Source: Rhodobacter sp.
GTDB taxonomy: Bacteria > Pseudomonadota > Alphaproteobacteria > Rhodobacterales > Rhodobacteraceae
NCBI GenBank assembly: GCA_027484145.1
Contig: JAIXUH010000013.1
Span: 1-64,000 of the forward strand
Length of the DNA stretch: 64,000 nucleotides
Reading direction: 5' to 3'
The position numbers and the translations under genes are program-made. Positions 1 to 64,000 of the stretch are shown one piece after another. The notes under the pieces are model-generated. The model was not told the DNA's origin, did not search any database, and saw only the letters and a program-made list of their open reading frames with translations. Each line of letters begins with the position of its first letter. Position 1 is the first letter of the stretch.

Positions 1-119
1 CGGAATTCACCAAAATACTTGGTGATCGCTGCCGTCAACGTCGTCTTGCCGTGGTCAACGTGGCCAATCGTGCCGATGTTGACGTGCGGTTTGTTCCGTT
101 CAAACTTTGCCTTTGCCAT
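1..119 (-). CDS. tuf: Elongation factor Tu, N-terminal fragment (gene runs off the window)
   Basis: Elongation factor Tu delivers aminoacyl-tRNA to the ribosome as a GTP-bound cytoplasmic complex. Only the first 39 codons are present; the rest lies to the left of the window. The translation begins [20 protein letters not shown] and continues into [12 protein letters not shown], which holds the GTPase P-loop (GHVDHGKT) in the typical EF-Tu setting. The start codon is the ATG whose complement lies at 117-119, preceded by an AAGG-type ribosome site. EF-Tu identity is certain from this stretch; whether it is tufA or tufB cannot be told. Confidence 0.96.
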
Positions 120-178
120 GTCGGGCGCCCTTGCTCTTTGTGGACCCACATCAGGGCCCGCTGTCTACACGGGCGGCG

Positions 179-206
179 ACTTAAGCCGACGGCCGGGGAA
201 AATCAA
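179..206 (-). promoter_or_regulatory. Candidate sigma-70 promoter for tuf
   Basis: Reading the minus strand, TTGATT (201-206) and TTAAGT (179-184) are separated by 16 bases in the gap between the lipoprotein gene and tuf. The match to the -35 and -10 consensus is moderate and the position, about 60 bases before the tuf start, is plausible. This is inference from spacing alone. Confidence 0.3.
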
Positions 207-209
207 GCC

Positions 210-926
210 TCAGTTGGCAGGCGGGGTGGCGGGCGGGGTGGTCGGGCGGGCCCCGATGACCGTTGCCGTTCCGGGGCTGGCCGTCGTGCCCGCAGGGGCA
301 ACGGTCGTGGTGGCGATCGGCGCGGCCGGGGCGGCTGTTGCCGGGCGCGACAGCGAAGTCGGCGCCGGGGCGGGCGTGGGGCCAGCCACCGCCGGCATGC
401 CAAACCATTCCGGATGCTCAAGGAACCATGCTTCAACCCGCTTGACGGCATTGTAGGCAAGGGCATCCATCTGTTGCTGCTTGTTTTTTGTCAGGCCCGA
501 CCCGATGACCGTGTCGCCCGAAAGGCTTTCGAACACAGTAAACTGCTCGCCTTCGGGGTTCAGCTTTTGGCCTGCGGCATCGTCCCAGACGTTGGCCGTG
601 ATCACCAGCACCGATTTCGGGGCGGCAACAACCGGAATGCCGGGGGGGGCCAAGGCATAGCCATCGACCGAGATGCCGATGTTGTACAGCTTCGTTCCCT
701 GATAGCGGCCAAAACGGTCGGCCACAGCCTTCTTGACCGCACCTTCCCATTCATCGGCCGTGGCGCGGCGGCTGATCGGTACCATCTCGGCCTTGTCGGC
801 CACGACGATGTTCAGCCCAAGCGCGAAATTGCCCAAGGGCACCGGCGGCTCTGCCAGATCGTTCTTGGCGCAACCCGCCAGCAGCGACAGCGCAAGGCCG
901 ATGAACAGAAAACGGGCGAAGGTCAT
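210..926 (-). CDS. Conserved lipoprotein of unknown function
   Basis: A 238-residue predicted lipoprotein. The N-terminus MTFARFLFIGLALSLLAGC is a lipoprotein signal with lipobox LAGC and Cys19 as the lipidated residue. The body has an alternating beta/alpha look with an ITANVWDDAAGQKLNP segment and an SGDTVIGSG segment, and the C-terminal 70 residues are a low-complexity Ala/Pro/Thr tail. I chose the ATG at 926 rather than the longer frame because it starts the signal peptide and has AGAGGA upstream. It resembles a lipoprotein family common in Rhodobacterales but I cannot name a function. It stands divergent from the P450 gene. Confidence 0.75.
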   Translation of the reverse strand: MTFARFLFIGLALSLLAGCAKNDLAEPPVPLGNFALGLNIVVADKAEMVPISRRATADEWEGAVKKAVADRFGRYQGTKLYNIGISVDGYALAPPGIPVVAAPKSVLVITANVWDDAAGQKLNPEGEQFTVFESLSGDTVIGSGLTKNKQQQMDALAYNAVKRVEAWFLEHPEWFGMPAVAGPTPAPAPTSLSRPATAAPAAPIATTTVAPAGTTASPGTATVIGARPTTPPATPPAN

Positions 927-1049
927 GGGCGGGCAATCCTCTGGCAACTGCCCCTGAGATAGCCCGCACAGCCCCGTCGTGCAAGGCACGGGTTCACCAT
1001 GACTTGGGCGCCACCTGACCTATATTGGATGCAGGAACAGGAGCAGACG

Positions 1050-2441
1050 ATGTCAGACCTTCGTGACCGTGCCATGGTGCCCCCCGTTGCCGCCCAGCCC
1101 GTCACCCCGGTGCGCGTGCCGCTTGCGACGGCTCCGCTTGGAATCTGGGGCTCGCTGCAGGCGGGGCGGCGCAATGTGCTGGAACTGATCCCCGAGATTG
1201 CGACAGAGGCCCCCATCATCTCGGGGCGCACGGGCAAACGCTGGCACATGGTAATGGACCCCGACGCGCTGCGCCGCATCCTGCGCGACCGGGTCGAGGA
1301 TTACCCCAAATCGGTGGTGACCAAGCTGATCCTTGAACCCGCCATCGGTGACAGCCTGTTCGTGGCCGAAGGGCAGGAATGGCTGTGGCAGCGCCGCACG
1401 GCGGCACCGGTGTTTTCGCACCGTAACGTGGCCGCGCTTGGCCCGGTGATGACGCACGCCGCCGAACGCGCCAGCGACCGCATTGCCGCCGCCACGGGTC
1501 GTGCCGCCAATCTGTTCGACGAGATGGTGACCGCCACGTTCGAGGTGATTTCGGACGTGACCTTTTCGGATGGCGCAGGGTTCGACCGCGCTTCGGTGCA
1601 CAAGGCCATCGAGCAATACATCAGTCAGACGGCCAAGGTGTCGATCCTTGACATCATCGGCGCGCCGCCTTGGGTGCCGCGCCCTGGCCGGATGATGACG
1701 AGTGCGGCCATGCGCGACATGAAGCGGGTGGCCGATGCCTCGATCGACAAACGCCGGGCCGAAGGGGCAAAGCCGGTGCCAGACCTGCTTGACCTTATGG
1801 TGGCGGGCGAGGACCCGAAATCGGGCCGCCGGATGACCACGCCTGAGTTGCGCGACAACCTGCTGACCTTCATCGTGGCGGGGCATGAAACCACCGCGCT
1901 GACCCTGTCATGGGCGCTGTATCTTTGCGCCTTTGACCCGCAGGTGCAAACGGAGGCGCGGGCACAAGCGCAGGCCGTGTTGGGGGACCGTGCCGCCACG
2001 GCGGCGGATGTCACAAGCCTGCCGCTGATCCGCCAGATCGTTGATGAAACGCTGCGCCTTTATCCGCCCGCCGCGTTCTTGTCACGCACGGCGCAGGCCG
2101 CCGATACGCTCTGCGGGTGTGAGATACTGCCCGGTGATACGGTGATCCTGCCGATCTATGCCCTGCACCGCCATCGCAAGCTGTGGACGGATGCCGACGC
2201 CTTTCAGCCCGCGCGCTTTGCTGACGCCAAGGCTGTTGACCGGTTCGCCTATCTGCCCTTTGGCGACGGGCCGCGCATCTGCATCGGCGCCAACTTTGCG
2301 CTGCAAGAGGCGGTCATCATCCTCGCCACGCTTTTGGCGCGGTTTCGCTTTTCGCTGGTGCCGGGCAAGTCGCCCAAGCCGGTGATGATCCTGACACTGC
2401 GCCCCGAAGGCGGGGTCTGGCTGGGGGTCGAGCGCGCGTGA
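1050..2441 (+). CDS. Cytochrome P450
   Basis: A 463-residue heme-thiolate monooxygenase. The I-helix oxygen-binding motif AGHETT is at about residues 277-282, the K-helix ExxR as ETLR near 333, and the heme loop FGDGPRICIG at 404-413 with Cys411 as the heme ligand. There is no fused reductase or ferredoxin, so separate redox partners are needed; none is adjacent. The open frame extends upstream to 999, but the ATG at 1050 follows an AGGAACAGGAGC purine-rich ribosome site and removes 17 unlikely residues. The substrate cannot be told from sequence; the bulky-substrate style (PPAAFLSRTAQ after ExxR) is like bacterial P450s acting on fatty acids or terpenoids. Confidence 0.92.
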   Translation: MSDLRDRAMVPPVAAQPVTPVRVPLATAPLGIWGSLQAGRRNVLELIPEIATEAPIISGRTGKRWHMVMDPDALRRILRDRVEDYPKSVVTKLILEPAIGDSLFVAEGQEWLWQRRTAAPVFSHRNVAALGPVMTHAAERASDRIAAATGRAANLFDEMVTATFEVISDVTFSDGAGFDRASVHKAIEQYISQTAKVSILDIIGAPPWVPRPGRMMTSAAMRDMKRVADASIDKRRAEGAKPVPDLLDLMVAGEDPKSGRRMTTPELRDNLLTFIVAGHETTALTLSWALYLCAFDPQVQTEARAQAQAVLGDRAATAADVTSLPLIRQIVDETLRLYPPAAFLSRTAQAADTLCGCEILPGDTVILPIYALHRHRKLWTDADAFQPARFADAKAVDRFAYLPFGDGPRICIGANFALQEAVIILATLLARFRFSLVPGKSPKPVMILTLRPEGGVWLGVERA

Positions 2442-2459
2442 CGCCCGCCCCCATCTGTG

Positions 2460-3161
2460 TCAGGCCAGTGTCGCCGCCTTGGCATGCAGATGCGCCACAA
2501 GGCCGGGGTCCAGCCGCAGGCGTGCCGCCAACATCGCCAGATATCCACGTTCCGCCGCACCATCGGGGTCTACCACCAGAAGGGATGCGGCATAGATCTC
2601 GGCCGCCTCGGCCTCAGACGTGGCAAGACCGGCAATGCGGCCGGGGTCCAGCGGCGCATCCAGTTCAGCCCCGATCAGGGCATAGGCTTCGGTGCCAAGG
2701 CCAAGCGTGCTCAACTGCTGGTCAATCCGGCTGCGCTCTTCAACCGTGACATGGCCATCCGCCTTGGCGGCGGCCACCATCGCCTGCAACAGGCGGGTGG
2801 CCAGATCATCAGCGGCATCGGAATCATCGGGCAAGAATGCGGTGCCTGCGGGGGGCGGCAAAGCCACCGGCCCTGTGTTGTCGGCCGCAGCCTTGCCCGC
2901 CTTCCAATCCTCATAGGCCTTGTAGGCCAGCCCGCCGATCAGCGCGGCCCCGCCCACCTTCAGCCCGGTGCCCAACAGCTTGCGCCCGCCGCCGGTCATC
3001 AGAATGCCCAGCAGACCCCCCGCAATCGCCCCTTTGCCAAGGCCCGACTGGTTTCCCCATGCCTCCTTGGCCTTGTTCCCCAACCCTTGGGCGCCCTGCC
3101 CCCCGGTCAAGGCACCGACCTGCCCCAGCAGGCCATCCAGCAGCGACTTTGCATCTTTCAT
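2460..3161 (-). CDS. TerB / DUF533 family protein
   Basis: A 233-residue protein of the tellurite-resistance TerB-like (DUF533, YebE-like) family. The N-terminal half is Gly/Lys-rich with a hydrophobic glycine stretch (AIAGGLLGILMTGGG and GGAALIGGLAYKAYEDW), probably one or two membrane-associating helices. The C-terminal half is the TerB-like helical domain, with MVAAAKADGHVTVEERSRI as its EF-hand-like acidic loop. The ATG at 3161 has GGAG upstream. The family is often membrane-associated and of uncertain role; a link with tellurite itself is not implied. It is convergent with the P450 gene, 18 bases away. Confidence 0.82.
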   Translation of the reverse strand: MKDAKSLLDGLLGQVGALTGGQGAQGLGNKAKEAWGNQSGLGKGAIAGGLLGILMTGGGRKLLGTGLKVGGAALIGGLAYKAYEDWKAGKAAADNTGPVALPPPAGTAFLPDDSDAADDLATRLLQAMVAAAKADGHVTVEERSRIDQQLSTLGLGTEAYALIGAELDAPLDPGRIAGLATSEAEAAEIYAASLLVVDPDGAAERGYLAMLAARLRLDPGLVAHLHAKAATLA

Positions 3162-3253
3162 GGCGGTCTCCAAACCTGAACCCAAGCAAAAATATGGGGA
3201 TCAGGTCCGCCCCGCGCAATGCTGCCGGGCCGGGAATGCGACAGGCCCCGGTA

Positions 3254-4396
3254 TCAGACCGCCGCGCGGCGCAGACACTCCGCCAGATCAGCCACCGAAA
3301 GCATAACTGGATTGCCTTTCATCGAGGAGGATGCCGCCGAATCCTGCGCCACATCGGCATGGTCTGCCGCCGCCAGCCCCTGCGCCGTCAGCCCAGGAAG
3401 GCCCTGCGCCCGCGCCCAATTGGCCAAAGCCTCGGGCGCCTGTTCCGCGCCCACGCCAAGGCAACCGCCCAACAGACCGCAGACCTGCAGCAGCCGCGCC
3501 CGCGCCGCGCCGTCGCTGCGCGCAAGATTCATCGCCAGAACCGGCCCCAAGAGCGCGCCGCAAATCGCCCCATGCGCCGCCCCCGTGGCCCCGCCGATCA
3601 CACCCGCCAAGCCATGCACCGCCCCAAGGCCCGCATTCGCCAGCGCCAGCCCGCCGCACAGCGACGTCCACGCCATGGTATCGCGGGCCGCTGCATCCTC
3701 GGCCTGCATCAGCTGCATCAGGGCCGCCATGCCCGGCGCAATGACCTGAAATGTCAGTGCGTCCGTGTAGGGCGTCGCCTTGACGCTGACGAACGGCTCG
3801 ATCACCTGCGTGATGGCATCAAGGCCAGAGGCAAGCGTGACAGCCCTTGGGCAACCATCGGTCAGCGCGGGGTCAACAATCGCCACCCGCGCGATCATCC
3901 GGTCATCGCGCAGGCTGACCTTGCGGTAACGCTCCGGCACGCTGATCACGGCGTTCTTCGTCACCTCGGCTCCGGTGCCGCTGGTGGTGGCGATCGCCAG
4001 AAACGGCAGCGGATCAGCCACCAGTGGCAGGCCCTGCCCCACGACCTCCAGATGATCCATCGCATGGCCCGGTGCGGGCACCAGCGCGGCCACCGCCTTG
4101 CCAAGGTCGATCGCCGCCCCGCCGCCAAAGGACAGGACCCAATCCGGGCGATGCAGGCGCGCAACGGCAACCGCAGCGGTCAGGTCGTCAAGGCTTGGCT
4201 CTGCCGCGCAGCGCAACGTCAGAACCGATGCGTCCATCTCCTGAACGCTCGCCAGAAACGCCGCCGACCGGCTGGCATTGGCCCCATGCACTAGCACGCC
4301 GCGCAGGCCAAAGGCCATGGCCAAGGCCGGGGCCTTTGCTGCCTCACCCCGGCCAAACAGGATCCGGCCGGGCTGAAGGATCGAAAACGGCGTCAT
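3254..4396 (-). CDS. Iron-containing alcohol dehydrogenase family protein
   Basis: A 380-residue NAD(P)-dependent, metal-dependent dehydrogenase of the group III (Fe-ADH) family. The dinucleotide site reads [16 protein letters not shown], followed by [16 protein letters not shown], both typical. Two of the usual four metal ligands are recognisable (Asp in GLDAITQ and His in AAHGAICG). The usual DALTH histidine is Gln (DAITQ), and the HaxaH element is HGLAG, a pattern seen in some Fe-ADH subgroups. The gene starts inside the glpK stop (ATGA overlap at 4393-4396), so the two are co-translated. Substrate unknown; a role in oxidising a glycerol-derived or related alcohol is inference from position. 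Confidence 0.87.
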
Positions 4397-5876
4397 ACTG
4401 CCATCGTTGCGGCAACCGCGCGGCCCCAGCGCGCGTATTTGGTGGACCTTGTGGTTTCATCCATCGCAGGGGCAAAACGGCGATCCAGCGCCCAGCTTTT
4501 GGCAAACTCCTCTGGCCCGCCGCAAACGCCCGCCTGCATCCCGGCAAGGAATGCTGCACCAAGGGCGGTGGTTTCGGTGACCACAGGCCGGTCCACCGGC
4601 GCGCCAAGGATGTCAGACAGGAACTGCATCGCCCAGTCGCTGGCCGTCAACCGCCATCCACTCGCAACACGCCATCGGCGGCGGCCCCCCAGTCGGCGCG
4701 CATCGCCTCCAACAGGTCGCGGGTCTGATAGCCCACGCTTTCCAGTGCCGCGCGGGCCAGTTCGGCGGGGCCGGAGTTGCGGGTCAGCCCATAGATCGCG
4801 CCCCGGCAATCGGGTCGCCAATAGGGCGCGCCAAGGCCTGTGAAGGCGGGCACAAGCACCACGCCCTGCGCGGGATCGGCGGCTTCGGCAAGGGGCTGGG
4901 TTTCCTTGGCTTCGCGGATGATCTTCAGCCCGTCGCGCAACCACTGCACCACGGCCCCGGCAATAAAGATCGACCCTTCTAACGCATAGGTGGGCTTGCC
5001 GTTCAACTGATAGGCGATGGTGGTCAACAGGCGGTTCTTCGACGGCACCATGTCGGCACCGGTGTTCAGCAAGGCAAAGCAGCCGGTGCCGTAGGTGGAT
5101 TTCATCATGCCGGGGGCAAAGCAGGCCTGACCCACCGTTGCGGCCTGCTGGTCGCCTGCCACACCAAGGATCGGAATCTCGCGCCCGAAGAGATCCGCGC
5201 GGGTGCTTCCAAAATCGGCGGCGCAATCGCGGACCTCGGGCAGCAGTGACATCGGCACGCCCAGAAGGGCGCAGATGTCGGCATCCCAGCCACCCTTGGC
5301 GATGTTATAGAGCATGGTTCGGGCGGCGTTGGTGGCGTCGGTGGCGTGGACGCGGCCGCCGGTCAGGCGCCAGATCAGAAAGGTGTCGACCGTTCCAAAG
5401 GCCAGCTCGCCCGCCTCGGCGCGGGTGCGGGCGCCGGGCATGTGATCCAAGAGCCACTTGACCTTGGTTCCCGAGAAGTAGGGGTCCAGCAGCAGGCCCG
5501 TCCGCGCGGTGATCATCGGCTCGTGGCCCGCGGCCTTCAAGGCGTTGCAGGTATCGGCGGTGCGGCGGTCTTGCCAGACGATGGCGTTGTGGATGGGTTG
5601 GCCGGTGGCGCGGTCCCAGATCAGGGTCGTTTCGCGCTGGTTTGTGATGCCGATGGCGGCGATCGAGGCGGTGTCGATCCCGGCCTTTTCGATCACGGCG
5701 CGGGCGGTGCCGGCCACGGTGGACCAGAGTTCAGAGGGGTCGTGTTCCACCCAGCCCGGCGCGGGGTAAATCTGGGGAAACTCTTCCTGAGCGGTCGCCA
5801 CGACCCGGAGGCCCGCGTCAAACAGGATGGCCCGCGAGGAAGTGGTGCCTTGGTCGATGGCGAGGATATGGGTCAT
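4393..5876 (-). pseudogene. glpK: Glycerol kinase with a one-base frameshift
   Basis: Glycerol kinase makes sn-glycerol 3-phosphate from glycerol and ATP. Starting at the ATG at 5876, the reading frame begins [20 protein letters not shown] and stays normal for the family up to RVDGG, where a TGA at 4647-4649 stops it at about residue 409. The remainder is intact in another frame from just after this point ([18 protein letters not shown] and onward) and ends at 4393. Family members read DGGM/L-TASDW, so one base is missing at 4647-4652. Both halves are otherwise undamaged and the ATGA overlap with the alcohol dehydrogenase is kept, so the mutation is very recent or a sequencing error. Full length would be about 494 residues, as usual. 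Confidence 0.88.
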
Positions 5877-5900
5877 GTGGACCATGCCTTTCTGTCGGAC

Positions 5901-5915
5901 GTCCCTGCATGGGAC
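5901..5915. repeat. Small inverted repeat in the glpK leader
   Basis: GTCCC-TGCAT-GGGAC lies about 25 bases before the glpK start, inside the presumed 5' leader. The A/T-rich stretch on its upstream side (about 5916-5965, with GATAAT on the minus strand) is the likely promoter region. It may be an operator or an RNA hairpin; the sequence does not decide. Confidence 0.35.
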
Positions 5916-6018
5916 ACTTTTATTATCTTTGCAATTCAGATACTTGACTTGTCGGTTTTAACGCATTCTTAACTTTTGCCGCAGCAGTTGCGCGCCCGGC
6001 TTGGGGATGGGGTGGTGG

Positions 6019-6438
6019 TCACAGGGCGCGCTCGAACTGCATCTCGCCATCCGGGGCGAGGCCAAGTGCCGTCCAGCCGTGGCGCAGGTAGAAGCGTTCG
6101 GCGCGGGTGCCGGGGTCGGTGGACAGGCGGGCTGTGGCAAAGCCATGCTGCCGCAGGTCTGTGCAGGCAAGATCAAGCAGCCCCGTGGCCAGACCCCGGC
6201 CCTGATCTGGCGGGTCGATGAACAGCGCCCAGATGGTGCCGTCGCGGGTGTCGCTGGCCGAAAAGCCCACGACCCTGCCGTGCCGTTCGGAGACCCACAC
6301 TGAACCGCGCGCAATGAAGGCGGCGCAATCGTCTGGCGTGACGGAACCCGGGTCTGACAGGCGGTTTTCCTGCACGGCAAAGCGGATTTCCATCAGACGG
6401 GGAATGTCGTTCAGGGTGGCGCGGCGTGACTGGGTCAT
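6019..6438 (-). CDS. GNAT family N-acetyltransferase
   Basis: A 139-residue single-domain GNAT acetyltransferase that would move an acetyl group from acetyl-CoA to an amine. Visible elements are the N-terminal RRATLNDIPRLMEIRFAV, the central strand VWVSERHGRVVGFSASD, the acetyl-CoA loop DPPDQGRGLATGLL (the Q/RxxGxG/A signature) and the C-terminal FYLRHGWTALG. The frame is open further upstream to 6672, but the 78 extra residues have no family character and contain a long inverted repeat, so I take the ATG at 6438. Substrate unknown. Confidence 0.85.
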   Translation of the reverse strand: MTQSRRATLNDIPRLMEIRFAVQENRLSDPGSVTPDDCAAFIARGSVWVSERHGRVVGFSASDTRDGTIWALFIDPPDQGRGLATGLLDLACTDLRQHGFATARLSTDPGTRAERFYLRHGWTALGLAPDGEMQFERAL

Positions 6439-6488
6439 GGAGATGGGCCTTGGGGCGAAAAGGGGCGCGCGAGCATGGCCCCCATCCT

Positions 6489-6541
6489 GCAGCGGATCGG
6501 GCGTGGCGCAAAGGGCCAGTGCGGCACGCCCGATCCGCTGC
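6489..6541. repeat. 17-bp perfect inverted repeat
   Basis: Arms 6489-6505 (GCAGCGGATCGGGCGTG) and 6525-6541 are exact reverse complements around a 19-base loop. It lies in the 248-base gap between the GNAT and YdeI-like genes. There is no T run on either side, so it is not a classical terminator. The rest of the gap shows no convincing gene. Confidence 0.8.
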
Positions 6542-6686
6542 GCCGGGCTGTGCATTTGCGGCCCAGTCGGGGCAAAGGGCATCCGCTTGCTGCCCTGTCG
6601 ATGGCGGATCGCGGGGACAAGATGGGGCGGAGACAAGGATGCACCTGTGTCCATGGCAGCGTTGGGGGTCATGGCGGCGGCTCCTT

Positions 6687-7328
6687 TCAGCGTTCGGTCG
6701 CGCCCTTGCCGGCAAGGATCTTGGGCCGGTTGCGGGTGATGCGGGCGATCCGCGTGGCGCTGTTGGCGGTAGAGGTCAGGTGAAGCAGATGGCTGGTCTG
6801 CCGCCCCGGAGTAAGCCGGTGAAAGGCTTCGGCCAGTTCGGGGTCCATGTCCATCGCCTCGACCAGTTCCTGCGGCCAGTCCAGCAAGCGGTCATCGCGC
6901 GGGGCGCGCCGGCCAGCCTGTGCGTGATCCATCGCCTGCGCCAGAAGCGCGCGGATGGCATGGGCCAGCCGGGCCACATCATCGGTTGATCGGAAGCGGA
7001 TCATGTCGGGGTGGCGGGCGTTCGGCCCCTGACGTTCCAGCACGGGGTTGGCCGGATCAGGCTCTGACAGAAGTCCGGCCTCGAAAAAGGAAAGCTGCAC
7101 ACCATCGCGGAAGGCGCCAAGGATGGCGATGTTGCGGCCGGCATACATATAGCAGGGATGGCCCCATTTCACGACTTCGGAGAGGCCAGCGGATTGGCCC
7201 ATATCGCGCAGGATGAGGCGCAGCGCGGCAAGTTCAGCGGCCCAGAGCCGGGCCGAGCAATCGGGCGTGTCGAACCGGGGGCAGCGCCCGCAGCCCTGTG
7301 AGAAATAATCCTCGATCGCGGTAATCAT
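6687..7328 (-). CDS. YdeI/OmpD-associated (DUF1801-type) family protein
   Basis: A 213-residue protein. The start MITAIEDYFSQGCGRCPRF with its CGRC pair and the following DTPDCSARLWAAEL is the usual N-terminus of a family of YdeI-like proteins; the middle (SEVVKWGHPCYMYAGRNIAILGAF) is the DUF1801/YdhG-like core and the C-terminal half carries LTPGRQTSHLLHLTSTANSATR, the RxxxY/H-type helical end seen in YdeI. The longer frame to 7367 adds 13 residues over a hairpin and is less likely. Function unknown; some members are annotated as bacteriocin-protection proteins without firm proof. Confidence 0.72.
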   Translation of the reverse strand: MITAIEDYFSQGCGRCPRFDTPDCSARLWAAELAALRLILRDMGQSAGLSEVVKWGHPCYMYAGRNIAILGAFRDGVQLSFFEAGLLSEPDPANPVLERQGPNARHPDMIRFRSTDDVARLAHAIRALLAQAMDHAQAGRRAPRDDRLLDWPQELVEAMDMDPELAEAFHRLTPGRQTSHLLHLTSTANSATRIARITRNRPKILAGKGATER

Positions 7329-7351
7329 GGCGCGTCGCCCGTATGGAGGTA

Positions 7352-7375
7352 CGGGCGGGGCTTGCACCCCGCCCG
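7352..7375 (-). terminator. GC hairpin just after glpV
   Basis: A 9-bp perfect stem (CGGGCGGGG / CCCCGCCCG) with a 6-base loop starts seven bases after the glpV stop. No T run follows, so it could end transcription weakly or protect the 3' end of the glpV message. Confidence 0.5.
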
Positions 7376-7381
7376 ACCGTC

Positions 7382-9106
7382 TTAGTTCTGCCAGGACTTG
7401 ATCAGCTCGTCATACGAGATGGTTTCGCCCTGCGGCTTTTCGTTTTCCAGCTTGGCGACCGGCGAGCCGGGGGCGTCAAGCCATTCTTGCGGGTCCTTCG
7501 GCTCGTTCATCTTCGGGCCGATGTCACCCTGCACGCCAGCGCGCTCGATCCGCTCCAGCACTTTTTCCTGCTCTTCGCAGAGCGAGTCCAAAGCCTCTTG
7601 CGGGGTTTTTGCACCGGCCATTGCGTCGCCGATGTTCTGCCACCACAGCTGCGCCATCTTCGGATAATCCGGGATGTTGGTGCCGGTGGGCGACCACTGA
7701 ACGCGGGCCGGCGAACGGTAGAATTCGACCAGACCGCCCAGTTTCGGCGCGCGTTCGGTGAAGGACGCGTGCTGAATGGTGGATTCACGCGCGAAGGTCA
7801 GACCGACGTGCGACTTCTTGACGTCGATCGTTTTCGAGGTGACGAACTGGGCATAGAGCCAAGCGGCCTGTGCACGGTCCACCGGGGTGGAGTTCATCAG
7901 AGTCCACGAACCCACGTCCTGATAGCCGACCTTCATGCCATCGATCCAGTAGGCGCCGTGTGGCGAGGGGGCCATGCGCCATTTCGGCGTGCCGTCCGCG
8001 TTCATCACGGGCAGACCTTCCTTGACCATGTCGGCGGTAAAGGCGGTGTACCAGAACATCTGCTGGGCAATCTGGCCCTGTGCCGGAACCGGGCCAGCTT
8101 CGCCGAAGGTCATGCCTTGGGCTTCTGGCGGCGAGAACTTCTGCAGCCATTCGATGGCCTTGGTCACGGCATAGACGGCAGCCGCGTCGTTGGTGGAACC
8201 ACCGCGTGCGACGCAAGAACCGACCGGACGCGAGTTTTCATCGACGCGAACGCCCCATTCATCGACCGGCAGGCCGTTGGGTTCGCCCACGTCGCCCATA
8301 CCAGCCATCGACATCCACGCGTCGGTGTAGCGCCAGCCAAGGCTCGGGTCTTTCTTGCCGTAGTCCATGTTGCCATAGACGCCAGCAGCCGGGCCACCGG
8401 CATAGGACATGTCGCGGCCGGTGAAGAATTCGGCGATGTCTTCGTAAGCCGACCAGTTCAGCGGAACGCCAAGGTCATAGCCATACTTGGCCTTGAAGTC
8501 GTCCTTGGTTTTCTGATCGTTGAACCAGTCATACCGGAACCAGTACAGGTTGGCGAACTGCTGGTCGGGCAGTTGATACAGTTTGCCATCCGGTGCAGTG
8601 GTGAACTTGGTGCCGATGAAGTCGGCCAGATCAAGGTTCGGGTTGGTGACGGCAGCGCCTTCGCCTGCCATCCAGTCGGTCAGGTTGCGGGCCTGCTGAT
8701 AGCGCCAGTGGGTGCCGATCAGGTCCGAGTCGTTGATGTAGGCGTCATAGATGTTTTCGCCGGTCTGCATTTGGGTCTGCAGCTTTTCCACCACGTCGCC
8801 TTCGCCGATCAGGTCATGGGTGACCTTGATGCCGGTGATGGCGGTAAAGGCCGGGGCCAGAACCTTGGCTTCGTATTCGTGGGTGGTGATGGTTTCCGAC
8901 ACCACCTTGATGTCCATGCCCGCAAAGGGCTTGGCCGCGTCGATGAAGAACTGCATTTCGGCTTCTTGCGCCGCGCGGTCCAGCGTGGACAGGTCGCCGA
9001 TTTCGGCATCGAGGAAGGCTTTCGCCGCCTCGATGTCGGCAAAGGCCGGCATGCCCATGGCCATCAGCGCAAGCGCCATGGCCGTTGTCGTCTGCTTCAG
9101 TCTCAT
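7382..9106 (-). CDS. glpV: Glycerol ABC transporter, periplasmic binding protein GlpV
   Basis: A 574-residue periplasmic substrate-binding protein, last gene of the glpDSTPQUV operon. The signal peptide is MRLKQTTTAMALALMAMGMPAFA, cleaved before DIEAAKAF. The mature protein is a long family-1-like binding protein (bilobed), with YDAYINDSDLIGTHWRYQ and GTPKWRMAPSPHGAYW typical of the glycerol-transporter clade. A strong GGGAGGA site precedes the ATG at 9106. It would capture glycerol (or a close polyol) for GlpPQ and the GlpS/GlpT ATPases. It is bracketed by two strong RNA hairpins, consistent with the higher expression usual for binding proteins. Confidence 0.9.
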   Translation of the reverse strand: MRLKQTTTAMALALMAMGMPAFADIEAAKAFLDAEIGDLSTLDRAAQEAEMQFFIDAAKPFAGMDIKVVSETITTHEYEAKVLAPAFTAITGIKVTHDLIGEGDVVEKLQTQMQTGENIYDAYINDSDLIGTHWRYQQARNLTDWMAGEGAAVTNPNLDLADFIGTKFTTAPDGKLYQLPDQQFANLYWFRYDWFNDQKTKDDFKAKYGYDLGVPLNWSAYEDIAEFFTGRDMSYAGGPAAGVYGNMDYGKKDPSLGWRYTDAWMSMAGMGDVGEPNGLPVDEWGVRVDENSRPVGSCVARGGSTNDAAAVYAVTKAIEWLQKFSPPEAQGMTFGEAGPVPAQGQIAQQMFWYTAFTADMVKEGLPVMNADGTPKWRMAPSPHGAYWIDGMKVGYQDVGSWTLMNSTPVDRAQAAWLYAQFVTSKTIDVKKSHVGLTFARESTIQHASFTERAPKLGGLVEFYRSPARVQWSPTGTNIPDYPKMAQLWWQNIGDAMAGAKTPQEALDSLCEEQEKVLERIERAGVQGDIGPKMNEPKDPQEWLDAPGSPVAKLENEKPQGETISYDELIKSWQN

Positions 9107-9147
9107 TATGTTCCTCCCAGAATGTTGAGACGTCGTTGTGCAGTCTT

Positions 9148-9181
9148 GCCGGGGGAAAGGGTCTCCTCCACGCCCCCCGGC
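9148..9181 (-). terminator. Intercistronic hairpin between glpU and glpV
   Basis: An 8-bp stem GCCGGGGG (9148-9155) with CCCCCGGC (9174-9181) and an 18-base loop. It sits in the only sizeable gap of the glp operon. There is no T run; partial termination or 3'-end protection are both possible. Confidence 0.4.
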
Positions 9182-9196
9182 GTCGCAATCCTCATT

Positions 9197-9598
9197 CTAG
9201 ACCAGGGCAAAGACCGCCGCAGCATAGAAGAGGCAAAGGATCATGGCCCCCGTCAGGGGGGGGCCCGCAAAGAACAGCCAGGCCAGGTTGATGAAGGCCG
9301 AGCCGAGCAAGGTGATGAACAGCCGATCGCCGCGGGTCGTCTCGATCCGCAGGATGCCGACGCGCGGGGTTTCGGGAAAGCGGATCGCCAGAATGGTGAA
9401 CAGGACCAGCAGGCAGGCGATGGAGAAGAAGAACAGGGCCACCGGCAGGGTCCATGCCATCCAGCCGCCCGTGATCATGGGGGCGAACCAGTCGATGGCG
9501 CCATCCTTTTTCGGGGCGGTCAGCAAAAGGGTGGCCAGAACGGCGCCAAGGATGGCGGCGGCAGAAAGGTAGATCGGAGTCCAGCGGGCAGCAGTCAT
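9197..9598 (-). CDS. glpU: Small membrane protein GlpU (DUF2160) of the glycerol transporter
   Basis: A 133-residue integral membrane protein with four hydrophobic segments (about residues 9-25, 44-68, 92-112 and 114-133). It belongs to the DUF2160 family that travels with the rhizobial-type glycerol importer. The start ATG shares one base with the glpQ stop (TGATG at 9596-9600), showing translational coupling. Its biochemical role is not established; it is assumed to help assemble or work the importer. Confidence 0.85.
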   Translation of the reverse strand: MTAARWTPIYLSAAAILGAVLATLLLTAPKKDGAIDWFAPMITGGWMAWTLPVALFFFSIACLLVLFTILAIRFPETPRVGILRIETTRGDRLFITLLGSAFINLAWLFFAGPPLTGAMILCLFYAAAVFALV

Positions 9599-10400
9599 CA
9601 CACCCTTCCCAGGGCAAAGCCCTTGGCGATGTAGTTGCGGACAAAGTAGATCACGAGAGCGCCGGGCACGATGGTGAGCACCCCGGCGGCGGCGAGAACG
9701 CCCCAATCCATGCCCGAGGCGGAAACCGTGCGGGTCATGGTGGCGGCGATGGGTTTGGCGTTGACGGACGTCAGCGTGCGCGACAGCAGCAGTTCCACCC
9801 ATGAGAACATGAAGCAGAAGAACGCGGCCACGCCAATGCCCGAGGCGATGAGCGGCATGAAGATCTTCACGAAGAAGCGCGGGAAGGAATAGCCGTCGAT
9901 ATAGGCGGTTTCGTCAATTTCCTTGGGCACGCCGCGCATGAAGCCCTCAAGGATCCACACGGCGAGCGGCACGTTGAACAGGCAATGCGCGAGCGCCACG
10001 GCGATGTGCGTGTCAAACAGCCCGACCGAGGAATAAAGCTGAAAGAACGGCAGCGCGAAGACGGCGGGCGGGGCCATGCGGTTGGTCAGAAGCCAGAAGA
10101 ACAGGTGCTTGTCGCCCATAAAGGAATAGCGCGAGAAGGCATAGGCAGCGGGCAGCGCCACGGTCAGCGAGATCACCACGTTCATGGTGACGTAGATGAT
10201 GGAGTTGACGTAGCCCATATACCACGACGGATCGGTCAGGATGACCATGTAGTTGCGGAAGGTCAGGTCTGCCGGGAACAGGGTAAAGGTAGACAGGATT
10301 TCGGTGTTGGTCTTGAGGCTCATGTTCACCAGCCAGTAGATCGGGGTGAGCAGGAACAACAAATAGACCGTCATCACGATGACCGAGGATTTGACGCGCA

Positions 10401-10401
<1 letters not shown>
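9598..10401 (-). CDS. glpQ: Glycerol ABC transporter permease GlpQ
   Basis: A 267-residue inner-membrane permease of the MalG type, with six hydrophobic segments. The EAA loop is EIDETAYIDGYSFPRFFVKIFMPL in the usual place (about two thirds along) and would contact an ATPase subunit. The frame can begin at a GTG at 10404, but the ATG at 10401 overlaps the glpP stop as TGATG and is preferred. With GlpP it forms the membrane channel for glycerol import. Confidence 0.9.
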
Positions 10402-11272
<871 letters not shown>

Positions 11273-11273
<1 letters not shown>

Positions 11274-12349
11274 CAGGCGGCACTCCCCTGCACGCGCCAG
11301 TCGTCGGCGTAGACGTTGATCTTTTGCGGGGCAAAGCTGACGTGGGTCATGTCGGCCGAAACCTCCATGCCTTCGGGTGCCACGATGTTCAGCGGCTGAC
11401 CCGCCACTTCGGCGCGGACAAGGCGGTGGCGGCCCACATCTTCGACCCGGATGATTTTCACGGGCAAGCCCTCGCCGCGCGTCAGCACGGCATATTCGGG
11501 GCGAATGCCGATCTGGGTGCGGCCCTTGATTGGCCCATAGGCCGCACCCAGTGTGACCGACGCCCCTTGCAGGTGGGCGCGGTTTCCTTCGACCTGCGCA
11601 TCAAACAGGTTCATCCCCGGCGAGCCGATGAAATAGCCCACGAATGTATGCGCTGGTGTTTCGAACAGTTCCTGCGGCGTGCCCATCTGCACCACGCGGC
11701 CATCATACATGACCACGACCTTGTCGGCGAAGGTCAGCGCCTCGGTCTGGTCATGGGTGACGTAGATCATGGTGTGGCCGAATTGGCGGTGCAGTTGTTT
11801 CAACTGCGTGCGCAGTTCCCACTTCATATGCGGGTCGATCACGGTCAGCGGTTCGTCGAACAGGATGGCGTTCACATCCTCGCGCACCATGCCGCGGCCA
11901 AGGCTGATCTTCTGCTTGGCATCGGCGGTCAGCCCTTGGGCCTTGCGCGACAGGATGTTTTCCATGCCGATCATCTGGGCGATCTGCTGCACGCGGGCGG
12001 CGATATACTTCGCATCCATGCCACGATTGCGCAGCGGGAAGGCGAGGTTGTCGCGCACGGTCATGGTGTCGTAGACGACCGGGAACTGGAACACTTGGGC
12101 GATGTTGCGCTCGGCCGTGGCGGAATCGGTCACGTCAGAGTTGCCGAACAGCACACGGCCTTGGCTGGGGCGCAAAAGGCCCGAGATGATGTTCAAAAGC
12201 GTGGTCTTGCCGCAGCCGGAGGAGCCCAGCAGCGCATAGGCGCCGCCGTCCTGCCAGACGTGATCCATTTCCTTGAGCGCGTAGTCAGAATCCTTGCCGG
12301 GGTTGGCAAGGTAGCTGTGGGCAAGGTTCTTGAGGGTGATCTGTGCCAT
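11273..12349 (-). CDS. glpT: Glycerol ABC transporter ATPase GlpT (degenerate signature motif)
   Basis: A 358-residue MalK-type ATPase. Walker A is GSSGCGKT (42-49), the Q-loop lies in VFQFP, Walker B is AILFDE (161-166) and the switch His is in YVTHD (His199). The ABC signature, normally LSGGQ, is replaced by LTADAKQ (140-146). The C-terminal third is a TOBE-like regulatory domain. It is paired with GlpS, which keeps LSGGQ. This is not the MFS glycerol-3-phosphate antiporter also called GlpT in enteric bacteria. Confidence 0.9.
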
Positions 12350-12352
12350 GGC

Positions 12353-13456
12353 TCAGGCGGCCCCTTGCATGTCTTGCGCGGCATAGGCGGCGGGGGCGGC
12401 AAGGCGATCTTGGCTGTCGAAGAGATAGACATGCGCCGGATCAAGCCAGACCGATACTTCAGCGCCCGATTCCAGATCATGCACGCCGTGCACCAGCCCG
12501 ACCCAGCGTTCCTGCCCGTGATGCAGGTGGAGGAAGGTTTCAGAGCCGGTGATTTCGGTGACGGCAAGGGTGCAGCGGAATTCGACGGCCGTGCCGGAAT
12601 GCTTGTTCAGTTCCAGATGGTTGGCACGGAACCCGGCGCGATAGCGGCCATCGGGGATGCTGGCAAAGGGGCCATCGGCGGGCGCATTTGCGGTATCGCC
12701 AAAGTTGATGCGATGGCCTTCCTTGACGCAGGAGACGAAGTTCATCGGCGGGTCGGAAAACACGCGCGCGGTGATGGCATCGGCGGGCTGGCGGTATACC
12801 TGCGGCGTGGGGCCGAACTGGGTCACGCGGCCTTCGTGCAGGGCAGCGGTGTGGCCGCCCAGCAAAAGCGCCTCTTCGGGTTCGGTGGTGGCATAGACGA
12901 AGATAGCGCCCGACGCCTCGAAGATGCGGGGGATTTCGATGCGAAGCTCCTCGCGCAGTTTGTAGTCGAGGTTGGCGAGCGGTTCATCGAGCAGAACGAG
13001 CCCCGCGCCCTTGACCAAGGCCCGCGCCAAAGCGCAGCGCTGCTGCTGGCCGCCCGACAGTTCCAGCGGCTTGCGGGTCAGCATGGGCGTCAGGCGCAGC
13101 ATCTCGGCGGTGTCGCGCACGGCCTTGTCGATGGCTTTGGCATCGCGGCCCATGATGCGCAGGGGGGAGGCGATGTTTTCATAGACCGTCAGGCCAGGGT
13201 AGTTGATGAACTGCTGGTAGACCATGGCGACGCCACGATCCTGCACGCGCATGCCGGTCACATCCTTGCCGTTCCAGTGGATGCGGCCAGAGGTGGGCAC
13301 ATCAAGGCCAGCCATCAGGCGCATCAGGCTGGTCTTGCCCGACAGCGTGGGGCCAAGCAGCACGTTCATGGTGCCCTTTTGCAATGTCAGGGTGGTGGGG
13401 TGGATGTGAACCCGCCCTTCGACCGACCGTGACACGCCTTGTAGTTCCAGCGCCAT
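12353..13456 (-). CDS. glpS: Glycerol ABC transporter ATPase GlpS (no switch histidine)
   Basis: A 367-residue MalK-type ATPase, partner of GlpT. Walker A is GPTLSGKT (35-42), the signature LSGGQ is intact at 133-137 and Walker B is LVLLDE (153-158). The H-loop, normally VTHD, reads YATTEPEEA, so the switch histidine is Thr191. A TOBE-like C-terminal domain follows. The gap to glpT is 3 bases. The lost histidine here and the lost signature in GlpT are complementary (see findings). Confidence 0.9.
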   Translation of the reverse strand: MALELQGVSRSVEGRVHIHPTTLTLQKGTMNVLLGPTLSGKTSLMRLMAGLDVPTSGRIHWNGKDVTGMRVQDRGVAMVYQQFINYPGLTVYENIASPLRIMGRDAKAIDKAVRDTAEMLRLTPMLTRKPLELSGGQQQRCALARALVKGAGLVLLDEPLANLDYKLREELRIEIPRIFEASGAIFVYATTEPEEALLLGGHTAALHEGRVTQFGPTPQVYRQPADAITARVFSDPPMNFVSCVKEGHRINFGDTANAPADGPFASIPDGRYRAGFRANHLELNKHSGTAVEFRCTLAVTEITGSETFLHLHHGQERWVGLVHGVHDLESGAEVSVWLDPAHVYLFDSQDRLAAPAAYAAQDMQGAA

Positions 13457-13466
13457 TGCCGTTCCC

Positions 13467-15059
13467 TTATTCTGCCGCCGGGCTGATCGCCCGCACAGCG
13501 TGGTCTGTCATGAAGCTGTCGAGTGCGGCGATCTGGTCCGCCGTCATCCGCAGGCCCAGCTTTGTGCGCCGCCAGACGACATCAGCCGCGCGGCGGGCAT
13601 ATTCGCGCGTCATCAGCCAGTTCACCTCGGCCTCGGTCAGGGTGGCGCCAAAATCGCGGCCCAGATCGGCCATGGACCGCGCCGTGCCAAGGATCACCGC
13701 CGCCTCGGTACCGTAAGCGCGGATCAGGCGGGCGGCATGATAAGGCGAAAGGTAGGGATGCGCCGCCTGCAGCTTTGCGGTCAGCGCGGCCACGCCATCA
13801 ACCGGGAAATCACCGCCGGGCAGAGAGACGCGGGCGGTCCACGGGCCTTTGATCTGCGGAAAGAACGGGGTGATCTTTTCCAAGGCACTTTCGGCCAAGC
13901 GGCGATAGGTGGTGATCTTGCCGCCGAACACGTTCAGAAGCGGCGCGCCGGTCTGATCGAGGCTGAGCACATAGTCGCGCGTCGCTGCCGTGGCCGATTT
14001 CGCACCATCGTTATAGAGCGGGCGGACACCGGAATAGGTCCAGACCACATCGGCGCGAGTTACGGGTTTGGAGAAGTATTTCGAGGCAAAGGCCAGCAGA
14101 TAGTCTTGCTCTTCATCGGTGCAGACCGCCTCTTTCGGGGCGCCCTTGTGGTCTTTGTCGGTGGTCCCGATCAGGGTGAAATCCTGCTCATAGGGAATGG
14201 CAAAGATGATGCGGCCATCTTCGCCCTGAAAGAAATAGCAACGGTCGTGGTCAAACAGGCGTTTGGTCACGATATGGCTGCCGCGCACAAGGCGCACCCC
14301 TTCGGAAGAGTTGATGCGGGCCACGTTGCGGATAATGTCTTCGACCCACGGGCCACCGGCGTTGACGAGGCAGCGGGCGTGGTGCGTGGCGCTTCCATCG
14401 GGGCCTTCGGTCACGATCTGCCAGATGCCATCGGACCGGGTGGCGCTGATCACGCGGGTGCCCACCATGATGCGGGCGCCGCGCGCCTCGGCGTCGCGGG
14501 CGTTGAGCACGACAAGACGCGAATCTTCGACCCAGCAATCGGAATACTCATAGGCGTGCTTGAACTTGGCGTTCAGCGGCTTGCCAGCCGGATCGGTCGC
14601 CAGATCCAGCGTGCGGGCTGCTGGCAGAATCTTGCGGCCACCCATGGTGTCATACATGAACAGGCCAAGCCGGATCAGCCAAGCCGGGCGGCGCCCCTTC
14701 ATCCACGGCATCACCATGCCCAGAAGGCGGCTGGTGGGCGTATCACTTTCGAAGCGCATGTCGCGGTGATAGGGCAGCACAAAGCGCATGGGCCACGAGA
14801 TATGTGGCATGGCGACCAGCAGCGTTTCGCGTTCTTCCAGGGCTTCGCGCACCAGACGGAACTCGAAATACTCCAGATACCGCAGACCACCATGAAACAG
14901 CTTGGTCGAGGAAGAGGATGTGGCCTGCGCCAGATCGCCCTGTTCTGCCAATACAACCGACAGGCCACGGCCCGAGGCGTCACGGGCAATGCCGCAGCCA
15001 TTGATGCCACCACCGATGATGAACAGATCGGCCAAAGCTGGCCGCTGAGCATCTGCCAA
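13467..15059 (-). CDS. glpD: Glycerol-3-phosphate dehydrogenase (FAD)
   Basis: Membrane-associated flavoprotein that oxidises sn-glycerol 3-phosphate to dihydroxyacetone phosphate and passes electrons to quinone. The FAD site is FIIGGGINGCGIARDASGRG, followed by the family blocks ATSSSSTKLFHGGLRYLEYF and GLFMYDTMGGRK; NVFGGKITTYRRLAE is the C-terminal FAD-binding block. No ATG is near the N-terminus. I place the start at TTG 15059, which has GGGGAGGG eight bases upstream and gives about 12 residues before the FAD strand, as in relatives. GTG 15113 and TTG 15134 are alternatives. First gene of the glp operon, 10 bases before glpS. Confidence 0.92.
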   Translation of the reverse strand: MADAQRPALADLFIIGGGINGCGIARDASGRGLSVVLAEQGDLAQATSSSSTKLFHGGLRYLEYFEFRLVREALEERETLLVAMPHISWPMRFVLPYHRDMRFESDTPTSRLLGMVMPWMKGRRPAWLIRLGLFMYDTMGGRKILPAARTLDLATDPAGKPLNAKFKHAYEYSDCWVEDSRLVVLNARDAEARGARIMVGTRVISATRSDGIWQIVTEGPDGSATHHARCLVNAGGPWVEDIIRNVARINSSEGVRLVRGSHIVTKRLFDHDRCYFFQGEDGRIIFAIPYEQDFTLIGTTDKDHKGAPKEAVCTDEEQDYLLAFASKYFSKPVTRADVVWTYSGVRPLYNDGAKSATAATRDYVLSLDQTGAPLLNVFGGKITTYRRLAESALEKITPFFPQIKGPWTARVSLPGGDFPVDGVAALTAKLQAAHPYLSPYHAARLIRAYGTEAAVILGTARSMADLGRDFGATLTEAEVNWLMTREYARRAADVVWRRTKLGLRMTADQIAALDSFMTDHAVRAISPAAE

Positions 15060-15124
15060 TTGTGTAACCCTCCCCAAAGGGGCCTCCACCCCTCGTTGTG
15101 CCAGACCCTGCACCGACTCTCTCC

Positions 15125-15176
15125 TTTTCGTCAATCCGGAATTTTCGTTAATGTGCGTATTCGATCAAAACGAACA
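15125..15176. promoter_or_regulatory. Candidate GlpR operator region (three spaced repeats)
   Basis: Three direct copies of a TTTTCGTTAAT-like element lie at 15125, 15142 and 15158, spaced 17 and 16 bases, followed by CGAACA (15171-15176), which forms an inverted pair with TATTCG (15158-15163). The region is between divergent glpD and glpR. DeoR-family GlpR proteins bind sites built on TTCG/CGAA halves, so this is the likely shared operator. Confidence 0.55.
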
Positions 15177-15298
15177 TTTGCGCTATGTGACGCGTCGTCA
15201 TATCCTTTTGCAACAGGCAGCCTTTCGCAAAACGCACAGTTACGAATGCAAGCGCAGAAAAATGCTGCAGGTGGCACATCACGGCGGGGAGGGCCGGC

Positions 15299-16060
15299 AT
15301 GGCACTGAATATTCGGCAGACCGAGATCCTTGAGATCGCGCGTCAGGAAGGGCGCGTGGTGGTCGAGGACCTTGCCCAGCGCTTTGAGGTGACGCTGCAG
15401 ACGATCCGGCGCGACCTGACCGAGTTGTCCGAGGCGGGCCATCTGGACCGGGTGCATGGGGGGGCAGTGGCGCGCACCGGCGTGTCGAACATCGGCTATG
15501 AGGCGCGGCGGCGCATGAACGAGGCCGCCAAGACCGCCATCGCGCGGGCCTGTGCGGCGGCCATTCCGGACAATTCGTCGATGATCCTGAACCTTGGCAC
15601 CACGACCGAGGCCGTGGCGCGCGAATTGGTGAACCATCGCAATATCACTGTGGTCACGAACAACATGAATGTGGCCAATATTCTGGTGGCCAATCCGGGG
15701 TGCGAGATCATGGTGGCAGGGGGTGCCCTGCGGCGCAGCGATGGCGGTCTGGTGGGGGAGTTGACCACCCAGTTCATTGAACAGTTCAAGGTGGATTACG
15801 CGATCATCGGCACCTCGGCGCTGGATCGGGATGGCGATTTGCTGGATTTTGACCTTGCCGAAGTGCGGGTCAGCCGCGCCATCATCCGGCAGGCGCGGCA
15901 ATCCTTTCTGGTGACCGACCATACCAAGCTGGACCGGTCGGCCCCGGCGCGGATTGCCAGCCTGTCAGAGTTGGACGCCGTGTTCACCGACCAGCCCCTG
16001 CCCGACACGTTGCATGAGGCATGCCTTGGCTGGGGCACGCGGGTGGTCGTGGCCGACTGA
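15299..16060 (+). CDS. glpR: DeoR-family transcriptional repressor GlpR
   Basis: A 253-residue regulator. The N-terminal winged helix-turn-helix is RQTEILEIARQEGRVVVEDL and VTLQTIRRDLTELSEAG (about residues 6-55). The rest is the DeoR C-terminal sugar-phosphate sensor domain, with NLGTTTEAVARELVNH and IIGTSALDRDGDLLDFDL as typical blocks. The ATG at 15299 has GGGGAGG five bases upstream. It is divergent from glpD; by analogy it would repress the glp operon and respond to glycerol 3-phosphate. Confidence 0.92.
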   Translation: MALNIRQTEILEIARQEGRVVVEDLAQRFEVTLQTIRRDLTELSEAGHLDRVHGGAVARTGVSNIGYEARRRMNEAAKTAIARACAAAIPDNSSMILNLGTTTEAVARELVNHRNITVVTNNMNVANILVANPGCEIMVAGGALRRSDGGLVGELTTQFIEQFKVDYAIIGTSALDRDGDLLDFDLAEVRVSRAIIRQARQSFLVTDHTKLDRSAPARIASLSELDAVFTDQPLPDTLHEACLGWGTRVVVAD

Positions 16061-16073
16061 TCCGGCGGGCGGG

Positions 16074-18299
16074 TCAGGCGAAGGTGACGGCGCGAGACAG
16101 CGGCAGATCGCGGTGGCGCTGCCCGGTCAGGGCAAAGATCGCGTTGGCCAGTGCGGGGGCGGCGGGTGGGGTGCCCGGTTCGCCGATGCCCCGGATATGA
16201 CCGCCGCTTTCCAGCACGCGCACCTGAATGTCGGGGCATTGCGACAGGCGCATGGGTTCGTAATCAAACAGGTTCTGCTGTTCGACACGGCCTTCGGCGA
16301 AGGTGATTTCACCGCGCATGGCGGCAGAGAGGCCAAAGACCATGGCGCCGCTGACCTGTGCGGCGATATTGCCGGGGTCGAGCGCCACGCCCACGTCAAC
16401 GGCGGCCCAAGCGCCGGTGATGCGGATGCCGTCGGGGGTATCCTCAACCTCGACCACCTCGGCCGTTGGCGTGCCAAAGCTGATGGCAAAGGCAAGGCCA
16501 AGGGCGCGGCCGGGGCGTGGGGTGGCCCAGCCGGACATGTCGGCGACGGCTTCCAGCACCTTGCGCGAGGGGTCATGGGTGATGTGGCGCAGGCGGAATT
16601 CCAGCGGGTCGAGTTTAGCAAGGCGCGCCAGTTCATCAACCGCGCTTTCGTGGAAGAAGGTGTTTTGCGACGCCCCGACCGACCGCCAGAAGCCCAAGGG
16701 CACGCCGGGGGCGGCGCGATAGGCGCGGATGCGGTAGGCCGGGAAGGTATAGGGCTGTTCCCATGCCGCCTGCGCCAGAGTGGCATCGGGGCCAGCGGCG
16801 GGCAGGCCAAGGCGACCGGAAAGAGAGGCCATGATGGACGGCGCGGCGGTGGAGAAATCGAACGCGCTGATCTGGCCATCCTCGGTTAACCCTGCGCGGA
16901 TGCGACCGATGGCCATGGGGCGATACATGTCATGCGTCATGTCCTCCTCGCGGCTCCACGTCACCAGAACGGGCGTTCCGGGCATGGCGGCGGCCACTTG
17001 TGCGGCATAGACGGAGGCATCCACCTCGGCCCGGCGGCCAAAACCGCCGCCCATGGTGGTGGTGATGATCTCGACCGAGTCCGAGGGCAGGTTGGTGGCG
17101 GTGGCAACGGCGGATCGGGCAAGGCCGGGGGCTTGGGTGCCGACCCAGATGGTCAGCTTGCCGTTGTCCAAGTGTGCGGTGGCCTGCATCGGCTCCATCG
17201 TGGCATGGGCCAGATGCGGCACGCTATACTCCACCTCCAGCGCGGGCGTGGTCAGGGTGCTGATGTCGCCGTCATCGCGCGGGGTGGCATCAAGGCCATC
17301 GTCGGTGAAGGCGGCGGTGATCTGCGCCTTGAGGTCGGCGCTGCTGGCAGGATAGGCGGCGGGCGCCCAGTCAAAGGTGATCGCCTCAGCCGCCTGAAAC
17401 GCGGCCCATGTGGTGTTGGCCACAACGGCCACGCCATTACCCAGCGGAATGATCTTTTCGACGCCCGGCATGGCCTTGGCGGCGGTGTCGTCATAGCCGT
17501 TCATGGCCGCGCCCAGATGCGGGTTCATCTTGACGGTGGCAAAGCGCATGCCGGGCAGGCGGATGTCACCCGCAAAGGTGGCGGTGCCGGTGGATTTGGC
17601 GGGAATGTCGATGCGCGGCAGGGTCTTGCCCAGCAACTGCCAGTCGGCGCGGGCCTTGAGTGGCGGCACATCGGGCAGGTCAGCGCTTGCGGCATCCACC
17701 GCCAGATCGGTGTAAGGCAGGCGCGTGCCATCGGGGGCGATGACGGCACCGCCTTCGGTTTTCAGGGTGTTAGCGGTCACGCCAAGACGGGTAGCGGCGG
17801 CCTGCAGCAGGGCCACGCGGGCCACGGCCCCGGCGGCGCGCATCTTCTCGTATGCGTCGGGGATGGAGGTGGACCCCCCCGTGATTTGCAGCGCGAGGAA
17901 TTTGGCCGGAACCGCCATCACATCGCGCATCGTCTCGGCCAGCCAGCTTTCGTCGGTGGGGGCAAAGGGCACGGCTTCGGCAAACATCGCGGCGTTGTAA
18001 TACGCCTTGGCGGGCGGGCCGTGCAGCACGCGGACCTGATCCCACGGCAGGTCCATCTCTTCGGCCACAAGGGCGGCGAGGGTGGACTGGATGCCCTGCC
18101 CCATTTCGGCGCGCGGGGTGATGATGGTCACACCGCTGGCATCGATCAGCACATAGGGCGTGATCGCGCCGATGCCATTGGCGGCAATCGGGTTGGCGTA
18201 AGGCGTGCGATAGCGCCATGTGCCAAAGGCAGCGCCACCCACGATGGCGGCGGCGCCGATCAGAAAGGTGCGGCGGGCGATGGTTCCCAAACGGCTCAT
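16074..18299 (-). CDS. Molybdenum hydroxylase large subunit (isoquinoline 1-oxidoreductase beta / xanthine dehydrogenase family)
   Basis: A 741-residue molybdopterin-cytosine-dinucleotide-binding subunit. The N-terminus MSRLGTIARRTFLIGAAAIVGG is a twin-arginine signal (Arg9-Arg10), so the enzyme is exported folded to the periplasm or held there by a membrane anchor. Blocks typical of the IorB family are TPRAEMGQGIQSTLAALVAEEMD, TTTMGGGFGRR, GFWRSVGASQNTFFHESAVDE and the C-terminal GGHIRGIGEPGTPP with the active-site Glu. The start follows the small-subunit stop by one base. No FAD subunit or cytochrome lies next to it. Substrate is unknown; aldehydes or N-heterocycles are usual for the family. 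Confidence 0.88.
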   Translation of the reverse strand: MSRLGTIARRTFLIGAAAIVGGAAFGTWRYRTPYANPIAANGIGAITPYVLIDASGVTIITPRAEMGQGIQSTLAALVAEEMDLPWDQVRVLHGPPAKAYYNAAMFAEAVPFAPTDESWLAETMRDVMAVPAKFLALQITGGSTSIPDAYEKMRAAGAVARVALLQAAATRLGVTANTLKTEGGAVIAPDGTRLPYTDLAVDAASADLPDVPPLKARADWQLLGKTLPRIDIPAKSTGTATFAGDIRLPGMRFATVKMNPHLGAAMNGYDDTAAKAMPGVEKIIPLGNGVAVVANTTWAAFQAAEAITFDWAPAAYPASSADLKAQITAAFTDDGLDATPRDDGDISTLTTPALEVEYSVPHLAHATMEPMQATAHLDNGKLTIWVGTQAPGLARSAVATATNLPSDSVEIITTTMGGGFGRRAEVDASVYAAQVAAAMPGTPVLVTWSREEDMTHDMYRPMAIGRIRAGLTEDGQISAFDFSTAAPSIMASLSGRLGLPAAGPDATLAQAAWEQPYTFPAYRIRAYRAAPGVPLGFWRSVGASQNTFFHESAVDELARLAKLDPLEFRLRHITHDPSRKVLEAVADMSGWATPRPGRALGLAFAISFGTPTAEVVEVEDTPDGIRITGAWAAVDVGVALDPGNIAAQVSGAMVFGLSAAMRGEITFAEGRVEQQNLFDYEPMRLSQCPDIQVRVLESGGHIRGIGEPGTPPAAPALANAIFALTGQRHRDLPLSRAVTFA

Positions 18300-18300
18300 C

Positions 18301-18768
18301 TCATGCCTCCTGCAGGCGGCGGGCGGCGTCTTGGACGGCGGCCCTGATCCGGGGATAGGTGCCGCAGCGGCACAGGTTGCCTGACATCGCCTCATCAATC
18401 TGGGCAAGGGTGGGCGAAGGCGTTTCCGACAGCAAGGAGGCGGCCTGCATGATCTGACCCGACTGGCAGTAGCCGCATTGCGCGACCTGATGTTCGATCC
18501 ATGCCGCCTGCACCGCATGCAGGGCATCGGGGTTGCCCAGACCTTCGATGGTGGTCACTGTTGCCCCGGCTACATCGCCAAGGGGTGTCTGGCACGACCG
18601 CACGGCGACGCCATCAACATGCACCGTACAGGCCCCGCAGGCGGCAACGCCACAGCCAAATTTGGTGCCCGTCAGGTTCAGCCCGTCGCGCAGTGCCCAG
18701 AGAAGCGGCGTATCGGGCGGCAGGTCGATCGTGGCAGATGTGCCGTTGACGGTGAGGGTGGTTGACAT
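18301..18768 (-). CDS. [2Fe-2S] small subunit of molybdenum hydroxylase
   Basis: A 155-residue ferredoxin-type subunit of the IorA/CoxS family carrying two [2Fe-2S] clusters. The N-terminal plant-type cluster motif is [18 protein letters not shown] with another Cys in VRSCQTP; the C-terminal cluster is in [10 protein letters not shown] and [13 protein letters not shown]. The ATG at 18768 has GGAGG five bases upstream. It would pass electrons from the molybdenum centre of the large subunit. First gene of a two-gene operon. Confidence 0.92.
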
Positions 18769-18789
18769 GGGTGCCTCCATCTAGCGTTC

Positions 18790-18847
18790 TGACACAATGA
18801 GTGCAAAATGTCAGTCTGTCAATTGACATAAAGATGACATTCTGTCA
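18790..18847. promoter_or_regulatory. Cluster of TGTCA/TGACA half-sites between the hydroxylase genes and tetR
   Basis: Six TGTCA or TGACA words occur within 58 bases. The centre is a perfect 12-bp palindrome TGTCAATTGACA (18817-18828), flanked by AATGTCA (18807-18813) and TGACATT (18835-18841). The palindrome also contains TTGACA in both directions, suited to overlapping divergent -35 boxes. It is the likely binding site of the adjacent TetR regulator. Confidence 0.65.
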
Positions 18848-18875
18848 GATCGTCATGGCAAGCAGGAATTGACCC

Positions 18876-19481
18876 ATGAGCGATGACACCACGGCGCGTG
18901 GGATGGACAAGGGAAACGACAAGGGGAGCGAGCGTCAGGACATGATCCTTGGCGCGGCCTTTCATGCCTTTGCCACCTATGGCTATCGGCGCACGTCGAT
19001 GGATGACATTGCGCGCGGGGCGGGCATGTCGCGCAGTGCGCTGTATCTGCATTACCGCAACAAGGAGGATCTGTTCCGATCCTTGGGCGAGCGATATTTC
19101 AGCGAAGCCATCGTGGCGATGGAGGCCGCGCTGAACACCCCCGGCCAGACACCGGAACAGGCGCTGAACGCGGCGTTTCTGGCCAAGGATGGCAAGTTCA
19201 TGGATGTGGTCTTTGGCACCCCGCATGGCGATGAGTTGCTGGATGCGGGCATGTCGGTGACGCGCGATCTGCTGGGCCGGGCCGAGGCGGCCAAGGTGGT
19301 GATCCTGTCGCGTTGGCTGGCCGGGTTGCCGATGGCCGACGGGATCGGCACACCGGACGAGGTGGCCCGCACCATCATCGTCTCGGCCATGGGGTTGAAG
19401 CATCCGGGCCAGACGCTGGAGGGCTATCGTCAGGGGCAGCGGCAGTTGGCGGCGCTGTTCGCACGGGCGATCACGCGCTGA
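18876..19481 (+). CDS. TetR family transcriptional regulator
   Basis: A 201-residue regulator. The DNA-binding domain is ILGAAFHAFATYGYRRTSMD and IARGAGMSRSALYLHYRNKEDLF (about residues 23-70), ending in the YLHYRNK stretch characteristic of TetR. The C-terminal ligand domain is not recognisable to a specific class. The start ATG follows AGGAATTGACCC. It is divergent from the molybdenum hydroxylase genes and probably controls them and itself through the TGTCA cluster. Confidence 0.9.
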   Translation: MSDDTTARGMDKGNDKGSERQDMILGAAFHAFATYGYRRTSMDDIARGAGMSRSALYLHYRNKEDLFRSLGERYFSEAIVAMEAALNTPGQTPEQALNAAFLAKDGKFMDVVFGTPHGDELLDAGMSVTRDLLGRAEAAKVVILSRWLAGLPMADGIGTPDEVARTIIVSAMGLKHPGQTLEGYRQGQRQLAALFARAITR

Positions 19482-19541
19482 AAGCCGCTTGACGCGCGCG
19501 CCGTCGGCGTGCCCCCTTGGCCGCACAATTTGGGGTGACGC

Positions 19542-20213
19542 ATGACATTTTCCCTTATCGCGCGCTGTGCGGCCACCGGCCGGTTCGGCATGGTGATTTC
19601 CTCCTCCTCTCCCGCTGTGGCGGCGCGGTGCGCGCATGTGCGGGCAGGCGTGGGGGCGGTGGCCAGCCAGAATGTGACCGATCCGGCACTGGGGCCTTTG
19701 GTCCTCGACGCGCTGGCGCAGGGTATGGCAGCCGGGGCGGCGCTGAAGGCGGTGATGGCGGGGCGGGCGCATGCCGACTATCGGCAGGTGCTGGTGGTTG
19801 ATGCGGCGGGGCGCTCGGCCATTCATTCGGGCGCGCAGGTGCTGGGGGTCTGGGGGCAGGCCATGGGGCTGGATTGCGCGGCAGGGGGCAATCTTTTGGC
19901 CGATGCGGGCGTGCCTGCGGCGATGGTGGCCGCATTCGAGGCGGCCAAGGGCCCCTTTGGCGACCGGTTGATGGCGGCCTTGCAGGGTGGGCTTACGGCG
20001 GGGGGCGAGGCAGGGCCGGTGCATTCGGCGGGGCTGAAGATCGCGCACCGCCTGTCATGGCCCGAGGTGGATTTGCGGGTGGATTGGTCGGACCAGCCAA
20101 TTGCAGACCTGCAGGCGGCATGGACGGTTTATGCGCCGCAAGCCGGGGCCTATGTGCAGCGGGCCGAAAACCCCAGCGTGGCGCCATCCTATGGCGTGCC
20201 GGGCAACGAATAG
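19542..20213 (+). CDS. DUF1028 family protein
   Basis: A 223-residue protein of the DUF1028 family, whose fold resembles Ntn hydrolases. It starts MTFSLIARCAATGRFGMVIS and continues with ARCAHVRAGVGAVASQNVTDP and HADYRQVLVVDAAGRSAIHSG, all typical blocks. The C-terminal part (DLRVDWSDQPIADLQAAW) is also usual. Members often sit near amidohydrolases or aminotransferases; here it follows tetR by 60 bases. Enzymatic activity is unproven. Confidence 0.85.
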   Translation: MTFSLIARCAATGRFGMVISSSSPAVAARCAHVRAGVGAVASQNVTDPALGPLVLDALAQGMAAGAALKAVMAGRAHADYRQVLVVDAAGRSAIHSGAQVLGVWGQAMGLDCAAGGNLLADAGVPAAMVAAFEAAKGPFGDRLMAALQGGLTAGGEAGPVHSAGLKIAHRLSWPEVDLRVDWSDQPIADLQAAWTVYAPQAGAYVQRAENPSVAPSYGVPGNE

Positions 20214-20271
20214 GCCCCTTCTCAGCCTTGGCAAAGCTGATTAGGCTGTGCCTTTGCCATGCGGGAATGCC

Positions 20272-21195
20272 ATGCCGCCGTTCACCTTGCGCCAGTTGCA
20301 ATACCTGATCGCCGTGGGCGAGGCTGGATCGGTCACGCTGGCGGCCGAGCGGGTGAATGTCTCGGCGCCATCCATTTCCACCGCCATCGCGCAGATCGAG
20401 GCGGAACTTGGCCTGCCGCTGTTCATCCGGCGGCACGCGCAAGGGTTGGTCCTGACCGAGGCGGGACGGCGGATCATGGAACAGGCGCGGCTGACGCTGG
20501 CCGCCGCCCGGCGGATCGAGGAAACGGCAGCCGAGATCGTGGGCCGCGTGCAGGGGCCGCTGCATCTGGGGTGCTTGCAGACCTTTGCGCCGATCCTGAT
20601 GCCGGGGTTGCGCCGGGCCTTTATCGCCGCACATCCGGGGGCCATGCTGCACCAGAGTGAGGCGCATCAGGCCGCGCTGATCGACGGGTTGCGGCAAGGG
20701 CGGCTGGATGCGGCGCTGACCTATGACCTGACAATTCCGACCGACCTGTCTTTTACCGCGCTGGGACGACTGCCGCCGCATGCCATTCTGGCCCCCGATC
20801 ATCCGTTGGCGCGGCAGGACCGCGTGACGCTGGCCGACCTTGCGCCCGAGCCGCTGATCCTGCTCGATCTGCCGCTGTCGTCAGATTACTTTTTGCGCCT
20901 GTTCGATGATGCGGGGCTGCAGCCGCGGATTGCCGAGCGGACGGGCGATATCGGCATGATGCGGGGCTTGGTGGCGCATGGGTTTGGCTATGGCCTGTCG
21001 AACCTGCGCCCCCCGTCGGATGTGGCGCCGGACGGGCGACCTCTTGTGTTCCGCCCGATTGCGGGGCCGGTCCAGACGCTGCGGCTTGGGCTTGTGATGG
21101 GGCCGGGGGCCGACGCGCGGCAGTCGCTGCGCGCGCTGATCGTGCTGGCGCGGGACACGCTGCCCGCCCTGTTGCACGGCATGACCACCGCGTAA
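20272..21195 (+). CDS. LysR family transcriptional regulator
   Basis: A 307-residue LysR-type regulator. The N-terminal winged HTH is FTLRQLQYLIAVGEAGSVTL and AAERVNVSAPSISTAIAQIEAE, with the linker helix after LVLTEAGRRIMEQA. The effector domain shows two lobes starting at GPLHLGCLQTFAPILMPG. I use ATG 20272 rather than GTG 20248, which lies before the usual family start. The C-terminal LSNLRPPSDVAPDG loop replaces the common sequence, so the inducer class is not obvious. It follows the DUF1028 gene on the same strand; the target is unknown. Confidence 0.9.
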   Translation: MPPFTLRQLQYLIAVGEAGSVTLAAERVNVSAPSISTAIAQIEAELGLPLFIRRHAQGLVLTEAGRRIMEQARLTLAAARRIEETAAEIVGRVQGPLHLGCLQTFAPILMPGLRRAFIAAHPGAMLHQSEAHQAALIDGLRQGRLDAALTYDLTIPTDLSFTALGRLPPHAILAPDHPLARQDRVTLADLAPEPLILLDLPLSSDYFLRLFDDAGLQPRIAERTGDIGMMRGLVAHGFGYGLSNLRPPSDVAPDGRPLVFRPIAGPVQTLRLGLVMGPGADARQSLRALIVLARDTLPALLHGMTTA

Positions 21196-21226
21196 CGGGG
21201 CCGCATCCCGTGGCAACGCCGGTCGC

Positions 21227-21243
21227 GGGGGCTCGATGCCCCC
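21227..21243. terminator. Hairpin between convergent lysR and the FGGY kinase gene
   Basis: GGGGGC-TCGAT-GCCCCC, a 6-bp stem with a 5-base loop, in the 86-base gap between convergent genes. It could act on both strands although there is no T run. Confidence 0.4.
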
Positions 21244-21281
21244 AAGAGCGGCACCCCCCACCCGGAAACCGCCGGGCGGCG

Positions 21282-22730
21282 TTACAGCGTGTCGAGGAGG
21301 CGGTCGAACCGCGCGCGCCGGGGGGCAAGGGCTGCGGTCAAGGCGGGCACGGGGTCGATGACGGCGCGGGCGGGCATGCGTTCCGACAGCAGGCTGACCG
21401 GCGCGCCGGCGGCTACGGCGGCCAGACGCGCGGCCCCCATCGGCCCGGCAAGGTCAGACCTGTCCAGCAGCGCGACCGGCTGCCCAAGGGCCGAGGCGAC
21501 GAGTTGCACCCAGAGCGTGCTGCGCGTGCCGCCGCCGACCACGGTAAAGCGCGTGGCAGCAACCCCGGCGGCGCGTTGGGCGGCCACGCAATCGGCGATC
21601 TGGAAGGCCACCCCTTCCAGCGTGGCATAGCCCAGCATGGCTGCGGTGACGCCGGGATGCAGCCCGTCGATCCGGCCCAGCGCATCGGGGCGGTTCAGCG
21701 GTGTGCGGATGCCGGTCAGGCAGGGCAGGAACACAGGCGCTGCGTCCAGTCGCGCTTCGGCCACGAACCCTTCGGCAAGGCTGTTCAGCGTGGCCGCCCC
21801 CTGCCCCGTCATCGCGGCGACCCAGTCGAGGCTGGCCGTCGCACTCATCACCACGCCCATCGACAGGAAGGTGTCGGGCACGACATGGGCGCTGGTCAGG
21901 ATGGCCTTTTCCGGCCCCGGATGAAAGGCATGGTCCACGATACAGGCCACGCCCGAGGTGCCGATGGTCAGCACCGCATCACCCGGATGCGCGCCCCCTG
22001 CCCCAAGGGTCGCGCCCATGTTGTCGCCGGCCCCGGCGGCCACGGCGACCGGCCCCGCCATGCCCCAGCGTGCCAGAAGCGCGGGCGTCAGGCGGCCCGC
22101 CTCGGCCCAACTGTCCAGCACCGGGGGCAGATGCGCCATGTCCCAGCCCATGGTGGCGCACAGGTCTGCGTCCCACGTTCCGGTGCGGCAATCCATCAGC
22201 TGGGTGCCCCCGGCATCGGATGGTTCGGTCGCCACTTCGCCCGTCAGGGCAAGGCGGACATAATCCTTGGTCAGCATCAGCATGCGGGCGCGGTCCAGCA
22301 CCTGCGGTTCATGTTTGCGCAGCCACAGGATCTTTGGCCCGGTAATGCCGGGGTCCGGCGTGCCGTTGGTGCGCTGGCCGATATCGGGCACCGCGGCCAG
22401 AAGTTCGGCACATTCCAGCAAGGACCGCTGGTCGTTCCACAGGATGGCAGGGCGCAGGGGGCGCAGGTCGGCATCCAGAAACAGGCCCGCCAGCATTTGC
22501 CCCGACAGGCCGATCCCCTGCACGGCGGCCATTTCGCGCGGTGCTTCGGCGGCCAGTTGATCAAGGCATGCGAAAACCGCCGACACCCACAGATCGGGGT
22601 CTTGCTCGCTCCACCCGATATGGGGGCGCGAGATGGCGACGGGTTGTGCCGCCGTGGCGACCACGCGCGACAAATCCGCGATCAGCACCGCCTTGATGCC
22701 GGATGTTCCCAGATCGACCCCGATGTGCAT
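21282..22730 (-). CDS. FGGY-family carbohydrate kinase (xylulokinase-like)
   Basis: A 482-residue sugar kinase resembling xylulokinase. It starts MHIGVDLGTSGIKAVLIADL (phosphate-1 loop) and shows GIGLSGQMLAGLFLDADLRP, AILWNDQRS, AAGAGDNMGATLGAG and TIGTSGVACIV, the usual blocks of XylB. The C-terminal GGGTRSTLWVQLVASALGQPV is the adenosine-binding region. It is the last gene of a minus-strand operon with a SorC regulator and an ABC importer. Neighbouring enzymes are not those of xylose breakdown, so the natural substrate may be another ketose or polyol. Confidence 0.85.
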   Translation of the reverse strand: MHIGVDLGTSGIKAVLIADLSRVVATAAQPVAISRPHIGWSEQDPDLWVSAVFACLDQLAAEAPREMAAVQGIGLSGQMLAGLFLDADLRPLRPAILWNDQRSLLECAELLAAVPDIGQRTNGTPDPGITGPKILWLRKHEPQVLDRARMLMLTKDYVRLALTGEVATEPSDAGGTQLMDCRTGTWDADLCATMGWDMAHLPPVLDSWAEAGRLTPALLARWGMAGPVAVAAGAGDNMGATLGAGGAHPGDAVLTIGTSGVACIVDHAFHPGPEKAILTSAHVVPDTFLSMGVVMSATASLDWVAAMTGQGAATLNSLAEGFVAEARLDAAPVFLPCLTGIRTPLNRPDALGRIDGLHPGVTAAMLGYATLEGVAFQIADCVAAQRAAGVAATRFTVVGGGTRSTLWVQLVASALGQPVALLDRSDLAGPMGAARLAAVAAGAPVSLLSERMPARAVIDPVPALTAALAPRRARFDRLLDTL

Positions 22731-22735
22731 GTGGT

Positions 22736-23704
22736 TCAGCCCTTTTCCAGCAAGGCGCGCGCCGTTGCCTCATCGGTGACAAAGGTGTTGACGACCCCGC
22801 GCCGCAGCACCGCGCGGGTCACGGCCACCTTGTGCGCGCCCCCGGCGGCAAGGATCACATTGCCCACGCCTTTCAGATCATCCATGCCGATGCCGATCAT
22901 GCGTTCGTTGATCGGGTGGTCAATGGCGCGGCCATCGGCGTCGATCACGGTGCCCAGCACATCGCCGACACCGCCAAGGGCAATCAGATCCTCCATCGCC
23001 ACATCAGACGGCAGGCCATCGCGCATCAGAAGCGAGCGCTTGGACAGATCGCCCGCCGCCATGGCCAGCGCATCGACCGAGCGCAGTTTCTCCAGCACCT
23101 CGCGGAACACATCAAGCTGCATGATGGTGTCGCGGCTTTCACGGCTGCCGGCATAAAGCGGCGCGGTGAAATAGCTGTGCTGCGCGCCGACCAGATCGGC
23201 CAGACGGGTGGTGATTTCAAAGCTGTTCAGGTCTGACCCGCGTGTCAGCCCGCCCATGACCGAGATGATCTCCAGATCCGGGCGTTCCATGGCGGCCACA
23301 AAGCGGGTGGCGATGTTCAGCGTACCGCCCCATGACATGCCGAACCGCTTGATCTGCGGGTCGGGCAGCACTTCGGACAGAAGGTTGCCCAGTGCAGCAC
23401 CCACCACCATCTGCACATCGCGCGGGTCCATCGGCGCGGGGGCGACATAGGCCTGCTTCAGGGCAAAGCGGGCTTTCAGCGCGGCCTCAAGCTCGGCGCA
23501 GGCGGCGAAAGCGGTGTTGAAGGTGATGCGCACCAGACCGCGGCTGCGCGCTTCGGACAAGGCCTTGTTGACGCGCAGGCGGGTGGCGCCCAGCTTTTCG
23601 GCTACCTTTTCCTGTGTCAGACCCTCGACGTAATAGGCCCATGCCACCTGCGCCAGAAAACGCTCTTCGGTATCGATCTGGGGCAGTTTCGGCGGGCGGG
23701 GCAT
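22736..23704 (-). CDS. SorC/DeoR-type sugar-binding transcriptional regulator
   Basis: A 322-residue regulator of the SorC family. The N-terminal helix-turn-helix is in ERFLAQVAWAYYVEGLTQEK and AEKLGATRLRVNKALSEAR. The C-terminal NagB-like sugar-phosphate domain shows RFGMSWGGTLNIATRF, a typical block, and GVGNVILAAGGAHKVAVTRAVL near the end. It sits between the kinase gene (5-base gap) and the permease gene (9-base gap), so it is co-transcribed with the transporter it probably controls. The effector is likely the phosphorylated product of the neighbouring kinase. Confidence 0.9.
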   Translation of the reverse strand: MPRPPKLPQIDTEERFLAQVAWAYYVEGLTQEKVAEKLGATRLRVNKALSEARSRGLVRITFNTAFAACAELEAALKARFALKQAYVAPAPMDPRDVQMVVGAALGNLLSEVLPDPQIKRFGMSWGGTLNIATRFVAAMERPDLEIISVMGGLTRGSDLNSFEITTRLADLVGAQHSYFTAPLYAGSRESRDTIMQLDVFREVLEKLRSVDALAMAAGDLSKRSLLMRDGLPSDVAMEDLIALGGVGDVLGTVIDADGRAIDHPINERMIGIGMDDLKGVGNVILAAGGAHKVAVTRAVLRRGVVNTFVTDEATARALLEKG

Positions 23705-23713
23705 GGGTATCCT

Positions 23714-24541
23714 TTACTTTACCGCGCCCATCGTCAGGCCGCGCACCAGATGCTTTGACGCCAGAAGCGCAAAGATCAAGACCGGGATCACGATCAGGGT
23801 CGAGGTCGCCATGATCTTTCCGTAAGGCACATCATAGCCTTCCATGAAGGTGACAGCCATGGCGGGGGCGGTTTTGGCATTTTTCGGCGCAAGGATGTAG
23901 GCGAACAAAAGTTCGTTCCACGAAAAGATGAAGGACAAGATGCTGCTGACCGCCACGCCCGGCATGGCCAAAGGCAGGCAGATCGACCGGAAGATGCGCC
24001 ACTGGCTGGCGCCTTCGAGCATGGCTGCCTCGTCCAACTCGCGCGGGATGGAGCGGAACTGATCGGTGCAGATCCAGATCACGATAGGCAGGCTGAAGGT
24101 CAGATACATCAGGATCAGCGCAAGATGGGTGTCGCGCAGGCCAAGCTCTCGGCTGATCAGGAACACCGGAAAGGCAAGGACGACAGGGCTGACGAAACGG
24201 TTGGTGATGAACCAGAACCACAGGTCGGTCTTGCCGCGAAATTCGAACCGCGCCAGCGCATAGGCGGCGGGCGTGCCCAGCGTGATGGCCAGCGCCGTGG
24301 TGCAGACGGCCACGATGATGGAGTTGATCAGTGACACGCCGACCTTGTCTTCGAACAACACCTCCCAATAGTTGGCAAGGGTTGGCGTGAACCACCAGAC
24401 GGGGGGCGATTCCAGCGCCACGACCTGCGTCTTCAGGCTGGTGGTGACCATCCAGTAAAACGGGAACACGCAAAAGGCGCAGATCAGCACCAGCAGGATC
24501 GCCTCGCCCACAAGGCTGCGGCTTTGGATCGGGGCGGCCAT
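23714..24541 (-). CDS. Carbohydrate ABC transporter permease (MalG type)
   Basis: A 275-residue inner-membrane protein with six predicted helices. The EAA loop is ELDEAAMLEGASQWRIFRSI followed by CLPLAMPGV. It pairs with the MalF-type permease encoded one base upstream (TGA-C-ATG). Together with the binding protein and the divergent ATPase it forms one CUT1-type importer for a sugar or polyol. Confidence 0.92.
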   Translation of the reverse strand: MAAPIQSRSLVGEAILLVLICAFCVFPFYWMVTTSLKTQVVALESPPVWWFTPTLANYWEVLFEDKVGVSLINSIIVAVCTTALAITLGTPAAYALARFEFRGKTDLWFWFITNRFVSPVVLAFPVFLISRELGLRDTHLALILMYLTFSLPIVIWICTDQFRSIPRELDEAAMLEGASQWRIFRSICLPLAMPGVAVSSILSFIFSWNELLFAYILAPKNAKTAPAMAVTFMEGYDVPYGKIMATSTLIVIPVLIFALLASKHLVRGLTMGAVK

Positions 24542-24542
24542 G

Positions 24543-25421
24543 TCAGCGGACCTCGCGGTAGAAGAAGCGGATGTAAAGGCGGGCCAGAACGATGGTGACG
24601 GCCAGCATGATGATGGATTGCGCGGCGGCCATGCCGATGTCGAACTGGCGGTTGCCGACCCGTTCGATCAGCACGGCAATGAATTCGGTGGCGGACCCCG
24701 GCCCGCCGCGCGTCATGGTAAAGGGCATGTCGAACAGTTTCAGCGTATCGGCGGTGCGCAGGATCAGGACGGCCACAAGGCTGGGGATCAGGAAGGGCAG
24801 TTGCACATGGCGCAGCACAGTCCAGTTGGAGCGGGTTTCAAGGGTGGCCGCCTCTTCGATCTCGGGCGGGACGGTGGACAGGCCCGCCAGCAGGATCAGG
24901 GCAACAAACGGCGTCCATTGCCAGATGTCCCACAGGATGACGGCAATGAATGCATTTGTTGGGTCGCCGATAAAATTGATCGATTCAATGCCGATCCAGC
25001 CCAGCATCTGGTTGATGACGCCGTATTTCTGGTTGAGCATGACCTGCGCCAGCAGCCCGACCACGGCATAGGTGGTGGCCATGGGCAGCACAAGTGACAG
25101 GCGCGTCAGTGTCTTGAACAGGGTCAGGCCGGGGCGGTGCAGCACAAGGGCGATGATCAGACCAAGGACGATCTGTACCGGGACGGCGATGATGAACAAA
25201 AGTGCCGTGCGGCCCATCGCCTCCCAGAACGCCTGATCGGTCAGGACGGTGGCGTAATTCTCGAGCCCGACAAAGCGTTCCTGCGCGCGTTTGGTGAGGT
25301 TGAAGTAATGCAGGCTTTTCCACACCGCGAACAGCAGGGGCGCGATGCCCACGATCGCCAGCGCAAAGACGGCTGGGCCGAGAAAGGCCGCAAGGGTCTT
25401 GCGCGACACTTTGGTGGTCAT
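24543..25421 (-). CDS. Carbohydrate ABC transporter permease (MalF type)
   Basis: A 292-residue inner-membrane permease with six predicted helices, beginning MTTKVSRKTLAAFLGPAVF. The EAA loop is EIEEAATLETRSNWTVLRHV and is followed by QLPFLIPSLVAV. It lies 115 bases after the binding-protein gene, behind two RNA hairpins, and is directly followed by the MalG-type permease. Confidence 0.92.
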   Translation of the reverse strand: MTTKVSRKTLAAFLGPAVFALAIVGIAPLLFAVWKSLHYFNLTKRAQERFVGLENYATVLTDQAFWEAMGRTALLFIIAVPVQIVLGLIIALVLHRPGLTLFKTLTRLSLVLPMATTYAVVGLLAQVMLNQKYGVINQMLGWIGIESINFIGDPTNAFIAVILWDIWQWTPFVALILLAGLSTVPPEIEEAATLETRSNWTVLRHVQLPFLIPSLVAVLILRTADTLKLFDMPFTMTRGGPGSATEFIAVLIERVGNRQFDIGMAAAQSIIMLAVTIVLARLYIRFFYREVR

Positions 25422-25466
25422 CGGGTACTCCGGTGCAGGTCAGTAAAGGGGCAGGTCGGGGTAGGA

Positions 25467-25510
25467 TGGCCCCGGCCATGACAGCCGGGGCCAGATGTGC
25501 CATGTGGCAC
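25467..25510 (-). terminator. Two tandem hairpins between binding-protein and permease genes
   Basis: A 10-bp perfect stem TGGCCCCGGC / GCCGGGGCCA with 7-base loop (25467-25493) and a second 5-bp stem GTGCC-ATGT-GGCAC (25497-25510). No T run follows. They lie just after the binding-protein stop, where partial termination or 3'-end protection would raise binding protein over permease. Confidence 0.5.
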
Positions 25511-25536
25511 CTTCCGGGAGGAAGTTTCGTCAGGCC

Positions 25537-26877
25537 TTATTGGGCCAGCGGCTTCTTGCCGTCATAGTAACCGGCTTCGGCCAGAACAGCTTCCATCTTT
25601 TCGCCGATGTTCTTGGCGCCTTCTTCGATGCTGACTTCGCCCAGCATGATCTTGGTGCCCCATTCCTGCACGATCTCGGTGATGGCGGGCCATTCGGCAA
25701 AGCGCGGACGGAATTCCGGCACGCCTTCCTGCCACGATTCAACCAGTGCCGGGATGAACTTGAACGTCGCGGCCAGTGCTGGGTCGGCATAGGCCGACTG
25801 ACGTGCGGGCACGCCGCCCATTTCAAGGTATTTGCCAGCATTGGCCTTCGACGTCACCCACTGGATGAACAGCCAGCCAGCGGCCTGCTCAGCCTCATCC
25901 GCCTGGCTTGCGACGGCCAGAGAGAAGCCGCCGAGAGCGGGCTTGCGGCCTGCCGGGCCGGTGGGTTCCGGAGCGATTTCAACGCAGTCCGCGACTTTTG
26001 ACGTCTCGGGGCTGACAACGGTCGAATAGAAGGCCGACCATTCGGTGATCATCGCCACGTCGCCTTGGGCAAAGGCGTTGACGGTTTCGGCATGGTCATA
26101 GGCGACGATGCCTTCGGGCATGAACTTCATCAGGTCCTGACGGAACTGAAGGCCGGCCTGCGACTCGGGCGAGTTCAGGTTCGACTTGAATTCCGCGTTC
26201 AGGAAGCTGCCGCCGAAAGGCCAGAGGAAGCGGGCAAAGCTGTCAGCCGACTGGGTTTCGTTGCGCTTGGACTGCAGCGCATAGGCGAACTTGCCGTCTT
26301 TGGTTAGCGCGGGGCCATAGGTATCCATCACCTCTTGCCAGGTGGCTGGCGGCTTGTCGAAGCCGGCGGCTTCCAGCATGCACTTGTTATAGAACAGCAG
26401 GCCCGAATAGTTGTCGAAGGGCAGGCCATAGTTCACGCCGTTCCACGACCCGAAGGCATCCAGCACCAGCGGGAAGAAATCGGCCATGTCCAGCGCGGGA
26501 TCGGCGAGCGCTGCGTTGTTGATGAACGTCTCGGACGGAACGACCCAGCCGTTTTCGGCAAAGTTGCCCATCCAGACAAGGTCGATTAGGGCGATGTCGA
26601 GATCGCCGCCAGCGACGAAATCGCGGACCTGTTCGCCCAGCGCATTCTCATACGGAACGGTGGTGTAGTTGACCTTGATGCCGGTTGCGGCTTCGAACTC
26701 GGGCAGCATCTTGATCGCGGCGTTATAGCCCGGACGATCAAGGAACAGCACTTCCAGTTCGGTCCCGGCATAGGGCTTTGCGGCTTCTTCCAGTGTCCAG
26801 GCGCCGACCGATCCGGCCGCGCCGAACGCTGCACCCGCGGCCAGCGCAAGGGCGCTGACGTGCGTCTTCATGTTCAT
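25537..26877 (-). CDS. Carbohydrate ABC transporter substrate-binding protein
   Basis: A 446-residue periplasmic binding protein of the extracellular solute-binding family 1. The signal peptide runs MNMKTHVSALALAAGAAFGAAG and is probably cut near GSVGAW. The mature part shows LIDLVWMGNFAENGWVVP, a typical early block, and VAMITEWSAFYSTVV in the second lobe. A GGGAGG site is five bases before the ATG at 26877. First gene of the minus-strand operon; its promoter region is shared with the divergent ATPase gene. The ligand is likely a sugar or sugar alcohol. Confidence 0.9.
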   Translation of the reverse strand: MNMKTHVSALALAAGAAFGAAGSVGAWTLEEAAKPYAGTELEVLFLDRPGYNAAIKMLPEFEAATGIKVNYTTVPYENALGEQVRDFVAGGDLDIALIDLVWMGNFAENGWVVPSETFINNAALADPALDMADFFPLVLDAFGSWNGVNYGLPFDNYSGLLFYNKCMLEAAGFDKPPATWQEVMDTYGPALTKDGKFAYALQSKRNETQSADSFARFLWPFGGSFLNAEFKSNLNSPESQAGLQFRQDLMKFMPEGIVAYDHAETVNAFAQGDVAMITEWSAFYSTVVSPETSKVADCVEIAPEPTGPAGRKPALGGFSLAVASQADEAEQAAGWLFIQWVTSKANAGKYLEMGGVPARQSAYADPALAATFKFIPALVESWQEGVPEFRPRFAEWPAITEIVQEWGTKIMLGEVSIEEGAKNIGEKMEAVLAEAGYYDGKKPLAQ

Positions 26878-26896
26878 GGTAACCTCCCTAAGGTTT

Positions 26897-26965
26897 CAGC
26901 GTTGCGTGGTTGACTTCCATTTGTAACGCTGCACATATAAATGTATCGAACGCCCGCCGAGTCAA
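26897..26965. promoter_or_regulatory. Divergent promoter with inverted repeat (candidate SorC operator)
   Basis: CAGCGTT (26897-26903) and AACGCTG (26925-26931) form a perfect 7-bp inverted repeat with a 21-base spacer. On the minus strand TTGACT (26960-26965) lies 18 bases before TTTATA (26936-26941), a fair promoter for the binding-protein operon that runs into the repeat. The SorC regulator encoded in the operon is the obvious candidate ligand. Confidence 0.45.
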
Positions 26966-27016
26966 CGGGAAAAATACGCAAGGCCGACAAAGGCTGACGC
27001 TAGGGAAGGATGGGGG

Positions 27017-28078
27017 ATGGCCGAGGTCAGGCTGAAAAGCGTGAACAAGTTCTATGGCGGCGCGCAGGCGCTGCATGCGGTGTCGCTGGACATTGCCGAT
27101 GGCGAATTTGCCGTGTTCGTGGGGCCATCGGGCTGTGGCAAATCCACCCTGCTGCGGACGATTGCCGGGCTGGAGGACGCATCGGAAGGGGTGATCGAGA
27201 TTGGCGGGCGTGATGTGACGCGGCTGGCCCCGAGCGAGCGTGACGTGGCGATGGTGTTCCAGTCTTATGCGCTTTACCCGCACATGACCGTGCGCGAGAA
27301 CATGGACTTCGGGATGAAGGTCAACAACTTTCCCGAAGCGGACCGCAAGCGGCGCATTGCCGAGGCTGCGCGCATCTTGCAACTGGAACCTTATCTGGAC
27401 CGCAAGCCCGCGCATCTTTCGGGCGGGCAGCGGCAGCGCGTGGCGATCGGGCGGGCCATCGTCAAGGAGCCGAAGGTGTTTCTGTTTGACGAGCCGCTGT
27501 CGAACCTTGACGCCAAGCTGCGGGTGCAGATGCGGGTGGAGCTGGAGGCGCTGCACCGCGACCTGAAGGCGACGATGATTTACGTCACCCATGACCAGGT
27601 CGAAGCCATGACGATGGCCGACAAGATCGTGGTGTTGAATGCGGGCCGGATTGAACAGGTGGGCAGCCCGATGGACCTGTATCACCGCCCGGCGACCGAG
27701 TTCGTGGCCGGGTTCATCGGGGCGCCGTCGATGAATTTTCTGGAGATGACCGCGCAGGGCGGGCGGATCGTAACGGCTGGCGCGGTGCTGTCAGCGGCGG
27801 CGGTCGACGGGGCCACGCGGCTGGGTATCCGGCCGGAGCATGTGGTGCTGACGCGGGCGGGCGCGGGCGATGTGGACACGACAGTGACCTTGCGCGAAAC
27901 GCTGGGGGGCGACGCTTATCTTTATGTGCGCACGGCAGATGGGCAGGCCATGGTGGTGCGTGCGGAAGGCGATACGCCGATCAGCCATGGCGATGTGGTG
28001 GGCCTTTCCTTCCCGACCGCGCGGCTGCATCAATTCGGCCGCGACGGACGGACGCTTCAATCAGGACAAACGGCATGA
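27017..28078 (+). CDS. Carbohydrate ABC transporter ATPase (MalK/UgpC type)
   Basis: A 353-residue ATPase with all standard motifs intact: Walker A GPSGCGKS, Q-loop VFQSYALYPHMTV, signature LSGGQRQR, Walker B VFLFDEPLSNLD and switch VTHDQVEA. The C-terminal third is a TOBE domain with GIRPEHVVLTRAG. It is divergent from the binding-protein operon and is the only ATPase of this importer. Its stop overlaps the next start as ATGA, coupling it to the glycerol-1-phosphate dehydrogenase gene. Confidence 0.93.
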   Translation: MAEVRLKSVNKFYGGAQALHAVSLDIADGEFAVFVGPSGCGKSTLLRTIAGLEDASEGVIEIGGRDVTRLAPSERDVAMVFQSYALYPHMTVRENMDFGMKVNNFPEADRKRRIAEAARILQLEPYLDRKPAHLSGGQRQRVAIGRAIVKEPKVFLFDEPLSNLDAKLRVQMRVELEALHRDLKATMIYVTHDQVEAMTMADKIVVLNAGRIEQVGSPMDLYHRPATEFVAGFIGAPSMNFLEMTAQGGRIVTAGAVLSAAAVDGATRLGIRPEHVVLTRAGAGDVDTTVTLRETLGGDAYLYVRTADGQAMVVRAEGDTPISHGDVVGLSFPTARLHQFGRDGRTLQSGQTA

Positions 28079-29424
28079 CATCGGCAGAGATCATCGCGGG
28101 CGCAGTGGCCCGATCCCCCAGCGTGGCCGAGGTGCTGGTGGGCCGTGGCGTGCTGGCAGAGGCGGGGGCGCTTTATCGGCGGCAGTTCGGCACGGGGCCG
28201 GCCTGCATTATTGCCGATGGCAATACATGGGCGGCGGCGGGGGCCGCGACCGAGGCTGCCTTGCAGGCGGCGGGCATTGAAACGCGGCGGCATGTGTTGG
28301 CAGCGAAACCGCGGCTAAAGCCGACGCTGGATCTGGCTGATGCGCTGCGGGATGTGCTGGCCACCGATGCCGCGACCCCGGTGGCGGTGGGGTCGGGCGT
28401 GCTGAACGACGTGGTCAAGCACGCGGCGTTCGAATTGAACCGCCCCTATCTGGTGGTGGCGACGGCAGCGTCGATGGATGGCTATACCTCGGCGGGGTCG
28501 CCCTTGTCGGTCAAGGGGTTCAAGAAGACCATCCAGTGCCGCCCAGCGCGCGCTGTGCTTGGCGATCTGGATGTGATTGCCGCCGCGCCGGCCGAAATGA
28601 CGGGCTGGGGTTACGGCGATCTGGCGGGCAAGGTGCCTGCCGGGGCGGACTGGATTGCCGCCGATGCGCTGGGGATCGAAGCGATTGACGATGTGGCATG
28701 GCCCATGGTGCAGCGGCAGTTGCGCGACTGGCTGGGCAAGCCCGAGGCGATTGCAGCAGGCGACCGTGCGGCGATGGAGGGGCTGTTTACCGGGTTGACG
28801 CTGGTGGGGCTGGCAATGGAAAGCCACGGGTCATCGCGGCCCGCGTCGGGGGCGGACCACCAGATTGCCCACCTGTGGGAGATGGACGATCTGACCTTTG
28901 GCGGTGAGCGGGTCAGCCATGGGGCCTGTGTGGCCGTGGGTTGCGCCATGACGCTGCGGATGTGGGATTGGCTGCTGGCGCAGGATCTGACGCGGCTGGA
29001 TGTTGGCGCGCTGGTGGCGGCGGCCCCGACGATGGAGGAAAAGGCCCGCGCGATTGCGGCGGCCTTTGGTCCGGGCGAGATTGCGACACGGTCGGTCGAA
29101 GAGACTCGTGCCAAGCATGTCGAGGGCGCGGTGTTGCGTGCCCGGCTGGACCGGCTGGTGGCGGTCTGGCCTGCGCTGCGCGGGCGGTTGCAGGGGCAGT
29201 TGATGACCGCCGACCAGATGCGCAGTGCCTTGCACAAGGCGGGCGCACCGTCAGACGCGGCCGAGATCGGAGTAGATCGCGATTATCTGCGCCGCACTAC
29301 GCACAACGCGCTGTACCTGCGCAGCCGCTATACGCTTTTGGACCTGCTGGATGAAACCGGCCTTTTGGCGCTGGCGGTTGAGGCGGCCTTGCCCCCGCCC
29401 GATGCCGTGGCGCGACGGGGATAG
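28075..29424 (+). CDS. sn-Glycerol-1-phosphate dehydrogenase family protein (AraM/EgsA-like)
   Basis: A 449-residue member of the metal-dependent glycerol-1-phosphate dehydrogenase family, which interconverts dihydroxyacetone phosphate and sn-glycerol 1-phosphate with NAD(P)H. The nucleotide loop is GSGVLND (106-112); the family-specific block is SMDGYTSAGSPLSVKGFKKT (133-152). The likely metal ligands are Asp182 (YGDLAGK), His262 (GADHQIAH) and His282 (SHGACVAVG). SRPASGADHQIAHLWEM is close to the bacterial AraM form, with a longer C-terminal region. It sits in a sugar-import operon rather than a lipid locus, so its real substrate may be a related ketose phosphate. Confidence 0.82.
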   Translation: MTSAEIIAGAVARSPSVAEVLVGRGVLAEAGALYRRQFGTGPACIIADGNTWAAAGAATEAALQAAGIETRRHVLAAKPRLKPTLDLADALRDVLATDAATPVAVGSGVLNDVVKHAAFELNRPYLVVATAASMDGYTSAGSPLSVKGFKKTIQCRPARAVLGDLDVIAAAPAEMTGWGYGDLAGKVPAGADWIAADALGIEAIDDVAWPMVQRQLRDWLGKPEAIAAGDRAAMEGLFTGLTLVGLAMESHGSSRPASGADHQIAHLWEMDDLTFGGERVSHGACVAVGCAMTLRMWDWLLAQDLTRLDVGALVAAAPTMEEKARAIAAAFGPGEIATRSVEETRAKHVEGAVLRARLDRLVAVWPALRGRLQGQLMTADQMRSALHKAGAPSDAAEIGVDRDYLRRTTHNALYLRSRYTLLDLLDETGLLALAVEAALPPPDAVARRG

Positions 29425-29427
29425 GCG

Positions 29428-29988
29428 ATGATGGATCTGACCGAGATGGCCGCGCGGGCGGCTGAGGAGTTGCGGCAGGCGGCGGCGGCGGTGGACCCTG
29501 CCCAGATGGCCGCTTTGGTGGCGGAACTGGCCGCGTCGCGCCGGGTGGTTTTGTATGGTGTCGGGCGCGAAGGGTTGATGATGCGGGCGCTGGCGATGCG
29601 GCTCTATCACCTTGGGCTGGACGCTCATGTTGTGGGCGACATGGCCTGCCCGCCGATTGGCCCCGGCGATCTGCTGGTGGTCAGTGCCGGGCCGGGGGGC
29701 TTTTCCACGGTGGCTGCCCTGACCGGCGTGGCAAAGGGTGCGGGCGCGCGGGTGGCCTGTGTCACCGCGCAACCCGGCGGTGCGGCCGCCAAGGCCAGTG
29801 ACCTTGTGCTGGTGATTCCGGCGCAGACCATGGCCAATGACCGGGGTGCTGCTGCCTCGCTGTTGCCGATGGGGTCGGTGTTCGAAGGCGCGCAGTTTCT
29901 GGTGTTCGAGTTGCTGGTTCTGACCTTGCGTGATCATGTGGGTACCAATGCGGTCGCAATGCGCGCCCGCCATACCAATCTGGAATGA
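29428..29988 (+). CDS. SIS-domain sugar phosphate isomerase (6-phospho-3-hexuloisomerase-like)
   Basis: A 186-residue single SIS domain. The phosphosugar-binding loops are YGVGREGLMMRALAMRLYHL and SAGPGGFSTVAAL; the remaining blocks HVVGDMACPPIGPGDLLVV and LLPMGSVFEGAQFLVFE follow the HxlB (6-phospho-3-hexuloisomerase) pattern closely. The usual SGSGET loop is SAGPGGF, a divergence at the phosphate site. No hexulose-6-phosphate synthase partner is nearby. Gap to the previous gene is 3 bases. It probably isomerises a ketose or aldose phosphate made by the neighbours. Confidence 0.75.
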   Translation: MMDLTEMAARAAEELRQAAAAVDPAQMAALVAELAASRRVVLYGVGREGLMMRALAMRLYHLGLDAHVVGDMACPPIGPGDLLVVSAGPGGFSTVAALTGVAKGAGARVACVTAQPGGAAAKASDLVLVIPAQTMANDRGAAASLLPMGSVFEGAQFLVFELLVLTLRDHVGTNAVAMRARHTNLE

Positions 29989-29991
29989 CCG

Positions 29992-30762
29992 ATGTCTGAC
30001 TGGCAGAACCGATTTTCCCTGCAGGGCCGCAAGGCACTGGTCACTGGTGCCTCAAAAGGGATCGGGGCCGAGATTTGTGCGGTCTTCGCCGATGCCGGGG
30101 CCGATGTGGTGGCCGTGGCGCGCGATGCCACAGGGCTGGCTGCAGTGGCCGAGGTGGTGCGCGCCAAGGGCCGCAAGTGCCTGACGATCGAGGCCGAGAT
30201 GGGCACGCCAGACGGCCCGGTGCGGGCGGGCGAACAGGCGCTGGCGGAATGGGGCACCATCGACATTCTGGTGAATTCGGCTGGCATGGCGCGGGTGGCA
30301 CCGGCGGTCGATTTCACCACCGAATGGTGGGATGAGATGATGGCGGTAAACCTGCGCGCACCGTTCCTGATGGCACGCACGCTTGCGCCTGCAATGATCG
30401 CGCAGCGCTGGGGCAAGGTCATCATGATTTCGTCCCAGACCGGGGTGATCGCGCTGGATGACCATGCCGCCTATGCGTCGTCGAAGGGTGGGCTGAACGC
30501 GCTGACGAAATCGCTGTGCGCCGAATGGGCGCGGCACAACGTGCAGGTCAATGCCATTTGCCCGACCGTGGTGATGACGCCGATGGGGCAAAAGGTCTGG
30601 GGGCCGCCCGAAAAGGGCGACCCGTTCCGCGCGGCCACCCCGGCGCGGCGCTTTGCCGAACCGGTCGAAGTGGCGGATGCGGCGCTTTACCTTGCCTCGC
30701 CGGCCTCGGCGATGGTGAATGGCGCGCTTTTGATGGTCGAGGGCGGGTTTACCAGTGTTTGA
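29992..30762 (+). CDS. Short-chain dehydrogenase/reductase
   Basis: A 256-residue NAD(P)-dependent SDR of the classical type. The cofactor loop is TGASKGIG (18-25), NSAG is at 95-98, and the catalytic residues are Ser148, Tyr161 and Lys165 (YASSK). The C-terminal VNGALLMVEGGFTSV is standard. An Ala at the cofactor-specificity turn (ARDATGL) leaves NAD or NADP open. Within this operon a polyol or sugar-alcohol oxidation is likely. Its stop overlaps the HAD gene start by eight bases. Confidence 0.88.
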   Translation: MSDWQNRFSLQGRKALVTGASKGIGAEICAVFADAGADVVAVARDATGLAAVAEVVRAKGRKCLTIEAEMGTPDGPVRAGEQALAEWGTIDILVNSAGMARVAPAVDFTTEWWDEMMAVNLRAPFLMARTLAPAMIAQRWGKVIMISSQTGVIALDDHAAYASSKGGLNALTKSLCAEWARHNVQVNAICPTVVMTPMGQKVWGPPEKGDPFRAATPARRFAEPVEVADAALYLASPASAMVNGALLMVEGGFTSV

Positions 30763-31660
30763 CGCAGCCTTTGGCCCCGAGGCCGCCTTTGCCCGCTATG
30801 AGGCGATCCGCCCGCGCCTGCCCGCCGCCGTGTTCCCGCGCGAGTCTTTGTGGCTGCCGACGCTGGCCGAGGCTGCGGATCATTATGATGGGTTTCTGCT
30901 GGACGCCTTTGGTGTGCTGAACGTCGGCGAGACGGCAATTGCGGGCGCCGTGGCGCGGATGGCCGACCTGCGCGCGCGCGGCAAGCGGCTGTGCGTGTTG
31001 ACCAATGCCGCAAGCTATACCCGTGGGGCCTTGGTGGCCAAGTATCATCGGCTCGGGTTCGATTTCACCCCCAATGAGGTGGTATCATCGCGCGATGTGG
31101 CGGTGGCGCGGCTGGAGGCCATCGCCCCCGGCGCGCATTGGGCCGCCATATCAGCCGAAGGCGACAGCTTTGCCGACATTCCGGCACGGCTGACCGATGC
31201 GATGGCCAACCCAGAGGTGCTGGAAACAGCCGATGGCATCTTGTTCCTGTCCACCGCACGCTGGACGTCTGAATGGCAGGCGCGTCTGATGGCGGCGCTG
31301 CAGCGCAGGCCACGCCCACTGGTGATTGCGAACCCCGATCTGGTGGCCCCGCGTGAGGATGACCTGTCCATCGAGCCGGGGTTCTTTGGCCATGCCATCC
31401 TTGATGACCTGGCGATTGCGACGCATTGGTTCGGCAAACCCTTTGGCGATTGCTTTGCCGAAGGCATCCGCCGCACGGGCCTTGCGCCGCATCAATTGGC
31501 CATGGTGGGCGACACCCTGCACACCGATACGCTGGGCGGGGCCGCCGCTGGCTGCGGCACGGTGCTGGTCGAGCGCCACGGCCTTTTCCGGGGCCGCGAC
31601 GTCCGCCCCTTTATTGCCGCATCCGGCATTGTGCCGAACATCGTGGTTGAGACGACCTGA
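30755..31660 (+). CDS. HAD-superfamily subclass IIA (NagD-like) protein
   Basis: A 301-residue protein of the HAD-IIA family. Motif I is LLDAFGVLN with nucleophile Asp50, but the usual general-acid Asp two residues later is Phe52. Motif II is LTNAAS, the cap is of the C2 type, and motif IV is MVGDTLHTDTLGGAAAG. The start is a GTG inside the end of the SDR gene. Members of this family remove phosphate from small metabolites such as 2-phosphoglycolate or glycerol phosphate. The missing acid makes phosphatase activity uncertain. Last gene of the operon. Confidence 0.8.
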   Translation: MFDAAFGPEAAFARYEAIRPRLPAAVFPRESLWLPTLAEAADHYDGFLLDAFGVLNVGETAIAGAVARMADLRARGKRLCVLTNAASYTRGALVAKYHRLGFDFTPNEVVSSRDVAVARLEAIAPGAHWAAISAEGDSFADIPARLTDAMANPEVLETADGILFLSTARWTSEWQARLMAALQRRPRPLVIANPDLVAPREDDLSIEPGFFGHAILDDLAIATHWFGKPFGDCFAEGIRRTGLAPHQLAMVGDTLHTDTLGGAAAGCGTVLVERHGLFRGRDVRPFIAASGIVPNIVVETT

Positions 31661-31930
31661 GCGCCGCGGCGCGCGCGAGCGCGTCAAAGGGCTTGTCCTG
31701 TGGGCTGATGGGAACATCCGCCACCGTCGCGCTGTCGGGCACGCCTTGCACTGCATGGGACGGTCGGGCCGCAACGCCTGTGGCGCGGGTCACGTCTTTG
31801 GCCAAGGGGGCGGCTTTGGCGGGCATCGCGGTTCACGATGGCACCTGCCTCACCCCCGGCACCGGCATCAAGGGCGTGCTTGCGCGCCTGCGATCAAGAA
31901 CGGGTGCGCCCCTTTGGTGATTTGCGTGAG
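31661..31930. other. Gap of 270 bases between convergent operons, no convincing gene
   Basis: It opens with a 12-bp perfect palindrome GCGCCGCGGCGC (31661-31672) right after the HAD stop, possibly part of a bidirectional terminator, though no T run follows. Open frames of 71-75 codons exist on both strands but have no ribosome site or family likeness. Confidence 0.4.
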
Positions 31931-32737
31931 TTATTGGTTCAGCAGGCCAAAGAACGCGGCGACGAGCTTGGGCTGCGGTTTGAGCATTTCTGCGCCACCG
32001 ATGACCGGGCAGCCGATGGCTGCGGCGTCTTGCAACAGCCGGGTCATTGCGGGCTGAACCACGACCTCGGCCACCGTGGTGCGGCTGGTCAGTCCGTTCA
32101 GGCCAAGGGGAAGGGGATCATCCGGCTTCATCCCAAGCGATGTGCCGTTGACCAGAAGATCAGCTTGGGCCAGCGACCCGGCATCGGCCAGTGAAACGCG
32201 GAGGCCTGGGTGCGTGGCCTGCAAGGCATCGGCAAGGGCTTCGGCCTTGGCTGGGTCGCGGTTCATCAGGGCCAGTTCCGCCACCCCGGCCTCGGCCAGC
32301 GCAAAGGCAATCGCGCGGCCCACGCCACCCGTGCCAACCAGAAGCGCCCGCTTTCCAACCGGGTCAAACCCGTTGGCCAGCAAACCGGAGATGAACCCCG
32401 CGCCATCGGTGTTCGTGCCGGTCAGTGAGCCGTCGGGATTGCGGCGCACAAAGTTCGTCGCCCCCATGCGCCTTGCCATTGGGGTCAGGTCATCGACAAG
32501 CGCGCAGGTCGCCACCTTGTGCGGGATGGTGATGCCCAGCCCGGCCACGTTTTCCATCAGTCGCACCGCGCGCAGCACCGCATCAAAATTTGCGGGCCGC
32601 ACGTGAATGGGTACGATGGCTGCATCCAGACCCAGTGCAGCAAAGCTGTCATTGATCAGCACCGTGCCGCGGATATGTGACACCGGATCAGCCAGCATCA
32701 GCAGCATCGCCGTCTTTCCGGTAATGGGCGCGGTCAT
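31931..32737 (-). CDS. Shikimate dehydrogenase-like protein (AroE homologue with altered substrate site)
   Basis: A 268-residue protein with the AroE fold. The catalytic Lys74 (TIPHK) and Asp111 (GTNTDG) are present and the NADP loop is LLVGTGGVGRAIAFALAEAG. The shikimate-carboxylate serines, normally in a PIGHSLSP-type motif, are missing: the stretch reads DPVSHIRGT, with Ile22 and Gly24 in those places. It is the last gene of the eight-gene dpp operon. It is therefore probably a catabolic hydroxy-acid or amino-acid dehydrogenase, not the biosynthetic AroE. Confidence 0.83.
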   Translation of the reverse strand: MTAPITGKTAMLLMLADPVSHIRGTVLINDSFAALGLDAAIVPIHVRPANFDAVLRAVRLMENVAGLGITIPHKVATCALVDDLTPMARRMGATNFVRRNPDGSLTGTNTDGAGFISGLLANGFDPVGKRALLVGTGGVGRAIAFALAEAGVAELALMNRDPAKAEALADALQATHPGLRVSLADAGSLAQADLLVNGTSLGMKPDDPLPLGLNGLTSRTTVAEVVVQPAMTRLLQDAAAIGCPVIGGAEMLKPQPKLVAAFFGLLNQ

Positions 32738-32740
32738 CGG

Positions 32741-34177
32741 TCAGCCTTTGCGCGTGACAAGTCGGGTCTCAAGATAGGCATCCAGCGCTTCGGACCCGCC
32801 TTCCGTGCCGTGGCCGGAATCTTTCATTCCGCCGAAGGGAATCTCGGGCAGCGCAAGACCCAGATGGTTGATCGAGAGCATGCCTGCCTCTATTTCGGCC
32901 CCCAGCCGCGTGGCGGTGGCGCTGTCGCGTGTGAAGGCAAAGGCGGCCAAGGCAAATGGCAGGCGGTTTGCTTCGGCGATTGCGGCATCAAGGGCAGTGA
33001 AACGGTTCACGATGGCGACGGGGCCGAAAGGTTCCTCGTTCATGATGCGCGCCGATGTCGGCACATCGGCCAAGACCGTGGGCGCAAAGAACCACCCCTC
33101 GTTGCCCAGCCGCCGCCCGCCCGTCAGAAGCCGCGCGCCGTGATCTACGGCATCGGCCACCAAAGCCTCCAGCGCGGGGATGCGCCGTTCGTTGGCCAGC
33201 GGCCCCATCTCGGTTGTGGGGTCCATGCCGTTGCCAACCCGAAGCGCCTCGGCCACGGCCACGAAGCGCGCGGCAAAGGCATCGGCCAAGGGATCGGCCA
33301 CCAGAAACCGCGTCGGGGCCACGCAGACCTGCCCCGCATTGCGGAACTTGTTGGGAATGATCGTGCTGGCGGCAAGGTCCAGATCAGCATCAGCGGTGAT
33401 GATGACGGGGGCGTGTCCGCCCAACTCCATCGTCGCGCGCTTCATGTGCTGCCCGGCCAGTGCGGCAAGGTGTTTGCCGACGGGGGTGGAGCCTGTGAAG
33501 CTGATCTTGCGGATCACCGGGTGCGGGATCAGGTATTCCGAAATCTCGGCTGGCACGCCGAACACAAGGTTCGCCACACCTGAAGGCAGGCCCGCATCGG
33601 CAAAGGCGCGGATCAGTTCGGCGGGGCTGGCGGGCGTTTCCTCGGGGGCTTTGACAATGATGGAGCAGCCCGCCGCCAGTGCGGCCGACAGTTTGCGCAC
33701 CACCTGATTGATGGGAAAGTTCCACGGGGTGAAAGCCGCCACCGGCCCCACAGGCAGTTTCAGCGTGATTTGCAGCACATCCGGCGCGCGCGACGGGACC
33801 ACCTGACCATAGGCACGCTGCGCCTCGCCCGCGAACCAATCGATGATGTCTGCCCCCGCCAGCGTTTCCAGCCGGGCTTGCGCAAGCGGCTTGCCGTTTT
33901 CGCGCACCATCAGCGTTGCCACATCCTCGGCCCGGGCGCGCAGAATCTCGGCGGCCTTTCGCATCAGTTTGGCGCGGTCATATGCAGAGGTGCGGCGCCA
34001 GATCTGAAAGCCGCGCTCTGCCGCCGCAAGTGCGGCATCCAGATCGTCGCGGCTGGCATGGGCGACGGTGCCGATCCGGCCAGCGGTGGCGGGGTCGAAC
34101 ACCGGAATGGCGCGGCCATCCGACGCTGCGCGCCATGTACCATCAATGAAAAGCTGAACGTCGGGATAGGGGATCAT
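32741..34177 (-). CDS. NAD(P)-dependent aldehyde dehydrogenase (succinate-semialdehyde dehydrogenase-like)
   Basis: A 478-residue aldehyde dehydrogenase. The catalytic residues are Asn153 (PWNFPIN), Glu251 (ELGGHAP) and Cys285 (GQVCVAP). FTGSTPVGK is the nucleotide-binding turn and EEPFGPVA the C-terminal conserved block. Overall pattern is like the succinate-semialdehyde/glutarate-semialdehyde group. The start overlaps the previous gene stop (ATGA), and 3 bases separate it from the AroE-like gene. It likely oxidises the aldehyde released by transaminases of this locus. Confidence 0.9.
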
Positions 34178-36114
34178 GGCTTTGCCTTCCGGGTGATCTG
34201 GAACATGGGGCCGCCTTTTGTGCGGGGGAAGCCGTAGCCGTGGACCTGCACAAGGTCGATCTCGGCGGGGCTGGCGGCAATGCCTTCGTCAAGGATCGCC
34301 TGCCCCTCGGTCGCCATCGCACCGACCAGACGTTCCACGATCTGATCGGCCGGCAAAGACGTGCGTGGGCCGATCAGCGGAGCGATGATCTGCTGCGCTT
34401 CGTCCGAGGGGCGCGGCGTGCGGTCGCCCGCTGCATAATCATACCAGCCGCCCCCGGTTTTCATCCCTTTGCGCCCCGCGCGCACCAGCAGATCGCCGGG
34501 CGTTTCGGGCACATTCTCGCCGCGCGCCCGGGCGGCCTCGCGGTTCATGAAGCTGATGTCGAGCCCGGCCATATCCTGCATCTCGAACGGACCCATGGCA
34601 TAGCCAAAGCCGCGCATGGCGGCATCGATATCGGCGGGGGAGACGCCTGTGCGCAGCATCACCTCGGCCTCGGCGCGATAGCGTTTCAGGATGCGGTTGC
34701 CGATGAACCCTTCACAGATGCCCGACTGCACCGGCACCTTGCCCAGACGCCGCGCCAGATCAAACGCGGCGGCAAGAACATCGGGGGCCGTGTCGGGGAT
34801 GGGGATGATTTCCAGCAACTTCATCACTTGCGCGGGGCTGAAGAAATGCAGTCCGATGAACCGGTCCGGCGATGGCAAGCCTTCGGCGATGGCGCGCGGG
34901 TCGATGTAGGAGGTGTTGGTGGCAAGGATCGCTTCCGGACGGCAAAGGCGGGCCAGATCGGCAAAGACCGCGCGCTTCACGGCCAGATCCTCGAACACCG
35001 CCTCGATCACCAGATCGCAACCAGAAAGCCCCTCCAGCCCGATGCAGCCTGTCACCCCGGCCATGCGTGCAGTGGCCTCGGCCTCGGTGGACAGGCCCCG
35101 GCGGGCGGCGGCGTCGAAGATGCATTTGACGGTGCCAAGCCCCTTTTCCAATGCGGCGGGGTCGCGTTCTGACAGCACGACGGACAGGCCCGCATTGCGG
35201 ACGGCTGCCGCGATGCCGCTGCCCATGGTGCCGCCGCCCAAGATGCCGACGCTGGCGATGTCGCGCGGGGCGACGCCGCGCAGGGCGGCAGGGCGTGGGG
35301 CCGCGCGTTCGGCAAAGAAGAGATAACGCAGGGCTGCCGATTCCGCGGATGACCGCAGGGAAAGGAACGTTTCCCGCTCGTGCCGAAGGCCAGCCTCGAC
35401 GGCGTGATCCAGACCATAGCGAAGGGCGGCAAGGGCGGCGGGCGGTGCGGTCTGGCCTTTCGCCGCCTTGGACATGCGGGCGGCGGCGGCTTCCCAAAAG
35501 GCGGGGCCAGGGTCTTGCAGCGGGCGGCTGCGGGCGGGCGTGGGCAAGGTGGACAGGCCCGACGCAAAAGCGACCGCACCGTCCACAAGCGGGCCGTCAA
35601 TGATGCGATCCACCAGCCCCAAGGCGGCGGCGCGGGTTGTATCCAGCATATCGCGTTCGGCGACCACGGGGATGGCCGCCGCCAGCCCGATCAGGCGTGG
35701 CAGGCGTTGGGTGCCGCCAGCGCCGGGGATGATGCCAAGGTTCACCTCTGGCAGGCCAAGCGTAGCACCGGGGGAAGCCACGCGGGCATGACAGGCCAGC
35801 GCCAGTTCCAGCCCGCCGCCAAGGGCAGAGCCGTGAATGGCCGCGACCCAAGGCTTCGTCGCGGCCTCGATCCGCGCGATCAGATCGGGAAGGGTCGGAT
35901 CTTCGGGCGGGCGGTCGAATTCGGCAATGTCAGCCCCGCCCACGAACAACTTGCCCGCGCCGCACAAGACGATGGCGGACACCGAGGCATCCGCCTCTAT
36001 CTGGGCCGCAAGGTCGAACAGCCGCGCCCGCACCGCCGTTTTCAGCGCGTTCACGGGCGGATTGTCGATGGTCAGAACGGCGACGCTGCCATGTCGGTCC
36101 AGTGTGACGGTCAT
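34174..36114 (-). CDS. Bifunctional enoyl-CoA hydratase / 3-hydroxyacyl-CoA dehydrogenase (FadJ-like)
   Basis: A 646-residue two-domain beta-oxidation enzyme. Residues 1 to about 190 form the enoyl-CoA hydratase domain, with GGADIAEF, both catalytic glutamates (Glu103 in GGGLELAL and Glu123 in LPEVNLG) and the [14 protein letters not shown] block. From about 288 the NAD site [14 protein letters not shown] begins the 3-hydroxyacyl-CoA dehydrogenase domain, with [19 protein letters not shown] and FIGNRI. The order matches peroxisomal-type multifunctional enzyme. I use the ATG at 36114. It would hydrate and oxidise a CoA ester made by the adjacent CoA-transferase and acyl-CoA dehydrogenase. Confidence 0.92.
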
Positions 36115-36145
36115 CTCGGTTTCCCTGAGTGCACGGTACGGGCGG

Positions 36146-37396
36146 TCAGGCCGTCGCACCTTCCAAATCCTGTCCCGCAGCAGGCACAGTGTCCCTGCAG
36201 GCAATCACGCCCTGCGCCACCAGCGCCTCGATCCGCGTTGGATCGAAACCCAGCACATCCCGCAGCACCGTGCGCGTATCTTCGCCCAGAAGCGGCGGCG
36301 CCTTGTAGGTGTGCCCATCCTGCGCCGAGAGCCCTTGCGCCGGTCGGATCAGCGAGACGGGGCCAAGTTCCGGATGCTCCAGCGTCTGGATCACCCCACG
36401 CTCCACCACGGATTTCGCATTCAGCGCCTCGGCAACAGATTTCACAGGGCCCGCCGGCACATCGGCGGCAAGGCAAGCTTCCAGCCAATGCGCTGACGTC
36501 TGCGTTCCCACGATCTCTTGGATCGCATCCAGCAACTCTTGCCGGTGCAACGCCCGCTGATGCGAGGTGAGATAGCGCGGATCGTGGGCAAGGTCTGGCC
36601 GCAGGATCACCTGTTCGCAGAAATCCCGGAACATGCGGTCATTGCCGACGGCCAGCGCGAAAGACCCGTCGCTGGCGTTGAACAACTGATAGGGCACCAC
36701 GGTGGGATGTGCGTTGCCATAGCGCGTCGCTTCGACCCCTGCGTTCAGATAGGCAGTGCCCACGTTGATCAAAAGGTTCAGCGTGGAATCGAGCAGCGCC
36801 ACATCAATGAACTGGCCCAACCCAGTATCACGCCGCTGGTAAAGTGCGGCCAGCACCGATTGCGTGGCCACCATGCCGGCCACCACGTCGGTAAACGCCA
36901 CCCCCAGCCGGTTTGGCGGCCCGTCAGCCTCGCCGGTGATCGACATCAGCCCGCTTTCCGCCTGCATGATGAAGTCATAGCCGGGCCGCGTTGCCTCGGG
37001 CCCCGTCTGGCCATATCCAGAGATGGAGCAATAGACGATGCCGGGGTTGATGGCGCGGATGTCGGCATAGCCGATGCCCAGCCTGTCCACCGTACCGGCG
37101 CGGAAGTTTTCCACCACCACATCGGCGCGCGCCGCAAGGTCCAGCACGATGGCGCGGCCTTCGGGTGATTTCAGATCAAGCGCAATGCTTTGCTTGCCGC
37201 GATTGGCGCAGAGGTAATAGGTGCTGACGCCCTTGTAGTTGGGCACCGACCAGGCGCGGGTATCGTCGCCGCCCTTGATGTTCTCGATCTTCCAGACCTC
37301 GGCCCCAAGATCGGCAAGGCTCATCGTCGTCCAGGGTCCGGCGAGAACCCGTGTGAGGTCCAGCACCTTGATCCCTTCCAGCGGCAGGGTCTGCAT
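36146..37396 (-). CDS. CaiB/BaiF family CoA-transferase (class III)
   Basis: A 416-residue class III CoA-transferase that moves CoA between carboxylic acids. It begins [20 protein letters not shown], with the [12 protein letters not shown] block and the catalytic Asp170 in AFTDVVAGM, close to Asp169 of characterised members. The second domain shows [13 protein letters not shown]. It lies 26 bases after the dppF-like stop and 31 bases before the FadJ-like gene. It probably activates the imported acid or its deaminated product. Confidence 0.92.
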
Positions 37397-37422
37397 CGTC
37401 GTGGTCCTCCCTCGTTACGCTC

Positions 37423-38433
37423 TTAGCCCGTCGCTGCGAGGCCCGTTTCCCGGGCGCTTGGAAAATGGCAGGCAACGGCATGACCCTTGGCCTGATCGGC
37501 CAAAGGCGGTTCTTTTTCGGCGCAGATCGGTTGCGCGATGGGGCAGCGCGTCCGGAAACGGCAGCCCGACGGCGGGTTGATCGGGCTGGGCACATCGCCC
37601 TTGAGCACGATGCGGGTCCGGCTGCGTTCACGCGGCGGGTCGGCCAGCGGCACGGCTGACATCAGCGCTTGCGTGTAAGGGTGAAGTGGGGCGGCATAAA
37701 GCTGCCGCTTGTCGGCCACCTCGACGATCTTGCCCAGATACATCACGGCCACGCGGTCCGAGATGTGCTGAACGACGGACAGGTCATGCGCTATGAACAG
37801 AAAGGCGGTGCCGAACTCGCGTTGGATGTCTTTCAGAAGGTTCAGCACGCCCGCCTGTACCGAGACGTCCAGCGCCGACACGGGTTCGTCCAGCACCAGA
37901 AGTTCCGGCTGCAGTGCCAGTGCGCGGGCGATCACCACCCGCTGCCGTTGCCCACCGGACAGGGCATGGGGAAAACGGTCGCCATGTTCGGGGTTCAGGC
38001 GCACCAGATCCAGCATTTCGGCCACGCGGCGTTTTTGTGCAGCGGCATCCAGATCGCTGATCCGCAAGGGCTCGGCGATGTTTTGCGTGACGGTCATGCG
38101 CGGGTGAAGCGAGGCGTAGGGGTCCTGAAACACCAGTTGAATCTTGCGGCGCAGCATCCGCATCTGTGGTGCCGGAAGCGTGTTGATGTCCTGCCCGTGA
38201 AACAGCGTCTGCCCTTCGGAGGGTTCGATCAGCCGCAGGATGCAGCGCCCGAGTGTGGATTTCCCGCAGCCCGATTCACCGACGAGGCCGAGCGTTTCGC
38301 CCGCCGCCACGTCAAAGGACACGCCCGCCACCGCGTTGACGTGACCCACATCGCGTTCAATCAACAGCCCGCCCTTGACCGGAAAGCGCTTGACCAGATT
38401 ACGGACAGACAGGATCGGGTCGGGCTGGTTCAT
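37423..38433 (-). CDS. Dipeptide-type ABC transporter ATPase (DppF/OppF type)
   Basis: A 336-residue ATPase of the nickel/peptide/opine group. Walker A is GESGCGKS, the signature LSGGQRQR, Walker [13 protein letters not shown] and switch FIAHD. The C-terminal oligopeptide extension has [14 protein letters not shown] with the cysteine pattern typical of this group. The start ATG at 38433 overlaps the DppD-type stop (ATGA); the longer frame to 38559 is rejected. It pairs with the DppD-type ATPase. Confidence 0.93.
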
Positions 38434-39419
38434 CGCGCGGCCTCGACAGTTTGGAAGGCGAAATGGCACGCGGCGGTGTGTTCGGGCGCGCCCGTGGTAA
38501 CGGGGGCCGTTTGGCGGCAAATGTCTTGTGCCGCGATACAGCGAGGATTGAAGGCGCATCCCACAGGCAGGCGGCCAAGTGCGGGCGGGGTGCCATCAAT
38601 GGAAAACAGACGTTCACGCTCAATCGTCATGTCCGGGATCGAGGCGATGAGGCCGCGCGTATAGGGATGCCCCGGCCGGGCGAAAAGATCATCGACGCCC
38701 GCCTGTTCCACCACCTGCCCGGCATAGACCACGGCCACGCGGTCCGCATGGCCCGCAAGCACGCCAAGATCATGGGTGATCAGGATCAGGCCAAGCTTCA
38801 GCCGCGCCTGCAGATCGGCAAGCACCTCCATGATTTGGGCCTGCACGGTGACATCAAGCGCGGTGGTGGGTTCGTCGGCGATCAGCAGGTCAGGGTCATT
38901 GGCCACCGCCATGGCGATCATCACCCGCTGGCGCATGCCACCGGAAAATTCGTGCGGGAACTGGTGCAGCCGCCTGTCTGGCTGCGGGATGGAAACGAGG
39001 GCCAGAAGGTCTGTCGCGCGTTCGATCACTGCTTTGCGCGACATGTCGGGGTTATGCAGGAACACTGCCTCGGCGATCTGGTCACCGATGGTCATCACCG
39101 GGTTCAGCGATGACAGCGGGTCCTGAAAGATCATCGCGATGCGTGAGCCGCGCAGATGGCGCAAGGTGCGGCGCGGCAGCCCCACCAGTTCCTGCCCCTT
39201 GAACCGGACCGATCCGGTGACGCGCGCGCCTTCGGGTTGAAGGCCCAGCGCCGCCAGCATGCCGACGGATTTGCCAGAGCCGGATTCCCCGACGATGCCC
39301 AGCACCTCGCCATGATTGACATGCAGACTGACGCCGCGCACCGCTTCGGCGAACACACCGTTGCGTCCGAACGCCACGCGCAAATCGCGCACTTCGAACA
39401 AAGGGGGCGCCGCGTTCAT
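38430..39419 (-). CDS. Dipeptide-type ABC transporter ATPase (DppD/OppD type)
   Basis: A 329-residue ATPase. Walker A is GESGSGKS, the Q-loop lies in [12 protein letters not shown], the signature is FSGGMRQR, Walker [13 protein letters not shown] and the switch LITHD. The C-terminal [14 protein letters not shown] carries the cysteine motif of oligopeptide ATPases. Start and stop overlap the neighbours. With the DppF-type subunit it energises the DppB/DppC channel. Confidence 0.93.
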
Positions 39420-40255
39420 TTCGACCTCGGGTCAAAGTAATCGTGCAGGCCGTCACCGATGAAGTTGAAGCCAAGAACGATGGTCAGGATGGCAAGGCCG
39501 GGCCCAAGGGCGACCCACCACGAATAGAATTGTGAAGCCCCGTCCGAGATCATGGAGCCCCATTCCGGCGTGGGCGGCGTGGCGCCGAGACCGATGAACG
39601 ACAGCGATGCCGCCAGCAGGATCACTTGCCCCAGATCCATTGTTGCGCTGATCAGTACGGGCGTCCAGCACAACGGCAAAATGTGCCGCGTAAGCACACG
39701 GGTCTGCGTGGCACCCGAGGCGATGGCCGCCTCTACATGCTCGCGCTCGCGCACCTCCAGCACTTGCGCGCGCATCAGGCGGGCATAGACGGGCCACCAC
39801 ACGATCACCATCGCGATGGCGGCATTCCCAAGCCCCGGCCCCAGCGAAGCGGCAACCGCCATGGCCAGCAGCATCGGCGGGAAAGACAGCGTGACATCGA
39901 CAAGCCGCATGATGACGGTATCGACGAAGCCTCCCAGAAATCCGGCAAGCGCCCCAAGAAACGCCCCGATGGCGACCGCGCAGGCCACGACCGTGACGGC
40001 GATGGGGATGGAATGCCGCGCGCCGTGCAGGGTCCGGGTCAGCACGTCACGGCCCAGCGCATCGGTGCCCAGAAGGTGGTCCCAACTCGGCGGTTTCAGC
40101 CTGCGGCCCACCATATCGAGCGGGTCGTAGCCCGTCATCCACGGGGCTGCGACGGTGGCGATCAGCCAGAACAGGATCAGCAGTATCCCGATCAAGAGCG
40201 GGAAGGTCAGCCAGCGGGGGCGCGTCATGCGAGGAAAGGCGGTGGTGGCAGCCAT
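39416..40255 (-). CDS. Dipeptide-type ABC transporter permease (DppC type)
   Basis: A 279-residue inner-membrane permease with about six helices. It starts with a cytoplasmic leader and MTRPRWLTFPLLIGILLILF; PSWDHLLGTDALGRDVLTRT is the typical DppC block before the transmembrane core, and the EAA-type loop is EREHVEAAIASGATQTRVLT. Three bases separate it from the DppB-type gene and it overlaps the DppD-type gene. Confidence 0.93.
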   Translation of the reverse strand: MAATTAFPRMTRPRWLTFPLLIGILLILFWLIATVAAPWMTGYDPLDMVGRRLKPPSWDHLLGTDALGRDVLTRTLHGARHSIPIAVTVVACAVAIGAFLGALAGFLGGFVDTVIMRLVDVTLSFPPMLLAMAVAASLGPGLGNAAIAMVIVWWPVYARLMRAQVLEVREREHVEAAIASGATQTRVLTRHILPLCWTPVLISATMDLGQVILLAASLSFIGLGATPPTPEWGSMISDGASQFYSWWVALGPGLAILTIVLGFNFIGDGLHDYFDPRSK

Positions 40256-40258
40256 CGG

Positions 40259-41272
40259 TCAGCCCAACCTGACACGCGGGTTGGCAAAGACATAGGCAAT
40301 GTCGGTCAGCAGGTTGGTGACCAGAAACACCACGCCACCCACGATGGTCACACCGATGATGGCCGGAAAATCGAGGCCGCGGGCGGCATCCACCGCATAA
40401 GACCCCATGCCGGGCCACGAAAAGATCGTCTCGGTCAGCACCGCGCCTGTCAGCAGATAGGCAAAGGAATAGCCGATGACAGTCAGGGTCGGCACCATCG
40501 TGTTGCGCAACGCATGGCGGATCACAACCCGGAACTCTCCGGCCCCCTTGGCGCGGGCGGTCAGGATGAATTCGCGCGACAGCACCTCAAGCATATTGGC
40601 GCGGACAAGGCGCGAGATCGTGCCCGCCACGGCCCAGCCCAGCACGAAGGCGGGCAGGATCAGGTGCCAGACGGCATCGATGAACAGACGGAAATCACCT
40701 GCGATCAGCGTGTCGATCGTCATGAACCCCGTCACCATTGGCGGCGGCGTGGCGCGTGCGTCCAGCCGCCCCGGACCGGGCAGGATGCCCCATTGCACCG
40801 AAAAGATGTACAGCAGCGCAAGGCCCATCCAGAACACCGGAATGGATGAGCCGAACAACGCGAACAGCCGCGCCGCATGATCGATCACCGTGTTGTGGAA
40901 ATAGGCGGCCAGAACGCCAAGGCCGATTCCGATGGTTGCGCCCACGATCATGGCGGCCGTCACCAGTTCCATCGTGGCGGGCAGGCGATAGAGCACATCC
41001 TGCGCCACGGGGCGGCGCGTGATGAAGGATGTGCCCATGTCGCCGGTAAGCAGGTTGCCGACATAAATCACATAGCGTTCGGGCAAGCTGCGATCCAACC
41101 CCCATTTCGCCTTGGCTGCGGCCACCACTTCGGGGTTGTTCATCTGACGGTCCGAGACGATGGCCGTCAGCGGATCACCCTTGGTGACGCTGGTCAGAAG
41201 GAAAGCCAGCGTCACAATCCCCAGAACCAGAAAGGGCATCGCCAGCAGACGGCGCAGGATATAGCGGGTCAT
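40259..41272 (-). CDS. Dipeptide-type ABC transporter permease (DppB type)
   Basis: A 337-residue inner-membrane permease, first gene of the operon. It starts MTRYILRRLLAMPFLVLGIV, standard for DppB, and shows YVGNLLTGDMGTSFITRRPV and, in the EAA loop, EFILTARAKGAGEFRVVIRH. The ATG at 41272 follows AGGAACAGGCC; the 48 extra upstream residues run through the promoter and operator and are rejected. The matching binding protein is encoded far away at 48983. Confidence 0.93.
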   Translation of the reverse strand: MTRYILRRLLAMPFLVLGIVTLAFLLTSVTKGDPLTAIVSDRQMNNPEVVAAAKAKWGLDRSLPERYVIYVGNLLTGDMGTSFITRRPVAQDVLYRLPATMELVTAAMIVGATIGIGLGVLAAYFHNTVIDHAARLFALFGSSIPVFWMGLALLYIFSVQWGILPGPGRLDARATPPPMVTGFMTIDTLIAGDFRLFIDAVWHLILPAFVLGWAVAGTISRLVRANMLEVLSREFILTARAKGAGEFRVVIRHALRNTMVPTLTVIGYSFAYLLTGAVLTETIFSWPGMGSYAVDAARGLDFPAIIGVTIVGGVVFLVTNLLTDIAYVFANPRVRLG

Positions 41273-41357
41273 GGCCTGTTCCTTCCCTGTGTTGCCGGTT
41301 GGAGGCGGTGTGTCTTCCCGGTAGTATTGACAACCGGCAGGCAGGTCGTCAACATAA

Positions 41358-41374
41358 TTGAAATTAAGTTTCAA
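41358..41374. promoter_or_regulatory. Palindromic operator between dppB-type gene and iclR
   Basis: TTGAAATTAAGTTTCAA has perfect 6-bp arms and a 5-base centre. It lies in the divergent promoter region, 55 bases before the iclR start. A related palindrome is at 46697-46713. The form fits sites of IclR-type regulators. Confidence 0.6.
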
Positions 41375-41428
41375 ATATTCGCGCCTACTGAAAACTGACG
41401 CCGCAAGGGGCAACATCGGGGAGAAGAG

Positions 41429-42253
41429 ATGCGGAAAAGGGCGCTACCTGTTGACGGGGCAGAAGGGGTGGAGGCCAGCAATCCGGCCGCCTCGCTGACC
41501 CGTGGTCTGGAAATTCTGCGGTCCTTCACGGCCGATGACTCGACGCTTGGCAATCAGGAACTGATCGAACGGACCGGCCTGCCCAAGGCCACCGTGTCGC
41601 GCCTTACGGCAACGCTCGTGTCGCTGGGCTATCTGCATTATGACACCCAGCTTGGCCGCTACAGCATTGGTCCGGCGACGGTTTCGCTGGGTTATTCTGC
41701 GCTGAGCTCCAGCGCCGTTGTCCACATGGCGCACCCCCTTATGCAGGAACTCGCCGACCGTACCGGGGTCGCCACGGCACTGGGAACCCGCGATGGGCTG
41801 GAAATGGTTTATCTTGCCAACTGCCGTTCGCAAAGCCCGGTATCGCTGCGGCTGAACGTGGGCTCTCGCCTTCCGATCTGGCGCACGGCCATGGGTCTTG
41901 CTTATCTGGCCGAGATGCGGCCCGAAATCCGCGACGCCGTGATCGCACAGATCATCGCCAAGGAACCTGATCAGGAAGGCCGCATCCGCACCTCACTGGC
42001 CGAGGCGATAGAGAGCTATACCCACCACGGCTTTGTCGCCACCTTTGGGTCTTGGTACAGCTATATCAATGCGGTCGGCGTGGCTTTTCGCCCGACCGAT
42101 GGCTCGCCGCTTGTCGCTATCACCTGCGGCGGCATCGTCGACATAATCCCCAGCGATCTGTGCATGTCACGCATCGGCCCAGATCTTGTCCGGTCGGTCG
42201 CACGCCTGCGTGCCCGTCTGAACGGCCAACCTGAACTGGCCGCCGCCCGATAG
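41429..42253 (+). CDS. IclR family transcriptional regulator
   Basis: A 274-residue regulator. The N-terminal winged HTH is ASLTRGLEILRSF and NQELIERTGLPKATVSRLTA (about residues 22-75). The effector domain runs from about 100, with LADRTGVATALGTRDGLEMV and GMGLAYL-like WRTAMGLAYLAEM, then FGSWYSYINAVGVAF. It is divergent from the dpp operon and upstream of the E2 gene. It is the best candidate controller of the whole 31.9-52.9 kb catabolic locus, by its position and the two matching palindromes. Confidence 0.92.
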   Translation: MRKRALPVDGAEGVEASNPAASLTRGLEILRSFTADDSTLGNQELIERTGLPKATVSRLTATLVSLGYLHYDTQLGRYSIGPATVSLGYSALSSSAVVHMAHPLMQELADRTGVATALGTRDGLEMVYLANCRSQSPVSLRLNVGSRLPIWRTAMGLAYLAEMRPEIRDAVIAQIIAKEPDQEGRIRTSLAEAIESYTHHGFVATFGSWYSYINAVGVAFRPTDGSPLVAITCGGIVDIIPSDLCMSRIGPDLVRSVARLRARLNGQPELAAAR

Positions 42254-42280
42254 CCCAGCCCGCGCACCAAGGAACACCAC

Positions 42281-43552
42281 ATGCCGATTCCCGTTCTTTA
42301 CCCAAAGGTCAGCCTTGAGATGCAGACCGGGCGGATTGCACGCTGGCTGGTTGCCGATGGCGAGAGCGTGGCGGCGGGTCAGGTGATCTTTGAGATCGAC
42401 AATGACAAGGCTGCGGTCGAGGTGGAATCGCCGGGCGCAGGCATCTTGCATCACCTTGCGGAAGAAGGGGCCGAGGTTGATGTTGGTGCGGAAGTCGCCC
42501 GGATTACCGCCGCTGGGGAAGTGGCGGTTGCGGCACCTGCGCCAGTTGCACCGCCGGCAGAGGCCGCCACGGCGCCAGCCGCCCTGCGTGCCGCAACCCA
42601 AAGCAACAGGTCACGCCTGCCGAATCCCACACCCCTTGCCCGCCGCATCGCGCGCGAGACAGGTGTTGATCTGTCGGGCCTTCCCGGCACCGGGCCGCGC
42701 GGCAGAGTCCAGAAATCTGATGTTTTGCAGCAACTTGCCGCCCTAGCTGCTGCGCCTTCGGCCGCTGATGCGCCGCGCGCTGGCGCGGGTGGCGCCTTGA
42801 ACGCGGTCTGGCTGCGGCGGGGCGATGGGATGCCGGTGGTTTTGCTGCATGGCTACAGCGCCGATCTGAACAACTGGCGCGGCCTTTTCGCGGGGGCGCG
42901 GGCGGGGTTCCCGGTGCTTGCGCTGGATTTGCCCGCCCATGGCGCGTCACCCCGCGCGGTGCCTGCCGACGCGGATGGCGTTTGCGCGCAGATCGAAGCG
43001 AGTCTTGCCGTGAACGTTCCGGGACCCGTCGTTCTGGCCGGTCATTCTTTTGGTGGTGCCATTGCGGCACGGTTGGCCGCGCGGGGCAATATTGACGTGC
43101 GGGGCCTGTGCCTTTTCGCCCCCGCCGGGCTTGGGCCTGAAATCGATGAGGCTTTCACCCGTGGCATCTTGCGCGCGCAAAGTGCCGCGAGCCTGCGCCC
43201 GTGGCTGGAACGGCTGGTGCATGACCCTGCCACCATCTCTGACGCCTATGTCAAAGCCGTTGCCGCCCAGCGTCAGGACGCGGCCCTGACTGCTGCCATG
43301 CAGGCCTTTGCGGATCGCTTTTTCCCCGACGGCACGCAGGTTGTTTCGGTCAAGGTTGACCTTGCCCGCCTGCGGATTCCCACCCGCGTGATCTTTGGGC
43401 GGCAGGACCGGATTCTTCCCTTTGCCACCACGCGTGACCTGCCTGCTTCGGTCGGCCTTCATGCGGTTGAGGCCTGTGGGCACCTTCCGCATCTGGAGTA
43501 TCCCGACCTGTCGCTTCGGCTGTTGACCCAGCTTTGGCGCAGCGCGGGCTAG
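42281..43552 (+). CDS. Dihydrolipoamide acyltransferase-type E2 fused to an alpha/beta-hydrolase (AcoC-like)
   Basis: A 423-residue fusion. Residues 1-78 are a lipoyl domain with the lipoylated Lys43 (DNDKAAVEVES). Residues 112-150 are a peripheral subunit-binding domain (NPTPLARRIARETGVDLSGL). From about 172 an alpha/beta-hydrolase fold replaces the usual catalytic acyltransferase core: oxyanion HGYS at 190, nucleophile Ser256 in GHSFGG, with Asp in FGRQDRI and His in ACGHLPH. Acetoin dehydrogenase E2 (AcoC) has this layout. The partner E1 is encoded at 46823. No E3 gene is in the window. It follows iclR by 27 bases. Confidence 0.88.
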   Translation: MPIPVLYPKVSLEMQTGRIARWLVADGESVAAGQVIFEIDNDKAAVEVESPGAGILHHLAEEGAEVDVGAEVARITAAGEVAVAAPAPVAPPAEAATAPAALRAATQSNRSRLPNPTPLARRIARETGVDLSGLPGTGPRGRVQKSDVLQQLAALAAAPSAADAPRAGAGGALNAVWLRRGDGMPVVLLHGYSADLNNWRGLFAGARAGFPVLALDLPAHGASPRAVPADADGVCAQIEASLAVNVPGPVVLAGHSFGGAIAARLAARGNIDVRGLCLFAPAGLGPEIDEAFTRGILRAQSAASLRPWLERLVHDPATISDAYVKAVAAQRQDAALTAAMQAFADRFFPDGTQVVSVKVDLARLRIPTRVIFGRQDRILPFATTRDLPASVGLHAVEACGHLPHLEYPDLSLRLLTQLWRSAG

Positions 43553-43555
43553 GGG

Positions 43556-44203
43556 TCAGCGCGGCTGCTTGCCATAGGTCTTGTAGCGTGCGGCAACCTC
43601 GTCCATCTCGGCCGTGGACAGGTCCACCGGCGTGCCGGATGACCGCGCCAGCAGGTATTGCCGTGCGAGCGTTTCAAGCTTTGCCGCCCGCGACAGGGCG
43701 CCTGGCAGATCAGCTGCAAGCGCCACCATTCCATGGTTGGCCATCAGGCAGGCTGTCAGCGTCAGGCCCAGCGTTTCGGCCACCGCATCCGCAAGGGCAA
43801 GGCTTCCGAAACAGGCATAGGGCGCGCAGGGCACACTCGTGCCGCCAAAGCCTGCCACCATGTAGTGAAAGGGCGGGATCGCCTGCCGCAGGCAGGACAG
43901 CGCCACGCAATGGTCCGAGTGTGCATGGACCACGGCACCCGCGTCGGGCCGCGCGGCATAGATGCGGGCATGGATCGCCCATTCCGATGATGGCACCCAT
44001 TCACCCTGCCAAGCGCCGTTCAGGTCCATCTTCACGATCTGGTCTGTGGTCATTGTATCGGGGCGGATGCCGCTGGGGGTGATCAGCATTCCCGCGCCAT
44101 GGCGCAGGCTGAAATTGCCAACGGTCCCGCTGTTCAGGCCCAGCCTGACCGATTCCCGTGCAGCCTCAACCAATGCGTCCCGCGCCGCTGCCTCGCCCAT
44201 CAT
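43556..44203 (-). CDS. Class II aldolase/adducin family protein (L-fuculose-phosphate aldolase-like)
   Basis: A 215-residue zinc aldolase. The metal ligands lie in VVHAHSDHC and MANHGMVAL; SGTVGNFSLRHGAGMLITPSG is the phosphate-binding N-terminal block. Similar proteins (OtnC) cleave or decarboxylate 3-oxo-tetronate 4-phosphates when next to an OtnK-type kinase, as here: the start overlaps the kinase stop (ATGATG with TGA inside). It is convergent with the E2 gene, three bases away. Confidence 0.85.
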   Translation of the reverse strand: MMGEAAARDALVEAARESVRLGLNSGTVGNFSLRHGAGMLITPSGIRPDTMTTDQIVKMDLNGAWQGEWVPSSEWAIHARIYAARPDAGAVVHAHSDHCVALSCLRQAIPPFHYMVAGFGGTSVPCAPYACFGSLALADAVAETLGLTLTACLMANHGMVALAADLPGALSRAAKLETLARQYLLARSSGTPVDLSTAEMDEVAARYKTYGKQPR

Positions 44204-45450
44204 GCCCTGCCTTCCCCGTAGTGGATCGCGCGCAAAAGCACATCATCGCTGCCCAGTTTTCCCGGCTTCAGGAACAGCCACAGCGGATCATCCCCTTCGC
44301 CCAGACATTCGCCAAGGCCAAGCGGCCCTTCGGGCAAAGCCCGCGCCGCGCCCAGCCCAAAGGCGGCGACGACCGCACCTGAGGTTTCGCCCCCCGCCAC
44401 CGCAAAACGGCGATGCCCGCGCTGGTGCAGGCCCTTTGCCACCCGCCCCAGCATGTCTTCGGCCAGCCGCGCAGCCCCCGCCGCGCCATGCACGGCCTGA
44501 CTGCGTGCCACGCCTGCGGCATCGGTCGCGGTCGACACCGCGAAAGACCCGCTCTGATGTTCGGCCCAAGCCAACGCCTCGGCAACCACCGCCGTGGTTC
44601 CGCGCGAGTCCAGAAGGTCAAGCGTCAGCACGGGGTGATTGAGTGCCGCGAGTTGGGCCAGAACGACAGGCCCGGTGCTGCCCGCCAGCACGGCAACCGG
44701 GCCGAAAGGCGGGGCCGGTGGCTGGGGAACAGGCTCGGGGTGGCAAAGCCGGGTGGCGAGTTCCACGATCAACGGATCGCTTGCCGCAACCGGCAGGTCA
44801 AGCCGCGCCGCAAGGTCTGCGGTCACCGTCACATCAGCATCGTCGGACGCATCGAACAGCACATGCCGCGCGCCGTCTGCCGCCAGACGCGCCAGCAATG
44901 CCCCGGCCGCCGCCAACCCCTGAACAAGCGTCAGATGGCCGACAAGCCCCACCTTGTGCGCGGTCTGGCGGCCAAGGAAACGCACAAGATCCGCGTCTTC
45001 CATCGGCGTCAGCGGATCAAGCCGCTTGATCGACTCTGACACCAGACGCGTGCGGTAAAACAGATAGCCCTGATGCACGGTTGCGCCAAAACGGGGAAAC
45101 CCTGCACTCATCAGCACGGGCCGTTTTCCGGCGCGGTCGACCAAAAGATCAGCCGCAGGGCCGATGTTACCTTCTGCCGTGGAATCGAAACTCGCGCAGG
45201 CCTTGTAGGCGATGCGCTGGCAGCCTGCGGTGGTCAACGCATCGTGCCAATGGGAGATTTCAGCCAGTGCTTCACTGACGGAGACTGTTCGGCTGCGGGC
45301 AGCAGCCACCAAAGCATCGGCATCGCGAAGGCCCGAAACGCCATCCGGGCGGAACAGAACGGGGCAGCAAATTCCCCGCCCTTCCAGCATGCCAGCCACC
45401 ATGACAGCGCCCGTGAAATCATCCGCGATGATGCCGAACGCGCGGGGCAT
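44200..45450 (-). CDS. Four-carbon acid sugar kinase family protein (OtnK-like, DUF1537)
   Basis: A 416-residue kinase of the DUF1537 family, whose characterised members phosphorylate 3-oxo-tetronate, D-threonate or D-erythronate. It starts MPRAFGIIADDFTGAVMVAG, with the typical ADDFTGA. The C-terminal nucleotide domain carries FAVAGGETSGAVVAAFGL and PGKLGSDDVLLRAI. I use the ATG at 45450; the frame opens from a GTG at 45474 inside the preceding gene. It is paired with a class II aldolase, which supports a tetronate-type substrate, but the usual NAD dehydrogenase and isomerase partners are not adjacent. Confidence 0.83.
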   Translation of the reverse strand: MPRAFGIIADDFTGAVMVAGMLEGRGICCPVLFRPDGVSGLRDADALVAAARSRTVSVSEALAEISHWHDALTTAGCQRIAYKACASFDSTAEGNIGPAADLLVDRAGKRPVLMSAGFPRFGATVHQGYLFYRTRLVSESIKRLDPLTPMEDADLVRFLGRQTAHKVGLVGHLTLVQGLAAAGALLARLAADGARHVLFDASDDADVTVTADLAARLDLPVAASDPLIVELATRLCHPEPVPQPPAPPFGPVAVLAGSTGPVVLAQLAALNHPVLTLDLLDSRGTTAVVAEALAWAEHQSGSFAVSTATDAAGVARSQAVHGAAGAARLAEDMLGRVAKGLHQRGHRRFAVAGGETSGAVVAAFGLGAARALPEGPLGLGECLGEGDDPLWLFLKPGKLGSDDVLLRAIHYGEGRA

Positions 45451-45458
45451 GGCTATGG

Positions 45459-46601
45459 TTACCTCTGGGCGCACATTTCGCGTGCAATGATGATCTGCTG
45501 GATCTGGGATGTCCCCTCATACAGCCGGAACAGCCGCACGTCGCGGTAGAAGTGTTCCACCGGATAATCCTGCATGTACCCCGCCCCGCCATGGACTTGT
45601 ACGGCGCGGTCGGCCACGCGACCCACCATTTCGGAACAGAACAGTTTGCACGAAGCGGCCTGCTGGATGATCCGCTCGCCCGCGTCAAATCGGCGGGCGG
45701 CGTCGATCACCATACAGTGCCCGGCATAGGTTTCGGTGGCGCAATCGGCCAGCATGGCCTGCACCAACTGATGCTCGGATATCTTCTTGCCAAACTGCAT
45801 GCGCGACGTGGCAAACCCCGTCGCCTCATCGCACAGGCGCTGCGCCTGACCCACGCAGACCGCCGCGATATGCAGGCGGCCCCGGTTCAGCACCTTCATG
45901 GCGGTCTTGAAGCCCTGCCCTTCCACCCCGCCGATCACTGCGTCAGCAGCCACGCGGCAATCATCCAGAATCACATCACAGGTCTTTGTTCCCCGCTGGC
46001 CCATCTTGCGGTCAGGCGAACCAAGGCTCAGCCCCGGGCTGTTGGCTGGCACCAAGAACGCCGTCACGCCGGACGGCCCGTCTTGCCCCGTCCGCGCCAT
46101 CAGCGTGAACACATCGGCCACGGGCGCATTGGTGATGTAGCGCTTTGTGCCGTTCAGGATGTAGTGATCGCCGTCGCGCCGTGCGGTTGTATTGACGGAG
46201 CCTGCATCAGACCCGACGTCTGGTTCGGTCAGGGCAAAGGACCCAATCACCTGCCCCGATGCCATACGTGGCAGCCAATAGTCCTTTTGCGCCTTGGTCC
46301 CGTCGACGATGATGCCCTGCGATCCGATGCCGTTGTTGGTGCCGATGACCGAGCGAAAGGCAGCTGAGGTGTAGCCCAACTCAAGCGCCACCATCACCTC
46401 TTCTTCCATCGTCAGGCCAAGCCCGCCGTATTCTTCGGGAATCGACATCCCGAACAGGCCGAGTGCGCGCATCTCATCGATGATGGCGGCGGGAATGGAG
46501 TTCGTTTCCTCCACCGCGCTTTCTGCCGGCACCAGCCTTTCGCGCACGAAACGGCGCACGGTTTCCAACAGTCCGTCAAGGATTTCGGCGTCTCGGATCA
46601 T
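45459..46601 (-). CDS. Acyl-CoA dehydrogenase
   Basis: A 380-residue FAD enzyme that makes 2-enoyl-CoA from acyl-CoA and reduces electron-transfer flavoprotein. The FAD/substrate blocks are SFALTEPDVGSDAGSV, KRYITNAPVADVFTL and VQVHGGAGYMQDYPVEHFYR; the catalytic base is Glu362 in LYEGTSQIQ. The ATG at 46601 starts MIRDAEILDGLLE; the 48 residues upstream cover the promoter. It would feed the FadJ-like enzyme of the opposite operon. First gene of a three-gene operon. Confidence 0.93.
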   Translation of the reverse strand: MIRDAEILDGLLETVRRFVRERLVPAESAVEETNSIPAAIIDEMRALGLFGMSIPEEYGGLGLTMEEEVMVALELGYTSAAFRSVIGTNNGIGSQGIIVDGTKAQKDYWLPRMASGQVIGSFALTEPDVGSDAGSVNTTARRDGDHYILNGTKRYITNAPVADVFTLMARTGQDGPSGVTAFLVPANSPGLSLGSPDRKMGQRGTKTCDVILDDCRVAADAVIGGVEGQGFKTAMKVLNRGRLHIAAVCVGQAQRLCDEATGFATSRMQFGKKISEHQLVQAMLADCATETYAGHCMVIDAARRFDAGERIIQQAASCKLFCSEMVGRVADRAVQVHGGAGYMQDYPVEHFYRDVRLFRLYEGTSQIQQIIIAREMCAQR

Positions 46602-46696
46602 CGCTTGTCTTGGTCTTTGCCACCGGGCCGGACCCGGCGCGAAAATTTCTGTTGCACGAAAAGGCTGGCACGGCTTAGTGTTCGGTTCAAGCGAAA

Positions 46697-46713
46697 ACGG
46701 AATTAATTTCCAC
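46697..46713. promoter_or_regulatory. Second palindromic operator, before the acyl-CoA dehydrogenase and E1 genes
   Basis: ACGGAATTAATTTCCAC matches the palindrome at 41358-41374 at 11 of 17 positions. Where the arms differ (A-T changed to G-C at positions 4 and 14) the symmetry is kept. It lies in the 221-base divergent promoter region between the two genes. Confidence 0.55.
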
Positions 46714-46822
46714 AAAAGCGATCCACCTGTCCGCGCACCGGACAAGGATCGGCAAAGGACCGAAGATGCCGCATCGGACCCCGCTTTCTTCGATGGCCCC
46801 GTGGTTCCGGCTGGAGTCGGAC

Positions 46823-48940
46823 ATGGCCGATTGGCATGCGGCGCGGCCTGCGGACCTTGTGCATTGGTATGCCCAGATGCTGCTGATCCGGCGGTTCGAG
46901 GAAAAGCTGCTGGAACTGGAAAAGGCAGGGCTGATCCATGGCCCCGCGCATGCCAGCATCGGGCAAGAGGCCGGGGCCGTTGGTGCCATGTCTGTGCTGG
47001 GTGCAGGGGACCGGATCAACGGGACGCACCGGGCGCACCATCAGGTGCTGATGAAACTGGTGAATGCCGTCACGCCCAAGGGCTTTGACGTGCTGAATGA
47101 CGCCTTTACGCCTGAGATGGACGAGGCGCTGCACCGCTTCATGGCCGAGATAATGGGCCTGACGCCCGGCTATTGCGGCGGGCGCGGCGGGTCGATGCAC
47201 ATGCGCCACGCGGCGGCGGGAATCATGGGCACATCGGCCATCGTGGGCGGCAACCCGCCCCATGCCGTGGGCTATGCTTTGGCTGACAAAATGCTGGGCC
47301 GCGATCAGGTGTCGGTCACGTTCTTTGGCGATGGCGCTGCACAGAATGGCGCAAGCTATGAGGCGATGAACATCGCCGCCGCGCAGCGGGTGCCGACGAT
47401 CTTTTTCATCGAGAACAACCTTTACGGTGTTTCCACACGGGTCAATGAGATCACGCGCGAAACGCGGATTTCATCGCGTGGGGCAATGCTGGGCATCCCG
47501 TCGATCGAGGTGGACGGGATGGATGTGGTGGCCGTGCACAACGCCATGGCCGAGGCGCGGCGGATCATCGCAACCGAAGGCGGGCCTGTGGTTGTGGAGG
47601 CGCTGCTGTACCGGCATTTCCACCAATCCGGCAGCCGCAGGGGCAGCGACTTTGGCTATCGCCCGACCGACGAGGAAGACGAATGGCTGGCGCGTGACCC
47701 GGTCACGACGGCCGCCGCAAGGTTGCGCGAGATGGGCATTACCAGCGCCGAAGACCTTGCCCGCATCGATGCCACCGTAACAGGCCGCGTGGCCGCCGCT
47801 GCGGCGACGCTGACGGAAACCGTTCCGGGTGGAAATGCCCTTCGTATTCCCGAACGCCTGTGGCCGGACCCCGCCACCCGCGATGACGGCATTCTGGGCG
47901 ATCTCTCTGAGCTGGCCGAGGCACGCATCCTTGACCATGGCGATATGGCCTGTGTTCCCACCGAGCGGGTCAAGTTCGTCACCGCTGCCTCCGAAACCTT
48001 GGCTGCCGCGATGGAGCGTGACCCGCGCATCATCGTGATGGGCGAAGATGTGCACCAGATGCGTGGCGGTGTTTCGGGCTTTACCAAAGGTGCCTTGGAA
48101 CGCTGGCCGGGGCGCGTACTGCCGATGCCGATTTCTGAAAACGGCTTTACCGGCGTGGCGCTTGGCGCGGCGCTGAACGGGTTGCGCCCGGTGGTCGAGA
48201 TCATGTTCGGTGACTTCTGCTTTACCGCCGCCGACCAGATTGCGCATGGTGTGGGCAAGGTGCGCCACATGTTCGGCTCTGGTTTTCCCGTGCCGCTTGT
48301 CATGCGGGTGCGGGTGTCTCCCCATACCGGCTATGGATCACAGCATTCGACCGACCCGTCCGCGCTGTTCGGCCTGTTTCCCGGCTGGCGCATCGTCAGC
48401 CCGTCCACCGCACATGACTACATCGGGTTGCTGAATGCCGCGCTGCGCTGCGACGACCCGGTGCTGGTGGTCGAACACACCGAGCTTTACCAGCGCGAGT
48501 TCGACGTGCCGGCAGGCGACCGTGATTTCATCATTCCCTTTGGCCGCGCCCATGTGGTGCGGCCCGGCACGGCCTGCACCGTGCTGGCCACCTCGGTCAT
48601 GGTGGCCCAAGCGGTGAAGGTGGCCGAGGAAACCGGCATCGACGCCGAGGTGATCGATCTGCGCAACATCGACCATCATGGCATCGACTGGGACATGATC
48701 GGCGACTCGATCGACCGCACCGGTCGTGTGATCATCGCCGAACAGACCGCGCGCAGCATGTCGATGGGTGCGACATGGGCCGAAGGCATCCAGAGCCGGT
48801 TCTTTGACAGTCTGGACTACGAAATTCTGCGCGTGACGGGGGGGCTTGCTGCGCCCACTGTCTCGGCAGTGCTCAATCGCGCCGCGCTTGGTTCTGCGGC
48901 GGATCTCCGCGAGGCGTTGCTTCGCATCACAGCCAACTAG
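46823..48940 (+). CDS. Fused alpha-beta E1 of a 2-oxoacid (acetoin-type) dehydrogenase
   Basis: A 705-residue fusion of both E1 subunits. Residues 1 to about 330 are the alpha part, with the thiamine diphosphate motif FFGDGAAQNGASYEAMNIAA and GGRGGSMHM. The beta part starts near 380 (FVTAASETLAAAMERDPRII) and shows GEDVHQMRGGVSG, PISENGFTGVALGAA and the C-terminal VSAVLNRAALGS. E1 of this kind decarboxylates a 2-oxoacid or cleaves acetoin and passes the acyl group to lipoyl-E2. The ATG at 46823 has GGAG upstream. The E2 partner is at 42281. Confidence 0.88.
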   Translation: MADWHAARPADLVHWYAQMLLIRRFEEKLLELEKAGLIHGPAHASIGQEAGAVGAMSVLGAGDRINGTHRAHHQVLMKLVNAVTPKGFDVLNDAFTPEMDEALHRFMAEIMGLTPGYCGGRGGSMHMRHAAAGIMGTSAIVGGNPPHAVGYALADKMLGRDQVSVTFFGDGAAQNGASYEAMNIAAAQRVPTIFFIENNLYGVSTRVNEITRETRISSRGAMLGIPSIEVDGMDVVAVHNAMAEARRIIATEGGPVVVEALLYRHFHQSGSRRGSDFGYRPTDEEDEWLARDPVTTAAARLREMGITSAEDLARIDATVTGRVAAAAATLTETVPGGNALRIPERLWPDPATRDDGILGDLSELAEARILDHGDMACVPTERVKFVTAASETLAAAMERDPRIIVMGEDVHQMRGGVSGFTKGALERWPGRVLPMPISENGFTGVALGAALNGLRPVVEIMFGDFCFTAADQIAHGVGKVRHMFGSGFPVPLVMRVRVSPHTGYGSQHSTDPSALFGLFPGWRIVSPSTAHDYIGLLNAALRCDDPVLVVEHTELYQREFDVPAGDRDFIIPFGRAHVVRPGTACTVLATSVMVAQAVKVAEETGIDAEVIDLRNIDHHGIDWDMIGDSIDRTGRVIIAEQTARSMSMGATWAEGIQSRFFDSLDYEILRVTGGLAAPTVSAVLNRAALGSAADLREALLRITAN

Positions 48941-48945
48941 AAAAC

Positions 48946-48962
48946 GGACCGGACACCGGTCC
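48946..48962 (+). terminator. Hairpin between E1 and binding-protein genes
   Basis: GGACCGG-ACA-CCGGTCC, a 7-bp perfect stem six bases after the E1 stop. No T run. Likely a processing or partial-termination element. Confidence 0.4.
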
Positions 48963-48982
48963 ACCAACAGGAGGACGGCCAC

Positions 48983-50581
48983 ATGATACTCAAGGGACTG
49001 AAGCCACGGGCGACGTTGCTGTCGCTTGCGGTTGCCGCCGCGGTCTTCGGGCTTTTCGTGCCGGGGGCGCAGGCGCAGGAAAAGGCGCTGGTGATCGCGC
49101 GCGACATGGATGTGAACGCACTCGATCCGGCACGGGCGTGGTGCGATACCTGCCAGATCTATAACGCTGCCGTCTATGAACAGCTTGTCACGCTGGACAA
49201 GGACAACAAGCTTCAACCGCTCCTCGCAACAAGCTGGTCGTCGAACCCCGAACAGACCGAATTCACCTTCAAGCTGGACCCTGCCGCAAAATTCTCGGAC
49301 GGTTCCGCCGTTGAGGCGAAAGACGTGAAATGGTCGTTCGAACGGCTGAAGAACATGAAGGGCAACGCGGCCTTCCTTGCCGATCCGATCACCGCCGTAG
49401 AGACGCCGGATGCACAGACTGTCATCGTAAAGCTTTCCGCCTCGAACTCTGAATTCCTGAACCAAGCAGCGGCTGGTTTCCTTGGCGTTATCAACAGCGA
49501 CGTTGCCACCGCAAACGGCGCGTTGGCTGATGAAACGACCGCAGAAAAGGACACATCCGAAACATGGTTCTTGTCAAACTCGGCTGGCAGCGGGCCCTTC
49601 GTGCTGGCGGCGTATGAACCCAACGCCGAACTGCGACTGAAGCGGAATGAAGGTTACTGGCGGACGAAGCCGACCATTCCTGAGGTCATCTTCCGTCAGG
49701 TCAAGGATGCCGTCAGCCAAGCGCAGATGCTGCAATCGGGCGAAGTGGACATCGCCATGCAGATCGACCCCGAAACTGCAAAGTCGCTGGAGGGCACGCC
49801 TGCCGTTGTTGAGAAGGTCCCGTCCTACAACTTTGTCTATATTGCGCTGTCGCCGGGGGCGAAGGCCACCCCCATCGACATGAGCCCCGAAGTGCGTGAG
49901 GCAATCTCGATCGCCATCGACCGCACCTCGCTGATCGACTTCACGCTGGGTGGCGCTGGCCGCCCGCTGGCAGCACCCATTCCATTGGGCTTCCCCGGTG
50001 GCGACGGGCATGCGATTCCGGAATACATCCCGGAAAAGGCCAAGGAAATGCTGGCCGCGGCAGGGCATCCTGATGGCTTTACCCTGCAGTCGATCTATCC
50101 CGACATGAACGTCTATGGCGTGGACTTCAACCTGATGATGCAGAAGATCCAGCAGGACCTGTCCAAGGTCGGCGTCACGCTGGAACTGCAGCCCGTGCCC
50201 TTTGCCAACTGGCGCGAAGCGGCGAATGGCGATCACATCCCGCTGACCGCCGTGTTCTTTGCGCCCGATTTCTTTGGCTCGTCGCAATACATCGACGTGT
50301 TCGGGATGCAGGAAGGTTCGGTCTGGGCCAAGCGCGCGGGGGGCGCGACGGTCCCCGGCATCATCAACCCGCGTCCGGGTGAGTTGAAGGCAAAGGCCCT
50401 TGCCGCAGCGACGGCAGAAGAGGCCAACGCGCTGTGGACGGAAGCCGCGCAAGAGATGATCAACAACAAGATCATCATCCCGATGGTCAGCCCCGACCTG
50501 ATCCTTGCCTATGGGCCGAACATCAAGGGCGTGCGCTATAGCGCCTGCTGCAACCTGCCGCTGGCCGAGATTACCAACTGA
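48983..50581 (+). CDS. ABC transporter substrate-binding protein, family 5 (dipeptide/nickel type)
   Basis: A 532-residue periplasmic binding protein for the Dpp-type importer encoded at 37.4-41.3 kb. The signal peptide is MILKGLKPRATLLSLAVAAA through GAQAQ. The mature part begins EKALVIARDMDVNALDPARAW and shows the family block KFSDGSAVEAKDVKWSFERL and the second-lobe VREAISIAIDRTSLID. AGGAGG lies before the start. Ligand unknown; family members bind peptides, opines, nickel or other amino compounds. It is framed by hairpins at 48946 and 50588. Confidence 0.92.
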   Translation: MILKGLKPRATLLSLAVAAAVFGLFVPGAQAQEKALVIARDMDVNALDPARAWCDTCQIYNAAVYEQLVTLDKDNKLQPLLATSWSSNPEQTEFTFKLDPAAKFSDGSAVEAKDVKWSFERLKNMKGNAAFLADPITAVETPDAQTVIVKLSASNSEFLNQAAAGFLGVINSDVATANGALADETTAEKDTSETWFLSNSAGSGPFVLAAYEPNAELRLKRNEGYWRTKPTIPEVIFRQVKDAVSQAQMLQSGEVDIAMQIDPETAKSLEGTPAVVEKVPSYNFVYIALSPGAKATPIDMSPEVREAISIAIDRTSLIDFTLGGAGRPLAAPIPLGFPGGDGHAIPEYIPEKAKEMLAAAGHPDGFTLQSIYPDMNVYGVDFNLMMQKIQQDLSKVGVTLELQPVPFANWREAANGDHIPLTAVFFAPDFFGSSQYIDVFGMQEGSVWAKRAGGATVPGIINPRPGELKAKALAAATAEEANALWTEAAQEMINNKIIIPMVSPDLILAYGPNIKGVRYSACCNLPLAEITN

Positions 50582-50587
50582 TCTTTC

Positions 50588-50615
50588 GCGGGGGGTGCTA
50601 TCGGGTGCCCCCCGC
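50588..50615 (+). terminator. Hairpin after the family 5 binding-protein gene
   Basis: GCGGGGGG / CCCCCCGC, an 8-bp stem with a 12-base loop, seven bases after the stop. No T run follows; downstream genes are on the same strand, so read-through is expected. Confidence 0.45.
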
Positions 50616-50637
50616 TTCCTTGGACAGAGAGATTCCC

Positions 50638-51882
50638 ATGACAGCGCCCCTTGGCAATTCCCGCGACCTCGCCCTGCAAGAACGGGCGCGTCACGTCATA
50701 CCCAACGGCATGTGGGGCCACATGGCCACGCGGTCCATCGCGCCGGGCTATCCTCAATTCTTTTCCCGCGCCTCTGGCTGCCGTGTCTGGGACGCCGACG
50801 GCAACGAATACATTGATTTCATGTGCGCCTGGGGGCCGAATGTCCTTGGCTATCATCACACGGCGGTCGAGGCTGCGGCGCTTTCGCAGTTGCAGGTCGT
50901 CGACTCGGGCAATGGCCCGACCGAAATGGTCGTGGAACTGGCAGAACTGCTGACTTCGACGCTTGACCACGCGGACTGGTGCCTGTTCGAAAAGAATGGC
51001 ACCGACGCCACCACGGCCTGTGTCACCATTGCGCGCTCCGCGACGGGCAAGCGAAAGGTGATCATGGCGAAGGGCGCCTATCACGGGGCCGTTCCGTGGT
51101 GCTCGCCCTCGGTCATCGGGGTCACGGCCGAGGACCGTGCTCACCTTATTTCGTTCGATTGGGGCGATCTTGTCAGTCTTGAGGCCGCCGTGGCACAGGC
51201 CGGGGACGATCTGGCCGCGATCATCCTGACGGCGTTCCGCCATGATGTGGGACGCGATCAGGAACTGCCCACAGCCGAATTCCTGCGCGCCGCCCGCGCC
51301 CATTGTGACCGGGCCGGGGCAATGCTGATCTGCGATGATGTGCGGGCAGGCTTTCGTCTGGACGTGCGCGGCAGTTGGGCGCGCTATGGCGTGAAGCCTG
51401 ACCTTGCCGCCTATTCCAAAGCCATTGCCAATGGCTGGCCGCTGGCCGCGATTGCAGGCGCGAACCATGCGCGGGCGGGGGCAGAAAAGATCTTTACCAC
51501 CGGGTCATTTTGGTATGGCGCAGCAGCCATGGCCGCCGCTGTGGCCACCGTTCGGATCCTGCGGGATACAGACGCGCTGGCCCATACCGAGGCGATGGGC
51601 AAGCGCTTTCGGCAGGGGTTGGATCAGGCCGCCACACACCACGGTTATCGGCTGCGCCAGACCGGCCCTGTGCAAATGCCGATGGTGCTGGTGGACGGCG
51701 ATCAGGACCTGCGGATCGGCAATGCGCTATGTGCGGCGGCGCTGCGCCACGGGATTTTCCTTCACCCCAAGCACAACATGTTCCTCTGTGCCGCCCATAC
51801 CGCCGCCGACATTGACCGCGCGGTCGAGGGCGTGGACCGAGCGTTTGCCGATATTGCTGCCGCCGGCGTTGTGCCCGCCTGA
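50638..51882 (+). CDS. Class III aminotransferase (glutamate-1-semialdehyde aminomutase-like)
   Basis: A 414-residue PLP enzyme. The cofactor Lys261 is in [17 protein letters not shown], the PLP-ring Asp in [11 protein letters not shown], and the phosphate-binding block is [41 protein letters not shown] is the family N-terminal block. It resembles GSA aminomutase-like transaminases used in catabolism rather than HemL itself. The ATG at 50638 follows AGAGAG. It is 14 bases before the class IV transaminase gene, so the two act on the same substrate set. Confidence 0.9.
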
Positions 51883-51896
51883 CCAAAGGTTTCTCG

Positions 51897-52859
51897 ATGA
51901 CTTACACCGACCACATCTTTACCGAATACCGCTGCAGGCTGGCCGAATTGCAAGAAAGCCCAAACCCCTTTGCCAAGGGCATCGCTTGGGTGGGCGGTGA
52001 TTATGTACCGGTGGCCGAGGCGAAGATTCCGCTGCTGGATCAGGGGTTTCTTCACTCGGACCTGACCTATGACGTGCCCGCCATCTGGAACGGTCGCTTC
52101 TTCCGGCTGGACGATCACCTCGACCGGTTCGAGGCGAGCCTGAAGAAACTGCGCCTGAAAAGCCCGATCCCACGGCAGGATATCCGCGACCGTCTGGTGG
52201 AAATGGCCGCCAAAAGCGGTATTCGCGACGCCTATGTGATGATGATCGTGACCCGTGGGCTGCGCTATGTGCGCCAGTATGCGCCGGAGGACTGCGAGAA
52301 CTTCTGCTATCTGATGGTCACACCCTACCTTTGGGTGATGAACGAAGAGGTCCAGAAGACCGGCGGCTCTGCCATCATCGCCCGCACGGTGCGCCGCATC
52401 CCGCCGGGGGCCATCGACCCCACGGTCAAGAACCTGCAATGGGGCGATTTCACCCGCGGGATCTTTGAGGCCCGGGACCGTGGCGCCATGTATCCGATCC
52501 TGACGGATGGAGACGCCAACCTGACCGAAGGCTCTGGCTTCAACGTGGTGCTGGTCAAGGATGGGCGGCTTTACACCCCGCGCCGGGGCGTGCTGGAGGG
52601 CGTGACGCGCAAGTCCGTGCTGGCCGTGGCCGACAAGCTTGGCATCCCGTGGGTGATCGACGATATCCCTGTGCAGATGGCCTATGACTGCGACGAGATC
52701 ATGTTCGTCACCACTGCAGGGGGTGTCATGCCAATTACCACGCTTGATGATCGGCCTGTCGGTGATGGTGAGGTGGGGCCCGTGAGCAAAGCCATCTGGA
52801 AGGGCTATTGGGATGCCCATTCCGACCCCGACTACAGTTTCCCCATCAACTACTACTGA
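51897..52859 (+). CDS. Fold-type IV transaminase, (R)-selective amine transaminase-like
   Basis: A 320-residue PLP enzyme of the branched-chain aminotransferase fold. Lys178 ([10 protein letters not shown]) forms the Schiff base; Glu211 (LTEGSGFN) is the PLP nitrogen partner; His53 and Tyr58 lie in [11 protein letters not shown]. The whole length ([54 protein letters not shown]) follows the known (R)-amine:pyruvate transaminases such as the Aspergillus terreus enzyme, and the mobile-loop Arg126 (YVRQYAPED) matches the arginine that binds the 2-oxoacid carboxylate. Natural substrate unknown. Last gene before the integrase relic. Confidence 0.9.
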
Positions 52860-52877
52860 TCGCGGCCCAGCAGGGGA

Positions 52878-53069
52878 TTACTGCGCGACACGGTCCGTCC
52901 GCGTGGGTGGGTTGGGTGGTGAAAAACCGGGCCGCAGACCCATGGTTGGCTGGTGCCACAGACACGGGCCGCTGGCTTTGAAGGATAAGAATTGCCTCGC
53001 AGAATTCGACACCCTGCAAGGCTTGTCACCAGGTTTCAAGTTTCGAATCGTGGCGTCGGTCAGGGGCAT
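52878..53069 (-). pseudogene. Relic of a tyrosine recombinase (P4-type integrase) N-terminus
   Basis: A 63-codon frame beginning MPLTDATIRNLKPGDKPCRV, the usual start of P4-family phage/island integrases with an N-terminal arm-binding domain (DUF4102). The next stretch (FLSFKASGPCLWHQ) is a poor match to the LxLxVxPSGSKLWRW segment; after that likeness is lost and the frame stops. No catalytic domain remains. It lies 166 bases from the 3' end of tRNA-Met and reads away from it, the usual placement of an island integrase. The rest of the 375-base gap (52860-53234) shows nothing else. Confidence 0.6.
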
Positions 53070-53234
53070 AATGGGGGGAGCGCCCTTTCATCTCCGAACC
53101 GGTGAGCCCAAAGACACCCCCAAGCCCGGGGCAGTCCTGCCGATGACCTTGGACAGCATAGGACAAGGCGATCTTGGCCAACCCTTGCAAACAAGGGTTT
53201 TCCGGATGTCACTGCATGACTATGGGTTTGGAAT

Positions 53235-53311
53235 TGGTGGCGAGGGGGGGACTCGAACCCCCGACCCCGTGATTATGAGTCACGTGCTCTAACCAGCTGA
53301 GCTACCTAGCC
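53235..53311 (-). tRNA. tRNA-Met (anticodon CAT)
   Basis: A 77-nt tRNA including an encoded CCA end (53235-53237). The D arm is GCTC-AGCTGGTTA-GAGC, the anticodon stem CGTGA/TCACG with loop CTCATAA (anticodon CAT) and the T arm GGGGG-TTCGAGT-CCCCC. It has a normal 1:72 G-C pair, so it is the elongator type rather than initiator; a tRNA-Ile2 cannot be fully excluded. The acceptor stem GGCTAGG/CCTCGCC has a T-C mismatch at 4:69 (53308 and 53242). Confidence 0.95.
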
Positions 53312-53373
53312 ACTGGCGCGTTCCCTAGTGAAGCGGGCATGGGGCGTCAAGGGCGAATCGACACTTTCGGCTG

Positions 53374-55392
53374 TCAGGCGGCGGGGGCATCCGCATGGGC
53401 CACGCGCGGGCGACCTGCGGCGGTGACGGTGATCAGCGCCTCGATGAACATGCGGCGGCCTTCGACATCGGCCTCGCGCAGGTCACGGGTGCGCGTCAGG
53501 TGCACATCGACGGCCCCGGCGCGCAGCGCGCGTTCGGTCGCCTCGGCCACGAGGGCAGCTTCCAATGCATCAAGGGCTTCGTCCCTTTCGGAATAAAGCT
53601 GGACCCCTGCCGCAAGGTGTACGGCAAAGCGCCCTTCGGACGGGCTGGTGACGGTGCCGCTCACCCGCTGGCTGACCTGCCCCACCACTGCACCGATGGC
53701 ATTGGCGACACCCGCATGTTCGGGCAGGATCATCTGGCAGCCCAGCTTTTCGCCCACAGCGCCGTAATAAGACGGGGCCGATGCGCCCAGACCGATCACA
53801 GGCACGGCAAGACGGGCGGTGATCTCCATCACGCCATGGTGGCGGGCCAGACCGGCCTTGAGGATGGGATGGCGGGCCAAAACCTCGGGCGCCTCATCGG
53901 CAAAGGCGTGATCCTCGGCAAAGGCGGCTTCCAGCAGGCAATCGGCGGTTTGCTGAGTGAGTTGGTCGATGATCGCCTGTGCAAGGGCGGCGGGATCGGT
54001 GGCAAAGCGTTCGCCCGCACCATTGCGGCGACGGCCCAGAAGACGCATCGCCTTTTCGGCGGCGCCGGCATCCCAGGCCGACAGGCGGCCCAAAACATGG
54101 CTGGCGTCTGATGGGGTGACACCCGCGATCATCACCAGCCCGCGGGCGACAAGGCGTTCAAGCGCCGCCACCTCCAGCCGCGAGGTCAGCGCCGCCGCCA
54201 TCGGCATGGCTTGCGTCAGGCGGGCCAGAAGCGTCGCCTCACGCGCGGTCAGCCCGCCGCTGTTGCCCTGCATCGGAATAACAAAGCGCCCGTCGAATTC
54301 GCCCGAAACGTCAGCAGCAAGGGCGCGGTCCAGCGTGGCATGGACCATTGGTCCGTGATCCACGGCCAGCAACGACACCGGAACAAGGCGGCGCGGGCCA
54401 AGGCGCAGACCGCCCAGCAGCCCTTGGGTAATCAGGTGCACCTCGCTGTCGCCGCCAAGGCCAGTGGTTCGCATGGCCACCGCCTCGACCATGGTGCGAA
54501 AGCCGCCGACACGGGCGCCCATCGGGTCAATCTCGGGCAGGCCATCACGCAGCAGCGCGACATCGGTGGTGGTGCCGCCGATGTCACTGACCAGCGCATT
54601 CTGCGCACCTGTCAGCCAGCGCGCACCGACGATGCTGGCGGCGGGGCCGGAAAGGATGGTCTCAATCGGGCGTTCGCGGACCATGGCGGCGCTGATCAGC
54701 GCGCCATCGCCGCGCACCACCATCAAGGGCGCCTGAATGCCGATGGCGGCAAGGTGACGCTCGCAAGCGGCGACCAAGCGGTCGATCATGCCGATCAGGC
54801 GGGCATTCAGCACGGCCGTCAGCGCGCGCTTTGGGCCGTTCAGGTTGGCAGAGAGTTCGTGGCTGCAGGTGACGGGGCGGCCGGTGACACGGCGGATCAG
54901 GTCGCGCGCGGCGATTTCATGGGCGGGGTTGCGGGTGGCAAACTGGGCGGCCACGGCAAAGCCCACGACCTGATCGGCGAGTGCGGCCACGGCGGCCTCC
55001 ACCGCAGACAAGTCAAGCGGGGCCAGTTCCTGCCCAGCGTGGCCATGCCCGCCGGAAAAGCGCAGGATCGGATCACCCTTCAGCGCTTCGTCCAGACCGG
55101 CGCGCGCCTCGTCGCCGGCATCAAAGCCAATGAACAAAAGGGCCACGCGGCCCCCCTGCCCTTCGACCAGCGCATTTGTGGCAAGGGTGGTGGACAGCGA
55201 CACCAGTGTCACCTGATCAGGGCGCACGGATGCTGCGGCAAGGGCGGCATCAACCGCCTGCCCGATGCCCACGGCCAGATCGGCGCGGCTGGTCAGGGCC
55301 TTGGCCTTGCCGATAACGGCGGTGGCCGCATCATCGACGATGACGGCGTCGGTATAGGTTCCGCCCGTGTCGACACCCAGAAAATAGCCCAT
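53374..55392 (-). CDS. Hydantoinase/oxoprolinase family protein (HyuA type)
   Basis: A 672-residue ATP-dependent hydrolase subunit of the HyuA group. It starts MGYFLGVDTGGTYTDAVIVD, the ASKHA-type phosphate loop, and shows STTLATNALVEGQGGRVAL, TCSHELSANLNGPKRALTAV, VRGDGALISAAM, SDIGGTTTDVALLRDG and a C-terminal acidic/hydrophobic domain. Partner subunits (HyuB) are usual, yet none is adjacent. Substrates in the family include 5-oxoproline, hydantoins and caprolactam. It may work alone or with a distant partner. Confidence 0.88.
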   Translation of the reverse strand: MGYFLGVDTGGTYTDAVIVDDAATAVIGKAKALTSRADLAVGIGQAVDAALAAASVRPDQVTLVSLSTTLATNALVEGQGGRVALLFIGFDAGDEARAGLDEALKGDPILRFSGGHGHAGQELAPLDLSAVEAAVAALADQVVGFAVAAQFATRNPAHEIAARDLIRRVTGRPVTCSHELSANLNGPKRALTAVLNARLIGMIDRLVAACERHLAAIGIQAPLMVVRGDGALISAAMVRERPIETILSGPAASIVGARWLTGAQNALVSDIGGTTTDVALLRDGLPEIDPMGARVGGFRTMVEAVAMRTTGLGGDSEVHLITQGLLGGLRLGPRRLVPVSLLAVDHGPMVHATLDRALAADVSGEFDGRFVIPMQGNSGGLTAREATLLARLTQAMPMAAALTSRLEVAALERLVARGLVMIAGVTPSDASHVLGRLSAWDAGAAEKAMRLLGRRRNGAGERFATDPAALAQAIIDQLTQQTADCLLEAAFAEDHAFADEAPEVLARHPILKAGLARHHGVMEITARLAVPVIGLGASAPSYYGAVGEKLGCQMILPEHAGVANAIGAVVGQVSQRVSGTVTSPSEGRFAVHLAAGVQLYSERDEALDALEAALVAEATERALRAGAVDVHLTRTRDLREADVEGRRMFIEALITVTAAGRPRVAHADAPAA

Positions 55393-55510
55393 TACTGCCG
55401 ATCCTTGTTCGCCTTTTGCGTCAGCTAGGGCAGTCGCACGGAAAGGTCACCCCCGGATGCGACATGCGCCGTCGCGGATGCGCCTTATTCGGCGCGGGCG
55501 CGGATGCGTC

Positions 55511-56764
55511 CTAGTTGGGGCGGCTGCGGCGGCGGCCCGCAGGGGGAATCCGCATGGCGGTGCGATACTTGGCCACGGTGCGGCGGGCCACTTCGGCCCC
55601 GTCGGCGGCCAGAACGGTGGCCAGCTGGTCATCTGACAGAGGATGCGCCGGGTCTTCGGCGGCCACGATCTGCGCCAGACGTGACCGCAAGGCCGCCGCC
55701 CCGATTTCACTGCCCATGTCGGCTGAAAACAGCGCGCGTAACCACCACGTGCCATGCGGTGTATCCACGGCGGTGCCAGCCACCACACGGCTGATGGTGG
55801 ATTTATGCATCTGCAAGGTATCGGCTACCGCCTGCATCGTCAGCGGGCGCAGCGCCGCCGGGCCGGTTTCTAGGGCAGCGCGCTGGTGCAGCAACACGGT
55901 CTGCCCCACTAGCAACAGCGTGGCATTGCGGCTTTCGACCAGCCGCAGCACGGACCGCGCATGTGCTGCCCCCGTTGCGGTATCGTCGACTGACAACGTG
56001 GGCAAGGCGGCGCGGTTGAGCGAAATCTCCCACCCCTCGGCGCCCTGACGCACAGTCAGATCCGGCTCGCGCAAGGGGCTGGAGACGGCGCTGAAGGCAG
56101 TGCCGGGCTTTGGGTTGAAGCTGCGGATGTGGCGAAAGGCCCGCACGATGGCGGCTTCATCCACGTGCGCCAGTTTGGCAAGGCGGGGCCAGTCGCCCGA
56201 ACCCACCAGATCAAGCCGGGACAGCATCTGTGCCATGACCGGGTCCAGCACGCCCGCTTCTTGCGCCTGAAGCCGCAGGCAATCGGTCAGATCACGGGCG
56301 AAAAGGCCCGTTGGTTCAATCTGTTGCATCTGCGCCAGCACAGTTTCGACCTGCGCCACCGGGGCGGCCAGATCGGCCGCAATCCGGGCGACGGGGCGGC
56401 CCAACCAGCCCGAAGGCTCCAGCGCCTCGGCTAAAGCAATGGCAATCCGGCGGCCCGGACCTGCGGGCACAAGGCCAGGCAGCGCATCAAGGACATGGGC
56501 GATCAGGCTCGGCCCCTGTGCGGCAAGCGCCTCGATCGGCGGCCCTTCGCCGCGCGGCAAGACCCCGCTCCACCGTGGCAACCATTCACCGGGGGCGGGC
56601 ATCGCCTCACGCAGGATCAGGGCCGGGGTTTCAGCGGCCTGCTCTTCCAGATAGCGGGCAAGACCGGCCGCATCGGCCCGCAGCAGGCGCAAGGCCGCGT
56701 GCAGCGACGTTGATAACTGCAGGCGTTGGGTCTGGGTTACGCCCATGCGTGTGCGCGACTTCAT
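55511..56764 (-). CDS. rpoN: RNA polymerase sigma-54 factor
   Basis: A 417-residue sigma-54, short for the family as in Rhodobacter relatives. Region I is TQTQRLQLSTSLHAALRLLR through AETPALIL; the core-binding part includes NPKPGTAFS; the HTH is in MQAVADTLQMHKSTISRVVAG; the RpoN box is ARRTVAKYRT at 393-402, with Thr in place of the usual final Glu. Long acidic region II is absent. It recognises -24/-12 promoters together with an activator ATPase. Rhodobacter species often have several rpoN copies; which this is cannot be told. Confidence 0.93.
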   Translation of the reverse strand: MKSRTRMGVTQTQRLQLSTSLHAALRLLRADAAGLARYLEEQAAETPALILREAMPAPGEWLPRWSGVLPRGEGPPIEALAAQGPSLIAHVLDALPGLVPAGPGRRIAIALAEALEPSGWLGRPVARIAADLAAPVAQVETVLAQMQQIEPTGLFARDLTDCLRLQAQEAGVLDPVMAQMLSRLDLVGSGDWPRLAKLAHVDEAAIVRAFRHIRSFNPKPGTAFSAVSSPLREPDLTVRQGAEGWEISLNRAALPTLSVDDTATGAAHARSVLRLVESRNATLLLVGQTVLLHQRAALETGPAALRPLTMQAVADTLQMHKSTISRVVAGTAVDTPHGTWWLRALFSADMGSEIGAAALRSRLAQIVAAEDPAHPLSDDQLATVLAADGAEVARRTVAKYRTAMRIPPAGRRRSRPN

Positions 56765-56838
56765 GGTGCAACCTTAATGCATGGCACCAGACGCGCAACC
56801 TAGCCTTTCGTTTGCCCCTTGTGCCAAAGGGCGGGGAT

Positions 56839-56879
56839 GTGGCGATGCGACGCCACGCCCCCCCTCGCGCCGGGGGGCG
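56839..56879. repeat. Two tandem GC hairpins in the rpoN-selD intergenic region
   Basis: GTGGCG-ATGCGA-CGCCAC (56839-56856) overlaps by one base CGCCCCCC (56856-56863) pairing GGGGGGCG (56872-56879). They lie in the divergent gap of 162 bases, about 50 bases before the selD fusion gene. Role unknown; a transcript leader element or a terminator of antisense reading is possible. Confidence 0.5.
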
Positions 56880-56926
56880 GCGCAGGCTAGGGTGAACCCC
56901 CGCAGATAGATGGACGCTTTGCCTGA

Positions 56927-59131
56927 ATGATGCCGCACGCCCCTTTTCCGCAAACCTGCGACATCGTTCTGGTGGGGGGCGGGCATGCCCATGCGCTGGT
57001 GCTGCGGATGTGGGGGATGCGCCCCATGGCGGGGGTGCGGTTGACGCTTATCAACCCCGGCCCGGTGGCACCCTATACAGGGATGCTGCCCGGCGCAGTT
57101 GCCGGACACTATGCCCGCAACGACCTGATGATCGATCTGGTGCGGCTGGCGCGGTTTGCCGGGGCGCGGGTGATCCTTGACCGTGCCGTGGGCCTTGACC
57201 CGGTGGCGCAGCAAGTGCGGCTGGGGTCGGGGCGGGTGCTGCGCTATGAACTAGCGTCGATTGACGTGGGCATCTCGTCTGATCTGCCGTCGGTGCCGGG
57301 ATTTGCCGAGCATGCAGTGTCGGCCAAGCCCCTTGGCGCCTTTGCCGCGCGGTGGGAGGCGTTTGTGGCGACAGCCCCCGATGCGGCGCGGCTGACGGTG
57401 ATCGGCGCGGGCGTGGGCGGAGTGGAACTAGCGCTGGCACTGGCGCACCGGCTGCGCGCGGCGGGCAAGGCCCCGGTCGTGACAGTGCTGGAGCAGGGCG
57501 GCACCGTCTTGCCCGGCGTTGCCCCCGCCACGCGGCGCGGGCTGGTTGCGGCGATGGCGGCGGCCGGGGTGCAGGTGCTGACCGGAACCACGGTGGCTGC
57601 GATTGGGGCGCGGGCGGTGACGCTGTCAGACGGGCGCACCTTGCCGTCAGACTTTACCCTGTCGGTGGCGGGCGCGCGTCCGCAGGATTGGCTGGCAGAC
57701 AGCGGATTGGACCTGCACGGGGGGTTTGTGCGGGTGGGGCCGACGCTGCAAGCGTCTGACCCCCATGTTCTGGCGGTGGGCGATTGTGCGCATCTTGGCT
57801 TTGCCCCGCGCCCCAAGGCCGGGGTTTTTGCGGTGCGCGAAGCGCCGGTGCTGTTTCACAACCTGCGCGTCCTTGCGGCGGACAAGGGGGCGTTGCAACG
57901 CTTCCGCCCGCAGCGCGACTACCTGAAGCTGATCTCACTGGGTGACCAGCGGGCGCTGGCCGACAAGTTTGGCCTGCAAGGCGGCGGGGCGTGGCTTTGG
58001 CGCTGGAAAGACCGGATTGACCGCCGCTTCATGGAAAAGTTCGGGGCATTTCCGGTGATGGCTGTCCCTGCGCTGCCGCCTGAGCATGCCGCAGGGATGC
58101 AGGCCGTGATGGGCGACAAGCCGATGTGCGGCGGATGCGGCGCCAAGGTGGGTGCAGGGGCTTTGCAGACGGCGCTGGCGCAGGTGCCGCCCCCGGTGCG
58201 GGCTGACGTGCTTTCGGGCCGGGGGGATGATGCGGCTGTGCTGATGCTGGGCGGGCAGCGGCAGGTCATCACCACCGACCATCTGCGCGCCTTTTGCAGC
58301 GACCCCTATCTGATGGCGCAGTTGGCGGCAGTGCATGCCTTGGGTGACATCTGGGCGATGGGGGCCGCCCCGCAGGCAGCGCTGGCGCAGATCACGTTGC
58401 CACGCCTGTCCGAACCCCTGCAGGCCGACATGCTGGCCGAGGTGATGGCGGCGGCGGGGGCGGTGTTCCGCGCGGCGGGGGCCGATGTCGTGGGCGGGCA
58501 TTCGGCGGTGGGGGATGAGCTTTCGCTGGGCTTTACCGTGACGGGAATTGCCGACGCGCCGGTGGCCAAACGCGGCGCACAGGCGGGGGATGCGATCATC
58601 CTGACCAAGCCTTTGGGCGTGGGCGTGATCATGGCGGCGGAAATGGCCATGGCGCGCTTGGCAGACCCGAAGGGGCCGATGCTGGGCGAGGTCTGGGCCA
58701 CGGCGATTGCGTCGATGCTGCGCCCCCTTGGCCCGGCGGCGGCCATCCTGCGCGGGCGGGCCACGGCGATGACCGATGTCACGGGCTTTGGCCTTGCCGG
58801 GCATCTGTGGGAAATGCTGGCCGATGGCGGGCTGTCGGCGCGGCTGGACCTTGCGACGGTGCCGGTGTTGCCGGGGGCCGAGGCTTTGGCCGGGCAGGGC
58901 GTTGCGTCCACGCTGATGCCCACGAACCGGGCGGCGCTGGATTGGCAGTGCGATCTGCCCCCAGGTGCGCGGGCGGACCTGCTGTTTGATCCGCAGACCT
59001 GTGGCGGGCTTTTGGCGACGGTGCCCGCGCATTGGGTGCGGCCCGTGCTGCTGGAACTGCGACAGGCGGGCGAAGTGGCGGCGATGATCGGCACGGTAGC
59101 TGCGGGTCCGGCGCGGATCGTCGCCGTATAG
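56927..59131 (+). CDS. selD: Selenide, water dikinase fused to an NADH-dehydrogenase-like domain
   Basis: A 734-residue fusion. Residues 1 to about 385 are an FAD/NAD(P)-binding domain of the NDH-2/sulfide-quinone reductase type (DIVLVGGGHAHALVLR, VIGAGVGGVELALALAHRLR, VLAVGDCAHL). Residues about 395-734 are SelD, which makes selenophosphate from selenide and ATP: Cys404 and Lys407 (CGGCGAK) match the catalytic Cys17/Lys20 of E. coli, followed by GRGDDAAVL, TTDHLRAFCSDPY and TDVTGFGLAGHLWEM. The fusion is known in several bacteria; the N-terminal part may supply reduced selenium. mnmH lies four kilobases on. Start is one of two adjacent ATGs. Confidence 0.93.
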   Translation: MMPHAPFPQTCDIVLVGGGHAHALVLRMWGMRPMAGVRLTLINPGPVAPYTGMLPGAVAGHYARNDLMIDLVRLARFAGARVILDRAVGLDPVAQQVRLGSGRVLRYELASIDVGISSDLPSVPGFAEHAVSAKPLGAFAARWEAFVATAPDAARLTVIGAGVGGVELALALAHRLRAAGKAPVVTVLEQGGTVLPGVAPATRRGLVAAMAAAGVQVLTGTTVAAIGARAVTLSDGRTLPSDFTLSVAGARPQDWLADSGLDLHGGFVRVGPTLQASDPHVLAVGDCAHLGFAPRPKAGVFAVREAPVLFHNLRVLAADKGALQRFRPQRDYLKLISLGDQRALADKFGLQGGGAWLWRWKDRIDRRFMEKFGAFPVMAVPALPPEHAAGMQAVMGDKPMCGGCGAKVGAGALQTALAQVPPPVRADVLSGRGDDAAVLMLGGQRQVITTDHLRAFCSDPYLMAQLAAVHALGDIWAMGAAPQAALAQITLPRLSEPLQADMLAEVMAAAGAVFRAAGADVVGGHSAVGDELSLGFTVTGIADAPVAKRGAQAGDAIILTKPLGVGVIMAAEMAMARLADPKGPMLGEVWATAIASMLRPLGPAAAILRGRATAMTDVTGFGLAGHLWEMLADGGLSARLDLATVPVLPGAEALAGQGVASTLMPTNRAALDWQCDLPPGARADLLFDPQTCGGLLATVPAHWVRPVLLELRQAGEVAAMIGTVAAGPARIVAV

Positions 59132-59824
59132 CTAGTTTGTCATCAGGTAATAGCTGTTTTTGGCATCCCCGGTGTTTTGCACGGTGACCACGAAATAGCC
59201 GTTCCATGCAGGCACGAAATCGCACAGCACCTTGTCTGACCCGCTGACATCCTGACAGATGCTGTTGCCGTTTTCATCCGCAACGGTGACATCAAGGTTG
59301 GAGTCGCCGTCGCCGATGATGGCAATCTCGGCATAGCTGCCGCCAAACAGCGGCACATCCCAGACATCGGTCATGCCCGCCGAAAGCGCAGAGGCATGCG
59401 CCACTGCGCCACCGATGCGCTCGCGCGGCCCTTCGGCTTCGGCCTGTTCGATCAGGTCAAGCAAGACGTCATCTTCGGCGGCCAAAGCCTTGGCGGCGGC
59501 CAGCATGGCGGCTGCATCCGGCGGGGCCGTGGCACTGTCCTGTTCGGTGGCGGGGGCGCTGCCCGTGACCGCCTTCTTCAATTCGGGGCCATTGGTGACG
59601 GCAACCGTCGCGGCAAGGCGCGCGGCGGCAAGGACGGTCAGCGCATCCTTGCCCGCCATGCCGATGGCGAACAGATCCTGCGCCATGGCAAGGATCTTTG
59701 CCCCGCCGGGCGTACCATTGACGCCGGGACCAAGGTTCGGGCCGGTCTGATCCTGCGCGCAGGCTGGCGACAGGGTCACGCAGGCAGCAAGGGCAAGGGT
59801 CGCGGACAGGATCGAAAGAGTCAT
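59132..59824 (-). CDS. Secreted protein of unknown function
   Basis: A 230-residue exported protein. The signal peptide is MTLSILSATLALAACVTLSP with cleavage near ACAQ-DQT. The middle is Ala-rich and helical (KILAMAQDLFAIGMAGKDAL); the C-terminal 80 residues look like a small beta-sandwich, GGSYAEIAIIGDGDSNLDVT followed by a Cys pair (NSICQDVSG, KVLCDFVP) and a closing strand FVVTVQNTG. This resembles a pre-peptidase C-terminal-like domain, but I do not recognise the family. It is convergent with selD, whose stop abuts it, and divergent from argE. Confidence 0.7.
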   Translation of the reverse strand: MTLSILSATLALAACVTLSPACAQDQTGPNLGPGVNGTPGGAKILAMAQDLFAIGMAGKDALTVLAAARLAATVAVTNGPELKKAVTGSAPATEQDSATAPPDAAAMLAAAKALAAEDDVLLDLIEQAEAEGPRERIGGAVAHASALSAGMTDVWDVPLFGGSYAEIAIIGDGDSNLDVTVADENGNSICQDVSGSDKVLCDFVPAWNGYFVVTVQNTGDAKNSYYLMTN

Positions 59825-60002
59825 GCCGGTGTCCTTGGTGGCGCGGGGCGATCGAACGGACAGTGGCACCGGCGGCGACGAATGAGAAGGCAGTTTGTGC
59901 GGCTGCCGCCCATGGTCCGGGCCATTGTCGCGGCGCGGCATCGGTTTGAACCGGGGGTGGAAAGCGGGTAAGTGCGGCAGATCAAGCGAAAAGGGTGCGG
60001 TC

Positions 60003-61157
60003 ATGCAAACGGATCAGATTTTGGCGCAACTGCTGGCCTTTGACACAGTGTCATCGCGGCCAAACATGGCGCTGATGACTTGGGTGCGCGACCTGCTGGA
60101 GGATGCGGGGATTGCCGTGACGCTGATCCCCGATGCATCGGGCGGCAAGGCCAACCTTTTTGCAACCGTCGGCCCGGCGGGTGCGGCGGGCGTGATGCTG
60201 TCGGGGCACACCGATGTGGTGCCGGTGGATGGGCAGGACTGGACCGTGCCGCCCTTTGCGCTAACCCGCGCCGATGGGCGGCTATACGGGCGTGGCGCGG
60301 CGGATATGAAGGGGTTTTGCGCGGCGGCGATTGCGCTGATGCTGCGCGCGGCGAAGCGGCCCTTGCGCACGCCGCTGCATCTGGCGCTGTCCTATGACGA
60401 AGAGGTGGGCTGCATGGGCGTGCGCAGCCTGATCGACATGCTGGCGCAGGCCCCGGTGCGCCCCGCGATGTGCATTGTGGGCGAGCCGACGGGCATGGCG
60501 GTGGCCACAGGGCACAAGGGCAAGGTGGCGCTGCGGGCCACTTGCGTGGGGCGCGAGGGGCATTCCGCCCTTGCCCCCATGGCACTGAACGCGCTGCATT
60601 TGGCCGCCGACACCATTGTGGCCATCCGCGATTTGCAGGCCGAGGTGGCGGCCACGGGCGCGCGCGATGGCGATTACGACGTGCCCTATTCCACGATCCA
60701 TGCGGGCAAGATGCAGGGCGGGGTGCAGGTGAACATCGTCCCCAACCATGCGGTGATTGATTTCGAAATCCGCTCGCTTGCCGAGGATGACCCCGAGGCG
60801 CTGATTTCCCGCCTGCGGACGGCGGTAGGGGGCCTTGTGGCGGCACAGCGCGACGCCTTTCCCGAGGCTGATATCCGGATTGAGCGGTTGTGGGACTATC
60901 CGGGCCTTGGCACGCCATCCGATGCGGCGGTGGTGAACTTTGTCAAAGGGCTGATCGGCGCGAACGGCACCATCAAGGTGGCTTTTGGCACCGAGGGCGG
61001 GCTGTTTTCCAGCCGCCTCGGCATTCCCACGGTGATCTGCGGGCCGGGGTCGATGGCGCAGGGCCACAAGCCCGACGAATATGTGACCGAGGAACAGATG
61101 GCACGCTGCGAGGCGATGCTGGACGCGCTGCTGCACCGGCTGGAAGGGGGCCTGTGA
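60003..61157 (+). CDS. argE: Acetylornithine deacetylase (M20 family)
   Basis: A 384-residue zinc deacetylase that removes the acetyl group from N2-acetylornithine in arginine synthesis or salvage. Metal and catalytic residues are visible: SGHTDVVPVDG (His and Asp), YGRGAADMKGF (bridging Asp), SYDEEVGCMG (catalytic Glu and metal Glu), VGEPTGMAVATGHKG and the C-terminal GPGSMAQGHKPDEYV (His). The dimerisation domain is in between. The ATG at 60003 is the natural start; the longer frame is rejected. Its stop overlaps the mnmH start (TGATG). Related hydrolases have close sequences, so the exact substrate is probable rather than sure. Confidence 0.87.
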   Translation: MQTDQILAQLLAFDTVSSRPNMALMTWVRDLLEDAGIAVTLIPDASGGKANLFATVGPAGAAGVMLSGHTDVVPVDGQDWTVPPFALTRADGRLYGRGAADMKGFCAAAIALMLRAAKRPLRTPLHLALSYDEEVGCMGVRSLIDMLAQAPVRPAMCIVGEPTGMAVATGHKGKVALRATCVGREGHSALAPMALNALHLAADTIVAIRDLQAEVAATGARDGDYDVPYSTIHAGKMQGGVQVNIVPNHAVIDFEIRSLAEDDPEALISRLRTAVGGLVAAQRDAFPEADIRIERLWDYPGLGTPSDAAVVNFVKGLIGANGTIKVAFGTEGGLFSSRLGIPTVICGPGSMAQGHKPDEYVTEEQMARCEAMLDALLHRLEGGL

Positions 61158-62206
61158 TGGCAGTGGAACTGACCTCACTGGCCGATGTGCTGGCGCTGGA
61201 TTTCGATGATGTGATCGACGTGCGCGCACCTGCGGAATTTGCCGAGGATCACCTGCCCGGCGCGATCAGCCTGCCGGTGCTGGATGATGATGAGCGCGCG
61301 CGGGTGGGCACGATCTACAAGCAGGTCAGCCCTTTTGATGCGCGCAAGATCGGCGCGGCGCTGGTGGCCAAGAATGCATCCTTGCACCTGCAAGGGCCGC
61401 TGGCCGACCGCCCCGGTGGCTGGCGCCCCTTGGTCTATTGCTGGCGCGGGGGGCAAAGGTCGGGGTCGTTTGCCACGATTCTGGCGCAGATCGGCTGGCG
61501 GGTCGAGGTGATCAAGGGCGGTTACAAGACGTGGCGCGGGCTGGTCGTGAAGGCCGTCTATGACAACCCCTTTCCCTGCCCTGTGGTGGTGCTGGATGGC
61601 AATACCGGGTCGGCCAAGACCGATGTGCTGAACCTGTTGCCCGCGCGCGGGGTACAGGTGCTTGACCTTGAGGGTCTGGCCAATCACCGCGGGTCGCTGT
61701 TCGGGGGCATGGGGCCGCAACCCAGCCAGAAGGCGTTCGAAGGGCGGCTTGCGCTGGCCATGGCGCGGCTGGACCCATCGCGCCCGGTGGTGATCGAGGC
61801 CGAAAGCTCAAAGGTCGGCGAGTGCCGTCTGCCGCCGCGCCTGTGGCGGGCCATGGTGGATGCGCCCCGCGTGGCAATTGCCGCACCACGGGCCGCGCGG
61901 GCCGAATACCTGACACGGGCCTATGCGGATTTCGTGGCCGATGCGGGCCGTCTGGATGAGATTTTGCTGAAGCTGCGCCATGCCCATGCGGCCGAACTGA
62001 TTGCCGAATGGCGCGACCTTGGGACAGCGGGGCACTTTCTGCCGCTGGCCGACAGCCTGATGCAGCACCATTACGACCCGCGCTATGCCAAGCACCGTGC
62101 CCGGATGACGGTGCCGCTGACCGAGATTGCCGCACCGCGCCTGTGGCCGGATGATCTGGAGGCGGTGGCGGATCAGGTCGCTGCGGCGGTGCAGGTCAGG
62201 GTCTGA
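61157..62206 (+). CDS. mnmH: tRNA 2-selenouridine synthase
   Basis: A 349-residue enzyme (also SelU/YbbB) that replaces sulfur in 2-thiouridine at the tRNA wobble position with selenium from selenophosphate. The N-terminal rhodanese domain holds catalytic Cys95 in LVYCWRGGQRSG; the P-loop is GNTGSAKT at 148-155 (Ala in the place of the usual Gly before Lys). LEGLANHRGSLFGGMGPQPS and EAESSKVGECRLP are family hallmarks. It works with the SelD fusion encoded upstream. No selA or selB is seen, so selenium may be used only for tRNA here. Confidence 0.93.
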   Translation: MAVELTSLADVLALDFDDVIDVRAPAEFAEDHLPGAISLPVLDDDERARVGTIYKQVSPFDARKIGAALVAKNASLHLQGPLADRPGGWRPLVYCWRGGQRSGSFATILAQIGWRVEVIKGGYKTWRGLVVKAVYDNPFPCPVVVLDGNTGSAKTDVLNLLPARGVQVLDLEGLANHRGSLFGGMGPQPSQKAFEGRLALAMARLDPSRPVVIEAESSKVGECRLPPRLWRAMVDAPRVAIAAPRAARAEYLTRAYADFVADAGRLDEILLKLRHAHAAELIAEWRDLGTAGHFLPLADSLMQHHYDPRYAKHRARMTVPLTEIAAPRLWPDDLEAVADQVAAAVQVRV

Positions 62207-62816
62207 CAGCAAGGGTCAGGCTGGCCCCCGTGCCTTGCAGCGTCAGCCCCCAGCCGGCCTGAATGTGGCGCAGACCAAGGCCCGTGCGCGCCATGATTGC
62301 CTGCAGTGCCGCGCAGGGCTGAAACGCGGGCGGCACCAGAAGGGCAACCTGAATCGGCAGGCCAAGGCCAAGGTGCGCTTGCAAACCGCCCTGCCTGTCG
62401 ACGGGCCAATCACGCGGGGTCGTGCTGCCGGGGGACCGGAACAGCAAGGGCTGCTGAATATCATCGCTGTCACAGGCCATGGGAATGGTCAGGCCAGCGG
62501 GCAGATAGGGCGGGCAGAAATCCCATGTGGGAAAGGGAGCAGCCGCCCCGCGCCATGCCACGCCCAAGGGGCAGGCCCCGGTGTTGCGCCAGCGCCCGCG
62601 CGACGACAGCGAGGTGCGCGCGATGGCCGGGCTTTCGGCGGCGGCGCGATCATCCAGCCACAGGATTTCGACAAACAGGTCCGGCAGGGCATAACAGATG
62701 TTGCGGGTGCCTTGCCCGGGGTGCTGGCGGCGATAGGCCTCGTGCAGGCCAAGGCCGAGGGCTGCATCATCGGCGCGGCCCGGGTCAATCATGATGAAGA
62801 TATGGTCAAGGTCCAT
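62196..62816 (-). CDS. VOC (glyoxalase-like) family protein
   Basis: A 206-residue protein starting MDLDHIFIMIDPGRADDAAL, as in glyoxalase-like domain proteins, with ICYALPDLFVEILWLDD as the second strand-turn block and a C-terminal repeat of the fold. Possible metal ligands are His5 and Glu in the VEILWL strand. It overlaps the end of mnmH by 11 bases in convergent orientation. Function unknown. Confidence 0.72.
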   Translation of the reverse strand: MDLDHIFIMIDPGRADDAALGLGLHEAYRRQHPGQGTRNICYALPDLFVEILWLDDRAAAESPAIARTSLSSRGRWRNTGACPLGVAWRGAAAPFPTWDFCPPYLPAGLTIPMACDSDDIQQPLLFRSPGSTTPRDWPVDRQGGLQAHLGLGLPIQVALLVPPAFQPCAALQAIMARTGLGLRHIQAGWGLTLQGTGASLTLAVRP

Positions 62817-62967
62817 GGCGATGCCTTTCTGTATGGCGGGACATAGTGCCGTTGCACAAAACCGCCACAGGGACTGTGGCATCAATCCCCGCCGCCGCGC
62901 CTGACGGGGTTGCCCTTGGCGGGTGGCTGGGGTTAGTGCGCGCCTGTGCCAGAAAAGAGGTGCCGCA

Positions 62968-63933
62968 ATGACGGCGACAGAAGGTCCATCCCCCAAACAC
63001 CGTCTGATCGGACTGGATGTGCTGAAGGTTGCAATGGCCCTCTTGGTCGTATGCATTCACGCCAACCCCTTGCGTGGCCTGTGGCCCGAGGGGCAGTGGC
63101 TGCTGGGCAATGGTGTGGCGCGGGTGGCGGTGCCCACCTTTTTCGTCATCGCAGGTTTCAACTTTCGCCCCGAAGTGCCCGGACGGTCGCTGCGGCTGGC
63201 GGGGCGGTATCTGACGCTGCACCTTATATGGCTGACGCTTTATCTGCCGCTGTGGGCCGGGTCGGTGGCGCAGGGCGGGCTGAAAACCTATGTCAGCTAT
63301 TGGCTTTACGGCTATTGGCAGCTTTGGTTTCTGACGGCGCTGGCGGTGGCTTTGCTGCTGGCCTCACTGATCTGGCGCTGGCGCAGCGGGGCCTTGCTGG
63401 CTGTGGCACTGGGGCTGCTTGTGGCGGGGTTCGCGGTGCAAACGGCCGTGGTCTGGGGCCTGTTGCCGACCAGTTTCCACCCGCAGGCCCGCAACGGCCT
63501 GTTCATGGGGCTGCCGTTCTTTTTGCTGGGCTATCTGCTGCGGCGCGAGGACATCGCCCGACTGATCAGCTTTCGCAGTGCTCTGAATGTCGCCGGGATC
63601 GGCGTTCTGGGCGTTGTCGCCGAGGCGATGCTGATCCGGGGCCTGTCGCCCGCGCGGCCCGCCATTGCGTCAGAGACTTTTCTGATGGCGGCGGTGGTTG
63701 GCCCCGCGCTGGTGCTGGCGGCCGTGCGGGCCCCTGATCTGCCCGGCTTGGTGGCGCGGCTTCCCTTGGGTACCCTGTCATCTGGGATTTACTTTATTCA
63801 CGTGGCCTTTGTGGTCGTGATGATCCGCTATCTGGGCACGCCCTATCCGCTGATCTTTCCGCTGGCGGTGGCCGGGTCGGTTCTGGTGACGCTGGTGCTG
63901 ATCCGGCTACGGCTGGATCGGCGTCTGTTCTAG
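62968..63933 (+). CDS. Acyltransferase 3 family membrane protein
   Basis: A 321-residue integral membrane protein with about ten hydrophobic segments. The N-terminal GLDVLKVAMALLVVCIHANP contains the His of the acyltransferase-3 family (IHAN), RVAVPTFFVIAGF is the second block, and YWLYGYWQLWFLTALAVALL the middle. Such proteins add acyl groups, often acetyl, to sugars or polysaccharides at the inner membrane. The ATG at 62968 has AGAGG upstream. Target unknown. The remaining 67 bases to the window end show nothing certain. Confidence 0.87.
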   Translation: MTATEGPSPKHRLIGLDVLKVAMALLVVCIHANPLRGLWPEGQWLLGNGVARVAVPTFFVIAGFNFRPEVPGRSLRLAGRYLTLHLIWLTLYLPLWAGSVAQGGLKTYVSYWLYGYWQLWFLTALAVALLLASLIWRWRSGALLAVALGLLVAGFAVQTAVVWGLLPTSFHPQARNGLFMGLPFFLLGYLLRREDIARLISFRSALNVAGIGVLGVVAEAMLIRGLSPARPAIASETFLMAAVVGPALVLAAVRAPDLPGLVARLPLGTLSSGIYFIHVAFVVVMIRYLGTPYPLIFPLAVAGSVLVTLVLIRLRLDRRLF

Positions 63934-64000
63934 GCGCGGGGAAAGGGGCCACGGCACCTTGGATGCGGCCTGTGCCCGTCACACGGGGGAAAGTGCGACG

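Follow-up and report, generated by a model that had tools for sequence, protein, structure and literature searches.

The analysed window, a 64,000-nucleotide stretch of the Rhodobacter sp. contig JAIXUH010000013.1, carries between positions 31931 and 52859 a block of 17 protein-coding genes and two operator-like sites, as follows.

31931–32737, minus strand: AroE-fold NAD(P) dehydrogenase distinct from the housekeeping aroE; retains Lys74 and Asp111, with Ser-x-Ser substituted
32741–34177, minus strand: aldehyde dehydrogenase (ALDH), SSADH-like; scores under the cut-off of each model listed
34174–36117, minus strand: FadJ-like enoyl-CoA hydratase / 3-hydroxyacyl-CoA dehydrogenase (family match)
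36146–37396, minus strand: CaiB/BaiF family III CoA-transferase; best match succinate–glutarate CoA-transferase, below cut-off
37423–38433, minus strand: DppF-type ATPase (family match)
38430–39419, minus strand: DppD/OppD-type ATPase (family match)
39416–40255, minus strand: DppC-type permease (family match)
40259–41272, minus strand: DppB-type permease (family match)
41359–41373, plus strand: 15-bp palindrome TGAAATTAAGTTTCA resembling an operator, within the divergent promoter of DppB and IclR
41429–42253, plus strand: IclR-family regulator, PcaR/PcaU/PobR-like, below cut-off
42281–43552, plus strand: AcoC-type E2 with lipoyl domain, E3-binding domain and alpha/beta hydrolase (NF011457 above cut-off; domains)
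43556–44203, minus strand: FucA-type class II aldolase; E74, H93, H95, Y114 and H157 in 21/21 sequences (window included)
44200–45474, minus strand: OtnK-like kinase (family match)
45459–46604, minus strand: acyl-CoA dehydrogenase, ACAD (family match)
46698–46712, plus strand: second operator-like site, palindrome CGGAATTAATTTCCA, within the divergent promoter of ACAD and E1
46823–48940, plus strand: thiamine-diphosphate-dependent E1 with alpha and beta fused; possible starts are 46766, 46793 and 46823
48983–50581, plus strand: family 5 solute-binding protein, SBP5 (family match)
50605–51882, plus strand: class III transaminase (AT3), FumI-like (6hbs, E 2.3e-129); Lys272 in 35/35 sequences (window included)
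51897–52859, plus strand: class IV (R)-amine transaminase (AT4; 6xu3, E 7.5e-185); Lys178 in 46/46 sequences (window included)

The ORF listing and family scans of 31931–52859 confirmed that all genes named here by the first-pass annotation exist, each as a long ORF that clearly matches its family; the IclR gene (41429–42253) and the two operator-like sites were absent from that annotation. Neighbouring genes overlap or sit 3–42 bp apart, a spacing from which we infer four transcription units; the divergent promoters occupy the two wide gaps, which measure 156 and 218 bp. A tRNA-end repeat was considered as an attachment site and rejected, there being no exact match of at least 13 bp to 53200–53330 elsewhere in the window.

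An IclR-type 15-bp palindrome is present in both divergent promoters, against a chance expectation of 0.06 per window, and recurs in 21/21 and 17/17 of the compared promoters (window included). Across 700 kb of loci (34 loci), 40/40 matches lie between or before cluster genes. In rearranged clusters it is found upstream of E1 (L042, L046), of an ECH-PaaH-E1 unit (L047, L048, L050, L052, L053) and of ACAD (L042, L045). The whole genome holds seven matches, five of them outside the locus, where three lie inside called genes and two (L176, L178) are intergenic; chance would give about five by scaling of the window shuffles, versus 0 for a backwards-read pattern control. The IclR protein is predicted to bind both palindromes, and the candidate operator offers a handle for tracing the regulon.

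Related loci share the gene content. Twenty loci were selected for having a fused E1 in view, and extra flank was fetched for 16 of them (the extended loci), in which presence means at least 40% identity and that of E1 follows from the selection. CaiB, DppB, DppC, DppD, DppF, IclR, the E2-hydrolase, E1, SBP5, AT3 and AT4, 11 genes in all, were each found in 16/16 of these E1-selected loci, followed by ACAD and the aldolase (15 each), OtnK (12), ALDH (11), FadJ (10) and AroE (3). ALDH was thus not found in 5/16 and FadJ in 6/16; one locus (L030) stops at a contig edge. An E1-independent sample comprised 45 loci found only via the class IV transaminase, with flanks of at most 10 kb, some cut by contig ends, and counts based on codon-scored ORF calling. 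It contained AT3 in 35 loci, SBP5 in 30, E1 in 24, OtnK in 22, the aldolase in 20, the E2-hydrolase in 16 and ACAD in 15. Two plasmids, pShin-08 of Shinella and a conjugative one of Agrobacterium, carry copies with 16/17 genes, lacking AroE. Minimal relatives (L055, L056, L061, L071) have AT3, AT4 and the importer but, within view, neither E1 nor the aldolase nor any CoA gene, and cluster parts are rearranged or split in L045, L047, L048, L050, L052 and L053. The conserved content and the palindrome common to both promoters speak against the possibility that the parts are regulated apart or belong to separate pathways; the gene set is one unit, apparently controlled by one regulator.

The nearest solved relative of AT3 is the aminopentol aminotransferase 6hbs (435.3 bits over 399 residues), with glutamate-1-semialdehyde aminomutase the runner-up at 155 bits. 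Judging from the structure's name, 6hbs is probably FumI of Sphingopyxis sp. MTA144. As described in the accessible part of PMC2933618, FumI converts an amine beside a carbinol to an alpha-hydroxyketone (2-keto-3-hydroxy compound), with pyruvate as acceptor and alanine as co-product. Similarity to FumI leaves the specificity of AT3 unfixed; activity on 2-amino-3-hydroxy compounds with pyruvate is predicted. Elsewhere AT3 adjoins another thiamine enzyme, a split transketolase (L107, L112, L158), or a FucA-type aldolase with a kinase, neighbourhoods that agree with the main proposal below.

AT4 is identical to 6XU3 at 251 of 319 residues. Fourteen of its PDB matches have E values of 6.3e-124 or lower, nine of them named as amine, omega- or (R)-selective transaminases, after which the matches fall to 1.5e-80 and comprise BCAT-named and further (R)-amine transaminases. 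By sequence it groups with characterised (R)-amine transaminases, not with BCAT or DAAT, and (R)-enantiopreference on amines is predicted. Enzymes of this kind act on CH3-CH(NH2)-R amines and are valued catalysts; to our knowledge, the cellular role of the bacterial ones has not been described. The literature searched, part of it available as partial text, presents them as biocatalysts and yielded no statement of metabolic context. The AT4 orthologue of Shinella sp. SUS2 is identical to 6XU3 over all 319 compared residues and sits in a cluster with 16/17 genes (L040 and L137; AroE not in view). Relatives of D-amino acid dehydrogenase, which could recycle D-alanine, occur near AT4 in three loci (L062, L066, L070).

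The E2 scores above the cut-off of NF011457, the AcoC model for acetoin dehydrogenase (364.3 bits, cut-off 307), and its Lys43, S256, D376 and H401 are kept in 16/16 sequences (window included). Its E1 partner is a single fused protein of 705–724 aa, depending on the start chosen. Two E3 genes score above cut-off elsewhere in the genome. The best PDB match of SBP5 is AgaA (1.2e-35), too distant for naming a ligand.

We propose, with a probability of about one half, that IclR controls the locus as one regulon, which lets the cell grow on a small, soluble beta-amino alcohol degraded via alpha-hydroxyketone cleavage. The substrate is probably a 2-amino-3-hydroxy compound that is further hydroxylated or bears a distal acid. 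Gene content, conservation, common operator-like sites, enzyme families and conserved catalytic residues are sequence-level observations, on which the reactions, their order, IclR-site binding and the substrate class proposed here are built. The amino alcohol would be taken up by SBP5-DppBCDF, and the FumI-like class III and (R)-selective class IV transaminases would deaminate both epimers to the alpha-hydroxyketone with pyruvate as nitrogen acceptor. The fused E1, the lipoyl-hydrolase E2 and an E3 encoded elsewhere would then cleave C2–C3 as in acetoin dehydrogenase, giving an acyl-CoA (acetyl-CoA for a methyl ketone) and an aldehyde, which the SSADH-like ALDH would oxidise to the acid. CaiB would load CoA onto this acid, and ACAD and FadJ would carry it to the 3-oxoacyl-CoA. 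Some relatives carry an additional 3-oxoadipyl-CoA thiolase, which suggests a C6 dicarboxylate-like chain; in Agrobacterium T29, PcaF lies inside the operon. A redox adjustment of the hydroxyketone would fall to the AroE-like dehydrogenase, and the kinase and FucA-type aldolase may provide a second cleavage route for substrates ending in CH2OH. The kinase/aldolase pair is a poor fit to a plain methyl-ended substrate. Also weighing against the proposal are the minimal relatives, the extended loci in which ALDH or FadJ did not turn up, the small share of more distant fused E1s with an ALDH neighbour (4 of 24) and an E1 that scores below the cut-off of every E1-type curated model. Biotin-precursor, phenicol, fumonisin, sphingoid and opine substrates were considered, and the data select none of them.

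The first-pass annotation is thereby partly supported. Its core, in which amino-compound import, transamination, aldehyde oxidation, CoA activation and beta-oxidation form one apparently co-regulated unit, agrees with the gene content and its conservation. Its transamination product, an aldehyde or oxoacid, is not borne out, both transaminases pointing to amine-to-ketone conversion; given an E2 of the acetoin-dehydrogenase kind, the aldehyde would instead arise at the cleavage step.

The closest competitor, which we consider rather unlikely, makes a ketose-like compound the main flow. Transamination of a 2-amino-1,3(,4)-polyol would yield HOCH2-CO-CHOH-R, the OtnK-like kinase would phosphorylate C1, and the aldolase would release dihydroxyacetone phosphate and an aldehyde, leaving E1/E2 as a minor 1-deoxy branch. 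AT3 does adjoin a FucA-type aldolase elsewhere, together with an OtnK-like kinase (L107, L159) or a ribokinase-like one (L115, L160). The aldolase is closest to FucA, and alignment with 1fua indicates intact catalytic residues, of which we take the His to be metal ligands and the Glu and Tyr to be acid/base. The AroE-like protein misses the AroE curated model (132.9, cut-off 200.2), which another gene in the genome passes (228.8), and in it and its five aligned relatives the Ser-x-Ser, presumably the shikimate site of AroE, is replaced. Among solved AroE-fold relatives is 5-ketofructose reductase, and the accessible portion of PMC9881201 reports shikimate dehydrogenases active on intermediates derived from aminopolyols. 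Against this reading stand E1 and E2, present in all 16 extended loci (though these were E1-selected), a locus with neither kinase nor aldolase in view (L046), and the CH3-CH(NH2)-R amines of (R)-amine transaminases.

It is more improbable still that E1/E2 is an ordinary 2-oxoacid dehydrogenase, one that, as when branched-chain amino acids are degraded, makes an acyl-CoA by oxidative decarboxylation of the 2-oxoacid left by transamination of an amino acid. The E1 domains are similar to pyruvate dehydrogenase (PDH) and branched-chain E1 subunits. Moreover, of 24 more distant fused E1s, ALDH was found near only 4, an AroE-like protein near 6, an SDR near 14 and an E2 near 10, so that an ALDH partner is no general mark of this E1 family. 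However, no E1-type curated model passed its cut-off, PDH E1 models included, and the E2, which passes the AcoC model, carries an alpha/beta hydrolase where the acyltransferase domain would otherwise stand. Neither transaminase is nearest to amino-acid enzymes, and such a step would need no ALDH.

Very little speaks for the full first-pass version, in which transamination to an aldehyde or oxoacid is accompanied by a threonate/erythronate-type side branch that runs via a four-carbon acid sugar phosphate. The kinase's best curated match is indeed 3-oxo-tetronate kinase (OtnK, NF043035), but at 271.6 it misses the cut-off of 350. The aldolase reaches only 108.2 (cut-off 250) against OtnC, the 3-oxo-tetronate 4-phosphate decarboxylase (NF043034), and its likeness to FucA is itself below cut-off (L-fuculose-1-phosphate aldolase TIGR01086, 188.9, cut-off 400.25). 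Family scans of the 17 locus proteins named no dehydrogenase or isomerase partner of the OtnI/LtnD type. Separate pathways adjoining by chance, for which the rearranged or split clusters might be cited, are scarcely credible, given that the content is conserved and that even in those clusters the units are preceded by the same operator-like site.

Like the first-pass annotation, we found no description of this gene cluster in the literature searched. A bolder reading, somewhat less likely than not, sees here an undescribed route by which chiral amino polyols or imino-sugar-like molecules are degraded. Two opposite-handed transaminases would converge on one alpha-hydroxyketone, split by the thiamine complex or the kinase–aldolase pair, while the AroE-fold dehydrogenase would act on a polyhydroxyketone or cyclic imine. 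The cluster would then be where bacterial (R)-amine transaminases have their physiological role, and related modules in other genomes, with relatives of penicillin acylase, amidase or dimethylformamidase, would first free the amine from an amide. An (R)-amine transaminase and its solved Shinella orthologue 6XU3 are placed here inside a conserved, probably co-regulated pathway, which makes their cellular function testable. The proposal also offers a general logic for amino-alcohol breakdown, namely deamination to a hydroxyketone followed by a thiamine-enzyme or kinase–aldolase split.

Besides the (R)-selective amine transaminases of fold type IV, three known systems resemble parts of the locus. 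With fumonisin B1 degradation in Sphingopyxis sp. MTA144 it shares the likeness of AT3 to FumI (structures 6hbs and 6hbv), a comparison limited to the FumI protein; here AT3 stands together with an (R)-amine transaminase, an importer, E1/E2 and CoA-related genes. The OtnK/OtnC system has the same kinase family and an adjoining class II aldolase-fold enzyme, yet the pair in the locus misses both curated cut-offs and its aldolase resembles FucA. Acetoin dehydrogenase (AcoA/B/C) is linked through the AcoC model to the E2. Its E1 normally consists of separate AcoA and AcoB subunits, whereas alpha and beta are fused in this cluster, the locus holds no E3 gene and the pathway begins with an amine. 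What the two are proposed to have in common is C–C cleavage of an alpha-hydroxyketone to an acyl-CoA and an aldehyde.

The locus at 31931-52859 comprises 17 genes, which by their spacing form four transcription units; the gene set that the first-pass annotation had put forward here as a candidate amine catabolic locus is borne out.

Left border: plus-strand gene ending at 31660
Unit 1, minus strand: AroE-like protein, aldehyde dehydrogenase (ALDH), FadJ-like enzyme, CaiB, DppF, DppD, DppC, DppB
Unit 2, plus strand: IclR, AcoC-type E2 (E2-hydrolase)
Unit 3, minus strand: aldolase, OtnK-like kinase (OtnK), acyl-CoA dehydrogenase (ACAD)
Unit 4, plus strand: fused E1 alpha-beta (E1), family 5 binding protein (SBP5), class III FumI-like transaminase (AT3), class IV (R)-amine transaminase (AT4)
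Right border: tRNA-Met (53235-53311) and a hydantoinase-like gene

The plus-strand run to the left (27017-31660) encodes a glycerol-1-phosphate dehydrogenase-like enzyme and a HAD phosphatase, with a sugar-type ABC ATPase and SIS-like and SDR-like proteins recognised by sequence reading only, and is perhaps a separate polyol-phosphate pathway. On the other side, a 734-aa ORF (56927-59131) resembles, by reading, an NADH-dehydrogenase-like part fused to a selenide, water dikinase.

The cluster is real, conserved and catabolic. AT4 as query retrieved 45 loci from public genome contigs, taken with flanks of up to 10 kb, among which a simple ORF caller and clustering, with several loci cut by contig ends, placed near AT4 the genes for AT3 (35/45), SBP5 (30/45), fused E1 (24/45), OtnK (22/45), aldolase (20/45), E2-hydrolase (16/45) and ACAD (15/45). 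Of 20 loci picked for having E1 in view, 19 had an E2-hydrolase in the host genome (E ≤ 1e-60). The neighbourhood comparison suggested earlier was made by adding further flank to 16 of these E1-selected loci and counting both stretches at ≥40% identity: 11 genes (CaiB, DppBCDF, IclR, E2-hydrolase, E1, SBP5, AT3 and AT4) were common to all 16, alongside ACAD and aldolase (15 each), OtnK (12), ALDH (11), FadJ (10), a PcaF-like thiolase (4) and AroE (3). The Shinella plasmid pShin-08 and a conjugative Agrobacterium plasmid each carry a copy that lacks only AroE (16 of the 17 genes). Just beyond the latter copy (L173:24343-26795) lie genes annotated as DUF3445, dimethylamine monooxygenase DmmA-like and PDR/VanB oxidoreductase.

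We hold with high confidence that the cluster is one unit and that its substrate class is an amine. The best explanation overall, with a probability of about 0.5, is that a beta-amino alcohol would be converted to an alpha-hydroxyketone, which E1 and E2 would cleave to an acyl-CoA and an aldehyde, all within one IclR-controlled regulon; the substrate itself is proposed with low confidence. The nearest solved protein to AT3 is the aminopentol aminotransferase 6hbs (435 bits; next 155 bits), and FumI, according to a passage of PMC2933618, uses pyruvate as acceptor for the 2-amino group of hydrolysed fumonisin, leaving a 2-keto-3-hydroxy product. Among solved proteins AT4 is closest to 6xu3 and further amine transaminases. 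Shinella sp. SUS2 has an AT4 identical to the printed 6XU3 chain (319/319 residues), and the gene for it lies within a cluster having 16 of the 17 genes (L040 + L137). Passages of PMC10671532 name 6XU3 as a Shinella (R)-ATA and state that D-alanine can serve true (R)-ATAs as donor. In L062, L066 and L070 a gene related to D-amino acid dehydrogenase lies close to AT4. The passages of PMC7228992 on the discovery route of (R)-selective transaminases give no metabolic role.

We place moderate confidence in the hydroxyketone step, because the nearest characterised relative of AT3 makes such a compound, because the system of which the E2 is part splits one, acetoin, and because AT3 elsewhere adjoins enzymes that would act on one. 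AT3 is accompanied by a split transketolase in L107, L112 and L158, and by a FucA-type aldolase with an OtnK-like kinase (L107, L159) or a ribokinase-like kinase (L115, L160). Among 12 genomes compared around AT3, the transketolase pair occurred in L107 and L112 and kinase plus aldolase in L107 and L115; neither was found in the other nine.

The E2-hydrolase passed the AcoC model and keeps its lipoyl lysine and hydrolase triad in 16/16 sequences, the window's included; among the matches listed, only it and the DppF ATPase reached a curated cut-off. None of the PDH models tried passed for the fused E1, and the same genome has three split E1 gene pairs and two E3 genes over cut-off elsewhere. 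The aldolase is FucA-like with catalytic residues kept. The AroE-like gene falls under the aroE cut-off, which another gene in the genome exceeds, and 5-ketofructose reductase is a solved relative of its product; shikimate dehydrogenases reported to act on iminosugar imines or aminoketones (a passage of PMC9881201) offer a lead to its role. Distant fused E1s (45-59% identity, n = 24, unequal flanks) are less telling for the hydroxyketone reading: nearby were SDR in 14, E2 in 10, AroE-like in 6 and ALDH in 4, and this last count lowered our estimate for the best explanation from 0.55. The clearest such loci, L153 and L170, combine SDR, AroE-like, ALDH, E1 and E2; no ALDH was found in any of L085-L093. 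In a wider fused-E1 cluster family (L153, L154, L166, L169-L172), six of the seven are plasmid-borne (Phaeobacter, Pseudomonas, Salipiger, Rhodovulum, Caballeronia, Streptomyces), with SDR, AroE-like, ALDH and E2/E3 genes varying and a class IV aminotransferase also in L153 and L169.

For the acid half, the gene matches weakly suggest a C5-C6 dicarboxylate-like chain. FadJ is replaced in Mesorhizobium relatives by a PaaH-like dehydrogenase together with an enoyl-CoA hydratase (ECH); the L033 thiolase exceeds the PcaF model cut-off, and those of L033, L035, L049 and L072 share 63-66% identity with the Agrobacterium one (Agrobacterium T29 has pcaF within the operon); CaiB is closest to succinate-glutarate CoA-transferase and IclR is PcaR-like, both below cut-off.

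The cluster is probably co-regulated, judging from a 15-bp IclR-type palindrome in both divergent promoters. When the two intergenic regions were compared across orthologous regions (≤2 mismatches), a 12-letter word was common to 90% and 100% of them, and no word exceeded 24% in both sets when the second was shuffled ten times. The pattern YGRAATTNNNTTYCA matches the window twice, at 41359 and 46698 (0.06 expected; two matches in 0/100 shuffles). The site occurs, window counted, in 21/21 DppB/IclR regions (20 independent members, L139 and L167 probably being one contig) and 17/17 ACAD/E1 regions. Since the pattern was derived from those regions, its placement across loci and in rearranged clusters is more telling: all 40 matches in 34 loci (700,309 bases) lie outside matched genes and directly upstream of cluster genes, and where clusters are rearranged it stands before E1 (L042, L046), an ECH-PaaH-E1 unit (L047, L048, L050, L052, L053) or ACAD (L042, L045). 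The pattern was not found in the minimal loci L055, L056, L061 and L071, in L058, L060 and L064 (Ancylobacter), or in L107 and L144. The whole genome has seven matches, five outside the locus, and none to the backwards-read pattern. Two intergenic matches outside the locus (L178:3192 and L176:3004, on C39 and C30), one adjoining a gene that resembles aldehyde dehydrogenase (32% identical to the window's ALDH), are possibly further regulon members or chance.

Variant loci differ in content. Those of Rhizobium type (L055, L056, L061, L071) have a TetR relative, AT3, SBP5-DppBCDF, an EamA permease and AT4; those of Ancylobacter type combine an NtaA/DmoA-like monooxygenase with a PotDBCA-like importer and, in most, also encode a flavin reductase. 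NtaA/DmoA-like FMN monooxygenases and PotD-like importers near transaminases in L141, L143, L058-L060, L064, L065 and L067, with flavin reductases in most, suggest N-substituted substrates in some relatives. AT3 lies beside dimethylformamidase, amidase or penicillin acylase relatives in L109, L114, L144 and L157-L159, where an amide may possibly be opened first. Neither AT3 nor E1 was found in view at nine AT4 loci (L041, L051, L057, L058, L059, L063, L068, L070, L073).

A close AT4 is absent from all 15 same-genus genomes (best E 7e-12 to 3e-27, against 2e-225), and E1 at ≥72% identity occurs in 4 of 394 family genomes searched, the window's own included. The hydantoinase-like gene is present in 12/15 congeners, with tRNA-Met following it in all six fetched. 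Genes homologous to those left of 19.5 kb in the window start 5-9 kb beyond the tRNA in four of these six; the remaining two had no such homologues in the 20 kb fetched. On this evidence the region between about 19.5 and 53.2 kb (19500-53230) is apparently lineage-specific DNA adjoining the tRNA-Met gene. The same stretch carries a second catabolic locus.

No description of the cluster was found in the titles and abstract starts of open-licence PubMed Central literature. Its enzymes belong to known families, joined in a new combination.
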